A stretch of DNA of 64,000 nucleotides from Hymenobacter oligotrophus (GTDB taxonomy: Bacteria; Bacteroidota; Bacteroidia; Cytophagales; Hymenobacteraceae). The notes beneath the pieces were generated by a model. The model saw only the letters and a program-made list of their open reading frames with translations. It was not told the origin of the DNA and did no database searches. Positions 1-64,000 of the stretch are shown here, in pieces (position 1 is the first letter of the stretch; the number at the start of each line of letters is the position of its first letter). The translations under genes and the position numbers were made by a program. The DNA lies in contig NZ_CP032317.1 in the NCBI RefSeq assembly GCF_003574965.1, positions 2,170,001-2,234,000 of the forward strand, written 5' to 3'.

Positions 1-680
1 GCGGCAAGCTGGTACGCACGCCGGCCTACGCCGCCTCCGCCAACGGCCAGTTTCGCAACGCGCAAGTGGCAATCGACGACAAAGGGTTTGGCCGAGCCAC
101 GGTGCGCACCGTATCGACGGGGCGGCAGCAAGACGAGCTGGCGCAGATGCTAAGCGCCCTGCCGCCCGACGAGCAACGCAAGCAGGCGTATGCCCGGCTG
201 GGGTTGGCTGCCGTTACCATCGAGCAAAGCAACTGGCAGCGCAACCACCTAGGCGCATTGCCCGCGGTTACGGAGCGCCTCACGCTGGCTTTGCCCAGCT
301 ACGCCTCGCTTACCGGACGGCGCCTGTTTCTGGTGCCTAACTTGCTCAACCGCTTGCCGCCACCGGCCTCGGCAGTAGGGGCACGCCAAACGCCCTTGGT
401 GTTGCACCTGCCCTTTACCGATGCCGATACCGTGCGCTTTACGGTGCCGGCCGGCTACAAGCCCGAGTCGGTGCCGGCGCCGGTGCAGCTGCGCACCGCG
501 TTTGGCAGCTACGACGCGCAGGTGCAGGTGCTTCCCGATGGCAGCATTCAGTACATACGCCGGCTGCAAATGCCCAATGGCCGCTTCGAGGCCGCGCAGT
601 ACGAAGCATACGAAGCCTTCCGCCAGCGCATCAGCAAAGCCGACCGCATGCAGCTGGTGTTGGTGCGGCCCGAATCCTGA
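1..680 (+). CDS. C-terminal part of a DUF3857/transglutaminase-type protein (5' partial)
   Basis: The frame is open from the left edge (first full codon at base 3), so the start lies outside the window. About 225 residues are visible. They hold no catalytic motif and look like the beta-rich C-terminal part (DUF3858-like) of Bacteroidota proteins that join an N-terminal DUF3857 domain, a transglutaminase-like core and this tail, usually exported. The closing pattern, YIRRLQMPNGRF followed about 20 residues later by ADRMQLVLV, is the main support. The role of this family is not established. A strong hairpin terminator follows 26 bases after the stop. The family call is from memory of such tails, so moderate confidence. 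Confidence 0.6.
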   Translation, partial: GKLVRTPAYAASANGQFRNAQVAIDDKGFGRATVRTVSTGRQQDELAQMLSALPPDEQRKQAYARLGLAAVTIEQSNWQRNHLGALPAVTERLTLALPSYASLTGRRLFLVPNLLNRLPPPASAVGARQTPLVLHLPFTDADTVRFTVPAGYKPESVPAPVQLRTAFGSYDAQVQVLPDGSIQYIRRLQMPNGRFEAAQYEAYEAFRQRISKADRMQLVLVRPES

Positions 681-706
681 TACCGACCTACTGCCACACT
701 TTTCTC

Positions 707-741
707 AACAGCCACTCCGCTTAGGGTGGCTGTTGTTTTTT
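707..741 (+). terminator. Rho-independent terminator after the DUF3857-type gene
   Basis: A perfect 9-bp stem (707-715 with 726-734) is followed by GTTTTTT. It lies 26 bases after the stop codon at 680. Confidence 0.8.
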
Positions 742-950
742 GCTCCTACCGGGGTTAGGCAGCAGCCGGCTATCCGTTCGCAACTAATTTGCCGGGCCGG
801 GTGTGACAACCGGTGATGCTTGCCCGCAACTGTGGCCGGGCGGCTGCGTTGTGCCAAGTACCGCCAGCATTTGTTTAAGCTCATGAGTGGCCGCAAAAGC
901 TGTAAATTGATCTTTCAAATCTCGAAGCCGCATTCGAACTACCACTGCCT

Positions 951-3900
951 ATGCGCATATTATTTACCCTGCCCGGTACAGCGTTGCGCGGCGCTGTGCT
1001 GCGTGGCCTGCTTGCCGCGGGCTTAGGCTTGCCGTTTTCGGCCAGCGCCCAACGGGTGCTTTGGGCCGATGCTGATAGCAAGCCCCTGCCTGCCGCTGCC
1101 CGCCGCACTGCCCAAGCCCTAGGTAGGTACCGGATGGTAACGGTGCAACTGGCCAACCTGCGCGCCGCACTGGCCCCGGCGGCCAACAGCAACAATGCGC
1201 GTAGCGCTGGCCCGGTGGTGTCGTTGCCGTTGCCCGATGGCAGCTCGGGCCGGTTCCGGGTTACCGAAACGCAGGTGATGGCGCCCGCACTGGCAGCCCG
1301 CTACCCCGCCATTAAAACGTACTCCGCCCAGGGCATCGACGACCCCACGGCCACCGCCTACCTCGATGTATCGAAGGCCGGGCTGCACGCCATGATTTTG
1401 TCGGCGGGCAATACGGTGTACGTGGACCCTGCCGCCGGCGGGCCGGAACACTTGGTGTTCTACAAGCGCGACATCAACGACGCGGCGTTGGCCCGGCGTG
1501 TGTGCCTTACCCAAACAACCTCGGTGCTTAGCCGGCGGCTTGGTCCGTTGCAAGGCGGCACCGCGGCCCGCAGCAACGGTACCCAGCTGCGCACCTACCG
1601 CCTGGCCATGGCCTGCACGGGCGAGTACGCAGCCAAAAAAGGCGGCACCACCGAGGGCGCGCTGGCCGGCATTGTGGCCTCGGTAAACCGCGTAAGCGGC
1701 GTGTACGAAAAGGAGCTGTCGATTCGGCTGCAGCTGATTGGCAACACCGACCAGCTGATTTTTCTCGACCCCGCCACCGACCCGTACACCAACGAAAGCA
1801 CCGAAGCCACCCTCAACACCAATCAGCAAGTAACCGACCAGCGCATTGGGCCGGCCAATTACGACATCGGCCACGTGTTTACGACCGATGGCGGCGGGCT
1901 GGCGGGCCTGGGCGTGGTGTGCATTGGCAACAACAAGGCACGCGCCACCACCGGCCTGCCCAACCCCATCGGCGACGCATTCGACATCGACTTTGTGGCG
2001 CACGAAATGGGCCACCAGTTTGGCGCCAATCACACCTTTAACAGCAACGAAGCCGGCAACTGCAACCCGGGCACCCGCGCGGGCTCGGCGGCCTACGAGC
2101 CGGGCTCCGGCTCCACCATCATGTCGTACGCGGGCATTTGCCCGCCCCAAAACCTGCAAGCCAACTCCGATGCGTATTTCCACACGTGGAGCTACGACGA
2201 AATCCTGAACCACGTAACCACCCTAGGTGCCTGCGCCAACACTGCTGGCACGGGCAACCGCCCGCCCACGGTGGATGCAGGCGCTAACTACACCATTCCG
2301 AAAGGCACCCCCTTTGAGCTGACCGGCAGCGCCGCCGACGCCGATGGCGACGCCCTCACGTACTGCTGGGAAGAGCTGGACCTAGGGCCCGCCGGCAACC
2401 CCAACCAGCCGCAGGGCAACGCGCCCATCTTCCGCTCGTTTCCGCCCACCACCAATCCTACGCGCGTATTCCCGCGCTTGAGCGCGCTGCTAAGCAACAC
2501 ATCTACCATTGGCGAATTGCTGCCGCAGTACGGCCGTACGCTCACCTTCCGGCTTACCGTGCGCGACAACCGCACGGGCGGGGGCGGCACTAACTATGAT
2601 GCCGTAACGGTACCCGTAGCCGACAACGCCGGACCGTTTGTGGTTACGGCGCCCAACACCAACGTTACGTGGCGCACCACCGTGCCGCAGCAGGTAACCT
2701 GGGATGTGGCCAACACCACGGCGGCACCCGTAAGCGCGGCACAAGTTGATATCCTGCTTTCGGTGGATGGCGGCCTGACCTACCCTTACACGCTGGCTGC
2801 CGGGACCCCCAACGACGGCGCCGAGCAGGTAACCGTGCCTGCCGGCGTGCCGGCCTCGGGGCAAGTACGCCTGAAGGTAAAAGGCACCGGCAACGTCTTC
2901 TTCGACATTTCAAACCAAAACTTCACGCTGCAAACGCCCTCCGGCCCGGGCTTTTTCTTGTCCAGCGACTGCGCTAACAGCACGCAGGCCGTTTGCCCTG
3001 GTGCCTCGGTTAGCTGCAGCCTGAGCGTGGGCCAAGTGCTGGGTTTTGCGGGGCAGGTAGGTCTCTCGGCTACGGGAGTGCCGGCCGGCGTGAGCGTCAG
3101 CTTTGGCAGCACGCAAGTAGCGGCGGGCAGCTCCACTACCCTTGCCATTAGCTCGGCGGCTACTGCTGCAGCGGGCACCTACCCCATTACGGTGGTGGGC
3201 ACCGGCGGCGGCGCTACCGAAACCCAGGTCATCAACCTGATAATCCGCAACTCGGCCAACGTGCCACCCACTTTGCAGCAGCCCGCGCCCAACTCCTTGC
3301 GTGCCTTGCCGCAGCCCACGTTCACGTGGTCGGCCATACCGGGCGCTACGTCCTACGACTTGCAGGTGGCCACCGATGCGGGCTTTAACAACGTGGTAAT
3401 CAGCCAAGCGGGCCTGCAAACCAACACTTACACGGCCGCTACCGCGTTGCAGCAAAACGGCCGCTACTACTGGCGCGTGCGCGGCACGGCCGAGTGCGGC
3501 GTGGGCAACTGGTCGGCGGGCGAGCAGTTTTACGTGGGCCGCCTTGGCTGCACCACCTACGCCCCTACCAACCTGCCGCTTGCCATTGCCAACACCACCA
3601 ACGCCACGGCCATTTCTACCATCACGGTGAGCAGCGCCGATGTTGTATCCGCGGTGCGGGTGCGCGACCTACGCATTACCCACCGCGACCTGGGCGAGCT
3701 GGTACTGGAGCTGCGCGGGCCCGATAACACCCGCGTGCGCCTGGCCTCGTCGCCGTGCCCGGGCAACGCCAACATCAACGCCAGCTTCGACGACGCGGCC
3801 GCCACGGGCATTGCTTGCCCCATCAACACCGGCGGCACGTACCAGCCCGAAAGCCCGCTGGCCGCCTTCCGCGGTTCGGCGGCCAACGGCCCCTGGACGC

Positions 3901-4262
3901 TGCACGTGCTGGATGTAGCCCCCGGCAACGCCGGCTCGCTCACCAACTGGGCGCTGGAGCTTTGCACCGTGCAAGACGCCGTAACGAGCAACCGCAGCGC
4001 CAAGCAACTGCAAGGCGTGGCGGTGTACCCCAACCCCAGCACCGGCCGCTTCGAGCTGACCATCGACAACAACCTGCGCGGTAGCCTGCAAGTGCGCGTA
4101 ACCGATGCCGTGGGCCGTACTGTGCTGGCCGAGCAACTCACCAAAGGTGCCGGCCAACTGCGCCACACCCTCGACCTAGGCAAGCTAACCCAGGGCGTGT
4201 ACCACCTGCAGCTGGAGCTGCCCGGCGGCGGCACCGCCATCGAAAAGCTCGTCAAACTGTAA
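951..4262 (+). CDS. Secreted reprolysin-like zinc metalloprotease with P-domain and T9SS sorting domain
   Basis: A 1103-residue exported protease. The N-terminus is a signal peptide ending near FSASAQ. A metzincin zinc site HEMGHQFGANH lies at about residues 351-361, and the Met-turn (IMSY, Met about 391) follows, as in M12B/reprolysin-type peptidases. Next come an Ig/PKD-like stretch from about 436, an fn3-like domain at about 770-860 (PQPTFTWSAIPGATSYDLQV), a proprotein-convertase P-domain at about 866-1010, and a type IX secretion C-terminal domain from about 1021 (VAVYPNPSTGRFELTI) that should direct secretion and surface attachment. It is monocistronic, with a terminator 22 bases after the stop. 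Substrate unknown. All expected zinc ligands are present. Confidence 0.92.
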   Translation: MRILFTLPGTALRGAVLRGLLAAGLGLPFSASAQRVLWADADSKPLPAAARRTAQALGRYRMVTVQLANLRAALAPAANSNNARSAGPVVSLPLPDGSSGRFRVTETQVMAPALAARYPAIKTYSAQGIDDPTATAYLDVSKAGLHAMILSAGNTVYVDPAAGGPEHLVFYKRDINDAALARRVCLTQTTSVLSRRLGPLQGGTAARSNGTQLRTYRLAMACTGEYAAKKGGTTEGALAGIVASVNRVSGVYEKELSIRLQLIGNTDQLIFLDPATDPYTNESTEATLNTNQQVTDQRIGPANYDIGHVFTTDGGGLAGLGVVCIGNNKARATTGLPNPIGDAFDIDFVAHEMGHQFGANHTFNSNEAGNCNPGTRAGSAAYEPGSGSTIMSYAGICPPQNLQANSDAYFHTWSYDEILNHVTTLGACANTAGTGNRPPTVDAGANYTIPKGTPFELTGSAADADGDALTYCWEELDLGPAGNPNQPQGNAPIFRSFPPTTNPTRVFPRLSALLSNTSTIGELLPQYGRTLTFRLTVRDNRTGGGGTNYDAVTVPVADNAGPFVVTAPNTNVTWRTTVPQQVTWDVANTTAAPVSAAQVDILLSVDGGLTYPYTLAAGTPNDGAEQVTVPAGVPASGQVRLKVKGTGNVFFDISNQNFTLQTPSGPGFFLSSDCANSTQAVCPGASVSCSLSVGQVLGFAGQVGLSATGVPAGVSVSFGSTQVAAGSSTTLAISSAATAAAGTYPITVVGTGGGATETQVINLIIRNSANVPPTLQQPAPNSLRALPQPTFTWSAIPGATSYDLQVATDAGFNNVVISQAGLQTNTYTAATALQQNGRYYWRVRGTAECGVGNWSAGEQFYVGRLGCTTYAPTNLPLAIANTTNATAISTITVSSADVVSAVRVRDLRITHRDLGELVLELRGPDNTRVRLASSPCPGNANINASFDDAAATGIACPINTGGTYQPESPLAAFRGSAANGPWTLHVLDVAPGNAGSLTNWALELCTVQDAVTSNRSAKQLQGVAVYPNPSTGRFELTIDNNLRGSLQVRVTDAVGRTVLAEQLTKGAGQLRHTLDLGKLTQGVYHLQLELPGGGTAIEKLVKL

Positions 4263-4283
4263 CCCCAACGCGCGTACGCCACG

Positions 4284-4326
4284 AACAAGCGGCGGCACCC
4301 GAGGCCGGGTGCCGCCGCTTGTTTTT
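4284..4326 (+). terminator. Long hairpin terminator between convergent genes
   Basis: A perfect 17-bp stem (4284-4300 with 4307-4323) is followed by a short T run. It separates the protease gene from the convergent gene ending at 4356. Confidence 0.85.
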
Positions 4327-4355
4327 GAGGCATAGCCAGCCCGTGCCCTAGGTGC

Positions 4356-6506
4356 CTACAACGTCAGGCGCAGCTGGGCCTTTACCTCGGAGCGCTGCGG
4401 GCCTTGTATTTCCTCGAGGCCAGAGCCTACCGTTTGCTGCCCGCGGTAGGTGGTGCTGGCGTAACGCACCCAAACCGTAACGTGGCGGCCCATTTTGTAC
4501 TCGGCCAGCGCATACACGCGTGTGCCGCGGCCCGCCAGCGCCGGCACCGAAAAGGCGTAGAGCACGTCTTGCTCGTAAGCATATTGGCGGGTGTCGTAGT
4601 CGTCGGTATCGAACAGGGCGTAGCGGGCCGAGAGGCGCAGGGTGCGCAGTGGCTGCACTGCCACATCCTGCGCCAACAAGTAGCCCGTGCGCCGGGGCCC
4701 TAGGTGCTGGCGGTGGTGGGTGCCCTGCAGGCGCGTGCGCAGGCTGAGGATGGGCGTGGGGTTGGTGTCGTAGAACAGCAGCAGCGAGCGGCGCAGCGTG
4801 GGCACGGGCTCGGGCATTGGCCTTACATCGTCGGCGTCGTAGGCTTTTTGGCGGGTGCGCACCTGGGCGTAGAGCTGGCTGGTTTTGGTAGGCGAAAACG
4901 CCACGCGCACCAGCCAATCGTACCCGCGCGATGGGGCACTAACCTGGTAGCGCAACCACGGAAACCGAAACTGATCGTAGTAGGCCGACAACTCCCAGCG
5001 CGCTACCGGGCGCAGCTTCAGCCCTAGGTACAAGCCGCTCTCGTTGATGTTGCGGGTGTTTTCGCCGAAGGCGTTGCCGTAGAGCGTATGAAAGTTGCGC
5101 GCGTAATGGCGGTACAGCACGGCGGCATCCACATCGGAGCCCAGGCTGGCGAGCAAACCGTTTACGGTGCCCAGGCCACCGCTGCTGCTGCGGGCCGTTT
5201 CGCCAAACAGGCTAAGGTTGCGCCACCCGTAGCTGTAATGCGCCGATACGGCCAGGTTTTGCCGCCCGCCGAACTCGTACCGGTTGTACGGCTCGGGGCG
5301 GCGCTGCAGGGGTTGCCCAAAGGTGGTGCCCACGGCCGTAAGCCCTAGGCTGAGCTGGCTACCGGCAGGCGCAAAGCTGACGTTGCCGCCCACCACGCCC
5401 TCGCGCAGGCTGCGGCGGTTGCGGAGCTCCGAGGCCGTGCGATGGAAACCCGTCAGCAGCAATCCCGAGGCAAAATCCGTGGTTTCTTCCTCCAGCGAAT
5501 CGGCCAAGGCGCTACGCAAAGTGGCGTCTACACGCTTCAGCGAGGCAAAACCGGTGAGGCGCCAGCCCGGCGCCGGCGCTACCGTGGCTGCCGCTCCGCG
5601 GAAAAACGAGCTTTCGAGCACCGAGGTGTAGGGCCTGATGCCCAGGTTGGAGCGGCGCAGCGTGGTAATGGTTTCGGCGCCTTTGCCCACCTGCAGCCCC
5701 GATGACAGCAACAAGCCTTGCCCGAACTGCAGCTGGTAATCGCCCACAATCACGGCCTTCAACTGGCCGCGCTCAAACAGCCCTAGGTGCGCCGAGTAGT
5801 AATCGAAGCCGTAGCGGCGGGTGCTGGGGCTCCAGGCAAACTGCTCGCCGGCGTCTTTCTCGGCGGCCAGGCCAACACTGAAATCGCGCGCGTGGCTAGT
5901 CCGGAAGCGCACGAGCAGCTTGTCGGGCGAGCCTAGGTAACGGCTGGAGGCGGTGCCGTTGCTGTTGAGGGTGGGCGCGGTGTACCCTTTGCGCTCCTCC
6001 AGCACCCGCTCGTAGCGCAGAAACAAAGCGTTGTTGTCTTCTTGCCGAATGCGCTGCCACAGGGGGCCGCGTACGGCGTTGCCGCTCGGCTCGCCCACCG
6101 TTGCGAAGGGCGCCAGGCGGTAAATGGTGCGCAGGTCCAGCTCGTCGATGCTTTGCAGCTCGTAGAGGCTCAGCAGGGCGCCGTTTCGCTCGCGGTGCTC
6201 GAGCAAGGCCGTAATCTGCGGCTGCGACAGTAGCAGTAGGCCGGTTAGCTCTTCGCGCGTGGCCGTGTTTAGGTTAAGCGGGGTTTGCAGGTACTGCAGC
6301 AGCGTTTCGTACAGGTCCTCGTAGGGTACTTGGTCGCTCTGCGGCTCGGCAAACAGCTCCTGCATCAGCCGGTCGAGGTCGGGGCGCTGGCGCGGGTAAT
6401 CCTGCACTTGAGCCCGGGCAGGCAGCGCACCTACGGCGCTCAGCAATGCCGCCAATAGCCACGCCCCTGCCCTGTTCTGGCGTACCCATTTACCTAGGCG
6501 CCTCAT
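4356..6506 (-). CDS. Helix-hairpin-helix protein with predicted outer-membrane barrel
   Basis: A 716-residue exported protein. The start at 6506 is chosen because it opens a clear signal peptide (hydrophobic AWLLAALLSAVGALPARAQ) and overlaps the stop of the upstream gene as ATGA. Residues near 60-130 carry ComEA-like helix-hairpin-helix repeats (LNLNTATREELTGLLLL, then YELQSIDELD). The rest is rich in alternating aromatic and polar residues, as in a beta-barrel. Bacteroidota carry many exported HhH-plus-barrel proteins of this size with no known role. A DNA-linked function is possible from the HhH domain but unproven. It is translationally coupled to the barrel-like protein before it. Confidence 0.75.
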   Translation of the reverse strand: MRRLGKWVRQNRAGAWLLAALLSAVGALPARAQVQDYPRQRPDLDRLMQELFAEPQSDQVPYEDLYETLLQYLQTPLNLNTATREELTGLLLLSQPQITALLEHRERNGALLSLYELQSIDELDLRTIYRLAPFATVGEPSGNAVRGPLWQRIRQEDNNALFLRYERVLEERKGYTAPTLNSNGTASSRYLGSPDKLLVRFRTSHARDFSVGLAAEKDAGEQFAWSPSTRRYGFDYYSAHLGLFERGQLKAVIVGDYQLQFGQGLLLSSGLQVGKGAETITTLRRSNLGIRPYTSVLESSFFRGAAATVAPAPGWRLTGFASLKRVDATLRSALADSLEEETTDFASGLLLTGFHRTASELRNRRSLREGVVGGNVSFAPAGSQLSLGLTAVGTTFGQPLQRRPEPYNRYEFGGRQNLAVSAHYSYGWRNLSLFGETARSSSGGLGTVNGLLASLGSDVDAAVLYRHYARNFHTLYGNAFGENTRNINESGLYLGLKLRPVARWELSAYYDQFRFPWLRYQVSAPSRGYDWLVRVAFSPTKTSQLYAQVRTRQKAYDADDVRPMPEPVPTLRRSLLLFYDTNPTPILSLRTRLQGTHHRQHLGPRRTGYLLAQDVAVQPLRTLRLSARYALFDTDDYDTRQYAYEQDVLYAFSVPALAGRGTRVYALAEYKMGRHVTVWVRYASTTYRGQQTVGSGLEEIQGPQRSEVKAQLRLTL

Positions 6507-7375
6507 GGTGCAGCTTCGGTTTTGGGCTCGAGGCGCAGACTTACGCTTATGTGCTGGCTCAGGCCAAGGGCGTTGTGCCAAGCGGCGGCGTAATCGAGGC
6601 GGGCGCGGCCGAAACGCAGCCCCAAGCCCCCGGTCATTTGCTCGGTTAGGGTGGCTACGCCGGCGCGCAAGGCCAACGCCTCCACCACCTGGTATTCGAG
6701 CCCGGCTTTAAAATCGGCGGCCTGCTCTACGTCCTTTTCAGTTTCAACCAGCAGCAGCACTTTGGGCGTAGCGCGGTAGCTCAGCCCGGCTTTTAGCACA
6801 GTAGGCACGCGCTCGGCCTGGTACTCGGCCAGGCGGGCTTGGTTGAGGTTGTAGAGGTAAGCGCCGAAGGTGAGCTTCTGCGGAATAACCTCGGCCTGAC
6901 CGCCTAATGATAAAGCCACCGCACGCCGGCTACCGAGGCCCTCGATGCGCACCTGCAGCACATCGGCCCGCGCCCCCACGCTGAATAGGCCCAAGCGGTA
7001 GCCGTAGCCCACGCCGGCGCGCTGCTCGTTGTAGAGCTTGCCGCCAAAGCGCTGCAGCTCCACGCCCACCACGCCGTGCGGCGCAGCAGTGGCTGTGCTG
7101 CCCGCCGGCTGCTTACCTAGGGGCAACGCCGCCGCCAAAGCCGCGTTGCCAAACTCCGGAATCAGGAAACGGTTATCGGCATACACCGCGGCTTCGGGCC
7201 GGGTTAGGACACCTAGGCCCGCTGCGTTGTTGCCCACGGCCCACACATCGGCGAGCGTAACGGAGGCATTGCCCAAAGCAGCCGCGCGCCCGCCGCGCAC
7301 GCCGGGGCCGTTGCCCTGGGCCGCGCCCAAAAGAGGTAAACACACGAATAGTAAGCCTAAGTATAGTTTTGGCAT
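6503..7375 (-). CDS. PorV/PorQ-like or FadL-like outer-membrane barrel protein
   Basis: A 290-residue protein with signal peptide MPKLYLGLLFVCLPLLGAAQ. The start at 7375 matches that peptide; in-frame codons further upstream do not. The mature N-terminus, with GGRAAALGNASVTLADVWAVGNNAAGL, resembles the conserved opening of the PorV/PorQ and related barrel families (small-residue strand, then a Leu-Ala-Asp turn and an Asn-Asn-Ala-Gly-Leu motif). The remainder is compatible with amphipathic beta strands. PorV is a shuttle component of T9SS, but similarity here is general and I do not assign that role. The last four bases overlap the next start, so the two genes are probably co-expressed. Confidence 0.65.
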   Translation of the reverse strand: MPKLYLGLLFVCLPLLGAAQGNGPGVRGGRAAALGNASVTLADVWAVGNNAAGLGVLTRPEAAVYADNRFLIPEFGNAALAAALPLGKQPAGSTATAAPHGVVGVELQRFGGKLYNEQRAGVGYGYRLGLFSVGARADVLQVRIEGLGSRRAVALSLGGQAEVIPQKLTFGAYLYNLNQARLAEYQAERVPTVLKAGLSYRATPKVLLLVETEKDVEQAADFKAGLEYQVVEALALRAGVATLTEQMTGGLGLRFGRARLDYAAAWHNALGLSQHISVSLRLEPKTEAAP

Positions 7376-7424
7376 AAGCACGCACGCTACGACGCTATAA
7401 AGTTCTGAATAAGAATCGGCAACG

Positions 7425-7460
7425 AAAAAGCCCCGGTGCCTTTGCGGGCACCGGGGCTTT
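7425..7460 (-). terminator. Terminator for the S46 peptidase gene
   Basis: A perfect 14-bp stem (7427-7440 with 7447-7460) is followed, on the minus strand, by TTTTT. It starts 25 bases past the stop codon at 7485. Confidence 0.85.
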
Positions 7461-7484
7461 CTTACGCAGAAAACCACCTAGGGC

Positions 7485-9758
7485 TTACATGCCAGCCGAA
7501 GCGGCTTCGGGCTTTTTCTTCTTGGTTTTCACCTTCACTTTGGTCGACTTCGCATCGGCCGCGGGGGTGTTGGCGGCTACGCTGGCGTTCGGGTTCGGGC
7601 CGTTGTTCACAATCGTCATTTCATCCACGATGTGCTTGGCGCCGCCCAACTTCTCGATGCACCACAGCACATAGCGGATGTCGGCGTTGATGCAGCGTTT
7701 CAGATCGGGGTCGTAGGCCAGGTCGCCGGTCATGGCTTCCCAGTTGCCGTCGAAGGCCAAGCCAATCAGCTCGCCACGGCCGTTGATAACCGGCGAACCG
7801 GAGTTGCCGCCCGTAATGTCGTTATCGGTGATGAATGCGACGGGCAGGGTGCCGTTTTTGTCGGCAAAGCGGCCGAAATCTTTGGCTTGCAACAGCTGGC
7901 TTTGCTTGGCCGGCACCACAAACTCGGGGTTCGTGTTGTCTTCCTTCTCCAGAATACCCTGGCCCGTGGTGTAGTAGTTGTACTGCACGGCGTCGCGGCC
8001 TTTGTAGGCGCGCACGGTGCCGTAGCTCAGGCGCAGCGTGGAGTTGGCATCGGGCGAGTACACCTTGTTGGCGTTCTTCTGGCGCAAGGCCGCCACGTAC
8101 AGGCGGTTGGCGCGCACCAAGCTGGCTTGCAGGGCCTGCGTTTTGGGCAGGATGTTCTGCAGGTAGTTCGAGTACACCGACTGGAAGGTTTTGAAGGCCG
8201 GATCGGCCTCCAGCTTAGCAGCCGTGGGCGCGGCCAGGAAGGCCTCTACCTTGGCTTTCGAAGTCAGCAGCGAGTTGCCGAACACGTAGTCGGCGTACTT
8301 CGGCATCGAGCCGCCGTACTGCTTCTGCACCGTCTGGAACACGTCGGGCTGCTGCTCCTTGGCCACATCCTGCATGTACAAACCTAGGAGCGCGGCAAAC
8401 ACCTTCTTGTCGGTAGCGGCGCTGTAGTCCTTAAAGTGCTCGGCCACGGGCTCTTTCAAGTCCTCGGTGGCTTTTTGCACGGCGGCTTTGTCGGTGCCTT
8501 TCAGGGCCTGGTACAGCGGCATCATGCGCGAGGCCAAGGTCAGGATTTCGGTGCCGAAGGCAGCTTCGTTTACGTACTGGCTGCTCAGGTTGTACTGGCG
8601 CAGGCCTTCGTACGCCTGGTTGATGTCCTGCAGCACGGTGCCGTACTGCTGCTGACGCGCGGGGTCGGCAGCAATCCACTGAGCCAGGGCAGCCTCTTCG
8701 CCTTTCTTCTGATCAACGGTTTTCAGGCGCTTCATGCCTTCGTTCTGGCCGATGAAGTACTTCCAGTAGTTGGCAATGCTGGCATATTTCGAGGCGTAGG
8801 CAAGGCGCAGGGCCGGGTCGCGGTCCATGTCTTCTTTCCACAGCTTCAGGCGGGTGTCGCGTAGCTTAATGCGGGCCGGGTTGCTCTGGTCGAGTGTCAT
8901 TTGCAAGCCAGCTGCGGGCAAAAAGCGCTGCGTGCGGCCCGGGAAACCAAACACCATCGAGAAGTCGCCTTCGCTTACGCCTTGCAGGCTCACGGGCAGG
9001 TGCTTCTTGGGGATGTAGGGCACGTTGTCGGCCGCAAAGCCGGCGGTCGGCTTGTTGTCTTTGGAGGCGTACACCCGGAACAGCGAGAAGTCGCCGGTGT
9101 GGCGGGGCCACATCCAGTTGTCGGTGTCGCCGCCAAACTTGCCTACCGCTTCGGGCGGAGCACCCACCAGGCGCACATCGCCGAAGCGCTGGTACACGAA
9201 CAGGTAGAACTCGTTGCCGGCAAACATGTCGCGCACATAAGCCACGTACTGGCCGTTTTCTTTGGCTGCGTTGGCCAGCTCGCGCTGGCGCTGCTGCACC
9301 AGCTGGGTGCGCTCGGCCTCGGGGGTTTGGGGCGTAATGCCCTCCAGCACCTTGCCGCTTACGTCCTCCATGCGCACCAGAATATCCACGAACAAGCCGG
9401 GGTTGGCTTTTTCGTCGGCGCGGGTTTGGGCGTAAAAGCCGTTTTGCAGAATGTTGTTCTGCGTGGTGCTGTGGCTCTGAATGGCGTCGTAGCCGCAGTG
9501 GTGGTTGGTGAGCAGCAAGCCTTCTTTCGACACGAACTCGCCGGTGCAGAAGCCGCCCAACTGCACGATGGCATCCTTGAGCGAGGCGTTGTTCACGTCG
9601 TAAATTTCTTCGGGCGTAAGCTTGAGGCCCTTCTTCTGCATGTCGGCGTGGTTGAGGCGCTTAACCAGCAAGGGTAGCCACATGCCTTCGTCGGCGCGGG
9701 CCACGGCGGGCAGCAACAGCGCCAGCAGCAGGCCTTTCAGCCAGGAACGTTTGAGCAT
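7485..9758 (-). CDS. S46 family dipeptidyl-peptidase (DPP7/DPP11 type)
   Basis: A 757-residue serine exopeptidase that would release dipeptides from peptide N-termini in the periplasm. Start 9758 gives a signal peptide ending [10 protein letters not shown]. The catalytic triad is visible: His about 86 in [10 protein letters not shown], Asp in RHTGDFSLF, Ser about 653 in GGNSGSP. Eighteen residues after the serine is a glycine (FDGNWE). By my memory of the Porphyromonas enzymes this is where DPP11 has Arg673 and DPP7 has Gly, so hydrophobic-P1 (DPP7-like) specificity is inferred. The C-terminus carries an unusual Lys-rich tail ([10 protein letters not shown]). A TAAGTTTG box lies 57 bases upstream. 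It probably helps supply amino acids from protein. Confidence 0.93.
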
Positions 9759-9815
9759 TGGTGGGAGGATAGAATGTGGTGAAAAGAGTGGAAATTGCCC
9801 TGGACAACCCCGAAT

Positions 9816-9823
9816 CAAACTTA
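9816..9823 (-). promoter_or_regulatory. Promoter -7 box (TAAGTTTG) for the S46 peptidase gene
   Basis: It matches the Bacteroidota consensus TAnnTTTG on the minus strand, 57 bases before the start at 9758. No clear -33 TTTG at the usual 19-21 base spacing. Confidence 0.5.
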
Positions 9824-9891
9824 CGAAGCCGGGCGTTGACACCCTAACGCTCGTTCGGCACGGCCCGGCGGGTACTTCAGCAACACCGCCC

Positions 9892-10119
9892 GTGGCAGCC
9901 CTGTTCAAACACTTTTTCCTGGCTTTGGTGTGGGTGTATCGGCACTTGATTTCGCCGCTCAAGCCCGCCACCTGCCGCTACACGCCCACTTGCTCGGCCT
10001 ACGCCACCGAGGCCCTGCGGCGGCACGGCCCGTGGCGCGGCGGCTGGCTGGCGCTGCGCCGCATTGGGCGCTGCCACCCGTGGGGCGGCTTCGGCCACGA
10101 CCCTGTTCCGGAGAAATAA
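9892..10119 (+). CDS. yidD: Membrane protein insertion efficiency factor YidD
   Basis: A 75-residue small cytoplasmic protein of the inner-membrane face, thought to assist YidC-dependent membrane protein insertion. The family pattern is complete: [23 protein letters not shown] with its two cysteines, the basic stretch [11 protein letters not shown], and the end GHDPVP. The GTG at 9892 is preferred because it gives the usual length. Longer in-frame starts run into the divergent peptidase gene and add residues unlike the family. The gene stands alone here, not in the rpmH-rnpA-yidD-yidC arrangement of many bacteria. Confidence 0.9.
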
Positions 10120-10127
10120 GCCGCTGG

Positions 10128-10170
10128 CACCTAGGGCTGCATGCCCAGGCCTGTTTCTTGGCCCTAGGTG
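10128..10170. repeat. Paired CCTAGG palindromes in inverted arrangement
   Basis: CACCTAGGGC at 10128-10137 and GCCCTAGGTG at 10161-10170 form a perfect 10-bp inverted repeat with a 23-base loop, between yidD and the next lipoprotein gene. There is no T run, so it is not a typical terminator. Confidence 0.6.
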
Positions 10171-10239
10171 GGGCGTTTGCGTATAGCCGCTTGGTATGCC
10201 CGCTGGCCGGGCGTTTTACTGGCACTATCCGCAACGCAC

Positions 10240-11139
10240 ATGAACCGACTACTGGCGGGCCTGCTCAGCATGGCTCTACTTGGCTCCACAGGCTGTTCCG
10301 AAGCACAAAACGAACAAGCCGAAGGCAAAGGCAAAAAAGGGAAAGGCGGCAAGAAAAAAGATAAAACCGAAGCCCTGAGCCCCATAGCTGGCCTCACGAA
10401 GGTGGGCACCATGCCCAGCGAAGTGCCCGAAAGCTCGGGCTTGGCGCGCGGACCCGAGGCCGGCACTTACTACACGCACGGCGACACGCGCAGCCCCGGC
10501 GGCGGCCCCTCGATTTACCTGGTGCGCGAAAACGGCCAACTCGTACGCCGCATTGAGTTGCAAGGCGTGCAGCAGCAGGATTGGGAGTCGGTGTCGCAGG
10601 ACACGCAGGGCCGCCTGTACCTGGCCGATACCGGCAACAACGGCAACGACCGCCAAGACCTGGCCATTTACCGCGTCGACCCCAAAAATCTAGGGCAGGT
10701 CAGCAAAATCCAGTTTGCGTACCCCGACCAAAAAGAGTTTCCGCCGGCCAAAGAGGAGCGTAACTTCGACGTGGAAGCCTCCTTGTGGCACAACGGCCGC
10801 ATTTACCTCTTCACCCGCGACCGGGGCAACGACCGCACCAGCAAAATCTACAGCCTCGATGCCAACGGCCCCGCCCGCCAAACGGCGCAACGCGTGGCCG
10901 AGCTAACGCTGCCCGGCCAGGTAACCGACGCCGCGCTCAGCCCCGATGGCTCGCGCCTGGTGCTGCTGGGCCGCGAGCAAATTTTTGTGGGCGCGGTGAA
11001 CGGCGGCAATTTTGGCGCAGTCAAAATGAAGGCCGTGGAGTTAAACGGCGCCGGCCAAACCGAGGGCGTGGTGTTCATCGACAACAACACCGTACTCATC
11101 AGCAGCGAGCAGGGCGCGTTGTACCGTTATCAGCTATAA
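10240..11139 (+). CDS. Beta-propeller-like lipoprotein
   Basis: A 299-residue predicted lipoprotein. The start at 10240 opens a type II signal peptide with lipobox GSTGC, followed by a highly basic linker (KGKGKKGKGGKKKDK). From about residue 45 there are repeated blade-like segments: SSGLARG, DWESVSQDTQGRLYLADTGNN, NFDVEASLWHNGRIYLFTRD, SPDGSRLVLLG and TEGVVFIDN. These fit a beta-propeller of the SdiA-regulated/NHL-like kind. No catalytic motif is recognised. In-frame codons further upstream would destroy the signal peptide. Its function, perhaps calcium or ligand binding at the cell surface, is not evident. Confidence 0.7.
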   Translation: MNRLLAGLLSMALLGSTGCSEAQNEQAEGKGKKGKGGKKKDKTEALSPIAGLTKVGTMPSEVPESSGLARGPEAGTYYTHGDTRSPGGGPSIYLVRENGQLVRRIELQGVQQQDWESVSQDTQGRLYLADTGNNGNDRQDLAIYRVDPKNLGQVSKIQFAYPDQKEFPPAKEERNFDVEASLWHNGRIYLFTRDRGNDRTSKIYSLDANGPARQTAQRVAELTLPGQVTDAALSPDGSRLVLLGREQIFVGAVNGGNFGAVKMKAVELNGAGQTEGVVFIDNNTVLISSEQGALYRYQL

Positions 11140-11146
11140 AATATCG

Positions 11147-11354
11147 GCTGTCAGTTATCAGATTTTGATTTTTCACCCAGGGCCGCGCGCCCGTGGCTGA
11201 GCTACCGCCGCTTGCCGTGCTCCAATTGGCCCTAGGTGCCCTGTGCGCGGCCGGCACCTAGGGCCTTGGCGTTGGCAAGAGCCGCCGATTACTTCTAGCC
11301 AACCGCTAATAGCTGCTCCCTAACTGCTGACAACTGACCGCTAATAACTAACAT
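11147..11354. repeat. Heptad-repeat spacer between lipoprotein gene and aldolase gene
   Basis: The 265-base gap holds 7-base repeats in register. The left end has GCTGTCA, GTTATCA and GATTTTG (11147-11167). The right end has seven consecutive heptads beginning CT (11306-11354), including CTGACAA, CTGACCG and CTAATAA, roughly the reverse complement of the left type. Between them lies a 13-bp inverted repeat (11228-11240 with 11253-11265) with CCTAGG in both arms. No gene is seen. Confidence 0.7.
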
Positions 11355-11404
11355 TGTACCGCAGCCGCTTGGGGCTGTTTTCCTCTTTTTTCCTCCTTTT
11401 TCTT

Positions 11405-12490
11405 ATGAGTAACACTGCCGTTACCACCCTGCGCGCCGGCGTTCTGCACGGCGACGAGGTTCAACAGCTGTTCGAATACGCCAAGGCGAACGGCTTTGCC
11501 CTGCCCGCCGTCAACGTAACGGGTACCGACACGGTAAACGCCGTGCTCGAAACCGCCGCGGCCGTCAGCTCGCCGGTTATCATTCAGTTCTCGAACGGTG
11601 GTGCGCAGTTCTTCGCCGGTAAGGGTGCGCCCAACGACAAGCAGCAGGCCAGCATTGCCGGCGCTGTTTCGGGGGCTATGCACGTGCACCAAATGGCCGA
11701 GCTGTACGGCGTGCCCGTAATTCTGCACACCGACCACGCCGCCAAAAAGCTGCTGCCCTGGATCGACGGCATGCTCGAGGCTGGCGAAAAGTACTTCGCC
11801 CAGCACGGCCGCCCGCTGTTCAGCTCGCACATGATCGACTTGTCGGAGGAGCCGATTGAGGAGAACATCGAGATCTGCAAGGAGTACCTGGCCCGCATGG
11901 ATAAGCTGGGCATGACGCTGGAAATCGAGCTGGGCGTAACCGGCGGCGAGGAAGACGGCGTCGACAACTCCGGTGTTGATTCGAGCAAGCTGTACACCCA
12001 GCCTTCGGAAGTGGCCTACGCCTACGAGGAACTGCTGAAGGTGAGCCCGCGCTTTACCATTGCCGCTGCTTTCGGCAACGTGCACGGCGTGTACAAGCCC
12101 GGCAACGTAAAGCTGCAGCCCGTTATCCTGAAGAACTCGCAGGAGTACGTGAAGGAGAAGTTTGGCTTGCAGGAGGCCCTGCCGATCAACTTCGTGTTCC
12201 ACGGCGGCTCGGGCTCGTCGCAGGAAGAAATCCGCGAGGCCATCAGCTACGGCGCTATCAAAATGAACATCGACACCGACTTGCAGTGGGCGTTCTGGGA
12301 CGGCATCAAGAACTTCTATAAGAAGAATGAAGCCTACCTGCAAGGCCAGATCGGCAACCCCACCGGCGACGACGCCCCCAACAAGAAATACTACGATCCG
12401 CGCGTGTGGCTGCGCGAAGGCGAAAAGACGTTCGTGGAGCGCCTCAAGCAAGCCTTCGACGACCTGAACGCCCTGAACCGCCGGCCCTAG
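11405..12490 (+). CDS. fbaA: Class II fructose-bisphosphate aldolase
   Basis: A 361-residue zinc-dependent aldolase that splits fructose-1,6-bisphosphate into glyceraldehyde-3-phosphate and dihydroxyacetone phosphate (glycolysis and gluconeogenesis). Class II signatures are present: VILHTDHAAKK with the catalytic Asp and zinc-binding His, the acidic ELGVTGGEEDGVDN segment typical of the long class IIa form, FGNVHGVYKPGN and FVFHGGSGSS, then NIDTDLQWAFW. The start MSNTAV at 11405 is chosen over an earlier in-frame codon that adds an artificial hydrophobic stretch. The length matches E. coli FbaA. It follows a heptad-repeat spacer and precedes a strong inverted repeat. Confidence 0.96.
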   Translation: MSNTAVTTLRAGVLHGDEVQQLFEYAKANGFALPAVNVTGTDTVNAVLETAAAVSSPVIIQFSNGGAQFFAGKGAPNDKQQASIAGAVSGAMHVHQMAELYGVPVILHTDHAAKKLLPWIDGMLEAGEKYFAQHGRPLFSSHMIDLSEEPIEENIEICKEYLARMDKLGMTLEIELGVTGGEEDGVDNSGVDSSKLYTQPSEVAYAYEELLKVSPRFTIAAAFGNVHGVYKPGNVKLQPVILKNSQEYVKEKFGLQEALPINFVFHGGSGSSQEEIREAISYGAIKMNIDTDLQWAFWDGIKNFYKKNEAYLQGQIGNPTGDDAPNKKYYDPRVWLREGEKTFVERLKQAFDDLNALNRRP

Positions 12491-12497
12491 GTCTGGC

Positions 12498-12578
12498 TGT
12501 CATGTCGAGCGACGCGAGACATCTGGGTCAGAAAACCTGCCGTGTTTACCCAGATGTTTCGCGTCGCTCGACATGACA
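12498..12578. repeat. 31-bp near-perfect inverted repeat (REP-like) after the aldolase gene
   Basis: Arms 12498-12528 and 12548-12578 match in 30 of 31 positions around a 19-base loop. The arms begin TGTCATGTCGAGC. The related string CTCGACATGAC recurs in the repeat island near 57.3 kb, so this is probably a dispersed family. It starts 8 bases after the aldolase stop. Confidence 0.85.
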
Positions 12579-12580
12579 AT

Positions 12581-12616
12581 AAAAAGCCCCGCTGGAGCAA
12601 TCCGGCGGGGCTTTTT
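12581..12616. terminator. Bidirectional terminator between fbaA and lgt
   Basis: A stem of 12581-12592 with 12605-12616 (AAAAAGCCCCGC) carries A and T runs on the two sides, so it can end both convergent transcripts. Confidence 0.85.
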
Positions 12617-12633
12617 GTTGGGGCCTAGGTGCC

Positions 12634-13527
12634 CTATCGTTTCATCTGCACGGGCAGTGGCTTGTTGGTGTTGGCGGTGGCCTCCGAACCCAGGTCGCGC
12701 GGGGCATCTTCGGGGCGGCCAGGGCGTTTTTTGGCCGTGAAGAGCACGTACAGCCCCACCAAAATCAGCGGAATGCTCAGCAGCTGGCCCATGTTCAGGG
12801 GCAGCCGGTCTTCGAAAGCTTCTTGGTTTTCCTTCAGGAACTCCACCAGCAGGCGGAACGTGAAGAGCAGCGTTACGAACAAGCCGAACAACAAACCGCG
12901 CGGGGTTTGCTCTTTGTAGCGGTTCCAGAGCCAATACAGCAGCACAAACAGAAACAGGCAAAACAGCGCCTCGTAAATCTGGGTGGGGTGGCGCAGTTCG
13001 TTCGGGATGTTGCCGGCCACGTGGTGAATTTCGTTGTAGCGCGCAAACTTAAACGCCCACGGCACGTCGGTTTGGCGGCCGATGATTTCGGAATTCATCA
13101 GGTTGCCCAGGCGAATGCACATGCCGCCCGTGGCCACCACAATCACAATGCGGTCGAGCACCCACAGGTAATCGAACTTGTTGTTGCGCGCAAACAGCCA
13201 CACAGCCAGCAAAATACCGATGGTGGCGCCGTGGCTGGCCAAGCCGCCTTCCCAAATCTTCAGGATTTCGCCGGGGTGCGCCAGGTAATAATCGGCGTCG
13301 TAAAAGAACACGTGCCCGAGGCGTGCGCCCAGCACCGTGCCGATGAGCATGTAAATGGTAATGACATCGACCCAACGCGGCGACACCCGCTCGGCTTTGT
13401 AGATGTGCGTGAGGATGAACGAGCCGATGATGAAGCCCAACGCAAACAGCAGGCCGTACCAACGCAGCGTGAGCGGCCCGAGCTGGGCCAAAATGGGCGA
13501 AATATCCCAGGTGATATAAGCAAGCAT
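12634..13527 (-). CDS. lgt: Prolipoprotein diacylglyceryl transferase
   Basis: A 297-residue inner-membrane enzyme that moves the diacylglyceryl group from phosphatidylglycerol to the lipobox cysteine of prelipoproteins, the first step of lipoprotein maturation. Several hydrophobic segments are present. Family motifs are visible: GARLGHVFFY, GGLASHGATIG, the signature GMCIRLGNLMNSEIIG with its essential Arg and Asn, and the C-terminal HPTQIYEA. Start MLAYITW at 13527 fits a TACTTTTG box 25 bases upstream. The window encodes many lipobox proteins that would be its substrates. The C-terminal tail (about 40 residues, KRPGRPED) is extra. Confidence 0.96.
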   Translation of the reverse strand: MLAYITWDISPILAQLGPLTLRWYGLLFALGFIIGSFILTHIYKAERVSPRWVDVITIYMLIGTVLGARLGHVFFYDADYYLAHPGEILKIWEGGLASHGATIGILLAVWLFARNNKFDYLWVLDRIVIVVATGGMCIRLGNLMNSEIIGRQTDVPWAFKFARYNEIHHVAGNIPNELRHPTQIYEALFCLFLFVLLYWLWNRYKEQTPRGLLFGLFVTLLFTFRLLVEFLKENQEAFEDRLPLNMGQLLSIPLILVGLYVLFTAKKRPGRPEDAPRDLGSEATANTNKPLPVQMKR

Positions 13528-13552
13528 AGGCACTTTGGCGCAAGGTGTCGGA

Positions 13553-13560
13553 CAAAAGTA
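13553..13560 (-). promoter_or_regulatory. Promoter -7 box (TACTTTTG) for lgt
   Basis: TAnnTTTG on the minus strand, 25 bases before the lgt start. It adjoins the left arm of the inverted repeat beginning at 13558. Confidence 0.55.
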
Positions 13561-13783
13561 GGGGCGCGTTGCACGCGCCCGCCACAAAGAACGACTATCC
13601 GGGGAAAAATTACAGGCCCGAGCCGCTAAACGCCCCGGGCCTGCGGGTAAAAGTAGCAGACGTTGCGCGGGTAGCCCTAGGTGCCTTGGGGCGCGGGGCC
13701 AGTGGGCAGCCTACGGGGTGCTGCTGCGCGCTGTTGTTTTCGCGCCCGAGTACACCAAGCGGGCGCGTGCAACGTGCCCCTAC
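13558..13783. repeat. 25-bp inverted repeat flanking the lgt-nadE spacer, overlapping the nadE stop
   Basis: Arms 13558-13582 (beginning GTAGGGGCGCGTTGCACGCG) and 13759-13783 match in 24 of 25 positions. The right arm contains the nadE stop codon (complement at 13780-13782). Inside lie a GC-rich hairpin (CAGGCCCG...CGGGCCTG) and one CCTAGG. A second member of the family is at 40569-40718. Confidence 0.85.
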
Positions 13784-15759
13784 AGGGCTTTCAGCTCGTC
13801 GGCAAAACCGCCGCTCAAAATGGGGAAGCGCAGCCAGGAGCGCGGGTCGAGGTTGTAGTCGTCGAGGTGAAACGAGGGCGCGTACCGCTCACGCTTCCAC
13901 TGGTTGCGGCTCCAGAGCTGGTAAAAGCGCTGCACGTATGTTTTCAGCTGCTCCGCCTCCACGTTGTCGACCTCGGCACCTAGGCGCTCCAGCACCTGCT
14001 GCGGACTGAGGCGCTCGTAGAACGCCAGCCGCTCGATGCGGTTGAGCAGCGGGTACGGCATCAGGTCGCGCTCGTCGGTTTGTTTGTCTTCGAGGGGGCG
14101 CAGCTCGGCGGTGGGCGCCAGGTTGTTTACGCGGTGCAGGCCGGGGTAGCCCAGCTCGGCTTCGGCCCACACCAGCCACTGCTTCACAAACGCCTTATCG
14201 ACGCCGGCAATGGGCGAAATGCTGCCCGCGGTGTCGCCGTCCATGGTGCAGTAGCCCACGGCTGCTTCGGAGCGGTTGGAGGTGGTAATCAGCAGGCAGT
14301 TTTGCACGTTGGCCAGCATCCATATGCTGGGGGCGCGCACCCGGGCCTGAATGTTCTGCAGCGTGAGGTCGTCGGTTTTCCACGTTAGCTCCCGACCTAG
14401 GGCCTGCTCGATTTTGTGGGTATAGCCCTTTACTTCCTGGTCGATATCCCAGCTGAAAAACACGGCGCCCACGTTCTCGGCTACCTCCTTGGCCGAGAGG
14501 TACGTATCGTCGGAGGAGTTGACGGTGCCTTGGTACGCGCAAGTAAGCAGCCGGCGCGTAAGCTGCTGGTTGAGCGTGAGGCGCTCGTGGCCGGTAACCT
14601 GCTCGGCAGGGTGCGACACCGCCTGCACGCGCGTGCCGGCATCGGAGGTGGCAGCGGCCTCGATGGGCGCGGCGCCCGGCAGCTGCCCCTGCGCCACGGC
14701 AACCCGAATGTCGTCGTCGGAGAAATTGCCGGCTTTGCGCATAAACTCCTCCACGCCAAGCTCCTGCACGCCCAGGCGCACCATTTCGGCCACCCCTACG
14801 GCGCACATGCACGAGTCGGCACCGCCCGAAAGGCTCAGCACAAAGCCTTTGCTGCGTGCTTTGCGCAGGTAATCGAACAGGGCCAGGCTCAGGGCTTGGT
14901 TTAGCTCGCGGTACTCGTCGGGCGTAGGCAGCGGGGTAATTTCCTGTGTAACGGCAGTCTCCCGGCTGAAATCAACGTCGGCATACTCCAGGTCTACGTT
15001 CTTGAAGCTCAGCAGCTGGTTGCGCTTGATGAGCTGGCCGTTGCGCGCAATCAGGATTTCGCCGTCGTAGGTAATGCGGCCGGCCTCGTTGCCGAGCAGG
15101 TTGGCGTAGAGGTACGTCACCTGGTAATCGCGCGAGCCTTTCAGCACCAGTTGATAGCGCACGTCGGTTTTGCTCATGGCAAAGTGCGAGGCCGATGGGT
15201 TCACGATCAGTTGCACGCCCCTGGGTTTCAGGCGGCCGGCGGGTCGGTCGGCAGCGGGGCGCCAAGCGTCCTCGCATATTTCAAAGCCAAACCGCACGCC
15301 CAGGTGCTCAAACACCAAGTCGCCGATGGTGTACTCCTCGCCTTGGTAGCTGAACGTACCCGTGGTACCGGGCCGCCACGAGGTAAAAAACCGAGGCTCG
15401 TAGTGCACGCCGTCGTTGGCCAGAAACTGCTTGGCCGCAAAACCCAATACCTCGCGGTTGCGAATTACGCAGGCCGTGTTATACGTTTGGCCGCTCAGGC
15501 GCACGGGTAAGCCTACGCACACCACCATGTTGGGGTCGGTGCACCACTGGCGCACCTGCTGCAAGTAACCTAGGGCCGCCTCGCTCAGCCAATCGTGCAA
15601 AAACAAATCCTCGCAGCCGTAGCCCGTAAGGCACAGCTCGGGCAGGCACAACAGCTCTACTTGCGCATCCTGGGCCTGTTGAATGGCTTCTTGGATGTTG
15701 CGCAGGTTGTTTTGCCAATCAATGGGCGTTTGGTTGAGGGCAGCACCGGCAAGTCGCAT
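13780..15759 (-). CDS. nadE: Glutamine-dependent NAD+ synthase
   Basis: A 659-residue enzyme that makes NAD+ from deamido-NAD+, ATP and glutamine. The N-terminal nitrilase-type glutaminase domain (about 1-290) shows the Glu-Lys-Cys triad in LCLPELCLTGYG, AAKQFLANDG and RFGFEICEDAW. The synthetase domain begins with the P-loop LSLSGGADS near residue 310 and has YTHKIEQALG and MDGDTAGSISPIAGV further on. Start MRLAGAALNQ at 15759 matches family N-termini. A linker after the P-loop rich in Ala and Gly (GQLPGAAPIEAAATSDAGT) looks longer than usual. The stop codon lies inside a dispersed inverted repeat, and a large repeat island lies upstream. Confidence 0.96.
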   Translation of the reverse strand: MRLAGAALNQTPIDWQNNLRNIQEAIQQAQDAQVELLCLPELCLTGYGCEDLFLHDWLSEAALGYLQQVRQWCTDPNMVVCVGLPVRLSGQTYNTACVIRNREVLGFAAKQFLANDGVHYEPRFFTSWRPGTTGTFSYQGEEYTIGDLVFEHLGVRFGFEICEDAWRPAADRPAGRLKPRGVQLIVNPSASHFAMSKTDVRYQLVLKGSRDYQVTYLYANLLGNEAGRITYDGEILIARNGQLIKRNQLLSFKNVDLEYADVDFSRETAVTQEITPLPTPDEYRELNQALSLALFDYLRKARSKGFVLSLSGGADSCMCAVGVAEMVRLGVQELGVEEFMRKAGNFSDDDIRVAVAQGQLPGAAPIEAAATSDAGTRVQAVSHPAEQVTGHERLTLNQQLTRRLLTCAYQGTVNSSDDTYLSAKEVAENVGAVFFSWDIDQEVKGYTHKIEQALGRELTWKTDDLTLQNIQARVRAPSIWMLANVQNCLLITTSNRSEAAVGYCTMDGDTAGSISPIAGVDKAFVKQWLVWAEAELGYPGLHRVNNLAPTAELRPLEDKQTDERDLMPYPLLNRIERLAFYERLSPQQVLERLGAEVDNVEAEQLKTYVQRFYQLWSRNQWKRERYAPSFHLDDYNLDPRSWLRFPILSGGFADELKAL

Positions 15760-15840
15760 AGGCTTGAAGCAGGAATGGTGGAAACGTGCTGCAAGTAACT
15801 CCAAATGGCCGAGTCGGGTTGTGCAAACCGCTACACTCGT

Positions 15841-16308
15841 TGTCATTGCGAGGACGAAGGACATTCCGCGCATCAAGCGGCGTCAATCGGTCCTGAACTG
15901 GGCAGAGCCATTCCCTTAGCACTAAGCGAAATCGCCCTAGAACAGTAGCGCGGGCTTTGGCTACGCCGACCTGCGGTTGTAGTCCGCGTCCTTAGATAGT
16001 GATTTCCGTTTCCGGACCTAGGGATACAGCCCGCGTTTGCTAGAACGGCTGGCGTCAGGGCAGTTCCGCGCGGAACCACTCGTCCATGCCAACGCGGGCT
16101 GAACCGCAGGAAGGAGTAGCCAAGCCCGCGCTACACGTGCTGCCCGCAACGATTAAGGTTGCTATCCGGGGACGCGGACTACAACCGCAGGTCGGCGTAG
16201 CCAAAGCCCGCGCTACATTTCGCTTGCTGCTAGGTGAACAAGGGTGTCCTGCCCAGGACCGATTGACGCCGCTTGATGCGCAGAATGTCGTGCCTCCTCG
16301 CAATGACA
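15841..16308. repeat. Composite island of nested inverted repeats (MITE/REP-like)
   Basis: This covers nearly all of the 567-base gap between nadE and rnc, which holds no gene. The outer arms 15841-15905 and 16249-16308 pair almost fully apart from a 5-base gap and a few mismatches. The inner arms 15945-15991 and 16170-16216 are a perfect 47-bp inverted repeat (beginning GTAGCGCGGGCTTTGG). A central pair is 16028-16037 with 16091-16100. The core 16052-16072 recurs in inverse orientation at 25599-25619. One CCTAGG lies at about 16018. No transposase gene is present. Confidence 0.88.
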
Positions 16309-16326
16309 GCGGGCGCGAGCGGTTTG

Positions 16327-17079
16327 CTACATACCTAGGGCATCCAACGCACGCTCGGCGGCTTGTTGCTCGGCTTGCTTTTTCGAGAGGCCCATGCCCG
16401 TAGCCACGGCCTCGTCGTCAATCAGCACCGTGGCCGAAAACTCCATTACGCCGCCGGTGCGCTGCTCACCGTTCAGCTCGTAGCGCACGGCTTTGCCGTG
16501 GCGCTGGGCCCACTCAATCAGCTTACTCTTGAAATTGGCCGTGGTGCTCACCAGCGCCTTCACATCCACGAACGGACGAATCAGGCGCTTCAGCACAAAC
16601 TGTCGGGCGGCTTCGTAGCCGTGGTCGAGGTAAACGGCGCCCACCAAGGCCTCCAGGGCGTTGCCGTTTACGGAACGCGAGCGGGCAGAGCGGCTCTGGC
16701 CGGCATCGAGCTGCACCAGCGCATCGAGACCAATTTTGAGGGCCAGTTGGTTCATGCTTTCGCGGTTGACGATGCGCGAGCGTACCTCCGTTAGGAAGCC
16801 TTCGGGCTCGTACGGAAACTTGCGAAACAGGAATTCGGCCACCACTGCGCCCAGCACGGCATCGCCCAAAAACTCCAGCCGCTCGTTCGAGAGGTGCCGG
16901 GTTTGGCCGGGTTGCTGCCGCACCATGGAAGCGTGCGTAAATGCCAGCCGGTACAAACGCACGTTGCCCGGCGCACGGCCCGTTACGGAAGCAATGGCTT
17001 GCCGAAACTGACGGTCGTGGCCGAGCAAACGGCGAAAGAAACCGAACAGCGGGAGCGTACGGCCGCTGCGCTGTACCAT
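16327..17079 (-). CDS. rnc: Ribonuclease III
   Basis: A 250-residue double-stranded-RNA endonuclease that matures rRNA precursors and cuts structured RNAs. The catalytic domain carries the signature NERLEFLGDAVLGAVV with the acidic metal ligands, and further on ALEALVGAVYLDHGYE. The C-terminal double-stranded-RNA-binding domain runs from about residue 180 (FKSKLIEWAQRHGKAVRYEL) to GLSKKQAEQQAAERALDAL. It is third in the acpP-fabF-rnc operon common in Bacteroidota, separated from fabF by a 107-base heptad-repeat spacer. The start ATG at 17079 gives a normal length with a short basic leader. Confidence 0.96.
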   Translation of the reverse strand: MVQRSGRTLPLFGFFRRLLGHDRQFRQAIASVTGRAPGNVRLYRLAFTHASMVRQQPGQTRHLSNERLEFLGDAVLGAVVAEFLFRKFPYEPEGFLTEVRSRIVNRESMNQLALKIGLDALVQLDAGQSRSARSRSVNGNALEALVGAVYLDHGYEAARQFVLKRLIRPFVDVKALVSTTANFKSKLIEWAQRHGKAVRYELNGEQRTGGVMEFSATVLIDDEAVATGMGLSKKQAEQQAAERALDALGM

Positions 17080-17089
17080 AAGCGTAGTT

Positions 17090-17186
17090 GGTATCGGGTA
17101 CTGGGTATTGGGTAGCGGGCGTGTATGCCTGGGTACGCAACCATCGATTGTCCTGATGCTTACTTACCCTCTACCCATTACCGTCT
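17090..17186. repeat. Heptad-repeat spacer between fabF and rnc
   Basis: Four 7-base units in register, GGTATCG, GGTACTG, GGTATTG and GGTAGCG, lie at 17090-17117. Three units of complementary type, ACCCTCT, ACCCATT and ACCGTCT, lie at 17166-17186. The latter touch the fabF stop codon. The two tracts face each other, so transcripts could form a weak hairpin. Confidence 0.75.
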
Positions 17187-18440
17187 CTAGTCGCGAAGCT
17201 TGCCGAACACCACCGAGGTGTTGTGCCCGCCAAACCCGAACGTATTGCTGAGGACAATGTTCACCTCGCGCTGCTGGGCTTGGTTGAAGGTAAAGTTCAG
17301 GCGCGGATCCAGCTCCGGGTCGTCGGTAAAGTGGTTGATGGTAGGCGGCACCAGGCTGTGCTCCATGGCCAGAATGCTGGCCACGGCCTCGATGGCTCCG
17401 GCGCCACCCAGCAGGTGGCCCGTCATGCTCTTCGTCGACGAAATGTTCAGGTCGTAAATGGCGTCGCCGAATACTTTCTGAATGGCCTTCACCTCGGCGC
17501 CGTCGCCCAGGGGCGTGCTGGTGCCGTGGGTGTTGATGTAGTCCACGTCGGCGGGGGTAATGCCGGCGTCGCGCAGGGCCATATTCAGCACCAGCATCAC
17601 ACCGTTGCCCTCGGGGTCGGGCGCGGTGAGGTGGTACGCATCGGCCGACATGCCGCCACCGAGCACCTCGGCGTAAATTTTAGCACCGCGCGCTTTGGCG
17701 TGCTCCAGATCCTCCAGGATGAGGGCGCCGGCGCCTTCGCCCAGCACAAAACCGTCCCGATCCTTATCGTAGGGGCGCGAGGCCGTTTCGGCGGCATCGT
17801 TGCGCTCCGACAACGCCTTGAGGGCGTTGAAACCACCGATACCGGCTTCCGTTACGGCGGCTTCGGAGCCACCGGTCACAATCACGTCGGCATAGCCGAG
17901 GCGGATGTAGTTGAAGGCATCGATGATGGAGTTCGACGACGAGGCGCAGGCCGATACCGTAACGAAGTTGGGGCCGCGGAAACCGTGCTTCATCGAAATA
18001 TGTCCCGACGCGATGTCGGCAATCATTTTCGGGATGAAGAACGGGTTGAAGCGCGGGGTGCCGTCGCCTTTGGCAAAGGCCACGCACTCCTCCTGGAAGG
18101 TGCGCAGGCCGCCAATGCCCGAACCCCAGATAACGCCCACGCGGTCTTTGTTTACGGCCCCATCGGCCAAGCCGGCTTCGGCAATGGCCTGGTCGGCGGC
18201 TACCACGGCAAACTGCGAAAACAAATCCAGCTTGCGGCCTTCCTTGCGTTCGAAGAAATTGTCGGCGTTGTAGCCCTTCACTTCGCAGGCAAAGCGGGTT
18301 TTGAACTTGCTGGCGTCGAAGCGCGTGATGGGGCCGGCCCCACTAACGCCGCGCGACAAACCGTCCCAGTACGCGGCAACCGTGTTGCCAAGGGGGGTAA
18401 TGGCTCCGAGACCAGTAACAACAACTCTCCGTAGCGCCAT
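17187..18440 (-). CDS. fabF: Beta-ketoacyl-ACP synthase II
   Basis: A 417-residue condensing enzyme of type II fatty-acid synthesis. It joins malonyl-ACP to a growing acyl-ACP in the cytoplasm. The nucleophilic Cys (about residue 165) is in TVSACASSSN. The two active-site His are in NTHGTSTPLGD and in SMTGHLLGGAGA. The N-terminus MALRRVVVTGLGAITPLGN is canonical. It lies between acpP (94-base gap) and rnc, as in many Bacteroidota, and its acyl carrier is the protein encoded just before it. Confidence 0.97.
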   Translation of the reverse strand: MALRRVVVTGLGAITPLGNTVAAYWDGLSRGVSGAGPITRFDASKFKTRFACEVKGYNADNFFERKEGRKLDLFSQFAVVAADQAIAEAGLADGAVNKDRVGVIWGSGIGGLRTFQEECVAFAKGDGTPRFNPFFIPKMIADIASGHISMKHGFRGPNFVTVSACASSSNSIIDAFNYIRLGYADVIVTGGSEAAVTEAGIGGFNALKALSERNDAAETASRPYDKDRDGFVLGEGAGALILEDLEHAKARGAKIYAEVLGGGMSADAYHLTAPDPEGNGVMLVLNMALRDAGITPADVDYINTHGTSTPLGDGAEVKAIQKVFGDAIYDLNISSTKSMTGHLLGGAGAIEAVASILAMEHSLVPPTINHFTDDPELDPRLNFTFNQAQQREVNIVLSNTFGFGGHNTSVVFGKLRD

Positions 18441-18534
18441 AAAAAGGGTGCGAAGGGATAAAGGAGGGGAAAGAAAAACGGCCGGCGCGGGCCGGCCGGC
18501 AAAGCGGTTGGTGCTTTAGCGAGGTAAAGATGCC

Positions 18535-18771
18535 TTATTTGGCGTGTTCTTCGAGGTAAGCAATAGCCTGGCCCACGGTGCCGATGTTCTCAGCCTGATC
18601 GTCGGGGATGCTTACGTTGAATTCTTTTTCGAATTCCATGATAAGCTCAACCGTGTCCAGCGAGTCAGCGCCGAGGTCGTTGGTGAAGCTGGCCTCCGGG
18701 GTAACTTCCGACGGCTCTACGCCCAGCTTGTCAACGATAATGCTTTTTACTTTTTCTGCGATTTCAGACAT
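18535..18771 (-). CDS. acpP: Acyl carrier protein
   Basis: A 78-residue acidic carrier. The phosphopantetheine attachment serine is residue 37 in [15 protein letters not shown], the canonical DSL site. Helix I, the acidic recognition helix II and the end ([10 protein letters not shown]) are all normal. It is first gene of the acpP-fabF-rnc operon and carries acyl intermediates for FabF. It is transcribed away from the IPExxxVDY gene. I could not find a convincing TAnnTTTG box in front of it. Confidence 0.97.
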
Positions 18772-18885
18772 TTCCGTGGGGTTTAAAGAAAACTCGGCAC
18801 AAATAACACCATCTTCGGCAACATTGTCAAACCGGACGAGGTGAATTGCCCAAGTGCCCGCGCTGGTTAAGCCCCGCCAACTCCG

Positions 18886-18893
18886 TAGTTTTG
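18886..18893 (+). promoter_or_regulatory. Promoter -7 box (TAGTTTTG) for the IPExxxVDY gene
   Basis: TAnnTTTG match, 27 bases before the ATG at 18921, in the divergent gap with acpP. Confidence 0.6.
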
Positions 18894-18920
18894 CGCCGCG
18901 CGCCAGGCTGCTTTTTGCCT

Positions 18921-19349
18921 ATGAAAACCCTTACCCTCGACTGCGACTACGATTGCGACTTCGACCTGTTCGGCGTGGTGTCGTCGAGCCGGGACCATAA
19001 GCTGGCCTGGACGCTCAACCAGGCCCTGCGCCTGCGTTTGGTGAAGCAACAAGACCTGATTCTGGACCTGCTCACCCGTGGGCGCCTGGTTATCAGCAAC
19101 TACCTGCACGCCACCGAAACGGCTACCCTGCGCCTGCTGCGCAACCGCTCCCTCGACCCCTCGCCGCTGCAAAAACACTTTCTGGCGCCCGACATCAAGG
19201 AGTACGACTACCTGATACAGGTACAAAACGGCACCGGCGCCCTCGACCCCGACGCTTTGCTCGAGCGTTTGGCTGCCTTGCCGGCGGTGCAGTACGTGTG
19301 CCGCTTCGACCCGAATAACCTCAAGTTCAAAGAAAACTTGCTCTTTTAG
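18921..19349 (+). CDS. IPExxxVDY family protein
   Basis: A 142-residue cytoplasmic protein of unknown function known from Bacteroidota. The motif that names the family is present in changed form as APDIKEYDY. The rest also fits: an N-terminal LDCDYDCDFDLFGVVSSSRDHKLAWTLN segment with an unusual Asp/Cys run, and a C-terminal end with VCRFDPNNLKFKENLLF. Its place, divergent from acpP-fabF-rnc and just upstream of pyk, is the usual neighbourhood and strengthens the call. A co-transcribed role with pyk has been suggested only by synteny. Confidence 0.85.
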   Translation: MKTLTLDCDYDCDFDLFGVVSSSRDHKLAWTLNQALRLRLVKQQDLILDLLTRGRLVISNYLHATETATLRLLRNRSLDPSPLQKHFLAPDIKEYDYLIQVQNGTGALDPDALLERLAALPAVQYVCRFDPNNLKFKENLLF

Positions 19350-19402
19350 GGGCCGGTTGCCGCTTGGCTGCCGCCCTACTACCTTGCTGCCTCACCCAGC
19401 GC

Positions 19403-19508
19403 AGGACCTTTCTCTCGCCGTAGTTGCCTTTGCGGCAGCTACCTAGCGCGCATTTTTGCGTAACCACCTAGGGTTACAGTGCCGCCCGCCGCGAGACAGG
19501 AAGGTCCT
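19403..19508. repeat. Degenerate inverted repeat of the AGGACCTT family
   Basis: AGGACCTTTCTCTCGC at 19403 and GCGAGACAGGAAGGTCCT (19491-19508) form an imperfect inverted pair. The same AGGACCTT/AAGGTCCT ends bound the island at 57158-57485. Inside is a small palindrome GTAACC-ACCTAG-GGTTAC. No gene is seen in the gap 19350-19579. Confidence 0.5.
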
Positions 19509-19579
19509 TTGATTGCGCCCTAGGTCGGCAGATTAAATAAACGACGCAACAATCGCAGACGCACAACCCTTACCGATAC

Positions 19580-21025
19580 ATGGAAAATCGTCCTGGTTTT
19601 AACAAGACCAAAATTGTGGCCACCGTCGGACCGGCCTCTAACACCTACGACAAACTGGGCATGCTCATCCGCGAGGGCGTGGATGTGTTTCGCCTGAACT
19701 TTTCGCACGGCAAGCACGAAGAGCACCTGGCCGTAATCAACCTGGTGCGTCGCCTCAACAAGGATTTGCGCACGCACGTGGGCTTGTTGCAAGATTTGCA
19801 GGGTCCGAAAATCCGCCTGGGCGACGTGGAGGGCGGCTCGTTTGAAATAAAGGCCGGCGAGCAGATTACGCTGGTGTGCGGCGAAAAGGAAATTAGCCGC
19901 CCGGGCCGCATCAGCACGATTTACCTAGGGCTGGCGCGCGACGTGAAGCCCGGTGACATGATCCTGATCGACGATGGCAAGTTGGAGTTGCGCGTGCTCA
20001 CGACCGACCGCGAAAAGGAAGTGCTCTGCGAGGTAATCTACGGCGGCACCGTAAAACCGCGCAAAGGCATCAACCTGCCCGACTCAAACGTATCGGCCCC
20101 GTCGATGACCGAGAAGGACATCGAAGACCTGAAGTTTGGCCTCGAAAACGACGTCGACTGGATTGCGCTTTCGTTTGCCCGCCGCGCCGAAGACATCCGC
20201 TTCATCAAGCAGATCATCGCTGAGAGCGGCAAGCAGGCGCGCGTAGTGGCCAAAATCGAGACGCCCGAGGCCCTGCGCAACATCGACGAAATTATTGCCC
20301 TAACCGACGCCGTAATGGTGGCCCGCGGCGACCTAGGCGTGGAAATTAAGGCCGAGGAGGTGCCGATGGCGCAGAAGATGATCATCCAGAAATGCAACCG
20401 CGCCGGCAAGCCCGTGATTGTGGCCACGCAGATGATGGAGAGCATGATCGTGAACCCGCGCCCCACCCGCGCCGAAACCAACGACGTGGCCAACGCCGTG
20501 CTCGACGGCGCCGACGCCGTAATGCTGTCGGCCGAAACCGCCGTGGGCGCTTACCCGGCCGAGGTGATCCGCTCGATGGGAGGCACCATCCGGAGCGCCG
20601 AAGAGCACCCCGGCCTGTACCACCGCGAGTTTGCCGCCGGCGACCCTCTTGCTGCCCCCGATACCTACTACACCAACAGCGTACTAGCAGCGGCCTGCAG
20701 CCTGGCCCGCGCCACCGGTGCGCAGGCCATTGTAGGCATGACGCACAAGGGCTACACGGCGTATCAACTCTCGAAGTACCGCCCGCAAGCCAACATCTTC
20801 GTGTTCACCGACAACCGCGCCATCCTCACGCAGCTGAGCCTGGCCTGGGGCGTGCGCGGCTTTTACTACGACCGTTTTGTGAGCACCGACACCACCATTG
20901 CCGACATCAAGTACGTGCTAATGACCACCGGCCACATCGCCAAAGGCGACGTGTTTATCAGCACCGCCTCGATGCCCATCAACGAGAAAGGCAAAGCCAA
21001 CATGATTAAGCTGAGCACCGTGTAA
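19580..21025 (+). CDS. pyk: Pyruvate kinase
   Basis: A 481-residue glycolytic enzyme converting phosphoenolpyruvate and ADP to pyruvate and ATP. Family motifs are visible: TKIVATVGPAS at the N-terminus, RLNFSHG, DLQGPKIRLG, and the signature VVAKIETPEAL with the catalytic Lys-Ile-Glu, then VMVARGDLGVEI and TQMMESM. The C-terminal regulatory domain (SVLAAACSLARATGAQAIVGMT onward) is present. It follows the IPExxxVDY gene by 230 bases and ends in a strong terminator. Confidence 0.97.
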   Translation: MENRPGFNKTKIVATVGPASNTYDKLGMLIREGVDVFRLNFSHGKHEEHLAVINLVRRLNKDLRTHVGLLQDLQGPKIRLGDVEGGSFEIKAGEQITLVCGEKEISRPGRISTIYLGLARDVKPGDMILIDDGKLELRVLTTDREKEVLCEVIYGGTVKPRKGINLPDSNVSAPSMTEKDIEDLKFGLENDVDWIALSFARRAEDIRFIKQIIAESGKQARVVAKIETPEALRNIDEIIALTDAVMVARGDLGVEIKAEEVPMAQKMIIQKCNRAGKPVIVATQMMESMIVNPRPTRAETNDVANAVLDGADAVMLSAETAVGAYPAEVIRSMGGTIRSAEEHPGLYHREFAAGDPLAAPDTYYTNSVLAAACSLARATGAQAIVGMTHKGYTAYQLSKYRPQANIFVFTDNRAILTQLSLAWGVRGFYYDRFVSTDTTIADIKYVLMTTGHIAKGDVFISTASMPINEKGKANMIKLSTV

Positions 21026-21043
21026 GCCACGCCGCTGAGTTGC

Positions 21044-21079
21044 AAAAAGCCCGCGCAGCAACGGCTGCGCGGGCTTTTT
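21044..21079 (+). terminator. Terminator of pyk
   Basis: A perfect 16-bp stem (21044-21059 with 21064-21079), loop of four bases, T run at its end. Confidence 0.9.
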
Positions 21080-21158
21080 GCTTTCAAGGGCTGCCGGGCA
21101 GTTGTCTCCCGGTTGGCACCTAGGGCACACGGGCCAGCTCGGCCGTAGCCCAAAGCGT

Positions 21159-21190
21159 AAAGGCCCCGCGCTCGTAAGCACGGGGCCTTT
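21159..21190 (-). terminator. Terminator of rpsT
   Basis: A 10-bp stem (21159-21168 with 21181-21190), 29 bases past the rpsT stop on the minus strand. The T run is short, so this is weaker than its neighbours. Confidence 0.55.
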
Positions 21191-21218
21191 AGCAAGAACT
21201 ACAACGTAATCCGTTGGC

Positions 21219-21476
21219 TTAGGCAGCCAGCTTATTTACGTACTTAGCCAGGCTCGACTTGTTGTTAGCCGCCTTGTTCTTGTGGATGATGTTCTTCTTG
21301 GCCAGACGATCCAGCATCGACGATACTTTCTTCAGGAGCTCTTGGGCTTCCGAAGCGTCGGTGGTAGCACGCAGCTTCTTAACGGCCGTGCGGGTCGATT
21401 TGGCCTGGTAACGGTTCAACACGCGCTTGGCTTCGTTCGAGCGGATGCGCTTCAGAGCCGACTTATGATTTGCCAT
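21219..21476 (-). CDS. rpsT: 30S ribosomal protein S20
   Basis: An 85-residue basic protein that binds 16S rRNA early in small-subunit assembly. The family pattern is clear: MANHKSALKRIRSNEAKRVLNR, a Lys/Arg-rich helical bundle, then NIIHKNKAANNKSSLAKYVNKL. It is monocistronic with a good promoter (TTTG, 20 bases, TACCTTTG) and its own hairpin. No autoregulatory leader is recognised in the 56-base leader. Confidence 0.97.
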   Translation of the reverse strand: MANHKSALKRIRSNEAKRVLNRYQAKSTRTAVKKLRATTDASEAQELLKKVSSMLDRLAKKNIIHKNKAANNKSSLAKYVNKLAA

Positions 21477-21532
21477 GATGCGGAAAGCGAAAAAAACAGA
21501 TGTTCTGTCGAGGTTCTAGTCAATTGGGTTGG

Positions 21533-21564
21533 CAAAGGTAGATATTCGGAGCGAGAATGTCAAA
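21533..21564 (-). promoter_or_regulatory. rpsT promoter (-33 TTTG, -7 TACCTTTG)
   Basis: On the minus strand TTTG (21561-21564) and TACCTTTG (21533-21540) are 20 bases apart, the spacing expected of Bacteroidota promoters. The -33 element lies inside the first codons of the divergent MFS reading frame as annotated. Confidence 0.75.
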
Positions 21565-22762
21565 CAGCTGGCAAATAAATGCCTGCAAAGCCCTGCCATC
21601 GGCCGCGCTGGCTGCCGCACCGGCGCTTTGCAAGCCCCTACCCCCCCCCCGCCCCGTGCGTTTTCTGACCCGAACCATCTGGCTTCTGTCGCTGGTGAGC
21701 TTGTTGGCCGACTTGGCCAGCGAAATGCTATACCCAATTATGCCGCTGTACCTGCGCAGCATTGGTTTTTCGGTAGTGCTGATTGGGGCGCTGGAGGGCT
21801 TGGCCGAGGCCACGGCCGGGCTAAGCAAAGGCTATTTCGGGCAGTGGTCGGATCGGGTGGGGCGGCGCCTGCCGTTTGTGCGGTTGGGCTACGGCCTGAG
21901 CGCCCTCTCCAAACCTATGTTGGCGTGGTTGGCGGCGCCGTGGTGGATTTTTGTGGCCCGCACCACCGACCGCCTGGGCAAGGGTTTGCGCACCGGCGCC
22001 CGCGATGCGCTGCTTTCCGACGAAGCGGCGGCTCACCGTACCGGCGCCGTGTTCGGGTTTCACCGCGCTCTGGATACGCTCGGGGCGGTGCTGGGGCCCG
22101 TGGTAGCGTTGTGGTGGTTGGCTGCGCACCCCGGCCAATACCGCACGCTGTTTCTGCTGGCTTTTGTGCCCGGGGTATTGTCGGTGGGGGCTACGCTGCT
22201 GGTGCGGGAGCGGCCACAGGAGCCCTCGGGGCAACCGGTGCGCCCGTTTTGGGCCGCGTTTGGGTACTGGCACCGTGCGCCGCAGCAGTACCGGCAGGTG
22301 GTGGGCGTATATATTTTCTACAACGTGGTGTACGCCGCGGCAGCCTTCCCGATGGGTTTATTGGCCGACAAGGTGGGCCCGCGCCGCATGTTGGTGGCGG
22401 GCTTGCTGCTGTTTGCGGCGGCGTACGGCGGCATTGGGTACGCACGCGGGGGGTGGCTGGTCGGCGGCTTGTTCGGGCTTTATGGGCTCTACGCCGCAGC
22501 CACCGAGGGCGTCAGCAAAGCCTGGGTTAGCGGGCTTTGTACCCCCACCGACAAGGGCGCCGCCCTAGGTACTTTTGCCGGCCTAAGCAGTTTGGCAGCG
22601 CTCGGGGCCAGTGCCCTCACGGGATTGTTGTGGCAGCAGTTCGGCTCGCGGGCAGCTTTTGGCACCTCAGCGGCCGTGGCGGTGGTAGTAGCGATTCTGC
22701 TGGCGCTGCTGCCTGCTGCGGCACAAAAAAGCCCCGGCCTGCCAGAGCATACCGGGGCATAG
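21557..22762 (+). CDS. MFS transporter, start uncertain, with a 10-base C tract near the N-terminus
   Basis: A 401-residue major facilitator with about 12 hydrophobic segments. The first, TIWLLSLVSLLADLASEMLYPIMPLYL, is followed by the loop GQWSDRVGRRLPFV, an A-like motif, then GKGLRTGARDALLSD. It resembles drug/sugar-type efflux carriers with the DLxSEMxYP opening. Substrate unknown. The first 33 residues are Ala/Pro-rich and contain C10 at 21641-21650 (Pro 29-31). A GTG at 21656 just after the tract would start directly before the first membrane segment and is an equal candidate. A C-tract change would shift the frame only if translation starts at 21557. Confidence 0.82.
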   Translation: MSNSWQINACKALPSAALAAAPALCKPLPPPRPVRFLTRTIWLLSLVSLLADLASEMLYPIMPLYLRSIGFSVVLIGALEGLAEATAGLSKGYFGQWSDRVGRRLPFVRLGYGLSALSKPMLAWLAAPWWIFVARTTDRLGKGLRTGARDALLSDEAAAHRTGAVFGFHRALDTLGAVLGPVVALWWLAAHPGQYRTLFLLAFVPGVLSVGATLLVRERPQEPSGQPVRPFWAAFGYWHRAPQQYRQVVGVYIFYNVVYAAAAFPMGLLADKVGPRRMLVAGLLLFAAAYGGIGYARGGWLVGGLFGLYGLYAAATEGVSKAWVSGLCTPTDKGAALGTFAGLSSLAALGASALTGLLWQQFGSRAAFGTSAAVAVVVAILLALLPAAAQKSPGLPEHTGA

Positions 22763-22802
22763 GAAACACCGCGCAGTACGCGGCCACGCGCTTGCGCCAA
22801 CC

Positions 22803-23576
22803 TCAGTCAACTTTCTTCTCTACCTCGTCGGCCATTTTTTGGTGCGAGTTCAGCATGGGCAACGTTTTCATGGCCAAAGCTTTTACCGAGGGCGTGCTGG
22901 CTTGCTTGGATTTGGCTTCGAACATGGCAATATCGAGGCGGTGGGCCGTTTCCATGGCGTCCATGTAGGCTTCGTCGAAAGCCTTGCCGGTTTTGCCCGC
23001 TACTTTATCGGCCAAGGCTTGGTGCACGGGCATCAGGGCGGTGGGCAAAGTCACGTTCAGCGGAGTTGCTACTGTTTTCAGCTCCTGCGTGGCTTTGGTG
23101 TGGTGGTCTTTCATCATCTGCCCGTACTTTTTCACGTCGGCGTTTGCCGATTGCTGCGTGGCCATTTGGCCAAGCTGAATTTCGAGCATGTTGCTGCTGG
23201 CAGCCGTCATCAGAAACGTGGGGTCGTCCATGCTGGCGAAGGTGGCCGCAAAGGCATTGATATCGGCAGCGCCGGTACCGCCCACGGGAGCCGAGCTGGC
23301 CGTGCTGCCGCTTACGTTCATGGAGCCCGAGCTAACGCCGGTGCCCGATACGCTGCTGCTGGTGCCTACCGACGAGGTGTTCATGGAGCCCGAACCCGAC
23401 GTGCCGGGGCTGGTTGAGCTACCCGAAGTCATGCCGCTGCTGGCGTCGTTGGTAACCGTGCTGCCCGAGGTGCTCGAGCCGGTGGTGCCCGTAGTAGAAG
23501 TCGAACTGCTGCATGCGCTGCCAAGCACCACGGCCACCGCTACCAGAAAAAAGGACGTTGTTTTCATTGTTTTCAT
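22803..23576 (-). CDS. DUF4142 lipoprotein with Ser/Gly/Thr-rich linker
   Basis: A 257-residue lipoprotein (two adjacent ATGs, 23576 and 23567). The signal peptide ends in lipobox GSAC. Residues about 24-105 are almost only Ser, Gly and Thr with some Met and Val, a flexible spacer. The C-terminal DUF4142 domain follows from about 108 (DDPTFLMTAASSNMLEIQLGQMA, KYGQMMKDHHTKATQEL, FDEAYMDAMETAHRLDI). DUF4142 is a helical domain of unknown function related in fold to ferritin-like bundles. The His and Glu residues are kept. It is convergent with the MFS gene, 40 bases apart. Confidence 0.88.
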   Translation of the reverse strand: MKTMKTTSFFLVAVAVVLGSACSSSTSTTGTTGSSTSGSTVTNDASSGMTSGSSTSPGTSGSGSMNTSSVGTSSSVSGTGVSSGSMNVSGSTASSAPVGGTGAADINAFAATFASMDDPTFLMTAASSNMLEIQLGQMATQQSANADVKKYGQMMKDHHTKATQELKTVATPLNVTLPTALMPVHQALADKVAGKTGKAFDEAYMDAMETAHRLDIAMFEAKSKQASTPSVKALAMKTLPMLNSHQKMADEVEKKVD

Positions 23577-23825
23577 AGTTAGCGTTTAGGTTGTCAGGCA
23601 GTTATACGCTCTGTGCATTCGGCTGTTCGAAACTTTGCGCGCACTGTTGTGCTTCTACTCAAGTACATACAAAGATTTGCTGACCAATTGGTTACCTCCC
23701 CGGTCACCCAGCGCGGCCATACCACCTAGGGCCGAAGCACGCAGAACGCCGCAATTAGTATGCATGCCTAAAACTTGCGTACCTTCCAGAAACCCGCATT
23801 TCTTCATCCTTAACTGCTTGCCGCG

Positions 23826-24809
23826 ATGCCGATCATAGCCAACTCCCGCTACCGGCCGCCTTTTTACCTTTTCAACGGCCACCTGCAAACCATTGTGCCC
23901 AGCTTGCTGCGCGAAGTGCCCGAGGTGCAGTACCAGCGCCAGCGCGTCGAAACGCCCGACGGCGACTTCCTGGACTTGGATTGGGCGCGCACCGAGCACG
24001 TTACCGATGCGCTGGGCATTGTTTCGCACGGGCTCGAAGGCGACGCTGGCCGGCCTTACGTGCGCGGCATGGCGCGTGCGCTCAACCAAGCCGGCATCGA
24101 TGCGCTGGCCTGGAACTACCGCAGCTGCAGCGGCGAGCCCAACCGCTTGCTGCGCGCTTACCACCTAGGCGACACCGACGACCTGCACTTTGTGGTGCAG
24201 CAGGCCTTGGCCACGGGCCGGTACCGCCGCGTGTTCCTGACGGGCTTTTCGGCGGGCGGCAACATGACGCTGAAGTACCTAGGCGAAGACGCTGGGCGCA
24301 TTCCGCAAGAGGTAAAGCGCGCGGCCGTATTTTCGGTACCCACCGATCTGAAGGCCGGCTCGGAGCACATTTCGCGCCTGCAAAACCGCATTTACCTTAA
24401 CCGCTTCCTGAAGTCGCTGCGGCAAAAAATTCGGACCAAAGCCGAGCTGCTGCCCGGACAACTCGACCTCGAAGGCTTGGAAGAGTTGAGCGACTTTTTG
24501 CAGTTCGACAACCGTTTTACGGCGCCCTTGCACGGTTTCAAATCGGCCGACGAGTACTACGAGCATAGCAGCTCGGGCCGCTACCTCGATGGCATTCGGA
24601 TTCCGACGCTGATTGTAAACGCCCAAAACGACCCGTTTTTGCCGGCCACTTGCTTTCCGCGCGAGGCGGCCGAACGCAGCCCCTACGTATTTCTGGAAAC
24701 GCCCGAAGCCGGCGGCCACGTGGGTTTTGCCGAAGGCCTCCCCTCCGACGGCGCCTATTACTCCGAGCGCCGGGCCGTGGAATTTCTGACGGCCCAAGTA
24801 CCGGCCTAA
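23826..24809 (+). CDS. Alpha/beta hydrolase of the YheT/EMB8 family
   Basis: A 327-residue alpha/beta-hydrolase. The family opening FYLFNGHLQTIVPSLLR is present. The nucleophile elbow GFSAGGNMTLKYLGE, the His-Gly of the oxyanion region (VSHGLEG), the acid in IVNAQNDPFLP and the late His in GGHVGFAE complete a Ser-Asp-His triad. Members are thought to be esterases or lipases, and the natural substrate is unknown. Single gene with a strong terminator directly after the stop. Start ATG at 23826 gives the family's usual length. Confidence 0.9.
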   Translation: MPIIANSRYRPPFYLFNGHLQTIVPSLLREVPEVQYQRQRVETPDGDFLDLDWARTEHVTDALGIVSHGLEGDAGRPYVRGMARALNQAGIDALAWNYRSCSGEPNRLLRAYHLGDTDDLHFVVQQALATGRYRRVFLTGFSAGGNMTLKYLGEDAGRIPQEVKRAAVFSVPTDLKAGSEHISRLQNRIYLNRFLKSLRQKIRTKAELLPGQLDLEGLEELSDFLQFDNRFTAPLHGFKSADEYYEHSSSGRYLDGIRIPTLIVNAQNDPFLPATCFPREAAERSPYVFLETPEAGGHVGFAEGLPSDGAYYSERRAVEFLTAQVPA

Positions 24810-24812
24810 CAG

Positions 24813-24852
24813 CAAAGCGGCGCGGAGTAAGACCTCCGCGCCGCTTTGTTTA
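24813..24852 (+). terminator. Terminator after the YheT-type hydrolase
   Basis: A perfect 15-bp stem (24813-24827 with 24834-24848) followed by TT. It also serves as a boundary to the convergent rsmG. Confidence 0.75.
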
Positions 24853-24863
24853 CTGGTTGTTGG

Positions 24864-25523
24864 CTATACGTTGTTGGTGCGTTTGCCTTTCGATATGGCT
24901 TTGTTGGCGGGCACAAACACCACCTTCTTCGTGTCAAAGAACTCCTCCTCGAAGAAGTCGCTTAGGTTGGTTACCGTGGCTACCAACCCCGATTCCTCGA
25001 TTTCCTCCGTCAAGTCGCCGCCCTTCAGGTAGTACAAGCCGTGCGACTCGTCGGTGCTGGCGGTAGCGGTATACCGTTGCGCAATCCAGGGGTGAAAGTT
25101 GGCCAGGCGCGTAACGGCGCGGCTCACTACAAAGTCGAACTTCGAGCGCACTTGCTCCGCCCGCACCTGCTCGGCCGTAACGTTGTGCAGCTTCAAGGCG
25201 TGGGCCATATCCTGCACGGCCTTAATCTTTTTGCCGATGCTGTCAATAAGGTGAAACTCTACCTCCGGAAACAGAATGGCCAACGGCAAACCAGGCAACC
25301 CGCCACCCGTGCCCACATCGAGCACCGTGCTGCCTGCCGGAAACTGCACCGCCTTGGCAATACCTAGGGAGTGCAGAAAGTGGCGTTCGGCCAAGTTATC
25401 CACATCGGTGCGGGCAATCAGGTTTACGCGCTCGTTCCAACCGCGGAACTCGTGGTCGAGCTGCTGAAACTGCTCGCGCTGGCGCGGCGTGAGGTCGGGG
25501 AAATAGCGGAAGAGGATATCCAT
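24864..25523 (-). CDS. rsmG: 16S rRNA (guanine527-N7)-methyltransferase RsmG
   Basis: A 219-residue S-adenosylmethionine enzyme that methylates N7 of G527 in 16S rRNA. The SAM motif VLDVGTGGGLPGLPLAI lies at about 67-83. NVTAEQVRAEQVRSKFDFVVSRAV fits motif IV and its surroundings, and NERVNLIARTDVDNLAERHFLHSL is the family's N-terminal signature. The start MDILFRYFP at 25523 is supported by a TACCTTTG box only 7 bases upstream, which implies a leaderless or nearly leaderless mRNA. Upstream lies a dispersed inverted repeat. Confidence 0.95.
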   Translation of the reverse strand: MDILFRYFPDLTPRQREQFQQLDHEFRGWNERVNLIARTDVDNLAERHFLHSLGIAKAVQFPAGSTVLDVGTGGGLPGLPLAILFPEVEFHLIDSIGKKIKAVQDMAHALKLHNVTAEQVRAEQVRSKFDFVVSRAVTRLANFHPWIAQRYTATASTDESHGLYYLKGGDLTEEIEESGLVATVTNLSDFFEEEFFDTKKVVFVPANKAISKGKRTNNV

Positions 25524-25530
25524 TGTAGGG

Positions 25531-25538
25531 CAAAGGTA
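25531..25538 (-). promoter_or_regulatory. Promoter -7 box (TACCTTTG) for rsmG
   Basis: TAnnTTTG on the minus strand, ending 7 bases before the ATG. Transcription would begin at or next to the start codon. Confidence 0.6.
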
Positions 25539-25556
25539 GCGCGTAGGCGGCACGGC

Positions 25557-25658
25557 TGTAGCGCGGACTTCAGTCCGCGTTTGCCAGAACAATGGTTGCG
25601 CGCGGAACTGCCCTGACGCTTGTCGTTCACGCAAACGCGGACTGAAGTCTGCGCTACA
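25557..25658. repeat. 28-bp inverted repeat related to the 16-kb island
   Basis: Arms 25557-25584 and 25631-25658 (TGTAGCGCGGACTTCAGTCC...) match in 27 of 28 positions. The loop contains 25599-25619, which is the exact reverse complement of 16052-16072 (GCGCGGAACTGCCCTGACGC plus one base). It therefore belongs to the same dispersed family. It lies between rsmG and the sigma-factor terminator. Confidence 0.85.
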
Positions 25659-25663
25659 AACAA

Positions 25664-25692
25664 CGAAGCCCCGCCTAGGTGGCGGGGCTTCG
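25664..25692 (-). terminator. Terminator of the sigma-factor gene, CCTAGG in the hairpin
   Basis: A perfect 12-bp stem (25664-25675 with 25681-25692) with a 5-base loop, 22 bases past the stop at 25714. CCTAGG spans the stem-loop junction. The T run on the minus strand is weak. Confidence 0.7.
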
Positions 25693-25713
25693 ATTTTAGT
25701 TAGGCAGCAAGCA

Positions 25714-26337
25714 CTAGATGATTTCCTTCTTGTTCTTCACCATGTCGTAGAGCAACTCGCGGGCGCGGTGCAGCTGGGCCTTTACGGTACCTAGGGGCGC
25801 TTTCAGCTCCTGGGCAATTTCTTCGTAGCTCAGCTCGTCGAAATAGCGCAGGGTTACGAGGCGCTGGTACTTATCGGGCAGCCGCGATACCACGTGCTGC
25901 ATGATTTCGATTTTCTGGTTCTTGATGGCCGTTTCGGCAGGGTTCAAGTTGTTGTCGCGGAAATCGATGGTGATTTCGTCGCCGTTGTCAATCTTGATGG
26001 CCGAGTCAATCGACATCGTCTTGATTTTATTCTTGCGAATAAAGTCGATGCAGTTGTTGGTGGCGATGCGGAAAAGCCAGGTACTGAAGGCGTACTCGGG
26101 GTTAAACTTATGCAGGTTGCGGAACGCCTTGGCAAAAGCCTCGATGGTGAGGTCTTCGGCATCGTCGGGGTTGCGCACCATTTTAAGCACCACGTGGTAC
26201 ACGGGTTTCTTATAAATCTGCATCAGTTCGGCATACGCCTTCTCGTCGGCCTGCTCCACGGCTGCGCGGATAAGCTTGAAGTCGTGCTTGGCTTTGGCCG
26301 AGAACTGCTTCTGGAGGTCCTGATTGTTTACTTCCAT
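25714..26337 (-). CDS. RNA polymerase sigma-70 family (ECF-type) sigma factor
   Basis: A 207-residue sigma factor with regions 2 and 4 only. Region 2: AYAELMQIYKKPVYHVVLKM, RNPDDAEDLTIEAFAKAFRN and AFSTWLFRIATNNCIDFIRKN. Region 4: LPDKYQRLVTLRYFDELSYEEIAQELKAPLGTVKAQLHRAREL, with the helix-turn-helix near the C-terminus. Start 26337 (MEVNNQDLQKQF) fits. The first 10 bases overlap the end of the upstream glycosyltransferase gene, which implies translational coupling. No anti-sigma factor gene is adjacent. The regulon is unknown. Confidence 0.93.
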   Translation of the reverse strand: MEVNNQDLQKQFSAKAKHDFKLIRAAVEQADEKAYAELMQIYKKPVYHVVLKMVRNPDDAEDLTIEAFAKAFRNLHKFNPEYAFSTWLFRIATNNCIDFIRKNKIKTMSIDSAIKIDNGDEITIDFRDNNLNPAETAIKNQKIEIMQHVVSRLPDKYQRLVTLRYFDELSYEEIAQELKAPLGTVKAQLHRARELLYDMVKNKKEII

Positions 26338-27467
26338 CGGGAGGGGTTGCGGTAGAGCACTAACGAGGCTGTCAGGAGAAAGTAGGCAAAAAAATACCCC
26401 GCATCCAGCGCCGGGAACAACCACAGCGGTTGCCGGTCGTGGAGGCGGCGGCTGGCCTGCGCGTACGTAGCAAGTGCTGTCGAGGTTCGGACAACCCATG
26501 CCCCTGCAAGCGCTACCCATTCAGGATCAGGCACTACAAATGCCGCCAGAGTTGCGAGATAAAATAAGCCGTTGGCTAAGATAAAGGTTCCAATCCGAAG
26601 TCGGTCGGCAAATCGGTACCGATTGCCGGCGGCCATGTGGCGGCGCTTCTGGTGCCACCACTCCCGCCAGGTGGTTGGGGCGAGGCTCAGGGTTTGCGCT
26701 TCGGCCGCCGTAACGACGGCCGCTTGCCGCCCAAGTTGCACGGCATCCTGCACCAGCAAATCATCGTCGCCGCTGAGCTGCCTGATGTGCGAAGCGAAGC
26801 CTTTGGTGGCCATAAAGGTTTGCTTGGTGTAGGCCAGGTTGCGGCCCACGCCCATGTAAGGCAGGCCGCGTTCGGCAAAGCCTAGGTACTGCAAGCCGGT
26901 CAGCAGCGTTTCGAAGCGCACGAGTTTGTTCAGCAGCCCGGGGGCCTCGGCGTAGGGCCCGTAGCCCAGCACCAAATCGGCGCCTGTATCGAAGCCGCGC
27001 GCCATGTGGCGCAGCCACTGGTACGAGGTGGGCACGCAGTCGGCGTCGGTGAAGAGCAGGTACGGGTAACGGGCCACCTTAACACCTAGGGTGAGGGCAT
27101 ACTTTTTGGGAGCCAGGTTGTTGGGCGTGCGCTCCACGGTCACGAGGCGCACGTTGGGGTAGTACTGCGTGAGCTGCTGCGCGTATAGAACGGTTTCGTC
27201 GTCGGAGCGGTCGTCGATGAGCACTACCTCGAACCGCTCGTACTCCTGGTTAAGCAGCGCCGGCATTAGCTGCCGAAGCTGATCGGCCGCGTTGCGGGCC
27301 GCCACCACAATGGACACCGGATGCTCCGCTTCGTGGGCGGCGTCGGGCTCCTGGGTTTCGGCTACGCGGCGGCGCCCAAACGGCCAGAAGTAATACACCG
27401 CATACCACAATTGCACCGCCACGCACAGCACAAGCAGCCAGGAAACGGGCGATAAGTGAAAAGGCAA
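26328..27467 (-). CDS. Family 2 glycosyltransferase, membrane anchored
   Basis: A 379-residue GT-A fold glycosyltransferase. A membrane segment at about 5-30 precedes the catalytic domain (PVSIVVAARNAADQL, FEVVLIDDRSDDET, and the metal-binding DxD-like motif in LLFTDADCVP). GDDDLLVQDAV and KRRHMAAGNRYRF resemble the QxxRW-type region of processive GT2 enzymes, though the usual Q..RW is replaced. At least two further membrane segments close the protein. The donor and acceptor are unknown. A TACTTTTG box lies 31 bases upstream. It overlaps the sigma-factor gene by 10 bases. Confidence 0.88.
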   Translation of the reverse strand: MPFHLSPVSWLLVLCVAVQLWYAVYYFWPFGRRRVAETQEPDAAHEAEHPVSIVVAARNAADQLRQLMPALLNQEYERFEVVLIDDRSDDETVLYAQQLTQYYPNVRLVTVERTPNNLAPKKYALTLGVKVARYPYLLFTDADCVPTSYQWLRHMARGFDTGADLVLGYGPYAEAPGLLNKLVRFETLLTGLQYLGFAERGLPYMGVGRNLAYTKQTFMATKGFASHIRQLSGDDDLLVQDAVQLGRQAAVVTAAEAQTLSLAPTTWREWWHQKRRHMAAGNRYRFADRLRIGTFILANGLFYLATLAAFVVPDPEWVALAGAWVVRTSTALATYAQASRRLHDRQPLWLFPALDAGYFFAYFLLTASLVLYRNPSRWK

Positions 27468-27498
27468 GGCAGGTGCGGGGTTAGTGGTATTCGGCGGG

Positions 27499-27506
27499 CA
27501 AAAGTA
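27499..27506 (-). promoter_or_regulatory. Promoter -7 box (TACTTTTG) for the glycosyltransferase-sigma operon
   Basis: TAnnTTTG on the minus strand, 31 bases before the start at 27467. Confidence 0.6.
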
Positions 27507-27543
27507 GCCATTCCGAGGCGAGGCACGAACCGCCCATACGGGT

Positions 27544-27551
27544 TACCTTTG
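27544..27551 (+). promoter_or_regulatory. Promoter -7 box (TACCTTTG) upstream of tgt
   Basis: TAnnTTTG match 159 bases before the tgt start, which implies a long leader if used. It is divergent to the box at 27499. Confidence 0.5.
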
Positions 27552-27710
27552 CGGCTTGTTTAGCCTGCGGCCGCAGGTGCCCACTTGTGCTGATGCCTTC
27601 GGCTGGATACCCCCGAGCAGCTTGCCTGCCAACTGCCTGAGCTGTTGGTGGTGCCGGCACCTAGGGATGGTGCACTACTGGCGCCAGTACCGCTTGCCAT
27701 TTTTCTTCGC

Positions 27711-28841
27711 ATGACTTTCGACCTCGTCGCTCACGATCCGCAAACCAAAGCCCGCGCCGGTGTGCTCACCACCGACCACGGCACCATCCAGACGCCCATT
27801 TTTATGCCCGTGGGCACGGCGGGCTCGGTAAAAGCCGTGCACCAGCGCGAAGTCAAGGAGGACATCAACGCCCAAATTATTCTGGGCAATACCTACCACC
27901 TGTACCTGCGCCCCGGCCTCGATACGCTGCGGAAAGCCGGCGGCCTGCACAAGTTCAACGGCTGGGACAGGCCCATCCTGACCGACTCGGGCGGCTACCA
28001 GGTGTACTCGCTCAGCGAAACGCGCAAGATCAAAGAGGAAGGCGTGAAGTTCCGCTCGCACATCGACGGCTCGCACCACTTGTTCACGCCCGAGGGCGTA
28101 ATGGACATTCAGCGCGTTATCGGGGCCGATATCATTATGGCGTTCGACGAATGCACGCCCTGGCCCTGCGAGTACGACTACGCCCGCAAGTCGATGGACA
28201 TGACGCACCGCTGGCTGAAGCGCTGCATCGAGCGTATCGATAGCACCGAACCGCTCTACGGCTACGAGCAGCAGCTTTTTCCGATTGTGCAGGGCAGCAC
28301 TTTCCGGGATTTGCGCAAGCAATCGGCCGAGTTTATTGCCGCGCAAGGCCGCGCCGGCAACGCCATTGGCGGCCTGAGCGTGGGCGAACCGGCCGAGCTG
28401 ATGTACGAAATGACGGAGCTCTGCTGCGACATTTTGCCCGCCGACAAGCCGCGCTACCTGATGGGCGTGGGCACGCCGGCCAACATCCTGGAGAACATTG
28501 CCCTAGGTGTGGATATGTTCGACTGCGTGCTGCCCACCCGCAACGCCCGCAACGGCATGCTGTTCACCACGCAGGGCATCATCAACATCAAGAACAAGAA
28601 GTGGGAGCAGGACTTCTCCCCCATCGACGAAGAACTCGGTGGCTACGCCAGCACGTTCTACTCCAAATCGTACGTGCGCCATTTGTTTCACGCCAGCGAG
28701 TACCTGGCAGGGATGGTGTCCTCGGTGCACAACCTCACCTTCTATCTGTGGCTGGTGCGCAACGCCCGCGAGCAAATCCTGGCCGGCACCTTCCGCGAGT
28801 GGAAGGAGAAAATGGTGAAGCAGCTGATGGTAAGGCTATGA
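27711..28841 (+). CDS. tgt: tRNA-guanine (queuine) transglycosylase, lacking the cysteine zinc site
   Basis: A 376-residue enzyme that exchanges guanine 34 for the queuosine precursor preQ1 in tRNAs with GUN anticodons. The substrate site (LTDSGGYQVYSL), GGLSVGEPAELM and the nucleophile region MFDCVLPTRNARNG are intact. The C-terminal zinc site of the E. coli enzyme (C-x-C-x2-C...H) is absent: the aligned stretch reads EELGGYASTFYSKSYVRHLFH, with only the His kept. This looks like a Bacteroidota trait rather than damage, because the fold around it is well conserved. Start MTFDLVAHD at 27711. The stop TGA runs straight into a heptad-repeat spacer. Confidence 0.95.
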   Translation: MTFDLVAHDPQTKARAGVLTTDHGTIQTPIFMPVGTAGSVKAVHQREVKEDINAQIILGNTYHLYLRPGLDTLRKAGGLHKFNGWDRPILTDSGGYQVYSLSETRKIKEEGVKFRSHIDGSHHLFTPEGVMDIQRVIGADIIMAFDECTPWPCEYDYARKSMDMTHRWLKRCIERIDSTEPLYGYEQQLFPIVQGSTFRDLRKQSAEFIAAQGRAGNAIGGLSVGEPAELMYEMTELCCDILPADKPRYLMGVGTPANILENIALGVDMFDCVLPTRNARNGMLFTTQGIINIKNKKWEQDFSPIDEELGGYASTFYSKSYVRHLFHASEYLAGMVSSVHNLTFYLWLVRNAREQILAGTFREWKEKMVKQLMVRL

Positions 28842-28923
28842 GTTTTCAGTTGTCAGTTTTTCGTTGTCCGTTCGTTCTGGCATCCATCACTGACAACCAA
28901 CAACGATCAACTGACAACTAACC
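28841..28923. repeat. Heptad-repeat spacer filling the tgt to LptF/G gap
   Basis: The whole gap is 7-base units. AGTTTTC, AGTTGTC, AGTTTTT, CGTTGTC and CGTTCGT lie at 28841-28875, and ACTGACA, ACCAACA, ACGATCA, ACTGACA and ACTAACC at 28889-28923. The second set is roughly the reverse complement of the first (11-bp exact pair AGTTGTCAGTT/AACTGACAACT). Confidence 0.8.
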
Positions 28924-28926
28924 CGC

Positions 28927-30006
28927 ATGCTCCGGCTCCTCGATAAATACGTCCTAGGTAAAATGCTCACCACCTTCATCTTCACAGTGGTGGTGCTGGT
29001 GATGGTGATATGCGTGATTGACTTCACGGAGAAAAACGACGACTTCATCAAGCACAACCTAGGGGCGGGCAAGATCATCACGGAGTATTACCTAAACCTA
29101 TTCCCCTACTACGCCAACCTGCTCTCGCCCATCACGGTGTTTATTGCTACGGTGCTGGTTACGGCGCGGTTGGCGGCTCGCACCGAGATTGTGGCCATTC
29201 TGGCCTCGGGCGTGAGTTTCCGGCGGTTTCTGCTGCCTTATGTTATGGGCGGCGGCATTATCGGGCTGGCCACGTTTGGGCTGATTGGCTGGGTTATTCC
29301 GCTGGCCAACAAACCGCGCGTGGCCTTCGAGCGGAAATACGTCAAGAACCCCTACCGTTTTCAGGGGCGCAACGTGCACATCAAAATTGGCCCGCAGCAC
29401 TACGCTTACCTCGAGAGTTACGACAACGTGAGCAACGTGGGCTACCGTTTTGCGCTGGAAACCATTGAGGGTACCATGCTCAAGCGCCGCATGTCGGCCG
29501 AGGCCATCAGTTGGGACTCCACCAAAAAAGCCTGGCACCTTACGCCGCAGGTGGTGCGCACCATCAACGGCGACAAGGAAACCCTGAAGGTTTTTCCGGC
29601 CCGCGACACCACCCTGAACCTGTACCCTAAAGACTTCGCCAGCACTTTTAAGCTAGCCGAAACGCTTACCCTGCCCGAGCTGCAAAACCTGATTCAGGAG
29701 AAAGTAAACCGCGGCGCCAGCGACACCGAGATTTACCTGGTGGAGCGCGCCGAACGCTACGCCTACCCCTTCGCCATCGTTATCCTGACGGTGATTGGCG
29801 TAATCATGAGTGCCCGCAAATCGCGCACCGGCGTGGGCGGCCAAATTGCCCTAGGTTTCGTGCTGGCCTTCATCTACATCGGCTTTGTTATCCTGAGCCG
29901 CAACCTGGCTTTGGTGGGCGATATGCCGCCAATGCTGGCCGCCTGGGTGCCCAATATTGTGTTCACCAGCATCGGGCTGGTGCTCTATAAGTTTATTCCG
30001 CGCTAA
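28927..30006 (+). CDS. LptF/LptG (YjgP/YjgQ) family lipopolysaccharide export permease
   Basis: A 359-residue inner-membrane permease of the Lpt system that draws LPS from the inner membrane. The family layout is visible: LLDKYVLGKMLTTFIFTVVVLVMV (TM1), a second pair of segments around LSPITVFIATVLV, the coupling-helix area RTEIVAILASGVSFRRFL, a periplasmic beta-jellyroll (about 130-260), and three C-terminal segments (YAYPFAIVILTVIGVIMS onward). Bacteroidota carry paired LptF and LptG genes that look alike, so I do not choose between them. The DMT gene follows after 55 bases, probably in the same transcript. Confidence 0.92.
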   Translation: MLRLLDKYVLGKMLTTFIFTVVVLVMVICVIDFTEKNDDFIKHNLGAGKIITEYYLNLFPYYANLLSPITVFIATVLVTARLAARTEIVAILASGVSFRRFLLPYVMGGGIIGLATFGLIGWVIPLANKPRVAFERKYVKNPYRFQGRNVHIKIGPQHYAYLESYDNVSNVGYRFALETIEGTMLKRRMSAEAISWDSTKKAWHLTPQVVRTINGDKETLKVFPARDTTLNLYPKDFASTFKLAETLTLPELQNLIQEKVNRGASDTEIYLVERAERYAYPFAIVILTVIGVIMSARKSRTGVGGQIALGFVLAFIYIGFVILSRNLALVGDMPPMLAAWVPNIVFTSIGLVLYKFIPR

Positions 30007-30061
30007 CCGCCAAGTGTCAGCCTGCGGCCCCAGGTTGCCGGCTGGCGCCATCCCCACCACC

Positions 30062-30982
30062 ATGCTCAAAGACTACCTTCGCCTCCACTTTATCGTGTTT
30101 TTGTGGGGCTTTACGGCCATTCTGGGCAAGCTGATTTCGCTGCCGCCCGTGGAACTGGTGTTTTACCGCACACTCATTGCCTCGGTGGGCCTAGCCATTC
30201 TGCTGGTTTCGCGCAAGCAGGAATGGCGGGTATCGCGGGGGCAGGCGTTGCGGCTGTTGGGCGTGGGGGCAATGGTGGCCGTGCACTGGATTACCTTCTT
30301 TCTGGCGGCGCGGCTATCGTCGGTAAGCGTGTGTTTGGCCGGCATGGCTACGCTCGCACTCTGGACGTCGATACTGGAGCCGCTGATTTTGCGCAAGCGC
30401 TTCGAGGCCTACGAAATCGTGCTGGGCTTGGTGGCCATGGTCGGTTTGTACCTGGTGTCGCAAGCCGAGTTCGATCAACTACTTGGCCTAGGTGTAGCAG
30501 TGTTTTCGGCGGGCCTGAGTGCGTTGTTCAGCGTGTTCAATGCCAAGCTTACCAAGCAGCACCCGCCCTTGCGCTTAACATTTTACGAGATGAGCGGCGC
30601 TTGCCTGAGCATTGCCTTGTTCCTGATTGTCAGGCCGGGCTTTGGCGGCGAGCTGCCGCAACTCGCCCCTACCCTGCTCGACTGGTTGTGGCTGCTGATA
30701 CTGGCCGGCGTATGCACTGTGTATGCGTTTTCTGCTTCGGTGGAGCTGCAGCAGCGCCTGTCGGCCTTTTCGCTCAACCTTACCGTGAACCTGGAGCCCG
30801 TGTACGGCATTGCCTTGGCTGTGCTCATCTTCGGTAGCCAGGAGAAAATGTCGACGGGCTTTTACCTCGGCACGGTCATTATCCTGTTGAGCGTGCTGGT
30901 GCACCCGGTTATCGACCAGTGGGTGCGCCGGCGCCGCGCGGCCTCACAGCTGCCCATCCCACACGAGGAAGTCGCCGGTTAA
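30062..30982 (+). CDS. DMT-superfamily (EamA) transporter
   Basis: A 306-residue membrane protein with about ten hydrophobic segments in two EamA repeats. The first begins LHFIVFLWGFTAILGKL and the second near LLGLGVAVFSAGLSALFSVFNAKL; NLEPVYGIALAVLIFGS is the typical late motif. Such carriers export amino acids or metabolites, or recycle nucleotide sugars; the substrate cannot be read here. The last 39 bases overlap the 3' end of the convergent ispE gene. Start ATG at 30062. Confidence 0.9.
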   Translation: MLKDYLRLHFIVFLWGFTAILGKLISLPPVELVFYRTLIASVGLAILLVSRKQEWRVSRGQALRLLGVGAMVAVHWITFFLAARLSSVSVCLAGMATLALWTSILEPLILRKRFEAYEIVLGLVAMVGLYLVSQAEFDQLLGLGVAVFSAGLSALFSVFNAKLTKQHPPLRLTFYEMSGACLSIALFLIVRPGFGGELPQLAPTLLDWLWLLILAGVCTVYAFSASVELQQRLSAFSLNLTVNLEPVYGIALAVLIFGSQEKMSTGFYLGTVIILLSVLVHPVIDQWVRRRRAASQLPIPHEEVAG

Positions 30983-31765
30983 GGCCATGCTCGGCGGCAG
31001 CGGCTGCCCTGGCCACAACCCAAATACCGCCGACCCCGAGCCCGACAGGCTAGCGTAGGCGGCACCGGCAGCATAAAGCTGCTGCTTCAGCTCATCGAGC
31101 AGCGGATACCTAGGCGCCAGCGAGGCCTCAAAATCGTTTACCACCGTGTGGCGCCACGTTTCGATGGGGCCGCTGAGCGCCGTGCGCAAGTCGTGGGCGG
31201 GTGCTTTGGGCTTTACGCCCGCGTAGGCCTCGGCCGTGCTGATGTGCAGGTTGGGATAAATAACCTTGCAAGCCGTGCCCGCGAGTTGCGGCAACGGCAA
31301 GGGCGTTAGCTCGTCGCCGCGACCTAGGGCTAAGGCCGGTTGGTTGCGCACGAAGAAGGCACAATCCGAACCGAGGCGGCGGGCGTAGGCTTCCAGCTGG
31401 TCGTCGGTCAGCCCTAGGTCGAGCACCGTGTTCAGCGCCTTTAGGGCAAAGGCAGCATCGCCCGAACCACCACCTAGGCCGGCGCCAATGGGCACTACTT
31501 TGTGCAGGTGCATTTGCACGGCCGGCACCTCCGGAAAGTCGGCTTTTAGCAGCTCGTAGGCCCGAATGCACAGGTTGGTGGCCGGGTCGCCGGGGATGGG
31601 GCGGCCGGTAAGCGCCAGCGAGGTTTCGGCAGTGCTGGGCAGTACCTCCAGCGCATCGCACCACGGCAGCGGTACCATGGCGGTTTCGAGCGTATGAAAG
31701 CCATCGGGGCGGCGTTCGGTGATGTGCAGCCCTAGGTTGAGCTTGGCGTTGGGGAAGACGAGCAT
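30944..31765 (-). CDS. ispE: 4-diphosphocytidyl-2-C-methyl-D-erythritol kinase
   Basis: A 273-residue GHMP kinase of the MEP isoprenoid pathway. It phosphorylates CDP-methylerythritol at O2. Motifs: N-terminal FPNAKLNLGLHITERRPDGFH, the ATP-binding glycine loop PIGAGLGGGSGDAA, and the C-terminal SLSGSGSAVFGLW. MLVFPNAKLN at 31765 is the right start because it opens the beta strand that begins the family. Its 3' end overlaps the convergent DMT gene by 39 bases. Confidence 0.96.
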   Translation of the reverse strand: MLVFPNAKLNLGLHITERRPDGFHTLETAMVPLPWCDALEVLPSTAETSLALTGRPIPGDPATNLCIRAYELLKADFPEVPAVQMHLHKVVPIGAGLGGGSGDAAFALKALNTVLDLGLTDDQLEAYARRLGSDCAFFVRNQPALALGRGDELTPLPLPQLAGTACKVIYPNLHISTAEAYAGVKPKAPAHDLRTALSGPIETWRHTVVNDFEASLAPRYPLLDELKQQLYAAGAAYASLSGSGSAVFGLWPGQPLPPSMALTGDFLVWDGQL

Positions 31766-31864
31766 GGCCACAAAGCAACAACGCAGCAGCCATACCTGCA
31801 CGCAATCGGCCCGATGAAAAGCTTGCGCGTAACTTGCACTGGGTTTTATCCGCACCCGCGCTGC

Positions 31865-32527
31865 ATGTCTGCTTCTGCTGCATCTACTGGCTGGTACCGC
31901 ACTTGGGGCAAACGCCTGCTCGATGTGCTGCTGGCCGCGCCGCTGCTACTGCTGGCGCTGCCAATACTGGCCGTTGCTGCCGTGTTGCTGAAGTGCCAGC
32001 CCGGAAGTGGCCGCGTACTGTTTCGGCACCAACGCCCGGGGTTGCACGGCCGCCTGTTTACGCTTTATAAGCTGCAAACCATGAAGGACGAGCGCGACGC
32101 CCAGGGCCAGTTATTACCCGATGCCCAGCGCCTCACGCGCCTAGGTCGCTGGCTGCGCGCTTCTTCCGTCGACGAGCTGCCCCAGCTCTGGAACGTGCTG
32201 CGCGGCGACATTAGCTTGGTAGGCCCACGCCCCTTATTGCCCGAGTATCTGCCACTTTACTCAGCTCTGCAGGCCCGCCGCCACGAGGTGCGCCCCGGCA
32301 TTACGGGGTGGGCGCAGGTAAACGGCCGCAACGCCATCAGCTGGGAGCAAAAATTTGCCTTCGACGTGTGGTACGTCGAGCATCTCTCTTTTGCGCTCGA
32401 TTTACGTATTCTAGGGCTGACTGCCGCCCGCGTGCTAGGTGCCAAAGGCATTTCGGCGCCCGGGCAAGCCACCACCGAAGCCTTCCGGGGCTCGGCCTCA
32501 AGCTCTTCCGATTCTCCTGCCGCATGA
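31865..32527 (+). CDS. Sugar-phosphate transferase (PglC-type initiating glycosyltransferase)
   Basis: A 220-residue monotopic membrane transferase that would place a sugar-1-phosphate from a UDP-sugar onto undecaprenyl phosphate and so start glycan assembly. A single hydrophobic segment (LLDVLLAAPLLLLALPILAVAAVLL) is followed by the catalytic core: FTLYKLQTMKDERD, LTRLGRWLRASSVDELPQLWNVLRGDISLVGPRPL, then RPGITGWAQVNGRN. The length matches minimal PglC, not the longer WbaP/WcaJ type. It overlaps the next gene as ATGA. The donor is probably an N-acetylated diamino sugar, judging from its neighbours. Confidence 0.92.
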   Translation: MSASAASTGWYRTWGKRLLDVLLAAPLLLLALPILAVAAVLLKCQPGSGRVLFRHQRPGLHGRLFTLYKLQTMKDERDAQGQLLPDAQRLTRLGRWLRASSVDELPQLWNVLRGDISLVGPRPLLPEYLPLYSALQARRHEVRPGITGWAQVNGRNAISWEQKFAFDVWYVEHLSFALDLRILGLTAARVLGAKGISAPGQATTEAFRGSASSSSDSPAA

Positions 32528-33219
32528 CCCAGCTTTTCTTTTCTGAGTACGAAGACCCCGAGTTCACCGGCGTGCGGCCGCTCGTTATTGTTGGCGCGGG
32601 CGGCCTCGGCCGCGAAGTATTGCAGTTGGTGCGCCAGCTCAACGAAGTAGAGCAACGCTGGAACGTGCTGGGCTTTTACGACGATCAGCGGCCGGCCGAG
32701 GAGCGCGTGCACGAGCTGCCGTGGCTCGGTACCGTTGATGACCTGAACGCCACTGCCGACTCGGTGTACGTAGCCGTAGCCGTGGGCAGCAGCCGCAGCC
32801 GCGCCGCTGTAATCAGCCGCCTTACTTCGCCGCGCATTCATTTTGCCACGCTCGTGCACCCTTCGGTGCCGCTGCGCGCCTACCAACGCGTGCAGTTGGG
32901 CGCGGGCTGCATCATTTGCCAGGCCAGCATTCTTACCTGCGATATTCGCCTGGGCCGCCACGTGCTCGTCAACCTGGGCTGTACCATCGGCCACGATGCC
33001 GTGCTGGAGGATTTTTGCTCGCTGATGCCGCACGCCAACGTAGGCGGCGAGGCCTACCTCGAAACCGGCGTATACTTGGGCACCAACGCTACCGTTATCA
33101 ACCAAGTGCGGGTTGGCGCCGAAGCGGTGGTAGGCGCCGGTGCCGTAGTGGTGCGCGATTTGCCGGCCCGCTGTACCGCCGTGGGCGTGCCGGCTTCCGT
33201 CATCAAGCAGCGCGTTTGA
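32524..33219 (+). CDS. PglD/NeuD-type sugar O/N-acetyltransferase
   Basis: A 231-residue left-handed beta-helix acetyltransferase. The N-terminal Rossmann-like part (PLVIVGAGGLGREVLQLV) binds the sugar nucleotide. The C-terminal half consists of hexapeptide repeats (VQLGAGCIICQASILTCDIRLGRHVLVNLGCTIGHDAVLEDF split over several turns), with the likely catalytic His in IGHDA. PglD uses acetyl-CoA to acetylate UDP-4-amino-sugars. The ATGA overlap with the sugar transferase and the aminotransferase downstream support that role. Exact sugar unknown. Confidence 0.85.
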   Translation: MTQLFFSEYEDPEFTGVRPLVIVGAGGLGREVLQLVRQLNEVEQRWNVLGFYDDQRPAEERVHELPWLGTVDDLNATADSVYVAVAVGSSRSRAAVISRLTSPRIHFATLVHPSVPLRAYQRVQLGAGCIICQASILTCDIRLGRHVLVNLGCTIGHDAVLEDFCSLMPHANVGGEAYLETGVYLGTNATVINQVRVGAEAVVGAGAVVVRDLPARCTAVGVPASVIKQRV

Positions 33220-33279
33220 CGCGGCAGCTAGCCAGCTACTTGCCAGCCGCCGCACGTACATCTTCCCACGCCACGGGGT

Positions 33280-33287
33280 TATTTTTG
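33280..33287 (+). promoter_or_regulatory. Possible -7 box (TATTTTTG) for the aminotransferase gene
   Basis: TAnnTTTG match 68 bases before the ATG at 33356, within the 136-base gap after the acetyltransferase gene. Confidence 0.4.
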
Positions 33288-33355
33288 TCTGAATATTTCA
33301 CTTTGGGCTGCGTTGCGCGGCTTTGCTTTTGGGGTTGTTCCCATGCCCTCCTTTT

Positions 33356-34504
33356 ATGCGTAGCGACGAATACGACCGACTCTACCTTTCGCCGCCACAC
33401 CTGGGCCGCCACGAGCTGAATTACCTACACAAGGCCATCGAGGACAATTGGGTAGCCCCCGTTGGTCCGAACATCGACGGCTTCGAGCGCGACATTTGCC
33501 AGTATACCGGTGCGCAGCATTGCGTAGCCCTGAACTCGGGCACGGCGGCAATTCACCTAGGGCTTCAGTTGCTCGGCGTAGGCCCCGGCGACGAAGTGCT
33601 AGTACCCTCCTTTACGTTTGTGGCCACGGCGAACCCCGTGCGCTACCTGGGCGCCGAGCCCGTTTTCATCGACAGCGAAACCGACACCTGGAATATATGC
33701 CCCGGCTTGCTGCGCGAGGCTCTAACCGAACGCAGTCGCAGAGGCCGCCTGCCCAAAGCCATTGTGCTAGTGCACCTCTACGGCATGCCGGCCCGCCTGC
33801 CCGAGTTGCTGGCCATTGCGGCCGAATTTGGGGTGCCAGTGCTCGAAGATGCAGCCGAAGCCCTAGGTTCGACGTTTCAGAAACAGCCCCTGGGCACCTT
33901 CGGAGCAGTAGGCATTTTCTCCTTCAACGGCAACAAAATTATTACCACCAGCGGCGGCGGCGCCTTGGTTACCAACAAAAGCGAGTGGGCTCAGCAGGCG
34001 CGTTGGCTCGCCACCCAAGCCCGCGACGCCGCTCCGCATTACCAGCACTCAGCCGTAGGCTACAACTACCGCCTCAGCAACCTGCTGGCCGGCATCGGCC
34101 GCGGACAGATGGGGCTAATCGAAGACCGGGTAAAGCGTCGGCGTGAGATTTATGCGCAATACTGCGAGCTGCTAAAGCCATTGCCAGCCGTTCAGGTTGG
34201 GCCGGCCGAATTGCCCAATGCCCGCGCCAACCGCTGGCTTACCACCATATTGCTGCGCCCCGAGCATACCAACCTGAGTCCCGAAGAAGTACGCCAGCAC
34301 CTCGAAACCCACAACATCGAAGCGCGCCCGCTTTGGAAACCCCTGCACCTGCAGCCGCTATTTGCCGGCTGCGCAACCTACGGCGGCAGCGTTTGCGAAG
34401 ACCTCTTCAACCGTGGCCTTTGCCTCCCATCCGGCTCTGCTATGACGGACGCCCACGTGCGCCGGGTGATAAGTGCCTTAAAAGAAATACTACCTGCTGG
34501 ATAG
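33356..34504 (+). CDS. DegT/DnrJ/EryC1/StrS sugar aminotransferase (PglE-like)
   Basis: A 382-residue PLP enzyme that aminates a keto-sugar nucleotide. Family motifs: LNSGTAAIHLGLQLLG, DEVLVPSFTFVATANPV, LVHLYGMPA, VLEDAAEALGS, and the PLP lysine in SFNGNKIITTSGGGAL, followed by GYNYRLSNLLAGIGRGQM. Members with this opening (YLSPPHLGRHELNYLHKAIEDNW) act on UDP-4-keto-6-deoxy-GlcNAc. Together with the two genes before it, it outlines a bacillosamine-type pathway. The PglF-type dehydratase is not in this window. Start MRSDEYDRLYLS at 33356. Confidence 0.9.
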   Translation: MRSDEYDRLYLSPPHLGRHELNYLHKAIEDNWVAPVGPNIDGFERDICQYTGAQHCVALNSGTAAIHLGLQLLGVGPGDEVLVPSFTFVATANPVRYLGAEPVFIDSETDTWNICPGLLREALTERSRRGRLPKAIVLVHLYGMPARLPELLAIAAEFGVPVLEDAAEALGSTFQKQPLGTFGAVGIFSFNGNKIITTSGGGALVTNKSEWAQQARWLATQARDAAPHYQHSAVGYNYRLSNLLAGIGRGQMGLIEDRVKRRREIYAQYCELLKPLPAVQVGPAELPNARANRWLTTILLRPEHTNLSPEEVRQHLETHNIEARPLWKPLHLQPLFAGCATYGGSVCEDLFNRGLCLPSGSAMTDAHVRRVISALKEILPAG

Positions 34505-34554
34505 TTTAAGACCTGAGGATTGGTCTATTAAGTTCAATGAGGGGTACAAAGCAA

Positions 34555-34583
34555 ACGGGCCTGGCACAAAATGCCCGGCCCGT
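34555..34583. terminator. Imperfect hairpin between convergent genes
   Basis: Arms 34555-34566 and 34572-34583 pair with one mismatch. There is no clear T run. It lies between the convergent aminotransferase and cystathionine-synthase-type genes. Confidence 0.4.
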
Positions 34584-34609
34584 GGTATATAAACCTGTTC
34601 CGTTGCAAC

Positions 34610-35731
34610 TTAGCTCAGGGCTTGCTCCAAATCAGCTATTAGCTCCTCAACCGGCTCAATACCCACCGACAAGCGTACCAGACCCACCGAAATACCTAGG
34701 GTCTCCTGCTGCTCCGGTGTTAGGTTGCGGTGCGAAGTACCTAGGGGGTACGACAACGACGAATCAACGCCGGCCAATGACGGTGCAAACGGGAAGCGCT
34801 TCACGCGGCGCATAAAGTCACTTACAGCCTCGGGGTCGTCATCGAGCTTGAAGGAAAGCATACCACCAAATAGGCCGTGCCCCTGCTCAGAGGCCACAGC
34901 ATGTTGCTCGTGCTGGGGCAATCCGGGGTAGTACACAGCACGCACAGCCGGGTGCTGCTGCAACATCTTGGCAATGGCCAAAGCATTGTGGCTGTGTTCG
35001 CGCACGCGCAAGCGCAAGGTTTTCAGGCCGCGCACCGCCAACCAGCTTTCCATGGGGCTCAGCGTAAGCCCATAGATCATGGTGATTTGCCGCAGCCGAG
35101 CAGCCGTTTCGGCATCGGCCGCTACCGTTACACCGGCCGTCACGTCGCTGTGGCCCGATATGTACTTGGTAACGCTGTGCAGTGTAATGTCGGCCCCAAG
35201 GTCCAGCGGCTTAGTCAGAATGGGCGAGGCAAAGGTATTGTCTACCACCAGCTTGAGGTCGTGGCGGTGGCATTCGTCGGCCAGGCGGCGCAGGTCGGCT
35301 ACGCGCAAGAGCGGGTTGCTGATGGTTTCGGCCAGCAGCAGGCGCGTGGTAGGCTGCACAAACTGCCCCAGGTTGTAGAGCTGCTCGAAGGGCACATAGG
35401 TTACGGTAATGCCCACGCGACTTAGCTCGGCATTCAGCAACGCCGACGAACCACCGTAGATATCCGCGGCGCACAACACATGGTCGCCGGCCCGGCAATA
35501 AGCCATCAGAGCCGCAAAGATGGTGGCCATGCCCGAGCCCGTTGCTACCGCTCCGGCCCCGCCCTCCAGCTTGTTCACGGCCTCGGCCAACTCATCGGAG
35601 TTGGGGTTGCCGTTGCGCGAGTACATGTAGCTGCTGCCGGGCTCCTGAAAGTACGTTTCCAGTTCAGTTAGGTCCTGGAACTTGAAAACGGACGTTTGAT
35701 AGATGGGCGTGATTTTCGGGCGGATATCCAT
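34610..35731 (-). CDS. Cystathionine gamma-synthase/gamma-lyase-type PLP enzyme
   Basis: A 373-residue Cys/Met-metabolism PLP enzyme. Signatures: PIYQTSVFKF, YMYSRNGNPN, ATGSGMATIFAAL, the substrate region YGGSSALLNAEL, VVDNTFASP, and the PLP lysine in LHSVTKYISGHSDV, then SLAGVDSSLSYPLGTSH. It could be a cystathionine gamma-synthase, a gamma-lyase or a methionine gamma-lyase, and sequence alone does not settle this. A TACATTTG box ends 4 bases before the start codon at 35731, which implies a leaderless mRNA. It is a single gene. Confidence 0.9.
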   Translation of the reverse strand: MDIRPKITPIYQTSVFKFQDLTELETYFQEPGSSYMYSRNGNPNSDELAEAVNKLEGGAGAVATGSGMATIFAALMAYCRAGDHVLCAADIYGGSSALLNAELSRVGITVTYVPFEQLYNLGQFVQPTTRLLLAETISNPLLRVADLRRLADECHRHDLKLVVDNTFASPILTKPLDLGADITLHSVTKYISGHSDVTAGVTVAADAETAARLRQITMIYGLTLSPMESWLAVRGLKTLRLRVREHSHNALAIAKMLQQHPAVRAVYYPGLPQHEQHAVASEQGHGLFGGMLSFKLDDDPEAVSDFMRRVKRFPFAPSLAGVDSSLSYPLGTSHRNLTPEQQETLGISVGLVRLSVGIEPVEELIADLEQALS

Positions 35732-35735
35732 TAGG

Positions 35736-35743
35736 CAAATGTA
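35736..35743 (-). promoter_or_regulatory. Promoter -7 box (TACATTTG) next to the PLP-enzyme start
   Basis: TAnnTTTG on the minus strand, 4 bases before the ATG. A TTG 18 bases upstream (35762-35764) may be the -33 element. Confidence 0.6.
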
Positions 35744-35802
35744 ACGCTGCCGGGCTTCTGGCAAGCAGTACCACCTAGGCCAAAAAACCTGGCAATGGCA
35801 AC

Positions 35803-35838
35803 AAAACAAAAAGGCCTTTCTCGCTAGAGAAAGGCCTT
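35803..35838 (-). terminator. Terminator of the atpD-atpC operon
   Basis: A perfect 12-bp stem (35811-35822 with 35827-35838) and on the minus strand a TTTTGTT run. It begins 20 bases past the atpC stop. Confidence 0.85.
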
Positions 35839-35858
35839 CTGCATGTAAGTAAGTTGTA

Positions 35859-36104
35859 CTACGCGAGTACCGACTCAGCCAGTACGGTTACGTTGTTGCG
35901 CAGCACCTCCACCACGCCGCCGCTCACCTGGAACGACTCGCGGCCGGTTGCGCTGATAACGCGCACCTCGCCCGCTTGCAACGCGCTGATCAGGGGCGCG
36001 TGGTTGTTGAGCACTTCAAACTGACCGGCAACACCCGGGAACACCGCCGAGGTAACTTCGCCCTCGAACACTTTCCGGTCCGGCGTGATGATTTCTAAAC
36101 GCAT
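35859..36104 (-). CDS. atpC: ATP synthase epsilon subunit (short form)
   Basis: An 81-residue subunit of the F1 central stalk. Only the N-terminal beta-sandwich is present (MRLEIITPDRKVFEGEV, GQFEVLNNHAPLISAL, GGVVEVLRNNVTVLAE). The C-terminal helical hairpin that inhibits ATP hydrolysis in E. coli is missing. Short epsilon subunits of this kind are usual in Bacteroidota. It follows atpD on the same strand across a 93-base heptad-repeat spacer, and the rest of the ATP synthase genes are not in this window. Confidence 0.95.
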   Translation of the reverse strand: MRLEIITPDRKVFEGEVTSAVFPGVAGQFEVLNNHAPLISALQAGEVRVISATGRESFQVSGGVVEVLRNNVTVLAESVLA

Positions 36105-36108
36105 GTTC

Positions 36109-36195
36109 GTTGTCAGTTTTAGTTGACAGTTGCCAGTGCCGGTCCGGACCTAGGGCCCGAACTCACTACCGACAACTGTCAACTGTCAACTAAAA
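36109..36195. repeat. Heptad-repeat spacer between atpD and atpC
   Basis: Units GTTGTCA, GTTTTA, GTTGACA and GTTGCCA (36109-36135) face GACAACT, GTCAACT and GTCAACT (36171-36191). A perfect 16-bp inverted pair, 36117-36132 with 36180-36195, encloses one CCTAGG. The repeats fill almost the whole gap. Confidence 0.8.
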
Positions 36196-36197
36196 GA

Positions 36198-37712
<1,515 letters not shown>

Positions 37713-37743
37713 TTATAAGGAGAATGAGAGCAGTTTCAGGCCG

Positions 37744-37774
37744 CAAAAGTACGGACCATTCGCTGCACGGGCAA
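37744..37774 (-). promoter_or_regulatory. atpD promoter (-33 TTG, -7 TACTTTTG)
   Basis: On the minus strand TTG (37772-37774) and TACTTTTG (37744-37751) are 20 bases apart. The leader to the ATG is about 35 bases. Confidence 0.65.
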
Positions 37775-37885
37775 CCCTGCCTCCCGGCGAAAAAAATCAG
37801 AATCTTTTCTCGCTGAAAATCACTGCAAAAAGAGCCTTTTCGGCCCCAATAAGGCCTTTTTGCTGAAATTTTTTTTGAGGGAAAA

Positions 37886-37916
37886 TTTGGAGGCAGCAAA
37901 AAGCTAGCTACATTTG
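37886..37916 (+). promoter_or_regulatory. tRNA-Gln promoter (TTTG, 19 bases, TACATTTG)
   Basis: The clearest promoter in the window: TTTG at 37886-37889, a spacer of exactly 19 bases, TACATTTG at 37909-37916. The tRNA begins 42 bases later. Confidence 0.8.
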
Positions 37917-37957
37917 CAAACCCAAACGGCACAACCACTGGTTACCGCAAGGGAAAT

Positions 37958-38033
37958 TGTCCGATGGTGTAACTGGCAACACGCTTGATTTTGATTCAAG
38001 AAAGTCCAGGTTCGAGCCCTGGTCGGACAACCA
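37958..38033 (+). tRNA. tRNA-Gln (anticodon TTG), CCA encoded
   Basis: A 76-nt cloverleaf. The acceptor stem TGTCCGA (37958-37964) pairs with TCGGACA (38023-38029), followed by discriminator A and an encoded CCA. The anticodon stem CTTGA pairs with TCAAG around the loop TTTTGAT, with anticodon TTG at 37991-37993. The T arm CCAGG-TTCGAGC-CCTGG is standard. UUG reads CAA and, by wobble, CAG. Confidence 0.96.
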
Positions 38034-38222
38034 ACAAGGCGCTGGCCCCCTCTTCGGAGCGGAGCCGGCGCCTTTTGCGTTTTTCGGTTCCGGCAGATCG
38101 GCCCACGCGTTAGCCCTGGGTCAGGCGGGCAAGCGGCCCGGCACCCAAGTACCGCGTGTGCATCCGAATCTTGTCGGGCGCCGCTGTCTTGGTTTCGCTG
38201 TTTCGCTTATTTCCGTTCCCTC

Positions 38223-39152
38223 ATGTCCTCGCAGGTTAAAATCTTCTCCGGTACTACGTCGCGCGCCGTAGCCGAAAAAATTGCCGCCGCCTACGGCCAG
38301 CCCCTCGGCGACCTCTCCATCCAGCGTTTCGCCGATTCTGAAATCGGGCCGAGCTTCAACGAAAGCGTGCGCGGTTGCGAGGTGTTCCTAATCCAAAGCA
38401 CCTTCCCGCCCGCCGACAACCTGATGGAGTTGATGCTGATGGTAGATGCGGCCAAGCGCGCCTCGGCCTACAAAGTGAACGTGGTGATGCCCTACATGGG
38501 CTACACCCGGCAAGACCGCAAGGACAAACCCCGCGTGAGCATCGGCGCCAAAGTAGTAGCCGAGTTTATCCAGAGCGTGGGCACCTCGCGCCTGATGACC
38601 TGCGACCTGCACGCCGGCCAAATCCAAGGTTTCTTCGACATCCCCGTCGATCATCTTGACGGCTCCACCATCACGGCGCCTTACATCAAGTCGCTGAACC
38701 TGGAGAACCTCATCTTTGCCTCGCCCGACGTAGGGGGCGTGGTGCGCACCCGGGCCTTTGCTAAGAAGTTTGGGGCCGAAATTGTGGTGTGCGACAAAAT
38801 GCGCCTGCGGGCCAACGAAATTGCCTCGATGCAGGTAATTGGCGACGTAACAGGCATGAACGTGGTGCTCGTGGACGACATCGTGGACACGGCCGGCACT
38901 GTTTGCAAAGCCGCCGACTTGCTGCTGGAGCGCGGCGCCGCCTCGGTGCGCGCCGTAATTACGCACCCTGTTCTCAGCGGCCCCGCGCACGAGCGCATCC
39001 GCAATTCGGCCTTGGTAGAGCTGATTACAACCGACACCATTCCGCTGCGCGAGGAAAACGAAAAGATCAAGGTGATTTCCGTAGCCGACCTCTTCGCCCG
39101 CGCCATCCACAACGTGGTATCCCACGAGTCCATCAGCTCGCTGTTTATATAG
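38223..39152 (+). CDS. prs: Ribose-phosphate pyrophosphokinase (PRPP synthetase)
   Basis: A 309-residue cytoplasmic enzyme that makes phosphoribosyl pyrophosphate from ribose-5-phosphate and ATP, feeding purine, pyrimidine, NAD, His and Trp synthesis. It has the flexible ATP loop PYMGYTRQDRKDKPR, the metal-binding CDLHAGQIQGFF, and the PRPP-binding VVLVDDIVDTAGTV. The start MSSQVKIFSGTTSR is canonical. It is a single gene, with a perfect palindrome 10 bases after the stop. Confidence 0.97.
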   Translation: MSSQVKIFSGTTSRAVAEKIAAAYGQPLGDLSIQRFADSEIGPSFNESVRGCEVFLIQSTFPPADNLMELMLMVDAAKRASAYKVNVVMPYMGYTRQDRKDKPRVSIGAKVVAEFIQSVGTSRLMTCDLHAGQIQGFFDIPVDHLDGSTITAPYIKSLNLENLIFASPDVGGVVRTRAFAKKFGAEIVVCDKMRLRANEIASMQVIGDVTGMNVVLVDDIVDTAGTVCKAADLLLERGAASVRAVITHPVLSGPAHERIRNSALVELITTDTIPLREENEKIKVISVADLFARAIHNVVSHESISSLFI

Positions 39153-39162
39153 ACCACATAGT

Positions 39163-39194
39163 AACCAAGGCCAGGGCTAGCCCTGGCCTTGGTT
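39163..39194. terminator. Perfect 32-base palindrome after prs
   Basis: Arms of 16 bases with no unpaired loop in the DNA (39163-39178 with 39179-39194), 11 bases after the prs stop, followed by TTATG. The likely role is transcription termination, though the T run is poor. Confidence 0.6.
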
Positions 39195-39256
39195 TATGCA
39201 CAGGCTTTATTCCGCCTCATTTAAGCATTGGGCTTCCAAAATATAATTCTTCGCTG

Positions 39257-39264
39257 TACCTTTG
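39257..39264 (+). promoter_or_regulatory. Promoter -7 box (TACCTTTG) for rplY
   Basis: TAnnTTTG match 84 bases before the L25 start at 39349. No -33 TTTG at normal spacing. Confidence 0.5.
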
Positions 39265-39348
39265 CGGCCCCTTCGGCTGCTGTAGCCGGGCGGAACAGTT
39301 TCATTTCAAGGCCTTTAATTGGGCCACACTTTTTCAAACACCAGTATT

Positions 39349-39921
39349 ATGAAAAGCCTGGAGATTGTAGGGTTTAAAAGAGCGAATCTCGGCAAGAAGG
39401 AAGCCAAGCGTCTGCGCAACGAGTCGTACGTACCCTGTGTAATGTACGGCGGCGAGACCCAAGTGCACTTCTACGTACCGGCCATCCTGTTCCGCGAGCT
39501 GCTGTACACCCCGGAGGTGCACATCGTTGATCTGAACATTGAAGGCGACCTGTACCGCGCCATCGTGCAGGACTCGCAGTTCCACCCCGTGAACGAAATG
39601 CTGCTGCACGTTGACTTCCTGCAGTTGCAAGACGGCAAAGAGGTGAAGATGGACGTGCCGGTTAAGTTTGTAGGCACCTCGCCCGGCGTTCAGCAGGGTG
39701 GCAAGCTGGTGGCCAAGCTGCGCAAGCTGAAAGTGAAGGCTACGGCCGAGAACCTGCCCGACTTCGTGGAGGTGAACATCTCGGACCTGGGCCTGGGCAA
39801 GTCGATCAAGGTAAGTAAGGTGGAAACCACCAACTACCAGATTCTGACCAACCCGCTGGCTCCGATTGCTACCGTGACCATCCCGCGTGGTCTGCGTGGC
39901 CAGCTGCAAGCCGAGAAATAG
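39349..39921 (+). CDS. rplY: 50S ribosomal protein L25 (CTC form)
   Basis: A 190-residue 5S-rRNA-binding protein with an added C-terminal domain, like the general stress protein CTC. The N-terminal L25 domain (about 1-95) includes GKKEAKRLRNESYVPCVMYGG and VQDSQFHPVNEMLLHVDFLQ. The C-terminal TL5-type beta domain contains VKFVGTSPGVQQGGKL and VEVNISDLGLGKSIKV. MKSLEIVGFKR at 39349 is the start, because residues added by an earlier in-frame codon do not fit the family. It precedes pth, as in many bacteria. Confidence 0.96.
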   Translation: MKSLEIVGFKRANLGKKEAKRLRNESYVPCVMYGGETQVHFYVPAILFRELLYTPEVHIVDLNIEGDLYRAIVQDSQFHPVNEMLLHVDFLQLQDGKEVKMDVPVKFVGTSPGVQQGGKLVAKLRKLKVKATAENLPDFVEVNISDLGLGKSIKVSKVETTNYQILTNPLAPIATVTIPRGLRGQLQAEK

Positions 39922-39943
39922 GTTTTTCGAGCTTTCGAATAAG

Positions 39944-39981
39944 AAAATCCTGCTTCGCCTCGGTGCGGAGCAGGATTTTTT
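39944..39981 (+). terminator. Terminator of rplY
   Basis: Stem 39944-39954 with 39969-39979, then more T. It runs directly into the pth -7 box. Confidence 0.8.
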
Positions 39982-39988
39982 ACGTTTG
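39981..39988 (+). promoter_or_regulatory. Promoter -7 box (TACGTTTG) for pth
   Basis: TAnnTTTG match 20 bases before the pth ATG. Its first base is the end of the rplY terminator T run, so the two signals abut. Confidence 0.55.
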
Positions 39989-40008
39989 TGCCCGCGTAAC
40001 AACCTTCT

Positions 40009-40572
40009 ATGAAATTTCTGATCCTTGGCTTGGGCAATATCGGCCCCGAGTACGCCGATACGCGCCACAACATCGGCTTCATGGTGCTCGATTACCTGGC
40101 TCAAAAACACGACGCCAAATTTGAGATTGGGCGGCACGCGTTCGTTGCCGAAATCAAGCACAAAGGCAAAACCTACGTGCTCGTAAAACCCACCACCTAC
40201 ATGAACCTGAGCGGCAAAGCCGCCGCGCACTACCTCTCCTCGCTAAAGCTGGAGAAAGAGCAGCTGCTGGTGGTGACAGACGACCTGGCCCTCCCCTTCG
40301 GCAAGCTGCGCCTCAAAGGCAAAGGCTCGGCCGGCGGGCACAACGGTCTCAAACACATTCAGGAAACCCTGGGCAGCGACGAGTACGCTCGCCTGCGCTT
40401 CGGCGTAGATGCCAACTTTCCGAAGGGCCGGCAGGTGGATTATGTGCTCAACCCGTTCTCGGCCGACGAGCAGATTGACCTGCCGCTGCGCGTAGAAAAG
40501 GCTGCCGAGGCCGTGCTGGCATTTGGTACCCTGGGGCTGGAGCGGACGATGAACTTGTACAACACCAAATAG
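40009..40572 (+). CDS. pth: Peptidyl-tRNA hydrolase
   Basis: A 187-residue esterase that frees tRNA from peptidyl-tRNA dropped by ribosomes. Signatures: FLILGLGNIGPEYADTRHNIGF with the catalytic His, LVKPTTYMNLSGKA, VTDDLALPFGKLRLKGKGSAGGHNGLKHI and YARLRFGVD. Start MKFLILGLGN at 40009. The TAG stop falls inside the left arm of a dispersed inverted repeat (from 40569), so the repeat may have set the present C-terminus. Confidence 0.97.
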   Translation: MKFLILGLGNIGPEYADTRHNIGFMVLDYLAQKHDAKFEIGRHAFVAEIKHKGKTYVLVKPTTYMNLSGKAAAHYLSSLKLEKEQLLVVTDDLALPFGKLRLKGKGSAGGHNGLKHIQETLGSDEYARLRFGVDANFPKGRQVDYVLNPFSADEQIDLPLRVEKAAEAVLAFGTLGLERTMNLYNTK

Positions 40573-40718
40573 GAGCGCATTGCACGCACCCGTTTCAACA
40601 ACCTGTTTAACAATTGAAAGCCCGCTTCCTTTATCGAATGCGGGCTTTCCGTTTTTAAAGCGCCCAATGCCAATTACTCGGGCAAGTAGCAAGCCTGTGC
40701 GTGGCAATGCGCCCCTAC
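40569..40718. repeat. GTAGGGGCGC-type inverted repeat spanning the pth-metG gap and both stop codons
   Basis: Arm 40569-40589 (ATAGGAGCGCATTGCACGCAC) and arm 40697-40718 (its complement begins GTAGGGGCGCATTGCCACGC) pair imperfectly. The left arm contains the pth TAG (40570-40572). The right contains the metG stop complement (40715-40717). The family is shared with 13558-13783. Confidence 0.75.
40616..40656 (+). terminator. Terminator between pth and metG
   Basis: Stem 40616-40625 with 40640-40649 (GAAAGCCCGC), followed by CGTTTTT. It is usable for pth and lies inside the larger inverted repeat. Confidence 0.75.
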
Positions 40719-42775
40719 GCCACAAACGAGCCAGGCCGCACGGGCTGGCCGGGCTGCATGAGGCGCAGCGAGCCGTCCACGTCTTCGGCCATCAGCAGCA
40801 TGCCTTGGCTTTCGATGCCTTTGATTTCGCGCGGGGCGAGGTTCAGCAGCACCAATACTTGCTGACCTACCAGCGCCTCGGGCACAAAGTGCTCGGCAAT
40901 GCCCGACACAATGGTGCGCTGGTCGAGGCCGGTGTCGACGGTGAGCTTCAGCAGCTTTTTGGTTTTGGCTACTTTCTCGGCGCTCAGGATGGTGCCCACG
41001 CGCAAATCCATGCGGCCGAACTCGTCGAACGACACGTTGTCTTTGGCGGCTGTTACGGGCGTGTTGGCCAGCTGATTGGCCACTTTGGTATCGAGCAACT
41101 TCTGCACCTGTGCCTCCACGGTTTTGTCTTCGATTTTGTCGAAGAGCAGCACGGCGTCGCCTAGGTGGTGGCCGGCGGGCAGCAGATCGGTAGCACCGGC
41201 CTGGGCCCAGGCCTGCCGCTCGATGCGCAACATGCTGCCTAGGTTGGCAGCTGCGGTGGGCAGGAAGGGCTCCATCAAGGTAACCAGGCTGGCGGCCAAT
41301 TGCAGGGCTACGTGCAACACGGTACCGGTGCGCTCCTGATCGGTTTTCACCAGTTTCCAAGGCTCGGTGTCGGCCAGGTACTTGTTACCTAGGCGCGTGA
41401 GGTTCATCAGCTCGCTGAGGGCATCGCGGAAGCGGTACTGCTCAATCAGGTCGCCGATGCGCTTGGGAAACTCGGCCAGCTGGGCAAATACTTCGCGGTC
41501 GAGGTCGGTGAGCGGGCCTTTCACGGGCACATCGCCGCCGAAAAACTTGTGGGTAAGCACCACGGCGCGGTTCACGAAGTTGCCTAGGTTGGCAACCAGC
41601 TCGTTGTTGTTGCGGGCCTGAAAGTCTTTCCAGGTGAAGTCGTTGTCCTTGGTTTCGGGGGCGTTGGCGGCCAGCACGTAGCGCAGCACATCGGCTTTGC
41701 CGGGGAAATCCTGCAGGTACTCGTGCAGCCACACGGCCCAATTACGCGAGGTCGAAATCTTGTCGCCTTCAAGGTTGAGGAACTCGTTGGCGGGCACGTT
41801 GTCGGGTAGGATGAAGTCGCCGTGGGCCTTGAGCATCGCCGGGAAAATGATGCAGTGGAACACGATGTTGTCCTTGCCGATGAAGTGCACCAGCTTGGTG
41901 GTGGGGTCTTGCCAGTAGGGCTTCCAGGCGTCGCCGGGCAGCAAATCTTTGGTCGCCGAGATGTAGCCAATGGGCGCATCAAACCACACGTAGAGCACTT
42001 TGCCGTCGGCGCCGTCTACGGGCACGGGCACGCCCCAATCCAGGTCGCGGGTTACGGCGCGGGGCTGCAGGCCCTGGTCGATCCAGGATTTGCACTGGCC
42101 GTACACGTTGGTTTTCCAGTCTTGCTTGTGGCCCTCGATGATCCACTCGCGCAGCCACTGCTCGTACTGGTCGAGCGGCAGGTACCAGTGCTTGGTTTCG
42201 CGCAGCACGGGCTTGTTGCCCGAAAGCATCGACTTGGGGTTGATCAGCTCGGTGGGGCTCAGCGACGAGCCGCACCGCTCGCACTGGTCGCCGTAGGCGT
42301 TTTCGTTGGCGCAGGTGGGGCAAGTGCCCACGATGTAGCGGTCGGCCAGAAATTGCTGGGCCTGCTCGTCGTAGTACTGCTGCGACACCTGCTCCGTGAA
42401 CTGCCCGGCTTCGTACATCTTCCGGAAGAAATCGGAAGCGGTTTGGCGGTGCGTGTCGTTGGAGGTGCGGGCGTAGATATCGAACGAGATGCCGAAATCC
42501 CGGAACGAGTCGCGGATGATGGCGTGGTATTTATCGACTACCTGCTGCGGCGTTACGCCTTCTTTCTGGGCCCGAATGGTGATGGGCACGCCGTGCTCAT
42601 CGGAGCCGCACACGAACTTAACGTCGCGGCCTTGGGCGCGCAAATAGCGCGCGTAGATATCGGCCGGAATGTAGACGCCGGCCAAGTGGCCAATGTGTAC
42701 GGGGCCGTTGGCATAGGGCAGCGCCGCCGTAATGGTGTAGCGCTGGGGCTGGGAGGTGATGGTCGGAGGGGTCAT
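40715..42775 (-). CDS. metG: Methionyl-tRNA synthetase
   Basis: A 686-residue class I aminoacyl-tRNA synthetase. It has the HIGH motif in [13 protein letters not shown] and the KMSKS equivalent as KISTS in [11 protein letters not shown]. The zinc knuckle carries four Cys ([18 protein letters not shown]). A C-terminal EMAP/Arc1p-type tRNA-binding domain runs from about residue 575 ([36 protein letters not shown]). The start at 42775 ([16 protein letters not shown]) is preferred over a GTG 24 bases earlier. Its stop codon lies in a dispersed repeat arm. Confidence 0.97.
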
Positions 42776-43007
42776 GCAGCTATGAAAGGCAGCCGGCACC
42801 TAGGGCCAGCCGATAGAGCTTCGTACGAAATCGAACGCGCAAAGAAACGGGGAAATGCGCAGTCTTCACCTCGTCGTTTTACGTATTAAGCGCACCCCTA
42901 CCACGCCAAAGCAACTTTTCAGCCGTATGAGCAAAGACAATCTGCGTCCGATTCGCTTCCTTGGCGAAGTAGTTCGCTTGCTTCTCCACTCCTCAACCTC
43001 TACTTCT

Positions 43008-43709
43008 ATGGCCAAAGCCGCAGCTACCCCCACGGCCGACCACACGCCCGACCAGCAGCCTACCAAGCAAAAAGACAAAGGCAACAAGAAAGACAAAGAC
43101 GGCCAGAGCAAGGCCGAGCGGAAAGCCGCCAAAGCCGAGCGCAAGCAGCAGCAAAACGACGCTGCACACACCAGCATCGATTTGCCGGCCAAAAACGAGC
43201 AAGCCAAGCGCAAAAAGTCGGGCAACAAAAAAGCCCTGCGCGCCGCCGCCAAGCAAGTACAGAAAGAGCTTGACCGCCGCCTCGACGAGCTGGCCAAGCG
43301 CATTCGCAAGGAAACCAAGGCCAAGCTGCGCGAAGTGATTGAGGACGCCACCCGGCGCTTCGACGACGAAAGCGGCCAAGTGTTGCAGCAAACCCTGGAA
43401 AGCCTCTCGGAAGACGGCACTTCCGCAACCACCGCGTCAACTACTACCGACGACGTAAGCACTGCCACGGGCGGTGCCCAAACCACTGCGGCAGCGGCAA
43501 GCCAGCCTGCCGCGTCGCAGCGCAAGCCTGCGCCGCCTAGGCCCTCGCGCAGCCGCAGCGGCGCAGCGGCCACAACCGGTGCCGCTGCAGCCGCCGCGCC
43601 CAGCAACCGCTCGCGCAGCCGGGCAGCCAAGCCCGCCGCACAACCCGGCAACGCCGATGCTACGGCACCAGGCGGTACCGATGCTGCGCCGGTGCCCGGC
43701 GGCGCCTAG
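43008..43709 (+). CDS. Lys/Ala-rich low-complexity protein (unknown)
   Basis: A 233-residue protein I do not recognise. Residues about 1-75 are Lys/Gln/Asp-rich and disordered. A helical, charged, probably coiled-coil stretch follows (KALRAAAKQVQKELDRRLDELAKRIRKETKAKLREVIEDATRRF, read in parts). The last 90 are Ala/Thr/Pro/Ser with basic SRSRSG and NRSRSRAAK patches. This resembles histone H1-like or nucleoid-associated tails but no known domain is certain. In-frame ATGs at 42927 and 42855 would add 27 or 51 residues. The codon bias matches real genes, and antisense frames over it are shadows. Confidence 0.6.
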   Translation: MAKAAATPTADHTPDQQPTKQKDKGNKKDKDGQSKAERKAAKAERKQQQNDAAHTSIDLPAKNEQAKRKKSGNKKALRAAAKQVQKELDRRLDELAKRIRKETKAKLREVIEDATRRFDDESGQVLQQTLESLSEDGTSATTASTTTDDVSTATGGAQTTAAAASQPAASQRKPAPPRPSRSRSGAAATTGAAAAAAPSNRSRSRAAKPAAQPGNADATAPGGTDAAPVPGGA

Positions 43710-43785
43710 GTCAGCCGTTGCCAATCAGCCACGAGTGGCCCGCCAGGTAACCTTACCCGTTGCCTAGCGGGCCACTTGCGTGTTG

Positions 43786-44136
43786 TTAAGGGCGCGGCAG
43801 CGTATCCGTAGCCAACGTGGCGTTGCCCTGAATGCGCCGTACGCGCTCTTCCTGCGTGGTGGTATTGGGCGCGTTGGTGTTTACCGACTCGATGCGCTGG
43901 CGGCCTCCGCTGGCAGCGGCCTGCTCGCGCACTTGGGGCACGCGGCCCGGCGTGGCATCGGGTACGCTGCTGCCCGTGCCCAGGCCGCGGTTGTACGCCG
44001 CCTGGCGGTCGGCATCGGTTCGGATTTCGGTAGGGGCGCGGTCGGTTTCGAGGGCGCTATCGGCGGAGGAACAAGCCACCAAGCCAATTAAAATGAAAGC
44101 GCCTAGGTAGCTGAGCAAACGGTGTGGTGCGGGCAT
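43786..44136 (-). CDS. Small lipoprotein, unknown
   Basis: A 116-residue protein with a signal peptide ending in lipobox LVAC (MPAPHRLLSYLGAFILIGLVACSS). The mature part is polar and probably disordered (TDADRQAAYNRGLGTGSSVPD, then QTTTQEERVRRIQGN-like sequence). No domain is recognised. It is transcribed in the same direction as the MsrB lipoprotein gene upstream, 185 bases apart. Start at 44136 is set by the signal peptide. Confidence 0.6.
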   Translation of the reverse strand: MPAPHRLLSYLGAFILIGLVACSSADSALETDRAPTEIRTDADRQAAYNRGLGTGSSVPDATPGRVPQVREQAAASGGRQRIESVNTNAPNTTTQEERVRRIQGNATLATDTLPRP

Positions 44137-44321
44137 GTACAAAGAGCAGCCGCGTGAGTGCGCCGCCCTACCCTGCTGAACGCAGGCGCCGCCGCGAAGT
44201 TGGCCCCGCATGCGCCATTCCCAATTGGCCGCTCGGCGGTTTTCAACCCCAAAAGGTACTTGGGCAAGTTGCCGTACTGCACTTCTGGGCTTCGCCCAAC
44301 TGTATGGCACCAAGCCCTAGG

Positions 44322-44867
44322 TTAGTTGCCGGGCCTGAACACCATGGCGGCCGAGTTCATGCAGTAGCGCAGGCCGGTGGGGCGGGGCCCGTCGTCGAAC
44401 ACGTGGCCAAGGTGGCCGCCGCACGCAGCGCACACAATTTCGTCGCGCTTCATGCCGTAGCTGTTGTCGCTTTGCACTTTCAGCGAGGCGGGCGTGGCCG
44501 GCGCCCAAAAGCTGGGCCACCCCGTACCCGAATCGAACTTTTCGGTGCTGCGAAAAAGCAAGTTTCCGTCGGCAGCGCAGTGGTAACTGCCGGTAGCGTG
44601 GTGGCGGTGAAATTGGTTGGCGAAGGGCCGCTCGGTGCCTTGCTGGCGCAGCACTTTGTACTGCTCGGGCGTGAGCTGCGCCCGCCATTGCGCATCGGTT
44701 TTGCGCACCCGAAACTCGTTGGGCTGGTTGGTGCGCGGCGCAGCCGTTGGGTGCGTTGCCGCGCCGCCCTGCACGGGCTTGGCTGAGGGTTGCGGCGGCG
44801 AGCAGGCGGGCAAAATGCCGCTCAACACGGCCGAAAACAGAGTTAGCGCGAGGCGGGCAAAGGGCAT
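44322..44867 (-). CDS. msrB: Lipoprotein peptide-methionine (R)-S-oxide reductase (MsrB)
   Basis: A 181-residue periplasmic repair enzyme that reduces methionine-R-sulfoxide in proteins. The signal peptide ends with lipobox LPAC, so it should be lipid-anchored. The MsrB domain contains [41 protein letters not shown] and the active-site Cys in [10 protein letters not shown]. The zinc site normally uses two CxxC motifs. Here the second is intact (CAAC) but the first reads CAAD, so one ligand Cys is lost. It may bind zinc weakly or use the Asp. Confidence 0.93.
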
Positions 44868-45016
44868 AGCAACGGTGCTCAAGCAGGCTGAAAATTCCCT
44901 AGGTATTTGCTGAACGCGACGCCCCCAGGGCTTGTTTGGCGTACCTACGGAGCTAAGCCACAGGGTGGTTTAAGCTCAAACCTTAAGGATAACAAGCATT
45001 TGCGGCCAACATTCCG

Positions 45017-45024
45017 TACCTTTG
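45017..45024 (+). promoter_or_regulatory. Promoter -7 box (TACCTTTG) for typA
   Basis: TAnnTTTG match 19 bases before the ATG at 45044. The nearest TTTG upstream is only 14 bases away, closer than usual. Confidence 0.55.
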
Positions 45025-45043
45025 CGCCCGCAAAACCGCTCTC

Positions 45044-46852
45044 ATGCAGAACATTCGTAACATCGCCATCATCGCGCACGTCGACCACGGCAAGACCACG
45101 CTGGTGGACAAGATTATCCACGCCTCTAAAATTTTCGGGGAACACCAGCAGTTCGACGACCTGATCCTGGACAACAACGACCTGGAGCGGGAACGTGGCA
45201 TTACCATCGTTTCCAAAAACGTTTCGGTACGCTACAAGGACGTTAAAATTAACATCATCGACACCCCTGGTCACGCCGACTTTGGTGGTGAAGTAGAGCG
45301 CGTACTGAAGATGGCCGACGGCGTGCTGCTGCTCGTCGACGCCTTCGAAGGCGCCATGCCCCAAACCCGCTTCGTGCTGTCGAAAGCCATCGACCTAGGC
45401 CTGAAGCCGATTGTGGTGGTAAACAAGGTTGACAAAGAAAACTGCCGCCCCGACGAGGTGCACGAGCAGGTGTTCGACCTGATGTTCAACCTGGGCGCTA
45501 CCGAAGACCAGCTGGACTTCGTAACGCTGTACGGCTCGTCGAAGCAGGGCTGGATGTCGCGCGACTGGAAGCAGAAGACCGAAGACATCACTCCGCTGCT
45601 CGACGCCATCATCGAAGTAATTCCGCCGGCTCCCTTCATCGAGGGCACGCCGCAAATGCAGGTTACCTCGCTCGACTACTCGGCTTTCGTAGGCCGTATT
45701 GCCATCGGACGCGTACACCGCGGCACCCTGAAAGAAGGCGCCAACATGAGCCTGATGAAGGCTGATGGCTCGGTGAAAAAAGTAAAGATCAAAGAACTGC
45801 AGGTGTTCGAAGGCCTCGGCAAAGCCAAAGTGGCCGAAGTGCAGGCCGGCGAAATTTGCGCCGTTACGGGCATCGAAGGCTTCGACATTGGCGACACCAT
45901 CGCCGACGCCGAAAACCCCGAGGCGCTGTCGCGCATCAGCATCGACGAGCCGACGATGAACATGCTGTTCACCATTAACAACTCGCCGTTCTTTGGCAAG
46001 GAAGGCAAGTTTGTAACTTCGCGTCACTTGCGCGACCGTCTGTACAAAGAAACCGAGAAGAACCTGGCCCTGCGCGTGCAGGAAACCGACCGCGAAGACA
46101 CCTTCTTGGTGTACGGCCGTGGTATCCTTCACTTGTCGGTACTCATCGAAACGATGCGCCGCGAAGGCTACGAGTTGCAGGTAGGCCAGCCGCAGGTGCT
46201 GTACAAAGAAGACGACAACGGCAACCGCCTCGAGCCCATCGAGCACCTGGTAGTTGACGTGCCCGAGGAAACAGCCGGCAAGGTTATCGAACTGGTAACC
46301 ATGCGCAAAGGCGAGCTGACCATCATGGAGCCGAAAGGCGACCTGCAGCACCTGGAGTTCAACATTCCGTCGCGCGGCCTGATTGGCCTGCGCAACAACG
46401 TGCTGACAGCTACTGCTGGTGAGGCCATCATGAACCACCGCTTCCAGAGCTACGAGCCTTACAAAGGCGGTATTCCGGGCCGTATCAGCGGTTCGCTCAT
46501 CTCGATGGAGGCTGGTGCGGCAACGGCTTACACGCTCGACAAAATGCAGGACCGCGGGGAGTTTTTCATCGACCCAGGCGAAGAAGTGTACGGCGGCCAG
46601 GTTATCGGCGAACATACCCGCCCGAACGACCTTACCATCAACCTGCAGAAGGGCAAGAAGCTGACGAACATGCGTGCTTCGGGCTCGGATGAAAACGTGA
46701 AGATTCAGCCCAAGCGCCAATTCTCGCTGGAAGACGCCATGGAATACATCCAGAAGGATGAATACCTGGAAGTGACCCCGAAGAGCATCCGCATGCGCAA
46801 GATTCTGCTCGACGAAAACGAGCGTCTGCGCTACGCCAAGAAAGCAGACTAA
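45044..46852 (+). CDS. typA: Translational GTPase TypA/BipA
   Basis: A 602-residue ribosome-associated GTPase involved in stress adaptation and 50S assembly. G1 is AHVDHGKTTL, the switch I region is RERGITIVSKNVSV, G3 is DTPGHADFGGEV and G4 is VVNKVD. After the EF-G-like domains come the BipA-specific C-terminal parts (SRGLIGLRNNVLTATAGEAIMNHRF, NMRASGSDENVKI, EYLEVTPKSIRMRK). Start MQNIRNIAIIAHVDHGK. Single gene with a promoter and a terminator. Confidence 0.98.
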   Translation: MQNIRNIAIIAHVDHGKTTLVDKIIHASKIFGEHQQFDDLILDNNDLERERGITIVSKNVSVRYKDVKINIIDTPGHADFGGEVERVLKMADGVLLLVDAFEGAMPQTRFVLSKAIDLGLKPIVVVNKVDKENCRPDEVHEQVFDLMFNLGATEDQLDFVTLYGSSKQGWMSRDWKQKTEDITPLLDAIIEVIPPAPFIEGTPQMQVTSLDYSAFVGRIAIGRVHRGTLKEGANMSLMKADGSVKKVKIKELQVFEGLGKAKVAEVQAGEICAVTGIEGFDIGDTIADAENPEALSRISIDEPTMNMLFTINNSPFFGKEGKFVTSRHLRDRLYKETEKNLALRVQETDREDTFLVYGRGILHLSVLIETMRREGYELQVGQPQVLYKEDDNGNRLEPIEHLVVDVPEETAGKVIELVTMRKGELTIMEPKGDLQHLEFNIPSRGLIGLRNNVLTATAGEAIMNHRFQSYEPYKGGIPGRISGSLISMEAGAATAYTLDKMQDRGEFFIDPGEEVYGGQVIGEHTRPNDLTINLQKGKKLTNMRASGSDENVKIQPKRQFSLEDAMEYIQKDEYLEVTPKSIRMRKILLDENERLRYAKKAD

Positions 46853-46859
46853 CTCCTTG

Positions 46860-46880
46860 CTGTCGGCTGACAGCTACCCA
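46860..46880. repeat. Three heptads after typA
   Basis: CTGTCGG, CTGACAG and CTACCCA in register, 8 bases after the typA stop. A short relict of the heptad family seen in other spacers. Confidence 0.45.
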
Positions 46881-46887
46881 TTATTGC

Positions 46888-46919
46888 AAAAAGGCGCAGC
46901 TTCGGCCGCGCCTTTTTTG
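46888..46919 (+). terminator. Terminator of typA
   Basis: Stem 46888-46897 with 46908-46917 (AAAAAGGCGC), ending in a T run. The A run on the left makes it usable in both directions. Confidence 0.8.
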
Positions 46920-46937
46920 TTTGTTCGGTACGCGCGG

Positions 46938-47747
46938 CTACCGTTTGCGCAGCAGCCACACATCTTGGCTGGAGGTATTGCCTAGGCGCTGGCCCGGCAC
47001 GTGTTGCAGCACCTCGGTCTGCTGCCCAAACAATTGCTGCAAATAAGCCGTCGGCTGAAACGCGCCAAACATGCGGTGGCCTTCGTTTTCGTAGCTCCGA
47101 ATTACCAGTCGGCCCGCTGCAAAGCGCGCTTGTTCGGCGGGCGTGAGCACTGGCAAAAAGGCCTCGCCGTGGGTAGTAAACAGCAGCACGCCGCCGGGCT
47201 TGGTTACGCGCATCAGCTCCCGAAACCATAGCTGGTGGCCTTGCTCCGACAAATGTGTGAAAATGGAAATGCCGTATACCGCATCAAAAGTGGCTGCTTC
47301 GGCTGCCAGGGGCGGCTCGATGCCGTTCTGCAGAAATGCGGTATCGGGGCGGGCTAGGTGTTGGCGGCACCACGCCACAAACTCGGGGTTGTAATCGGTG
47401 CCGGTGTAGCGGCAGCCGTGGCCCAGCACCTCGGGCAAATGCCTAATTACGCGCCCCGGGCCGCAGCCCCAATCGAGCAGGTGGGCGTTGCGCAGCTCGA
47501 GGTGCGGCGAAAGCAAATCGCAAATCCACTGCGCGGTGTCGCGTCCGCCTTCGTAGTACTTGCGGTAGTTCAGCTGATAGGTTTCGTAAAGCGGGTAGTC
47601 GGGCGGCAAGGCCACGGCGGGGTTGGCAGCCCGAAACGCGCGGTTTTGCTGTCGGTTCTGGTACCGAACGAAGCCGTAGCGCACGAGGTCGGCGCCGTAA
47701 ATCAGGCCAACGCGGCGCAGCAGATTGGACAGGAAAGCTTTGTTCAT
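46938..47747 (-). CDS. Class I SAM-dependent methyltransferase
   Basis: A 269-residue Rossmann-fold methyltransferase. Motif I is LLDWGCGPGRVIRHL (about residue 90), the acidic motif II follows (YTGTDYNPEFVAWC), and AVYGISIFTHLSEQGHQLWF and MRVTKPGGVLLFTTHG are motifs IV-V. The N-terminal 60 residues (basic, then YQLNYRKYYEGG) are of the kind found in sugar or lipid methyltransferases, but the substrate is not identifiable. Start at 47747. Single gene convergent with typA. Confidence 0.85.
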   Translation of the reverse strand: MNKAFLSNLLRRVGLIYGADLVRYGFVRYQNRQQNRAFRAANPAVALPPDYPLYETYQLNYRKYYEGGRDTAQWICDLLSPHLELRNAHLLDWGCGPGRVIRHLPEVLGHGCRYTGTDYNPEFVAWCRQHLARPDTAFLQNGIEPPLAAEAATFDAVYGISIFTHLSEQGHQLWFRELMRVTKPGGVLLFTTHGEAFLPVLTPAEQARFAAGRLVIRSYENEGHRMFGAFQPTAYLQQLFGQQTEVLQHVPGQRLGNTSSQDVWLLRKR

Positions 47748-47896
47748 CGGTGCAATATCGCACTTCAGAAGGGCCTTGCGCCTGCGTGGCGGCCCTGCAT
47801 TGCGCTTATCCATCGAAACCGTTCGGCCAAGGCAGCAACCGCATCTTGGTTACTGAATATTGCGGTATCTTCCGCCACAAACCAACTGCGCCGCTT

Positions 47897-48838
47897 ATGC
47901 CAGTATCCCTACACTTTTCGGGGCGCCCGAAGCTTGCCGCCGCAGCAGCCACAACTGGGGGCGCACTGCTGGCGGCGTTGGGTGTGGCGCACGCGCAAAC
48001 GGGCATTGTGGCCGGGCAAGTAAGCGGGTTGCAGCACCAAGTGCTGACGCCAGAGCGGGTACTGACCTCGGCCCTGACGTACGCCGGTGGCAATACCCCG
48101 CTGAACACCCGTCGGCTCGATTCGCTTGACGTGGACGCCGACGGGCGCTTTGAGGTGTTCCTGGCCACCGACGCTACCCTGCAGGCTGGCAAGTACCCCA
48201 TTGCCTCGGCCGTTGTGTGGATACGCGGCGGCGAAATCCTGAAAACCCAAACAACCTTCAGGCCCACGGCCGTAGCTCTGCCCAGCGGGGCGCCCATCAA
48301 GGACAGTACTCTCCCCTTCGTGCCCGGAAGCTCCGCCCCTACCTGGGCGCCGGCCACCATCGGCGGGTACACCGACCCCGAACTGGCGCTGGCGTTGGAA
48401 GCCTCGAACCCCGGCGGCCTGCAGCAGTTGGGCGAGTGGCGCGACGGGGCTCCGCACTACGTTGGCTTTCGGTTGGGCACTGCCTCGGCGGGCTACCGCT
48501 ACGGCTGGTTGCTGCTGCAGGCCTCGGTGCTGTACTCGGGCTGCACGCTTCGGGCGGCGGCGTACGCGGTGCAGCCCCGCACCGCATTGCCCGCCCAGCC
48601 AGCAGCCGAATTGGCCGCGTTTCGGGCGGGCCCTAACCCGGTGTTGCAAACCTTGCACCTGCAGGTACCAGCGGCCGGGCTGCTGCACATCCACGATGCC
48701 CTAGGTCGGCGGTACTACGGCCAGCCAACGGGGGCGGGCCCGCTGCAACTCGATGTGGCTGGCTGGCCGGCGGGCTTGTACTTCGCTTCGCTGACTACTG
48801 ATAACGGCCGCGTGGTGCACCGCTTGCTGAAGCAGTAG
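47897..48838 (+). CDS. Exported protein with T9SS sorting domain, unknown
   Basis: A 313-residue protein with a long signal peptide (basic start, LAAAAATTGGALLAALGVAHAQ). The middle has no recognised domain (SLDVDADGRFEVFLATDATL, GGYTDPELALALEASNPGG). The C-terminus FRAGPNPVLQTLHLQVPAAG to GLYFASLTTDNGRVVHRLL fits the type A sorting domain used for secretion and surface attachment by the type IX system. It is likely a surface or secreted protein. Start ATG at 47897. Confidence 0.75.
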   Translation: MPVSLHFSGRPKLAAAAATTGGALLAALGVAHAQTGIVAGQVSGLQHQVLTPERVLTSALTYAGGNTPLNTRRLDSLDVDADGRFEVFLATDATLQAGKYPIASAVVWIRGGEILKTQTTFRPTAVALPSGAPIKDSTLPFVPGSSAPTWAPATIGGYTDPELALALEASNPGGLQQLGEWRDGAPHYVGFRLGTASAGYRYGWLLLQASVLYSGCTLRAAAYAVQPRTALPAQPAAELAAFRAGPNPVLQTLHLQVPAAGLLHIHDALGRRYYGQPTGAGPLQLDVAGWPAGLYFASLTTDNGRVVHRLLKQ

Positions 48839-48843
48839 GCCGC

Positions 48844-49116
48844 CTACCGTTTCACCTCGAAGCGCGCATAGCCTTGCACCACGCCGGTTTGCACCTCTAC
48901 TTTATCGACGCGGGCGGCGGGCGGCCCTTGGCGGCACCACTGCTCTAGGGCACCTAGGGCGTCGGCGGGGCCTTCGGCTTCGATGGTTACGGTGCCGTCG
49001 GGCTCGTTGCGGGCGTAGCCATGCAGGCCCAGCCGGCGTGCCTCGTGCTGCGACGATTGCCGGAAAAACACGCCCTGCACGCGGCCGTGGATGCGGAAAG
49101 TGCGGTGTTCGATCAT
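48844..49116 (-). CDS. acyP: Acylphosphatase
   Basis: A 90-residue enzyme that hydrolyses carboxyl-phosphate bonds in acyl phosphates. Both signatures are present: GRVQGVFFRQSSQ with the catalytic Arg, and GYARNEPDGTVTIEAEG with the catalytic Asn. Start MIEHRTFRIHG at 49116. A TATTTTTG box is 30 bases upstream. It converges on the T9SS protein gene, with 5 bases between the stops. Confidence 0.95.
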   Translation of the reverse strand: MIEHRTFRIHGRVQGVFFRQSSQHEARRLGLHGYARNEPDGTVTIEAEGPADALGALEQWCRQGPPAARVDKVEVQTGVVQGYARFEVKR

Positions 49117-49146
49117 AGCTGCCAAAGCCGATAGTACGTAAGCCGC

Positions 49147-49154
49147 CAAAAATA
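49147..49154 (-). promoter_or_regulatory. Promoter -7 box (TATTTTTG) for the acylphosphatase gene
   Basis: TAnnTTTG on the minus strand, 30 bases before the start at 49116, in the divergent gap with nagA. Confidence 0.5.
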
Positions 49155-49207
49155 CTGCCGTGCCGCGGTTGCGGTTTCGGCACCCCGGCCCTAGCATCCC
49201 GAGGCAC

Positions 49208-50341
49208 ATGCGCTACGCCCTTACCAATGCCGTTTTGCACACCGGTCACGCCGAGCTGCTCCACCACGCCGTCGTTATCAGCGGCAGCAACATTGAGGCG
49301 GTGGTGCCTGCGGCCACGTTGCCAGCCGATTTGCGTACCTACGACCTAGGCGGACTGCACGTAGCGCCGGGCCTGATTGATTTGCAAGTGTATGGCACGC
49401 ACGGGGCGCTGTTTTCGACGCAGCCAACCACCGCGGTGCTGGCCCGCATGCAGGAGGCGTTTTGGGAGCAAGGCACCACGCACTTTCTGGCCACCATGCC
49501 CACCAACTCGCCGGCCCTCATGCGTGAGGCCGTAGTGGCTGGCCACGCGTTTCGGGCCGAACACCCCAACGGCGGTTTGCTGGGCGTGCACCTCGAGGGG
49601 CCCTGCATCAGCCACGAGAAAAAGGGCGCCCACCAAGCCGCGTTTATTCGGGCACCCGATGCAACCGAGCTGCGCGAGTGGCTGCATGCGGGCCCGGGCA
49701 CATTGCGCATGCTTACCATGGCGCCCGAAGCCGCCACGCCCGAGGCTTTGGCTTTGCTGCGCGAAGCCGGCGTGGTGCTATCGGCGGGCCATACCAACGC
49801 CACGTACGCGCAGGCTACGGCCGCTTTCGGCCAGGGCTTTGCGGCGGCCACGCACTTGTTCAACGCCATGTCGCAGCTTACGGGGCGCGAGCCGGGCGTG
49901 GTGGGCGCCGTGTACGACTGCGTTACTGCCTGCGCCAGCATCATTGCCGATGGCGTGCACTGCGATTTTGCGGCGGTGCGCATCAGCCACAAACTCATGG
50001 GCGAGCGGCTGTTTCTGATTACCGATGCCGTGGCCGAAAGCCCCGACGGCGCGTACCAGTTCCGCCACGCCGGCGACCGGTTCGTGGATCGGCAGGGCAC
50101 GCTGGCGGGTTCGGCGCTTACCATGCTGCAAGCCGTGCGCAACTGCGTGCACCACGTGGGCATTCCGCTGGCCGAAAGCTTGCGCATGGCCTCCCTCTAC
50201 CCTGCCCGCGTGCTGGGCCTGCAACACCACCTAGGGCTGCTAGCGCCCGGCTACCAAGCCAGCCTGTGCCTGTTCGACGACCAGCTGGAGCCGCGCGGTG
50301 CGGTGGTGGCCGGCGCGTTGCGTTTGCGCAACCCTGCCTAG
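49208..50341 (+). CDS. nagA: N-acetylglucosamine-6-phosphate deacetylase
   Basis: A 377-residue amidohydrolase that removes acetate from GlcNAc-6-phosphate in amino-sugar catabolism and wall recycling. Motifs: VAPGLIDLQVYGTHG (HG of the usual metal site HxH appears as QVYGTHG), LGVHLEGPCIS with the metal-binding Glu, SAGHTNATYAQ and ATHLFNAMS with the two His ligands, and LITDAVAESPDG with the catalytic Asp. Start MRYALTNAVLHTG at 49208. No nagB is adjacent. It ends 13 bases from the convergent methyltransferase gene. Confidence 0.93.
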   Translation: MRYALTNAVLHTGHAELLHHAVVISGSNIEAVVPAATLPADLRTYDLGGLHVAPGLIDLQVYGTHGALFSTQPTTAVLARMQEAFWEQGTTHFLATMPTNSPALMREAVVAGHAFRAEHPNGGLLGVHLEGPCISHEKKGAHQAAFIRAPDATELREWLHAGPGTLRMLTMAPEAATPEALALLREAGVVLSAGHTNATYAQATAAFGQGFAAATHLFNAMSQLTGREPGVVGAVYDCVTACASIIADGVHCDFAAVRISHKLMGERLFLITDAVAESPDGAYQFRHAGDRFVDRQGTLAGSALTMLQAVRNCVHHVGIPLAESLRMASLYPARVLGLQHHLGLLAPGYQASLCLFDDQLEPRGAVVAGALRLRNPA

Positions 50342-50353
50342 GTACGCAGGGCC

Positions 50354-51172
50354 CTAATTGCGAGTGGCAGCCACGTCGCGCTGGCGCACGGCCTCGAAGG
50401 CAAGCACCGCCGTGGCCGTGCTCACGTTCAGCGAATCGATGTATCCGCGCATCGGAATGATAATGGTATGGTCGCAGGCGGCGATGAGCTCGGGCGTGAG
50501 GCCGTCGGCTTCGGTGCCCATCAGCAGCGCCGTGGGGCCGCGGTAGTCGAAACTGGTGTAGGGCTGGGCCGCGGGCGAAAGGGCGGCCGCGTAGGTACGA
50601 ATGCCGTGCTGCCGGCACCAGCCCAGCAGCTCCTCGCGCGTGGTGGCCACCACCGGCACCGTAAACACGCAGCCAATGCTCGAGCGGATGGCGTTGGGGT
50701 TAAACAAATCGGTGCGCGGGTCGCACACAATCACGGCGTCGGCCTGGGCGGCGTCGGCCGTGCGCAGCACGGCCCCTAGGTTGCCGGGCTTCTCTACGGC
50801 CTCCAGCACCAGCAGCAGCGGGTTGGCGGGCAGGTTCAGCTCGGGCAAGCGGCGCAGCGGGGGCTTGGCCAGGGCCAGTACGCCGTCGGAGCCTTCGCGG
50901 TAAGCCACCTTCTCAAATACCGCCTTCGACACCTCAAACCACTCCGTGTTGGCTTCCAGCACTTGCCGCAACTCCAACTGTTGGGCGCGCGGCAGCAGCT
51001 CGGGGCACACAAATACGGTGGGCACCTCCACGCCTGCGGCGCGGGCAATGGTTAGCTCGCGCAGGCCCTCCACAATGGTAAGCCCCTGGGCCCGGCGCTC
51101 CGACGATTTCTGCTGCAGGCGCAGCAGGTTTTTGATGCGGGGGTTTTGCGGGCTGCTGATCGGGTCGGGCAT
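50354..51172 (-). CDS. TrmH/SpoU family RNA 2'-O-methyltransferase
   Basis: A 272-residue SPOUT (trefoil-knot) methyltransferase. The N-terminal substrate-binding domain (NPRIKNLLRLQQKSSERRAQGLTIVEGLREL) is typical of RlmB/TsnR-like rRNA enzymes. The knot motifs are LLVLEAVEKPGNLGAVLRTADAAQADAV, ALLMGTEADGLTP and IIPMRGYIDSLNVSTATAVLAFE. The exact rRNA or tRNA site is not predictable. A TATCTTTG box lies 26 bases upstream of the start at 51172. Confidence 0.92.
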   Translation of the reverse strand: MPDPISSPQNPRIKNLLRLQQKSSERRAQGLTIVEGLRELTIARAAGVEVPTVFVCPELLPRAQQLELRQVLEANTEWFEVSKAVFEKVAYREGSDGVLALAKPPLRRLPELNLPANPLLLVLEAVEKPGNLGAVLRTADAAQADAVIVCDPRTDLFNPNAIRSSIGCVFTVPVVATTREELLGWCRQHGIRTYAAALSPAAQPYTSFDYRGPTALLMGTEADGLTPELIAACDHTIIIPMRGYIDSLNVSTATAVLAFEAVRQRDVAATRN

Positions 51173-51198
51173 GGTGCGGGAGCTAAGCGTGAGCCGCG

Positions 51199-51206
51199 CA
51201 AAGATA
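51199..51206 (-). promoter_or_regulatory. Promoter -7 box (TATCTTTG) for the SPOUT methyltransferase
   Basis: TAnnTTTG on the minus strand, 26 bases before the start. Confidence 0.5.
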
Positions 51207-51293
51207 CGGCATTGCCTACGCCACGCGGTTTTTGCCAGGCTGCGGGCCGGGGTGTGTATCTTGCATATCCCGTAGCCTACGGTATTTCCCAAC

Positions 51294-52820
51294 ATGGCCT
51301 TCAACACGAAAACCAAACTGTACATCGGCTTTTTCATCGCGGCCGGTGTGCTGCTGCTCACGGCGGTGGCTTCGTTCATCAGCACCCGGCAGCTGAGCAA
51401 CCGCACCCGCTGGGTGGAGCACTCGTACCAGGTAATGCAGCAACTCAAGGACATGGAGCTGCGCATCAAGGACGCCCGCTCGGGCGTGCGCGGCTACTTG
51501 CTTACGGCCGATACCGTGTACCTAGGGCTCTACAACAAAGCCAAAGGGCAAGTATCGGTGCACCTCACCGAGGTCGATCGGCTGATGCAGGACAACCCCC
51601 AGCAGCAGCTGCGGCTCGATACCCTCCAGACCTTGGTGAGCTTGCAGATGCGCCTGCTCTCCGACCTGGCCCGCGGGCAGGGCCGCCTCTCGCGCTCGGC
51701 GCTGCAAACCCTCGTCGATACCGACCGCCAAACCATGCGCGCCGTGGAGCGCATGCTGGGCCGGGCCCGCACCCGCGAGCTTGAAATTTTGCAGGAGCGC
51801 AGCTCCGAGCAAAACACCTACGAAACCATTACGCCGGCCATTATTCTGGTATCGGCCGCGTTTGCCATTGTCATTACGCTGTGGCTTTTTTGGCGTGTAA
51901 GCGTGGAAATTACGGCCAACGAGCGCCTCCAGCGCGAGCTAACGGCCGCCAACGAGGGCATAGCACACCGCATCAGCATCATTGAGAACCTGGCCAACCA
52001 AGTAGTGCAGGGCGACTACAAGGTAAAAATAAAGGACAAGGAGCGCGACAGCCTGGGCAACCTGGCCACCTCGCTCAACCGCATGACGCAAACCCTCGAC
52101 GACACCTTTACGGCTCTTGAGAAACGCAACCGCGAGCTGGACCAATTTGCCTACGTAGCCTCGCACGACCTGAAAGCCCCCCTGCGCGGCGTAAGCACGG
52201 TGGTGAAATGGATTGAGGACGAGCTCGGCCACGAGCTGTCCGACAAAATGCGCGAGTATTTCGGGCTGATGAAGGGCCGCCTCTCGCGCCTCGAAGACCT
52301 GATTAACGGCCTGTTGGCCTACGCCCGCGTGGGCCGCACCCAGCAACGCCTCGAAGAAGTAAACGTGGAGCACTTGGTGCATGAGGTAACCGATTTGGTG
52401 GTGCCCCCCACCTTCGAGCTGCGCATCGAGGGCACGCTGCCCACCCTGCTAACCGACCGCCTGAGCCTGCAACAAGTGTTTACCAACCTGCTCAGCAACG
52501 CCGTGAAATACCACCACAGCAAGCAAGGGCTTATCCGCATCGGCTGCCACGAGGCGGGCAAGCAGTACGAGTTTCGGGTGCAGGACGACGGCCCCGGCAT
52601 TGCGCCCGAGTACCACGAAAAGATCTTCTTGATGTTCCAGACGCTGCGCGACCGGCACACCGCCGAAAGCACCGGCATCGGCCTGAGCATCGTCAAGAAG
52701 ATTATCGACGAGCAGCGCGGCAGCATTCGGGTGGACTCGGCGGTGGGCCACGGGGCGGCGTTTGTGTTTACCTGGCCCAAGCAGCCGGTGGGCGTGGCCC
52801 TGAGCAAAGCCGAATTGTAA
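51294..52820 (+). CDS. Sensor histidine kinase with CHASE3 and HAMP domains
   Basis: A 508-residue membrane kinase. TM1 is at about 10-30. A periplasmic CHASE3 domain follows (YQVMQQLKDMELRIKDARSGVRGYLLT), then TM2 at about 180-203, a HAMP-like linker, and a coiled segment up to about 280. The HisKA box FAYVASHDLKAPLRGV has the phospho-His at about 291. The ATPase domain has the N box (VFTNLLSNAVKYH), G1 (DDGPGIAPEY) and G2 (TGIGLSIV). A one-domain response regulator lies 54 bases downstream and is the likely partner. The signal is unknown. Confidence 0.95.
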   Translation: MAFNTKTKLYIGFFIAAGVLLLTAVASFISTRQLSNRTRWVEHSYQVMQQLKDMELRIKDARSGVRGYLLTADTVYLGLYNKAKGQVSVHLTEVDRLMQDNPQQQLRLDTLQTLVSLQMRLLSDLARGQGRLSRSALQTLVDTDRQTMRAVERMLGRARTRELEILQERSSEQNTYETITPAIILVSAAFAIVITLWLFWRVSVEITANERLQRELTAANEGIAHRISIIENLANQVVQGDYKVKIKDKERDSLGNLATSLNRMTQTLDDTFTALEKRNRELDQFAYVASHDLKAPLRGVSTVVKWIEDELGHELSDKMREYFGLMKGRLSRLEDLINGLLAYARVGRTQQRLEEVNVEHLVHEVTDLVVPPTFELRIEGTLPTLLTDRLSLQQVFTNLLSNAVKYHHSKQGLIRIGCHEAGKQYEFRVQDDGPGIAPEYHEKIFLMFQTLRDRHTAESTGIGLSIVKKIIDEQRGSIRVDSAVGHGAAFVFTWPKQPVGVALSKAEL

Positions 52821-52843
52821 CCCAGGCTTCGGCTGCCGTAGCT

Positions 52844-52851
52844 TACCTTTG
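52844..52851 (+). promoter_or_regulatory. Promoter -7 box (TACCTTTG) for the response regulator
   Basis: TAnnTTTG match 23 bases before the ATG at 52875, so the regulator may also be transcribed on its own. Confidence 0.5.
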
Positions 52852-52874
52852 CGCATTCACCACTTTGCTCGCCA

Positions 52875-53291
52875 ATGCGTTCCGTTCTGCTAGTAGAAGA
52901 CGATTTTTTCGACACGATGACCGTGCAGAAATCGTTCGAGAAATTTAGCGTGCCGCACAAACTCTACACGGCCTTCAACGGGCTCGAGGCGCTGGATTTG
53001 TTGCTGGGCCTGAACGGCGTGGAGCCCATCCGGCCGCTGCCCGAGGTGATCCTGCTCGATCTGAATATGCCCAAGATGAACGGGTTCGAGTTTCTGGCCG
53101 AGCTAAACACCCACGAGGAACTGCGCCATATTCCGGTGTTTATCACCACCACTTCCGAAATGGACATCGACCGCCTGCAGGCCGAGCAGCACAACGTGCG
53201 CGGGTACATCGTGAAGCCCATCGATTTCGAGAACACCCGCGACATGATCGACAGCATGAGCCTGCTCGAAACTTTGCTGAAGCCCGAGTAG
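52875..53291 (+). CDS. Single-domain response regulator
   Basis: A 138-residue receiver with no output domain. Acidic pocket LLVEDDFFD, phospho-acceptor Asp 62 in ILLDLNMPKMNGFEF, conserved Thr in VFITTTSE, and Lys in GYIVKPIDF. The shape (long loop around LGLNGVEPIRPLP) resembles the Rcp1-type regulators that pair with phytochrome-like kinases. It probably takes phosphate from the CHASE3 kinase upstream and acts by protein contact or in a relay. Confidence 0.95.
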   Translation: MRSVLLVEDDFFDTMTVQKSFEKFSVPHKLYTAFNGLEALDLLLGLNGVEPIRPLPEVILLDLNMPKMNGFEFLAELNTHEELRHIPVFITTTSEMDIDRLQAEQHNVRGYIVKPIDFENTRDMIDSMSLLETLLKPE

Positions 53292-53313
53292 CCTTTGTGG
53301 CAAGCCAACAACC

Positions 53314-53354
53314 GCGGGGCCGCCGAACTTTGGTTTGGCGGCCCCGCTGTTTTG
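53314..53354 (+). terminator. Terminator after the kinase-regulator pair
   Basis: Stem 53314-53324 with 53337-53347 (GCGGGGCCGCC), followed by TGTTTT. Confidence 0.8.
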
Positions 53355-53645
53355 CACGGCTGCGGAGCAAAGTGCCGCGCCACAAATCCGGGTCTGGGGG
53401 CCGTTTGGGCGTACCTTGGCATCGGGGTGAGCGTCAATCACGTATGGCTTTAAAAAGGCAATTGGCCGGCGGAACGAGTTGCCGTGCTGTTGTGGTTTTG
53501 AAAAACACGGGGTCCTGGCCGATTTTTTGCGGCATCTTGGCTTCGGCATTACTTTTCGGCCGGGCGGCGCGGCGCTTCGTCAGCCACCGCCCCCGACCCG
53601 AACGCTTCCCAACGGTTTCAACCTGTTCGTTCACGCCCTCCACTC
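53355..53645. other. Intergenic region without a recognised gene
   Basis: About 290 bases after the terminator and before the next signal-peptide gene. I see no coding frame with a convincing start, no tRNA, no clear TAnnTTTG promoter and no long repeat. The open frame that crosses it overlaps the next gene out of frame and looks non-coding. Confidence 0.5.
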
Positions 53646-54545
53646 ATGAACCTTCGTTCGATGTTGCTCGCCGCCGGCCTTGCCGGCGCCTCCGCGGCTC
53701 CTGCCGTGGCGCAGGATGCCCCGCGCCAGCTGAGCACGCCTCCCACCGTGGCCGACACCGCGCGCCAAAGCGTAGCGGCGCCGGCCCAAGCGCAGCCGGC
53801 GCCGGCCCAGGCTGCGCCGCCTCAGCAAGCTCCGCAACCGCGCTACCGCATCGGCCTGAAATCGGGGCAGGTGTACGCCGCCGACGATGTGGAAATGCGC
53901 CAGCCCGTAATCGGCCGCTCGTACCTGCTGCTCAACGGCCAGCAACGCTTCGATCTGGACCAGATCAAGTTTTACCAGGACGAGACGGGCCACTACATCC
54001 GCACCAACTTGCCGGGCTCGCGCCGCGAGGCCACGCTGCGCCGCGAAAAGCAGGGCCGCATCAGTACCTACTCCATTACCTCGCAGCAGTGGGCGCCGGG
54101 CGGCATGGGCCCCTGGGGCTACGGGCCCTACGGCTACGGCATGGGCCGCTACGGCTTTGGCAGCCCCTGGGGCATGGCTGGCTACCCCTACGGCGGCGGC
54201 TACCGCACCGTCAAAACCGAGTACTTCAGCAAGGATGGTGGCCCGATTCAGGACATGAACTTCCGGAACCTGAGCGTGGCGCTTTCCGATAACCCCGGCA
54301 GCGCCGAGCTGCTGCGCGATGCCGCCCGCCTCAAGCGCATCAGCACAGCGGGCTACATTGTGGGCGGTGGCATGTTGGTGGCCGGTATGCTGAACACCTT
54401 TAGCGGCAACGCCCAGCGCATTTCGCCGCTGGTGTTCATTTCGGTGCCGGTGCTGCTGGTGCCCACGCTGGTGGGCGGCTCGCAGGCCAACAAGCTGAAG
54501 CAGGCCGTGCAGATGTACAACTACAACGGGGCCGCTACGCGCTAA
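53646..54545 (+). CDS. Exported protein with Gly/Tyr-rich segment, unknown
   Basis: A 299-residue protein with signal peptide MNLRSMLLAAGLAGASAAPAVAQ, then a Pro/Ala/Gln linker (about 40-65). A small beta-rich domain follows (YRIGLKSGQVYAADDVEM, RFDLDQIKFYQDETGHYI), then a Gly/Tyr/Pro-rich run at about 150-180 (GPWGYGPYGYGMGRYGFG). Two hydrophobic stretches close the protein (YIVGGGMLVAGMLNTF and PLVFISVPVLLVPTLVGG), probably membrane segments. No family is recognised. A pattern of Gly-Tyr repeats is known from envelope-associated proteins, but no function is claimed. Confidence 0.7.
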   Translation: MNLRSMLLAAGLAGASAAPAVAQDAPRQLSTPPTVADTARQSVAAPAQAQPAPAQAAPPQQAPQPRYRIGLKSGQVYAADDVEMRQPVIGRSYLLLNGQQRFDLDQIKFYQDETGHYIRTNLPGSRREATLRREKQGRISTYSITSQQWAPGGMGPWGYGPYGYGMGRYGFGSPWGMAGYPYGGGYRTVKTEYFSKDGGPIQDMNFRNLSVALSDNPGSAELLRDAARLKRISTAGYIVGGGMLVAGMLNTFSGNAQRISPLVFISVPVLLVPTLVGGSQANKLKQAVQMYNYNGAATR

Positions 54546-54653
54546 CGCGCAGCCCCTGCTCCTTACCCCGCCAAGGCCGGCTCCCACCTAGGGGCCGGCC
54601 TTGTTTTTGGCGGTGCCCCAACCGCGCAGCCGGCTCTTGCGTTTGCCAGGGTT

Positions 54654-55400
54654 GTGTCTGCCGCCCTACCCACTCCCGATCCCGACTTTCCCCACCGCCA
54701 AGCGCTGGCTATGCTGGCGCACGAGCGGCTATGCCAGCTCTACGGGGCGCCGTTTCGGTTTTTCAGCGTTAAAGACCCCATGAGCGAGCTGGTTAGTGCC
54801 GTCCTGTCGCACCGCACCCGCAACCAGGATTCGCACCGCGCCTACCAGCAACTGCGCGCCCGCTTTGCCACCTGGCCCGAGGTGCGCGATGCCCCCACGG
54901 CCGAAGTGGAAGAAGCCATTAGCCCCTGCACGTGGCCCGAGCAAAAAGCCCCTCGCATACAAGCCATTTTGCGCGAGCTAACCGAACGGCTCGATGGACA
55001 ACTGACACTCGAGTTCCTGGCCGATTTGCCCGTGCCTGAGGCCCGCGCCTGGCTCGAAACCCTGCCCGGCGTGGGGCCCAAAACCAGTGCGGCTACGTTG
55101 CTTTTTAGCACATTGCGCCGCCCGGCCATGCCCGTCGATAGCCACCACCACCGCGTGGCGCAGCGCCTAGGGCTGATTGGCCCCAAGGTAGGCACGGAGG
55201 CCTCGCATGCCCTGCTCGAAGCGTTGTTGCCGCCTGGTTGGGATGCGCAGCAAGTTTACGACCACCACGAAGCCCTGATGTTTCATGGGCAGAAGTGCTG
55301 CTACCACCGCTCGCCCGCCTGCGGCCGCTGCGTGTTGCTTGATGTGTGCCCCACCGGCCAGCAGCTGCGGGGCAACACTTTGGTGGTGCCGGCTGCGTAA
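54654..55400 (+). CDS. Endonuclease III-like DNA glycosylase with iron-sulfur cluster
   Basis: A 248-residue HhH-GPD base-excision protein. The helix-hairpin-helix and catalytic Lys are in LETLPGVGPKTSAATLLF, and the catalytic Asp is in MPVDSHHHRVAQRLGL. The cluster ligands follow the endonuclease III spacing C-x6-C-x2-C-x5-C in CCYHRSPACGRCVLLDVC. The start is a GTG at 54654; no in-frame ATG lies before MLAHERL. It is longer at the N-terminus than E. coli Nth and diverged in the HhH region, so substrate range may differ. Two small genes follow in the same direction. Confidence 0.93.
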   Translation: MSAALPTPDPDFPHRQALAMLAHERLCQLYGAPFRFFSVKDPMSELVSAVLSHRTRNQDSHRAYQQLRARFATWPEVRDAPTAEVEEAISPCTWPEQKAPRIQAILRELTERLDGQLTLEFLADLPVPEARAWLETLPGVGPKTSAATLLFSTLRRPAMPVDSHHHRVAQRLGLIGPKVGTEASHALLEALLPPGWDAQQVYDHHEALMFHGQKCCYHRSPACGRCVLLDVCPTGQQLRGNTLVVPAA

Positions 55401-55431
55401 GCGTACCTATCACCTTCTCTCCTCTTCAGCC

Positions 55432-55635
55432 ATGAAAACTACTTACGGCATGCCGGCGTTGCTGTCGGCCATATTCCCCGGTTTGGGCCAGCTCATCAAA
55501 GGCCAACTACTCAAGGCCGTTGTTATTTGGGTAATCAGCGGCGTGGTGGGCTTTTTGCTTTGGTGGACGATAATTGTTCCTTTTGCCGTGTGGGCCTGGA
55601 ACGTGTACGACGCCTACAACTCGCCCACCACGTAG
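55432..55635 (+). CDS. Small TM2-like membrane protein
   Basis: A 67-residue protein with two hydrophobic helices. The opening PALLSAIFPGLGQLIKGQLLKAVVIWVISGVVGFLL is typical of short TM2/DUF5683-like membrane proteins (Pro-Gly-Leu-Gly-Gln turn, then the second helix). It ends with a short polar tail (VYDAYNSP), also common in that group. Function unknown. It stands 31 bases after the nuclease gene and 6 bases before the DUF167 gene, so the three are probably one transcript. Confidence 0.8.
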   Translation: MKTTYGMPALLSAIFPGLGQLIKGQLLKAVVIWVISGVVGFLLWWTIIVPFAVWAWNVYDAYNSPTT

Positions 55636-55641
55636 CCCGGC

Positions 55642-55911
55642 ATGGCCACCCTGCACCTCAAAGCCAAACCCAACGCCCGCCACAACGCCGTTGTAATTGC
55701 CGCCGATGGCAGCGTTACCATTCGGCTGAATGCCCCGGCGCAGGATGGCAAAGCCAACGACTGCCTGCTGCGGTTTTTGGCCGAGGTGCTGGCCCAGCCC
55801 CGCAGCAGTCTTACATTGCTCAGCGGCCACACGGCGCCGTTCAAGCGGGTTGAGGTGCCCGGCCTTTCCGACCTGGAGCTGCGCCGGGCCCTGGTTGCCC
55901 TCGCGCACTAG
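55642..55911 (+). CDS. DUF167 (YggU/UPF0235) family protein
   Basis: An 89-residue protein of the YggU family. The family pattern is seen in HLKAKPNARHNAVV, VTIRLNAPAQDGKANDCLLRFLAEVL and SSLTLLSGHTAPFKRVEVPGL. Structures of this family are known but the role is not. It lies last in the small co-directional cluster with the endonuclease III-like and TM2-like genes. Confidence 0.93.
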   Translation: MATLHLKAKPNARHNAVVIAADGSVTIRLNAPAQDGKANDCLLRFLAEVLAQPRSSLTLLSGHTAPFKRVEVPGLSDLELRRALVALAH

Positions 55912-56061
55912 GCACGCCACCACCTAGGCCTGGGTTTGCTGTTCCTGGTGCTGCAAGCCTTTGGCCTCGAGGGGCGCGCACTTTGATTCTTTCTGTATCA
56001 GACCGACTCCTTGCGGTACGTGTAGCCCTACGCCTCATAGTTGGGCTTGCTGCCTGTCAGG

Positions 56062-56097
56062 GCCCTAGGTTGCTGCGCGGTTTGCAGCACCTAGGGC
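56062..56097. repeat. Hairpin with CCTAGG in both arms
   Basis: GCCCTAGGTTGCTGC (56062-56076) and GCAGCACCTAGGGC (56084-56097) pair with one bulged base, followed by ATTTTCT. It sits 7 bases before the stop of the minus-strand M28 gene and may terminate the convergent plus-strand cluster. Confidence 0.65.
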
Positions 56098-56104
56098 ATT
56101 TTCT

Positions 56105-57097
56105 TTACAGCTTCAGCACGGCGTTCAGCACGCCGTTTACTACTTCGGCCATGCGGCGGAAGTCAAGCGTGTCGATGGTGTCGCCGGTTTCGTGGTAGTT
56201 GGGGTTGCGCAAAAAGGCCGTGTCGTTAATCATCACGGCATTCCAGCCGTAGGGCCAGTAGTTGCGCTGATCGGACAAGCCCGCCAGGCCCGCTTTGGCC
56301 GACAGGTTGATGCGTTGCACATCCACATCGGCGGTGGCTCGCATCAGCTGCTGCACGCGCTGCGTGAACAGCTCCTGCCCATCGCGGCCCACCACCGTAA
56401 TAAAGTTGCCCGTATTGGGGTACAGCTCGGCTAAGTGTTCGGTGGGGAAGCGCTGCGAACCGGGCTCGTCGCGGAAGTAGCCGATCATCTCGTAGCAAAT
56501 CATGGCGCGTACGGCCACGCCCGCATCGTGCAAGGATTTGGCGTGCACGGCGCTGCCCATGTACTCCGAGGCGAAGTACGGCGGCTCTTCGTTGGGGTAG
56601 GCCACTAGGTCGATGCGGCGGTCGGCGGGTAGCTCGGCTTGCATGTGCTGCAGCAGGCGCGCGGTTTCGAGCAGGCCTGCCACGGCCGAGGCATTGTCGT
56701 CGGCGCCGGGTTGCTCTCCAAACACATCGTAATGGGCTCCTACTACGATGCGCTCGGCATCGGCGGGGCCAAAAGTGGCGATGATGTTGCGGTACTGCCG
56801 GCCATCGGCCTTAAAAGGCTGTTCCTCCACGGGGCAGCCCAGCTTTTCAAACTCCGCCCGAATGTAGTCGGCCGCTTGGTTGAGCGAACCGAGGTTGCGG
56901 TAGTTGCGGGCAGGCTGCAGCGAGGTCAGAAATTCGACATCGGCGTAGAGCCGCTCTTGGTTGGCGCGCATAGGTGCGTTGGCTTGGTTGCTGGCAGGTT
57001 GGCTATACGGCAAAGAACCACTCCGTAGCTTACCAAACAACCATACGGCCGAGCCCAAGGCAAGTAAAACCAGCATCAGCCGCCCCGAAACACGCAT
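56105..57097 (-). CDS. M28 family metallopeptidase, membrane anchored or exported
   Basis: A 330-residue zinc aminopeptidase-type protein. The N-terminal hydrophobic stretch (LMLVLLALGSAVWLFGKL) has no clear cleavage site and may be an anchor. The metal site is intact: GAHYDVFGEQPGADDNASAVAGLLE (His, Asp), VAYPNEEPPYF (Glu-Glu) and late NYHETGDTIDTLD (His). The domain spans about 40-330 and would release N-terminal residues from peptides in the periplasm. Start ATG at 57097 is preferred to a TTG two codons earlier. No operon partner. Confidence 0.92.
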   Translation of the reverse strand: MRVSGRLMLVLLALGSAVWLFGKLRSGSLPYSQPASNQANAPMRANQERLYADVEFLTSLQPARNYRNLGSLNQAADYIRAEFEKLGCPVEEQPFKADGRQYRNIIATFGPADAERIVVGAHYDVFGEQPGADDNASAVAGLLETARLLQHMQAELPADRRIDLVAYPNEEPPYFASEYMGSAVHAKSLHDAGVAVRAMICYEMIGYFRDEPGSQRFPTEHLAELYPNTGNFITVVGRDGQELFTQRVQQLMRATADVDVQRINLSAKAGLAGLSDQRNYWPYGWNAVMINDTAFLRNPNYHETGDTIDTLDFRRMAEVVNGVLNAVLKL

Positions 57098-57157
57098 TGC
57101 CAAACCAGGTTTTTAATGGCGTATAGCTTGTGCAGCTGCCTAGCTAGGCTCTCACAT

Positions 57158-57485
57158 CTGTCATCCTGAGGTGCCGGCCGAAGGACCTTCTCACGGCAGA
57201 AAAATTAAAGAAGAACGTCCTGCCGAGCTTGTCGAGACAACTCGCGTGCTGACGCTAGATAGAAAGTACTATCTGGCAAGATGTCTCGACAAGCTCGACA
57301 TGACCGCTCTAAATTGATGGCGACGAAGCACGCGAGATGCTCGACAAGCTCGACATGCCAGGTACGCGGATGCAGACGAAGCGGTAGAGATGCTTAGGCA
57401 AGCGGACGCCAGATGTGGCATGACGTTCATTATGCGTTTGTGCTGGCGTAATGAAGGTCCTTCGGCCGGCGCCTCAGGATGACAG
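57158..57485. repeat. Second island of nested inverted repeats (CATCCTGAGG...AGGACCTT family)
   Basis: This covers most of the 413-base gap between the M28 gene and thrC, with no gene inside. The outer arms 57158-57190 and 57453-57485 match in 32 of 33 positions. Inner arms 57224-57239 and 57282-57297 (CGAGCTTGTCGAGACA) match exactly. CTCGACATGA also appears in the repeat after fbaA (12.5 kb). It is of the same general build as 15841-16308 but unrelated in its outer arms. Confidence 0.88.
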
Positions 57486-57510
57486 GCGAGCTAGAATAGA
57501 ATCGGCGTCG

Positions 57511-58707
57511 TTAGTAACGGCCTTCTACGTTATCGAGGTACTTCTGGCCCGAGCCGGTGTTCAGCAGCAGCACTTGCTCGCCGGCGCGTAGCCAGCCGCT
57601 GGCCAGCAGTTTGCGGGTGGCCATCCATACGGCGGCGCCTTCGGGCGCTACAAACAAGCCTTCGGTGCGGCCTAGCTCGCGCATGCCTTCTACCATTTCG
57701 TCGTCGCTGATGCTCATGGCCGTGCCGCTCGACTGCTCGAGCACTTGCAGCATCAGGGCTTCGCCTAGGGGGCGCGGCACCGCCAAGCCGTTGGCAATGG
57801 TGGGTTTGCCGTTGTAGTGCTGGCAGTTGGGCTGGTTGCCGGCTATGGTTTCGATCAGCGGGCAGCAGTTGGTGGCTTGCACGGCTACCATGCGTGGCAG
57901 CTTGGCATCGGCCGTTAGCCAACCTAGGGCTTTCATTTCCTCAAATGCCTTCCAGATGCCGATAAGGCCGGTGCCGCCGCCTGCAGGGTACACTATCACA
58001 TCGGGCAGTTGCCACTGCAGCTGCTCGGCAATTTCGTAACCCATGGTTTTTTTGCCTTCTAGCCGGTAGGGCTCTTTTAGCGTCGAGACGTCGAGCAAAC
58101 GGCCATCGGCGTTGAGCTGCCGCACGTGGGCTGCGCAATCGTTGATGAGGCCATCGACTAGCCGCACATCGGCACCGTACCAGTAGCACTCCTCGCGAAA
58201 GGCTTTGGGCGTATGACGCGGCATTACTACCGTAGCGGGCAGGCCGGCTTTGGCGCAGTAGGCCGCCATGGCTACGCCGGCGTTGCCAGCCGTTGGAATG
58301 ATGCAGCCCTCGGCCCCAAGTTCCTTGGCTTTGGATATGGCCATGCTCAGGCCGCGGGCCTTAAAGGAGCCCGTTGGGTTCTGGCCTTCGTCTTTCAGCA
58401 GCAACGACGCCAAGCCGTAGCGGGCCCCTAGATTGCGCAGCGTAAGCAGCGGCGTGAACCCTTCGCCCAGGCTCACCATGTTGGCATCGTCGAGCAGCGG
58501 TAGCACCTCGCGGTAGCGCCACATGGTGGCCGGGCGCGCAGCCAGGGCCTCTTTGCTTAGCGAACCTCTCTCGAGCGTGTAGCGGGCCAGCAGCGGCGCA
58601 GCGCAGCACTCAGCCACGGTTTGGGGGGAAAACGCCGAATGCGGCGCGTGGCAGCGCGAGCACACCAGCTCGCTTACACGACTAAGAGGTTCGGTGATGG
58701 TGGCCAT
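57511..58707 (-). CDS. thrC: Threonine synthase
   Basis: A 398-residue PLP enzyme that converts O-phosphohomoserine to threonine. The N-terminus carries a zinc-ribbon-like segment (CSRCHAPHSAFSPQTVAECC) seen in the plant/archaeal-type enzymes. The PLP lysine is in NPTGSFKARGL, the phosphate-binding loop is VYPAGGGTGLIGIW, and IPTAGNAGVAMAAY is typical. Late GLFVAPEGAAVW closes the fold. A threonine dehydratase or cysteate synthase-like enzyme is less likely given the zinc ribbon. Start MATITEPLSRV at 58707. Single gene. Confidence 0.88.
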   Translation of the reverse strand: MATITEPLSRVSELVCSRCHAPHSAFSPQTVAECCAAPLLARYTLERGSLSKEALAARPATMWRYREVLPLLDDANMVSLGEGFTPLLTLRNLGARYGLASLLLKDEGQNPTGSFKARGLSMAISKAKELGAEGCIIPTAGNAGVAMAAYCAKAGLPATVVMPRHTPKAFREECYWYGADVRLVDGLINDCAAHVRQLNADGRLLDVSTLKEPYRLEGKKTMGYEIAEQLQWQLPDVIVYPAGGGTGLIGIWKAFEEMKALGWLTADAKLPRMVAVQATNCCPLIETIAGNQPNCQHYNGKPTIANGLAVPRPLGEALMLQVLEQSSGTAMSISDDEMVEGMRELGRTEGLFVAPEGAAVWMATRKLLASGWLRAGEQVLLLNTGSGQKYLDNVEGRY

Positions 58708-58794
58708 GGCTCGGGTTTAGGGTGAAAACTGCCCAAAGAACGCTGCCGACCCCGTCAATGGTTATGCCCGATGAGCATGGTATTTTCGCATGGG

Positions 58795-59703
58795 TTATTC
58801 CGCTTTAGAATAATACCGCAGTGCGAACTGCATAAAGTCTTTGAAGGGAGAGTTGTTTTCGGTGCCCCGCCGTTGCACAAATTCGAAATGCCGACGCAGC
58901 TGCAAGTCAGCCACTTTCACCTCGGCTAGCTCGCCGGCGGCCAGTTCTTTCACCACGGCTTGCCTAGGCAAAAAAGCCAGTACGCTTGGGTCAACGCGCA
59001 CAAAGTTCTTCAGGGCCTCGGTGCCACCTAGGCGCACTTTCACGTGCAAATCGCCGAGCCGGATGCGCTGCGCCAGCAAGGCTTGCTCTACCACCGCCAG
59101 CGTGCCCGAGCCCGGCTCGCGCAGGGCCAATGGTACGTGGTAGAGGTCGGTAAGGGCTAGCTTGCGCCCTTGCAGTGGGTTTTTGGCCGAGCATACGGCC
59201 ACTACGTCGTCGGAGAGCAGCGGCGTGTACGTAACATTGCTTACGCGATGAATCCCCTCGATTACCCCTAGGTCGATTTCGTGCTCGAGCAAGGCTTTGA
59301 GGATGTTCTCGCTGTTGCGGTTTTTGAGCGTAAGCTGCACGTGCGGGTGGTGCCCTAGGTAAGCCGACAGCACCGGCGGCAGCACGTACAGCGAAATGGT
59401 GGTGCTGGCCCCAATCACCATCCGGATGTCGGGCGTGAAGCGCGGGCTGAGGTCGGCCATTGCCTGGTGCAGCTCGGTTTGCAGCTGCTGCACCTGCAGA
59501 AGTTTTTGGTAGAGCAGCTGACCGGCCGCCGTAAGCGCCACAGCGTTGCCCAAACGCTCAAACAAGCCCGTTTTGTAGTGCTCCTCCAAGGCTTTTACTT
59601 GCTTGCTCACCGCCGATTGGCTGATGAACAGGCTTTGGCTGGCCTTGGTGAAGCTGAGGCGCCGGGCCACTTCCAGAAATACCTCGTGTTGGTGCGAAAG
59701 CAT
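58795..59703 (-). CDS. LysR family transcriptional regulator
   Basis: A 302-residue regulator. The winged helix-turn-helix is at about 1-60 (FLEVARRLSFTKASQSLFISQSAVSKQVKALE). A linker helix and a periplasmic-binding-type effector domain follow (DIRMVIGASTTISLYVLPPVL onward, with ELGVIEG-like EIDLGVIEG). The effector is unknown. Divergent to it, 184 bases away, is a DUF2892 gene, which is the usual arrangement for a LysR target. Start MLSHQHEVFLE at 59703. Confidence 0.93.
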   Translation of the reverse strand: MLSHQHEVFLEVARRLSFTKASQSLFISQSAVSKQVKALEEHYKTGLFERLGNAVALTAAGQLLYQKLLQVQQLQTELHQAMADLSPRFTPDIRMVIGASTTISLYVLPPVLSAYLGHHPHVQLTLKNRNSENILKALLEHEIDLGVIEGIHRVSNVTYTPLLSDDVVAVCSAKNPLQGRKLALTDLYHVPLALREPGSGTLAVVEQALLAQRIRLGDLHVKVRLGGTEALKNFVRVDPSVLAFLPRQAVVKELAAGELAEVKVADLQLRRHFEFVQRRGTENNSPFKDFMQFALRYYSKAE

Positions 59704-59887
59704 GGCCGGAAGGTACAACCAGGCTGCCAAGTAGCTACTTCGTCCCGCGCTGCTGGCCTGCCCTGAGGCGGCCAACTGAACTATACCAACAGCGTTTGCA
59801 CGTTCGCAAATTTTGTAACGCAACTCATTACCAATTGGCCTTTATCGGGTGTTACTTATAAGCACCATCCGCCAAACCGCCCGAGCT

Positions 59888-60127
59888 ATGCGTTGCAACC
59901 TAGGCATGCCCGACCGCCTTATTCGCCTGCTGTTTGCCCTGATGCTGGGCGCCGAGTTGCTGCTCGAAGGGCAAAGCCCCGATATGCTGGCCCTGCTGGC
60001 CGCGCTGTCGGCGGGCTTGCTGGTTACGGGCCTGAGCGGATTCAGCCCGCTGTACGCCCTGCTGGGCCTTTCTACGCGCGATTTGCTGCGCAACAAACCC
60101 CCGAAAGCGCGGCGTTTCAGCGCGTAG
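59888..60127 (+). CDS. DUF2892 inner-membrane protein (YgaP-type membrane module)
   Basis: A 79-residue protein with the family opening MRCNLGMPDRLIRLLFALMLG and two hydrophobic helices (about 10-27 and 35-62, the latter with GLLVTGLSGFSPLYALLGLST). The short Cys/Gly-rich start is typical. DUF2892 is often linked to rhodanese or sulfur proteins, but no such gene is adjacent. It is divergent from the LysR gene, which may control it. Start at 59888 is set by the conserved MRCN. Confidence 0.85.
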   Translation: MRCNLGMPDRLIRLLFALMLGAELLLEGQSPDMLALLAALSAGLLVTGLSGFSPLYALLGLSTRDLLRNKPPKARRFSA

Positions 60128-60175
60128 CCCTAGGTGGCCTGCGATTGTTTGCACCCAAGCAGCCAAAGGCAGCGG

Positions 60176-60994
60176 CTACGGCTGGGTTGGTGCGTTGGGT
60201 GCGGGAGCAGCCGCCTGTTGGCGCGCTACCGGGCCCGAGCCCGGCCAGTGCGGCCGCAGCGAGTTGGCGTAGTCGACGAGCAGGGCCAGCTGGCGGGCAT
60301 CGGTAAAGCGCAAGTTGTGCCGGCGGGCGTAGGCAACTATGGCGTTGGCTTCGCGGGCAAAGTAGGCCAGCACATCGTGCTTGGGGCGGTGCAAGCGCAG
60401 CACGCGGCCATCGGGGGTACCCAAAAAGTACTTCTCGGCCGGCGCGTAGTAGTGGTCGTTGAGGGGCCGCCCCGCCGCATTGGCCACGCCCCAAAACGAC
60501 GGCTCGGCCCAAGGCGCCCGCCGCAGTACCAAGGTGCAGCGCCGGTACAGCGTTACGGGGCCGCTGCTCATCAGCTCAAAAAAAGCGGGGCACCCGCCCG
60601 CGGCGTTGGGTAAGTCGCGGGTCCAGCGGTGCACCAAAAACAGGCGTGCCCGGTCGTAGCCAAACCAGGGGCGGCCGCCCCGGCCGTTGCGCATGGCCCG
60701 GGGTTGCAAGCCCGCCGTGGCCGTTGCGGGGAGTTGCCCATCGCCGCGCACGGCAAAGGCGCGTACCTCGCCAGCGGGTATGGTGCGCACGCGCCCGTCG
60801 GGCATTTTTAGCAAGAGCAAGTCGCGGTCGAAGTGCAGCGCAAGCGGGCCGCGGAGGGTGTCGCCGGAATTCAGCACCACGGTGCTGTGGGCAAACTGCT
60901 GTGCCTTGGGCATCGGTTGGGCAGCCCCCTGCAGCGGCAAGCTCCCCACCAACGCCCCGGCACAAATTGCGAGTACTAGGCGGTGCGTTTTCAT
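60176..60994 (-). CDS. Exported protein, unknown
   Basis: A 272-residue protein with a signal peptide (LVLAICAGALVGSLPLQGAAQ). A small beta-rich domain follows (STVVLNSGDTLRGPLALHFDRDLLLLKMPDGRVRTIPAGEV), similar in feel to the domain in the gene at 53646. The C-terminal half has a positively charged, Cys-containing section (PVTLYRRCTLVLRRAP, LGTPDGRVLRLHRPKHDVLAYFAREANAIVAYA). No known family is recognised. The start is set by the signal peptide. Confidence 0.65.
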   Translation of the reverse strand: MKTHRLVLAICAGALVGSLPLQGAAQPMPKAQQFAHSTVVLNSGDTLRGPLALHFDRDLLLLKMPDGRVRTIPAGEVRAFAVRGDGQLPATATAGLQPRAMRNGRGGRPWFGYDRARLFLVHRWTRDLPNAAGGCPAFFELMSSGPVTLYRRCTLVLRRAPWAEPSFWGVANAAGRPLNDHYYAPAEKYFLGTPDGRVLRLHRPKHDVLAYFAREANAIVAYARRHNLRFTDARQLALLVDYANSLRPHWPGSGPVARQQAAAPAPNAPTQP

Positions 60995-61116
60995 GCCGGA
61001 ATGACTCGGCACCCCTCCTAGCGCTGCACCAAACAGTTGGCTACAAGCAAATTATTTTACGAATCTTTTCGTAGTTATACTACCTCCAAATTTTCCATCG
61101 GAGCATTCCCAGGCGG

Positions 61117-61638
61117 CTATAATTTTGCCGGCACGCTGGCCTTCACGCTGTCGAGCTTGCTAGCCCAGCGTTGCTTTTCTTCGCTGTTGAGGATGGTAAA
61201 CGCCTTTTGGGTTTTGGCGTCGTTGGGGGCCAGGGCCTGGGCCGTGCGCAAGTAGTGCTTGGCCGAGTCGAGGCGCTGTGTCCAGATGTAGTTGATGCCG
61301 ATGTTGCGCATTACGGCCGCCTTGTCGTAGCCGTGGCGCAGGGCCGTCCGGAAGCTGGTGCTCGATTTGGCGTATTCCTTTTGGTTGGCTTCGGCCACGC
61401 CAATTTTGTAGTGCAGTTCGGCGTCGGCGGGGTTTTCCTGCGCCAGCTTGTACAGCTTGGGCAAGGCCTCGGCGTAGGCGTGCTTCTCGAACAACGCGTT
61501 GGCCTCTTGCCGGGCCGGTGTAGCAGCGGCCGGGTTTGCCGACGCGGCGGTTTGCTTAGGAGCTTGGTTGCACGAAGCCGTGGCCAGGGCCGCGGCACCA
61601 GCTAGCAACAAGCTGGTGCGAAAAGCGAAAAAGCGCAT
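61117..61638 (-). CDS. TPR-type lipoprotein
   Basis: A 173-residue protein with lipobox TASC after a hydrophobic leader (FAFRTSLLLAGAAALATASC), then an Ala/Gln-rich spacer. About three TPR-like helix pairs follow (QEANALFEKHAYAEALPKLYKLAQENPADAE, HYKIGVAEANQKEYAKSSTSFRTALRHG, LDSAKHYLRTAQALAPND). TPR lipoproteins scaffold envelope complexes; no partner is visible here. Start at 61638. Confidence 0.8.
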   Translation of the reverse strand: MRFFAFRTSLLLAGAAALATASCNQAPKQTAASANPAAATPARQEANALFEKHAYAEALPKLYKLAQENPADAELHYKIGVAEANQKEYAKSSTSFRTALRHGYDKAAVMRNIGINYIWTQRLDSAKHYLRTAQALAPNDAKTQKAFTILNSEEKQRWASKLDSVKASVPAKL

Positions 61639-61781
61639 TATGGTTTGGTTGTGGTGGATGGAGCAAGGCGGGCAGCTGCTTTGGCAATGCCCAGAGCGGC
61701 CGCCCGCCTGGCAAATTAGCACGCGCCGCCGGTAAACCACGCGCCTGCGTGCATTCTGTGGCCGGGGCGGGCCTGCCCAAG

Positions 61782-62465
61782 CTAGCCCAAAGCAAACCTA
61801 CCTAGGCACTGCACTACCCGTGCCCGGTGGTACCAGTCGTTGCACACCAGCTCGGCGTGCTGCACCTGCATCGTGCCGAAAGCGTGCTGTCGGTATTGCT
61901 GCAGCAACTCCACAAACCGCAGCGGCTCGCGCAACGGCGCCCGAAACCGCGCTACCGTGCTGTGGGCGGTTTGCAGCACGTAGCGTTTGTCGATGGTTTG
62001 CGGCAAGGCCGAAGCCCGGAAGGCAGTGCGTAGGTTGCCCCTCAACTCCTGCAGTGCTGCGGACCTAGGGAAGCCTTGCACCATTACCGTAGCGGCCGAG
62101 GCAGTGATGCCGGCGAAATTAATGGTAAATGGCTGGGCTACTGGCAGCACGCTCGCCAGCAGTTGCTTGTATGCGCTTGGGTTTATTTGGCTTAGAGCAA
62201 AGCCCTCGTAGCAGGAAATGAGCGTCAGCAGCGTGACGTGCATATCCGAGGGCGGATAATAGTATTGCTCGGGTTCGAGGCGGCGCAGTTGTTCCACGAA
62301 CTCGGCCATGCGGTGCTTTACTTCCGCTGTAGGGCGAATGACCAAGGTGAGACCTAGGCGATGGTCGTTGGGGTCGTCGAGCAGTGGGTCTGTGGCCAGG
62401 CTGTTGCTTGCTAACTTAGGCAAAGCTTCCTGCCACATGGCAGCGTAATGATCGGCTAAGGTCAT
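61782..62465 (-). CDS. 2H phosphoesterase (2'-5' RNA ligase-like) protein
   Basis: A 227-residue protein with the two HxS/T motifs of the 2H superfamily: MHVTLLTLISCYEG and TAHSTVARFRAP. The spacing and alternating strands fit the family. Members act on 2'-5' RNA linkages or cyclic nucleotide ends, and this one's substrate is unknown. Start MTLADHYAAMWQEA at 62465. Single gene. Confidence 0.75.
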   Translation of the reverse strand: MTLADHYAAMWQEALPKLASNSLATDPLLDDPNDHRLGLTLVIRPTAEVKHRMAEFVEQLRRLEPEQYYYPPSDMHVTLLTLISCYEGFALSQINPSAYKQLLASVLPVAQPFTINFAGITASAATVMVQGFPRSAALQELRGNLRTAFRASALPQTIDKRYVLQTAHSTVARFRAPLREPLRFVELLQQYRQHAFGTMQVQHAELVCNDWYHRARVVQCLGRFALG

Positions 62466-62586
62466 GAATAGCCAGGAGGTATACCAAGGAAAAGTCAGAC
62501 ATAGCTGTTAGAGCTAACGGCATAAGTTTAGCTCGGCGTGGCTCACCGCAAAACTCAATAGCAATGCCCCGCAGATATATTTTCCT

Positions 62587-63300
62587 TTAGTAGTCCACCT
62601 CTTTGTCACAGGCCAAGCAATCGAAGCGGATCGACTCAAGTTTACCTTCGCTTAGTTCGTAAATGTGCCTTGGATTGTCTATGCAGGGCTCAAGAACAAC
62701 GAATTTGATCTTCTGCTGTAGCCCTGCATCTATGGCTGTCAGGAACGTTGAGTAGAATTGATTAGCCGACATTCCGACCTTGACCTTGTTAGTTAATGCC
62801 ACAGTGCTGTCTCTCAATTCGCCTTTAATTATGTAGGAGCCCCAGTAGCTATCAGGCGAATCATCTTTGGCGAAGAAGAGCAACAGCCTATCTTTTCCTT
62901 TTATCAAACTGTGATACGTAGAGGCCTCACCATCTCTTAGGCGGGTTACCTGCTTATTGACTTTGAATCCTTTTAGCAGCGATTTACCGAGCATGGATTC
63001 ATCCTTGATGTTTCCAAAAGGGTAATAAACAAACTCAGCACAGGTTACCAGGAACAAGGTATCAGCCGAAACCCAAGCGGAATCATTGAACTCGAAAGAC
63101 TTTTTGGGTTTAAGCCATCCGCTGCTCAGCTTATAAGCGCCTGCTGTGTCCGTAAGCATAGTCGATTCCGCTGTTCGCTTGCCGAACGTGTGTTTACCGG
63201 TATCACCCTGCTGGCCTTGCTTGCCGCAGGAGGCCATAAACAAGGCCGCAAAGACACCATACCATTTGATGAAGCCCTGTGGATTATCAATCACGATCAT
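62587..63300 (-). CDS. Lower-GC lipoprotein, unknown
   Basis: A 237-residue protein with a lipobox FMASC (after IKWYGVFAALFMASC). The mature part has no recognised domain: GWLKPKKSFEFNDSAWVSADTLFLV, then DRLLLFFAKDDSPDSYWGSYI, and LESIRFDCLACDKEVDY at the C-terminus with a CxxC. The base composition is visibly lower in GC than neighbouring genes (many A/T-ending codons, no CCTAGG). It is likely foreign or rapidly evolving. The ATG at 63300 is preferred to a GTG five codons earlier. Confidence 0.65.
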   Translation of the reverse strand: MIVIDNPQGFIKWYGVFAALFMASCGKQGQQGDTGKHTFGKRTAESTMLTDTAGAYKLSSGWLKPKKSFEFNDSAWVSADTLFLVTCAEFVYYPFGNIKDESMLGKSLLKGFKVNKQVTRLRDGEASTYHSLIKGKDRLLLFFAKDDSPDSYWGSYIIKGELRDSTVALTNKVKVGMSANQFYSTFLTAIDAGLQQKIKFVVLEPCIDNPRHIYELSEGKLESIRFDCLACDKEVDY

Positions 63301-63555
63301 ACAATATTTGAGCACGGCGCATTAGTTAAGCTTTGCAAATAGTAGCCTGACTGACGCTTAGGCAAATTTGTCCGAGCTCTTAATTTTTACGCACAGCCTT
63401 ACTTGCTCAACCGGCAAGTGCCAAGCTGCCTCGCGGTTCTTATTGCTTAAAAGCTGCATTAGTTAGCTATTGACCTTTTAGCAGCTATAATACCCCTTAT
63501 CCATTAGCGTTTTTCTATACCTTTCGCCCGCCGCTATCCTCCCCCTATCCTTCCG
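63301..63555. other. AT-richer intergenic region
   Basis: About 255 bases between two divergent genes, AT-richer than the rest. TACCTTTC at 63518-63525 differs in one base from the TAnnTTTG consensus, 31 bases before the next ATG. No gene or repeat is seen. Confidence 0.5.
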
Positions 63556-64000
63556 ATGACTACCCCCAAACTGCTTCGCCTGCCGCTGCTGGTGCTGCTG
63601 GCTTTGCTATGCGCGTGCTCCAAACCCGGCGAGGATGCCAACACAGCAACTGCTGCCGACGGCGAGGAAATCGACCCGTACGAAAACCTGATTTTCAGCT
63701 TCGAGGAGCCGGTAGCCTCGGAGGCCCAGCTGAACCGCTGGGACACCACGCAGGTAGTGCGCTTTGAGCCGGCGGTGCGGGGCAAGTTTAAGTGGGCGTC
63801 GGAGCGGGAGCTGGTGTTTTCGCCGGCCGAGCCGTTCCGGCCGAGCACCGCGTTTCGGGCCGAGCTGCGGCCGCAGGCGCTGCCCAGCGGCAAGCAGCAG
63901 AAACCACCTAGGCTGAGCCGCACGCAGTTTCATACGCCCTACTTACAGATGAGCGAGCCGCAGGTGTTCTGGACGGCCTCGGCGCAAAGCAGCGAGCCGG
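63556..64000 (+). CDS. Alpha-2-macroglobulin family lipoprotein, N-terminal part (3' partial)
   Basis: The frame is open to the right edge, with 148 residues visible. The signal peptide (LLRLPLLVLLALLCAC) ends in a lipobox. The domain that follows (NLIFSFEEPVASEAQLNRWD, FKWASERELVFSPAEPFRPSTAFRAELR) is the Ig-like start seen in Bacteroidota alpha-2-macroglobulin-type proteins (about 1900 residues), which trap proteases in the periplasm. Only this start is in view, so the identity rests on these N-terminal residues. Confidence 0.7.
   Translation, partial: MTTPKLLRLPLLVLLALLCACSKPGEDANTATAADGEEIDPYENLIFSFEEPVASEAQLNRWDTTQVVRFEPAVRGKFKWASERELVFSPAEPFRPSTAFRAELRPQALPSGKQQKPPRLSRTQFHTPYLQMSEPQVFWTASAQSSEP

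Follow-up and report, generated by a model that had tools for sequence, protein, structure and literature searches.

The window, the whole 64,000-nt stretch of DNA analyzed here, contains 97 copies of the hexamer CCTAGG by exact count (first bases 248, 1118, 2222, 2381, 4175, 4347 ... 62353, 63907). Base composition predicts 21.1 copies at the window GC content of 61.1%, matching the earlier note, which gave about 97 copies against about 21 expected and held that GC content was not the reason. CTAG occurs 142 times in total; the 45 copies outside CCTAGG, again the number claimed, lie in contexts that are individually scarce (GCTAGC, 11; CCTAGC, 7; others, 0–4).

Markov models of orders 1, 2, and 3 predict 12.5, 12.2, and 20.8 copies. 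Only the order 4 expectation of 79.9 approaches the observed 97, because this order already includes the counts of CCTAG and CTAGG. The concern that a Markov model might predict a similar count is thus not borne out for orders 0–3 (12–21 copies in the window). Nor is the excess limited to the window, as CCTAGG occurs 5,678 times in the 4.189-Mb genome (1,355 per Mb, about one per 700 bp), compared with 67 copies of the reversed pattern GGATCC as a control. According to PMC1939737, CCTAGG is the site of AvrII/BlnI/XmaJI. The core is identical, but restriction leads to avoidance, whereas CCTAGG is in large excess; we rejected restriction avoidance as a cause because the sign is wrong.

The over-used unit is the asymmetric ACCTAGG(G/C) and not the bare palindrome of the earlier note; the core is palindromic but its flank is one-sided. 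In the window, 91 of the 97 sites are flanked on one side only, by a preceding A or a following T, and six lack both. A larger flank count gave 606 oriented sites out of 678, 14 with both sides and 58 with none. The noncoding consensus is CACCTAGGGC, and flank comparison around the core showed that ACCTAGGT is not favored. In 1,582 kb of carrier chromosome, perfect CACCTAGGGC occurs 377 times where 5.4 copies are expected, and enrichment falls gradually with mismatches (70x, 5.0x, and 1.55x). The sites in the window are as follows.

248–63912, CCTAGG hexamers (n = 97): 52 oriented as ACCTAGG on the plus strand, 39 on the minus strand, no site flanked by both A and T, 6 flanked by neither; 21 intergenic
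4345–4354, minus, perfect CACCTAGGGC, noncoding
4697–4706, minus, perfect CACCTAGGGC
5780–5789, minus, perfect CACCTAGGGC
7475–7484, plus, perfect CACCTAGGGC
10128–10137, plus, perfect CACCTAGGGC, noncoding
10161–10170, minus, perfect CACCTAGGGC
11229–11238, minus, perfect CACCTAGGGC, noncoding
11255–11264, plus, perfect CACCTAGGGC, noncoding
13674–13683, minus, perfect CACCTAGGGC, noncoding
21117–21126, plus, perfect CACCTAGGGC, noncoding
23723–23732, plus, perfect CACCTAGGGC, noncoding
28500–28509, minus, perfect CACCTAGGGC
33554–33563, plus, perfect CACCTAGGGC
42797–42806, plus, perfect CACCTAGGGC
48951–48960, plus, perfect CACCTAGGGC
50228–50237, plus, perfect CACCTAGGGC
56088–56097, plus, perfect CACCTAGGGC, noncoding
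60127–60136, minus, perfect CACCTAGGGC, noncoding

Placement on the chromosome and distribution among relatives

Sites occur in coding and noncoding DNA, as previously claimed, with 21 of the 97 window sites between genes, which disfavors a coding repeat. With genes called as greedy longest ORFs in 244 kb of this genome (G000), the density is 3.3/kb in intergenic and 1.2/kb in coding DNA. Convergent, divergent, and co-directional spacers show no marked preference, disfavoring a terminator or promoter element. Three regions of the chromosome have 1.40–1.45 sites/kb, and the density along it is fairly uniform (mostly 20–38 per 20 kb, with 10 in one full bin). Plasmid-like contigs have the same GC content as the chromosome, yet they are almost site-free (19 sites in 264.9 kb, 0.07/kb). 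A 12.8-kb stretch without a counterpart carries two sites.

The motif is carried by three of the eight species in the genus, one being Solirubrum puertoriconensis (G007), and is missing from the five sister species (~80% identity). In a second Hymenobacteraceae genus, 6 of 120 genomes contain hundreds to thousands of copies of ACCTAGGG, and 14 sites hint that the flank dialect may differ. These six carriers, absent from earlier samples, led us to drop the statement that only three species carry the motif; its distribution is patchy over two genera, with graded counts. In the LOW clade, the top 8- and 10-mers (80–238 kb per group) included no comparable alternate motif. The high-copy motif described in the earlier note therefore stands for this genome, but not as a trait of Bacteroidota at large, being restricted to a few Hymenobacteraceae among the species searched.

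Site spacing is more even than that of matched hexamers in all three carriers of the genus; CCTAGG takes the lowest rank among count-matched hexamers (51, 95, and 25, itself counted), and second place at one threshold in G005. This evenness, the fairly uniform density, the near confinement to the chromosome, and the indifference to spacer type would all suit a binding site for a chromosome-organizing, segregation, or repair protein, with selection keeping about one site per 700 bp over the whole chromosome. Sister species of the same genus lack the motif, however, whereas an indispensable architectural factor should date further back, and we regard this explanation as somewhat unlikely. A DNA-binding or chromosome-organizing protein, as listed in the earlier note, may still be the cause. 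Another short, over-represented chromosomal motif is Chi, and the asymmetric motif found here could be a Chi-like or KOPS-like signal directing a recombination exonuclease or DNA translocase. However, Chi and KOPS are strongly strand-biased and Chi is oriented with replication, whereas the CCTAGG motif shows no strong strand bias in three regions (884 kb) of one genome, counted by strand rather than relative to origin and terminus (128/136, 127/128, and 327/279; p = 0.67, 1.0, and 0.056). An oriented signal of this kind is highly improbable.

Gain and loss of the motif

Gains and losses were followed within a single chromosome region, using BLAST segments as alignments. Two-against-one parsimony scores parallel gains as losses, a bias that works against the protection reported here. 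The wobble C that lies in the motif before a Leu codon was lost in 7 of 601 cases, compared with 27 of 219 for the wobble C a codon farther upstream in those windows (Fisher p = 8e-11); for xCC codons, losses were 0/228 versus 61/430. A Gly wobble T completing the motif was lost in 10 of 295 cases, while C or G at that position, with the motif completed from the other side, changed in 22 of 187. A synonymous position in the motif thus shows about tenfold fewer losses than the neighboring position in the same windows, and protection extends to flank and transversion losses. Whole-hexamer conservation is unremarkable. One conditioning artifact seemed to speak against a motif effect: C1 was lost in 0 of 60 cases in conserved CTA codons that are not followed by GG. 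The windows of these codons are slow everywhere (3/96 one codon out), whereas motif windows turn over normally there (27/219), and this objection therefore falls.

The reduced losses indicate that the motif is kept by selection or by an equivalent biased transmission, a drive resembling selection. A biased mismatch or mutational process, one of the causes put forward in the earlier note, does not suffice by itself in view of these strongly reduced losses.

Gains are also raised. Against a codon-aware null, transitions into the motif number 48 versus 9.3 expected and mixed double changes 13 versus 2.0. Transversion gains are weak (7 versus 4.8), although still above all 20 control hexamers (0.1–1.1), and a transition-specific contribution may be present. 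The third C of CCCAGG changed to T in 48 of 227 cases, compared with 47 of 1,513 across the six contexts used as controls (11/71, 4/62, and 33/94 in the three carrier lineages; 1/113 in the LOW clade), and a likelihood fit puts G-to-A change at 10.8 times the control rate. The rise in all three carrier lineages but not in the LOW clade is what one would expect if a pure mutation hotspot, perhaps deamination of a modified C, wrote a functionless CCTAGG. When conserved flanks were required, this C-to-T change was indeed all that was raised, with no transversions; relaxing the flanks revealed coupled flank changes, losses proved strongly reduced in separate counts, and the hotspot was rejected as the whole story. 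It does not account for the tenfold deficit of C1-wobble losses, the fewer Gly-wobble losses, the center-plus-flank double changes that occur within one lineage, or the near-empty plasmid-like contigs of equal GC content, and we give it very little credence.

A proposed self-recognition sequence and its known counterparts

Because the motif is actively kept, a component of the cell probably reads it. We put at roughly 85% the probability that ACCTAGG(G/C) is actively maintained as a recognition sequence with some protein as its reader, and we infer a sequence-specific reader protein. In its behavior the motif resembles a DNA-uptake sequence or a site that marks the chromosome. We propose that, spread over the genome, it acts as a self-recognition sequence for the chromosome; its presence separates a few Hymenobacteraceae from their close sisters. 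For the mechanism, we tentatively favor an uptake-type drive, at somewhat less than even odds, over chromosome organization or repair. In natural transformation or another homologous exchange of DNA, motif-bearing DNA would be preferentially taken in or recombined, so that copies with the motif would keep replacing copies without it and pepper the chromosome with sites. Plasmids and islands, lacking such recombination with homologues, would stay clean.

We count the absence of a clear orientation bias and the even spacing in favor of uptake, since both are reported for uptake sequences in PMC1939737, along with the protection inside the motif, the excess of gains, the contrast between chromosome and plasmid-like contigs, the mismatch gradient, the patchy spread over two genera, and the hint of a flank dialect. 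Also in favor, ComEC (PF03772) is present in all eight genomes of the genus, though in carriers and noncarriers alike, and another bacteroidote, Riemerella columbina, is described as preferring its own DNA (PMC7965970). Against uptake stand the weak transversion gains, the unremarkable whole-hexamer conservation, and the chance that plasmids lack sites simply as recent arrivals. PF00437, the ATPase family of type II secretion and type IV pili, turned up in none of the eight genomes in a search that was positive in 14 of 14 control genomes, which argues strongly against a classical pilus-borne uptake receptor. Natural competence is not known to have been reported for these species, and a narrow literature search returned no paper. 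More speculatively, and with lower odds than either the drive or the organizing role, Bacteroidota could possess a pilus-independent form of self-DNA recognition whose reader is encoded by a transferable gene; two Hymenobacteraceae genera would have gained it independently, and in each it would have written the same CCTAGG core over the chromosome with a separate flank dialect, raising a sequence-based barrier between chromosome and plasmid and between species.

Motifs this dense are known chiefly as HIP1 in cyanobacteria and as the uptake sequences of Neisseriaceae and Pasteurellaceae. Here the motif splits species within one genus, with sisters as controls, and recurs at graded levels in a second genus, so its cause can be sought through gene presence and tested by knockout. 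Should it prove to mark self DNA for uptake, it would be, within the open-licence literature searched, the first case of such a sequence system in Bacteroidota, and would offer a practical tool for their transformation in the carrier species.

The likeness to HIP1 drawn in the earlier note holds as a fair functional analogy in density, scarcity in foreign DNA, and fast turnover between relatives. HIP1 (GCGATCGC) and the alternate HIPs of cyanobacteria, a different host phylum, also number thousands of copies at about one per kb with fast gain and loss, and PMC3025956 describes HIP1 as scarce in genes of foreign origin. The 1,355 sites per Mb fall within the ~500–2,500 per Mb given for HIPs by Elhai 2015 (PMC4390886). 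That paper also gives HIP motifs a GC content of at least 75%, with one exception, and a cognate methyltransferase in every carrier genome. HIPs are palindromes, whereas our motif has a one-sided A/T flank on a palindromic core, with 67% GC for CCTAGG and 70% for CACCTAGGGC. None of the methyltransferase families PF00145, PF01555, PF02384, and PF02086 is common to the three carriers; among these four, G000 encodes a single PF02384 protein and G007 a single PF01555 protein, the latter carried by a 12.5-kb contig. The methyltransferase suggested earlier as a shared cause thus finds no backing (0/4 families). The HIP-type mechanism of Elhai 2015 couples two steps: marking of the motif by a methyltransferase, and methyl-directed mismatch repair that thereafter favors the strands bearing it. 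The density class, the motif type, and the predominance of transitions among gains, including the G-to-A excess, agree with it. Besides the missing shared methyltransferase, the protection of flank and transversion losses and the expectation that plasmids would be affected too make it improbable here.

The DUS and USS of Neisseriaceae and Pasteurellaceae are likewise asymmetric motifs of about 10 bp in thousands of copies, and are described as enriched in noncoding DNA, without orientation bias, evenly spaced, declining gradually with mismatches, and species-specific (PMC3630211; PMC1939737). The motif studied here matches them in copy number (CACCTAGGGC, 377 versus 5.4; core, 5,678 in G000), noncoding excess (3.3 versus 1.2/kb), and rarity in foreign DNA (0.07/kb on plasmid-like contigs), and its carriers have the ComEC channel, though not specifically. 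The Caldithrix palindrome (PMC5317091), described as an 18-bp REP-like repeat, is unrelated. Known DUS/USS systems use type IV pili with a receptor pilin, whereas the pilus ATPase family was not found in this genus (PF00437, 0/8). The palindromic core further sets the CCTAGG motif, for which uptake is a candidate function, apart from DUS and USS.

An oriented motif in excess

CCTAGG occurs 97 times in the window, compared to 21.1 expected from base composition and 12.5, 12.2, and 20.8 expected under Markov models of order 1, 2, and 3. The order-4 expectation is far higher, at 79.9, because that order includes the excess itself. The genome containing the window (G000; 4,188,814 bases, 99.97% complete) holds 5,678 copies versus 67 of the reversed control, GGATCC. 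As the excess is genome-wide and Markov orders 1–3 fall far below the observed count, the over-use proposed in the earlier note is neither a local effect nor an outcome of such a model, and the proposal stands.

The over-used unit is not the palindrome that the earlier note had named but an asymmetric, oriented sequence. We scored 678 sites from 484 kb of G000: an A before or a T after the hexamer is present on one side in 606, on both sides in 14, and on neither in 58. Carrier chromosome totaling 1,582 kb contains 2,007 copies of ACCTAGG, 1,046 of ACCTAGGG, and 377 of CACCTAGGGC (5.4 expected). Of 116 noncoding sites, 106 are oriented; position −2 is C in 52%, position +6 is G in 74% or C in 24%, and position +7 is C in 61%. 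The share of CTA in the codon context xNC-CTN-GGx varies with the flanks: 65/68 and 137/147 in the two top well-filled classes, 84/124 for A..C, 51/71 for G..T, 14/67 for G..C, and 2/19 and 0/7 in the lowest classes.

Occurrence across genomes

Two further genomes of the eight in the genus, G005 (5,325 copies) and G007 (Solirubrum puertoriconensis MC1A; 6,212 copies), are carriers like G000. The five sisters have 123 (G001, Hymenobacter edaphi), 249 (G002, Hymenobacter sp. 15J16-1T3B), 163 (G003, H. busanensis), 201 (G004, H. jeollabukensis), and 220 (G006, Hymenobacter sp. CRA2). The runners-up are G048 (807) among 58 relatives and G236 (734) among 395 genomes sampled from the phylum, samples that did not include six carriers in g5, a second Hymenobacteraceae genus. 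These emerged from a search for ACCTAGGG in 204 genomes of the family, both strands added together, in which the three carriers gave 2,980, 3,106, and 2,808 and the five sisters 8–20. Among the 120 g5 genomes, G529 has 2,746 copies, G514 2,643, G465 988, G547 979, G459 896, and G498 337, and the remainder grade continuously downward from 90; the top sum in the four other genera (76 genomes) is 46. Across 16 kb from G514 and G529 (loci L270 and L271), a tiny sample from contig starts, 10 of 14 CCTAGG sites have neither flank, compared to 58 of 678 in G000, and C precedes the hexamer in most of these ten. These 14 sites suggest that the flank dialect of the g5 carriers differs from that of G000. 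Any CCTAGG is present in 13 of 80 2-kb Hymenobacter loci; the rich ones, from H. polaris (L246; 5 copies), H. setariae (L207; 3), and Hymenobacter sp. BT559 (L204; 3), make these species candidate named carriers.

Other words also differ among these genomes in the stretches compared. GTSAC-type words are scarcer in the three carriers than in the sisters (CGTGAC 0.107 versus 0.569/kb; CGTCAC 0.128 versus 0.653/kb), which looks like restriction-site avoidance in the carrier clade. CTCGAG is rare in sisters (0.044/kb) but not in carriers (0.304/kb). In the stretches counted, all eight genomes of the genus strongly avoid CGATCG (0–5 versus 32–86 expected), and most avoid TCGCGA and GGATCC. In addition, a repeat family with inverted arms, possibly REP/MITE-like, has many copies in both orientations in the three carriers and matches in the sisters. 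Its copies in the window are:
15823–16327: first copy, including ACCTAGGG
~25547–25666: further copy

Maintenance of the motif

Carriers are ~88% identical to one another and 78–81% identical to the five sisters. We examined 218 G000 sites in 144 kb for positional conservation: CCTAGG is also present at 123 of 184 alignable sites in G005 and 59 of 87 in G007, and at 1/58, 1/53, 1/43, 1/60, and 4/113 in the sisters.

In windows with xNC-CTA-GGx present in all three carriers, the first C of the motif, a synonymous wobble, was lost in 7 of 601 cases, compared to 27 of 219 for the wobble C three bases upstream of it (p = 8e-11); three other neighboring wobbles lost 32/200, 21/225, and 24/171. Codons of the form xCC lost their wobble in 0/228 cases before motif CTA versus 61/430 before CTG. 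The T at the Gly wobble, where it completes the motif, was lost in 10/295. When an A on the opposite side completes the motif, this T was lost in 4/4, and the position changed in 14/107 (C) and 8/80 (G). The comparison within windows is the decisive control, and the pattern is that of purifying selection or an equivalent drive. First-C loss (7/616 versus 238/2,620 in CTG contexts) is reduced approximately eightfold, which corresponds to a scaled strength of ~3.3 if all of it is selection; by our own arithmetic, this agrees with the 20- to 45-fold motif excess. One awkward count comes from conserved CTA codons that are not followed by GG: their C1 was lost in 0/60, although these windows are slow at all positions.

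Center gains by transition are elevated as well. CC[C]AGG changed to T in 48 of 227 carrier cases (11/71, 4/62, and 33/94 by lineage), versus 47/1,513 in six control contexts; three additional contexts gave 21/628. In the LOW triple, the group set against the carrier lineages, the figures are 1/113 versus 6/485 in four control contexts. Under a null that accounts for codon position and lineage, CCTAGG was gained by transition 48 times (9.3 expected), by transversion 7 (4.8), by mixed double change 13 (2.0), by double transition 3 (0.9), and by double transversion once (0.7). Losses numbered 215 versus 356 expected for transitions (0.60) and 73 versus 177 for transversions (0.41). CCTAGG lies beyond every range of 20 control hexamers (gain ratios 0.4–1.5 for transitions, 0.1–1.1 for transversions, and 0.4–2.1 for mixed doubles; loss ratios 0.63–1.86 and 0.43–2.74 for transitions and transversions), for loss ratios by a narrow margin only. 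A likelihood fit at Leu wobbles gives, relative to other contexts, G → A ×10.8, A → G ×0.55, transversion gain ×1.6, and transversion loss ×0.28. Single-mismatch neighbors are little depleted in carriers (CCCAGG 0.94 versus 1.22/kb; CCGAGG 1.18 versus 1.25).

Two results count against maintenance, however. The whole-hexamer loss fraction (0.397; mean 0.498) is an unremarkable 24th lowest of 178 hexamers, with 21 gains versus 29 losses. Apparent T → C losses in G005 are 59/643, versus 19/598 and 15/592; we read these as putative gains common to G000 and G007. Overall, CCTAGG is a real, actively maintained chromosomal motif in some species and is lacking in their sisters.

Chromosomal distribution and candidate mechanisms

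The motif occurs in coding (1.2/kb) and noncoding (3.3/kb) DNA, as the earlier note had observed. Convergent (3.47), divergent (2.88), and co-directional (3.26) spacers do not differ markedly in density. No strong strand bias is seen in three regions (128/136, p = 0.67; 127/128, p = 1.0; 327/279, p = 0.056), so that the motif lacks the orientation of Chi there. Gaps below 400 bp are scarcer than for random CCNNGG positions (0.388 versus 0.446, z = −5.6). Among count-matched hexamers, CCTAGG included, no other is spaced as evenly in G000 (51 hexamers), G007 (25), or G005 (95), except at the 50-bp threshold in G005, where CCTAGG ranks second.

Plasmid-like contigs (GC 0.60–0.63) together hold 19 CCTAGG in 264.9 kb; we infer from size and content that these contigs are plasmids.

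CCTAGG on smaller contigs of the carriers
G000 C2, plasmid-like: 2 in 42 kb
G000 C3, plasmid-like: 0 in 31.6 kb
G000 C4, plasmid-like: 1 in 11 kb
G005 C2, plasmid-like: 10 in 80 of 158 kb
G005 C3, plasmid-like: 5 in 80 of 101 kb
G007 C5, plasmid-like: 1 in 20 of 259 kb
G007 C2, chromosome-like: 25 in 20 kb
G007 C4, small contig: 2 in 12.5 kb
G007 C1, small contig: sequence lacks bases

Coding DNA of G000 without a counterpart in G005 and G007 has 22 CCTAGG in 30.9 kb (0.71/kb), versus 438 in 371.7 kb (1.18/kb) of coding DNA that aligns to both, although the former is also GC-poorer (0.51 versus 0.61); coding DNA aligned to only one has 1.37/kb. Outside the window, a 12.8-kb stretch lacking a counterpart in G005 or G007 (G000:C1:2114867-2127676), a probable recent island, has only 2 copies.

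Upkeep of the motif is selection or drive acting via a putative reader. An uptake-type drive is our first choice of mechanism, at somewhat below 40%; chromosome organisation or repair is a close second, likewise less likely than not. A methyltransferase, among the causes floated in the earlier note, does not emerge as common to the carriers: of the four Pfam families that the search covered, PF00145 occurs, among the carriers, in G005 only, PF01555 in G005 and G007, PF02384 in G000 and G005, and PF02086 in none. The sole DNA methyltransferase of G000 in these families belongs to N6_Mtase (PF02384) and lies in an open frame of 738 aa (locus L131, G000:C1:2991097-2991909); the surrounding stretch is CCTAGG-poor (1 in 3.8 kb). 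With regard to uptake, ComEC is present in all eight genomes of the genus. PF00437 was found in 0/8 by a search that was positive in 14/14 controls, and a classical uptake pilus therefore seems to be missing from the genus.

We found no published account of the motif in the open-licence literature. HIPs, the highly iterated palindromes of cyanobacteria, are described as GC-rich palindromes linked to methyltransferases (Elhai 2015, PMC4390886), in an article whose main text contains neither CCTAGG nor "Bacteroid". Further background came from PMC3630211, PMC3025956, and PMC6604393. Riemerella columbina prefers self-DNA, and the candidate uptake sequences in the relevant portion of that report are A-rich k-mers only (PMC7965970). 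Uptake sequences are characterized in PMC1939737, which in its relevant sections names CCTAGG only as a restriction site, as lacking orientation, exceeding expectation in noncoding DNA, and, citing Karlin, being evenly spaced.
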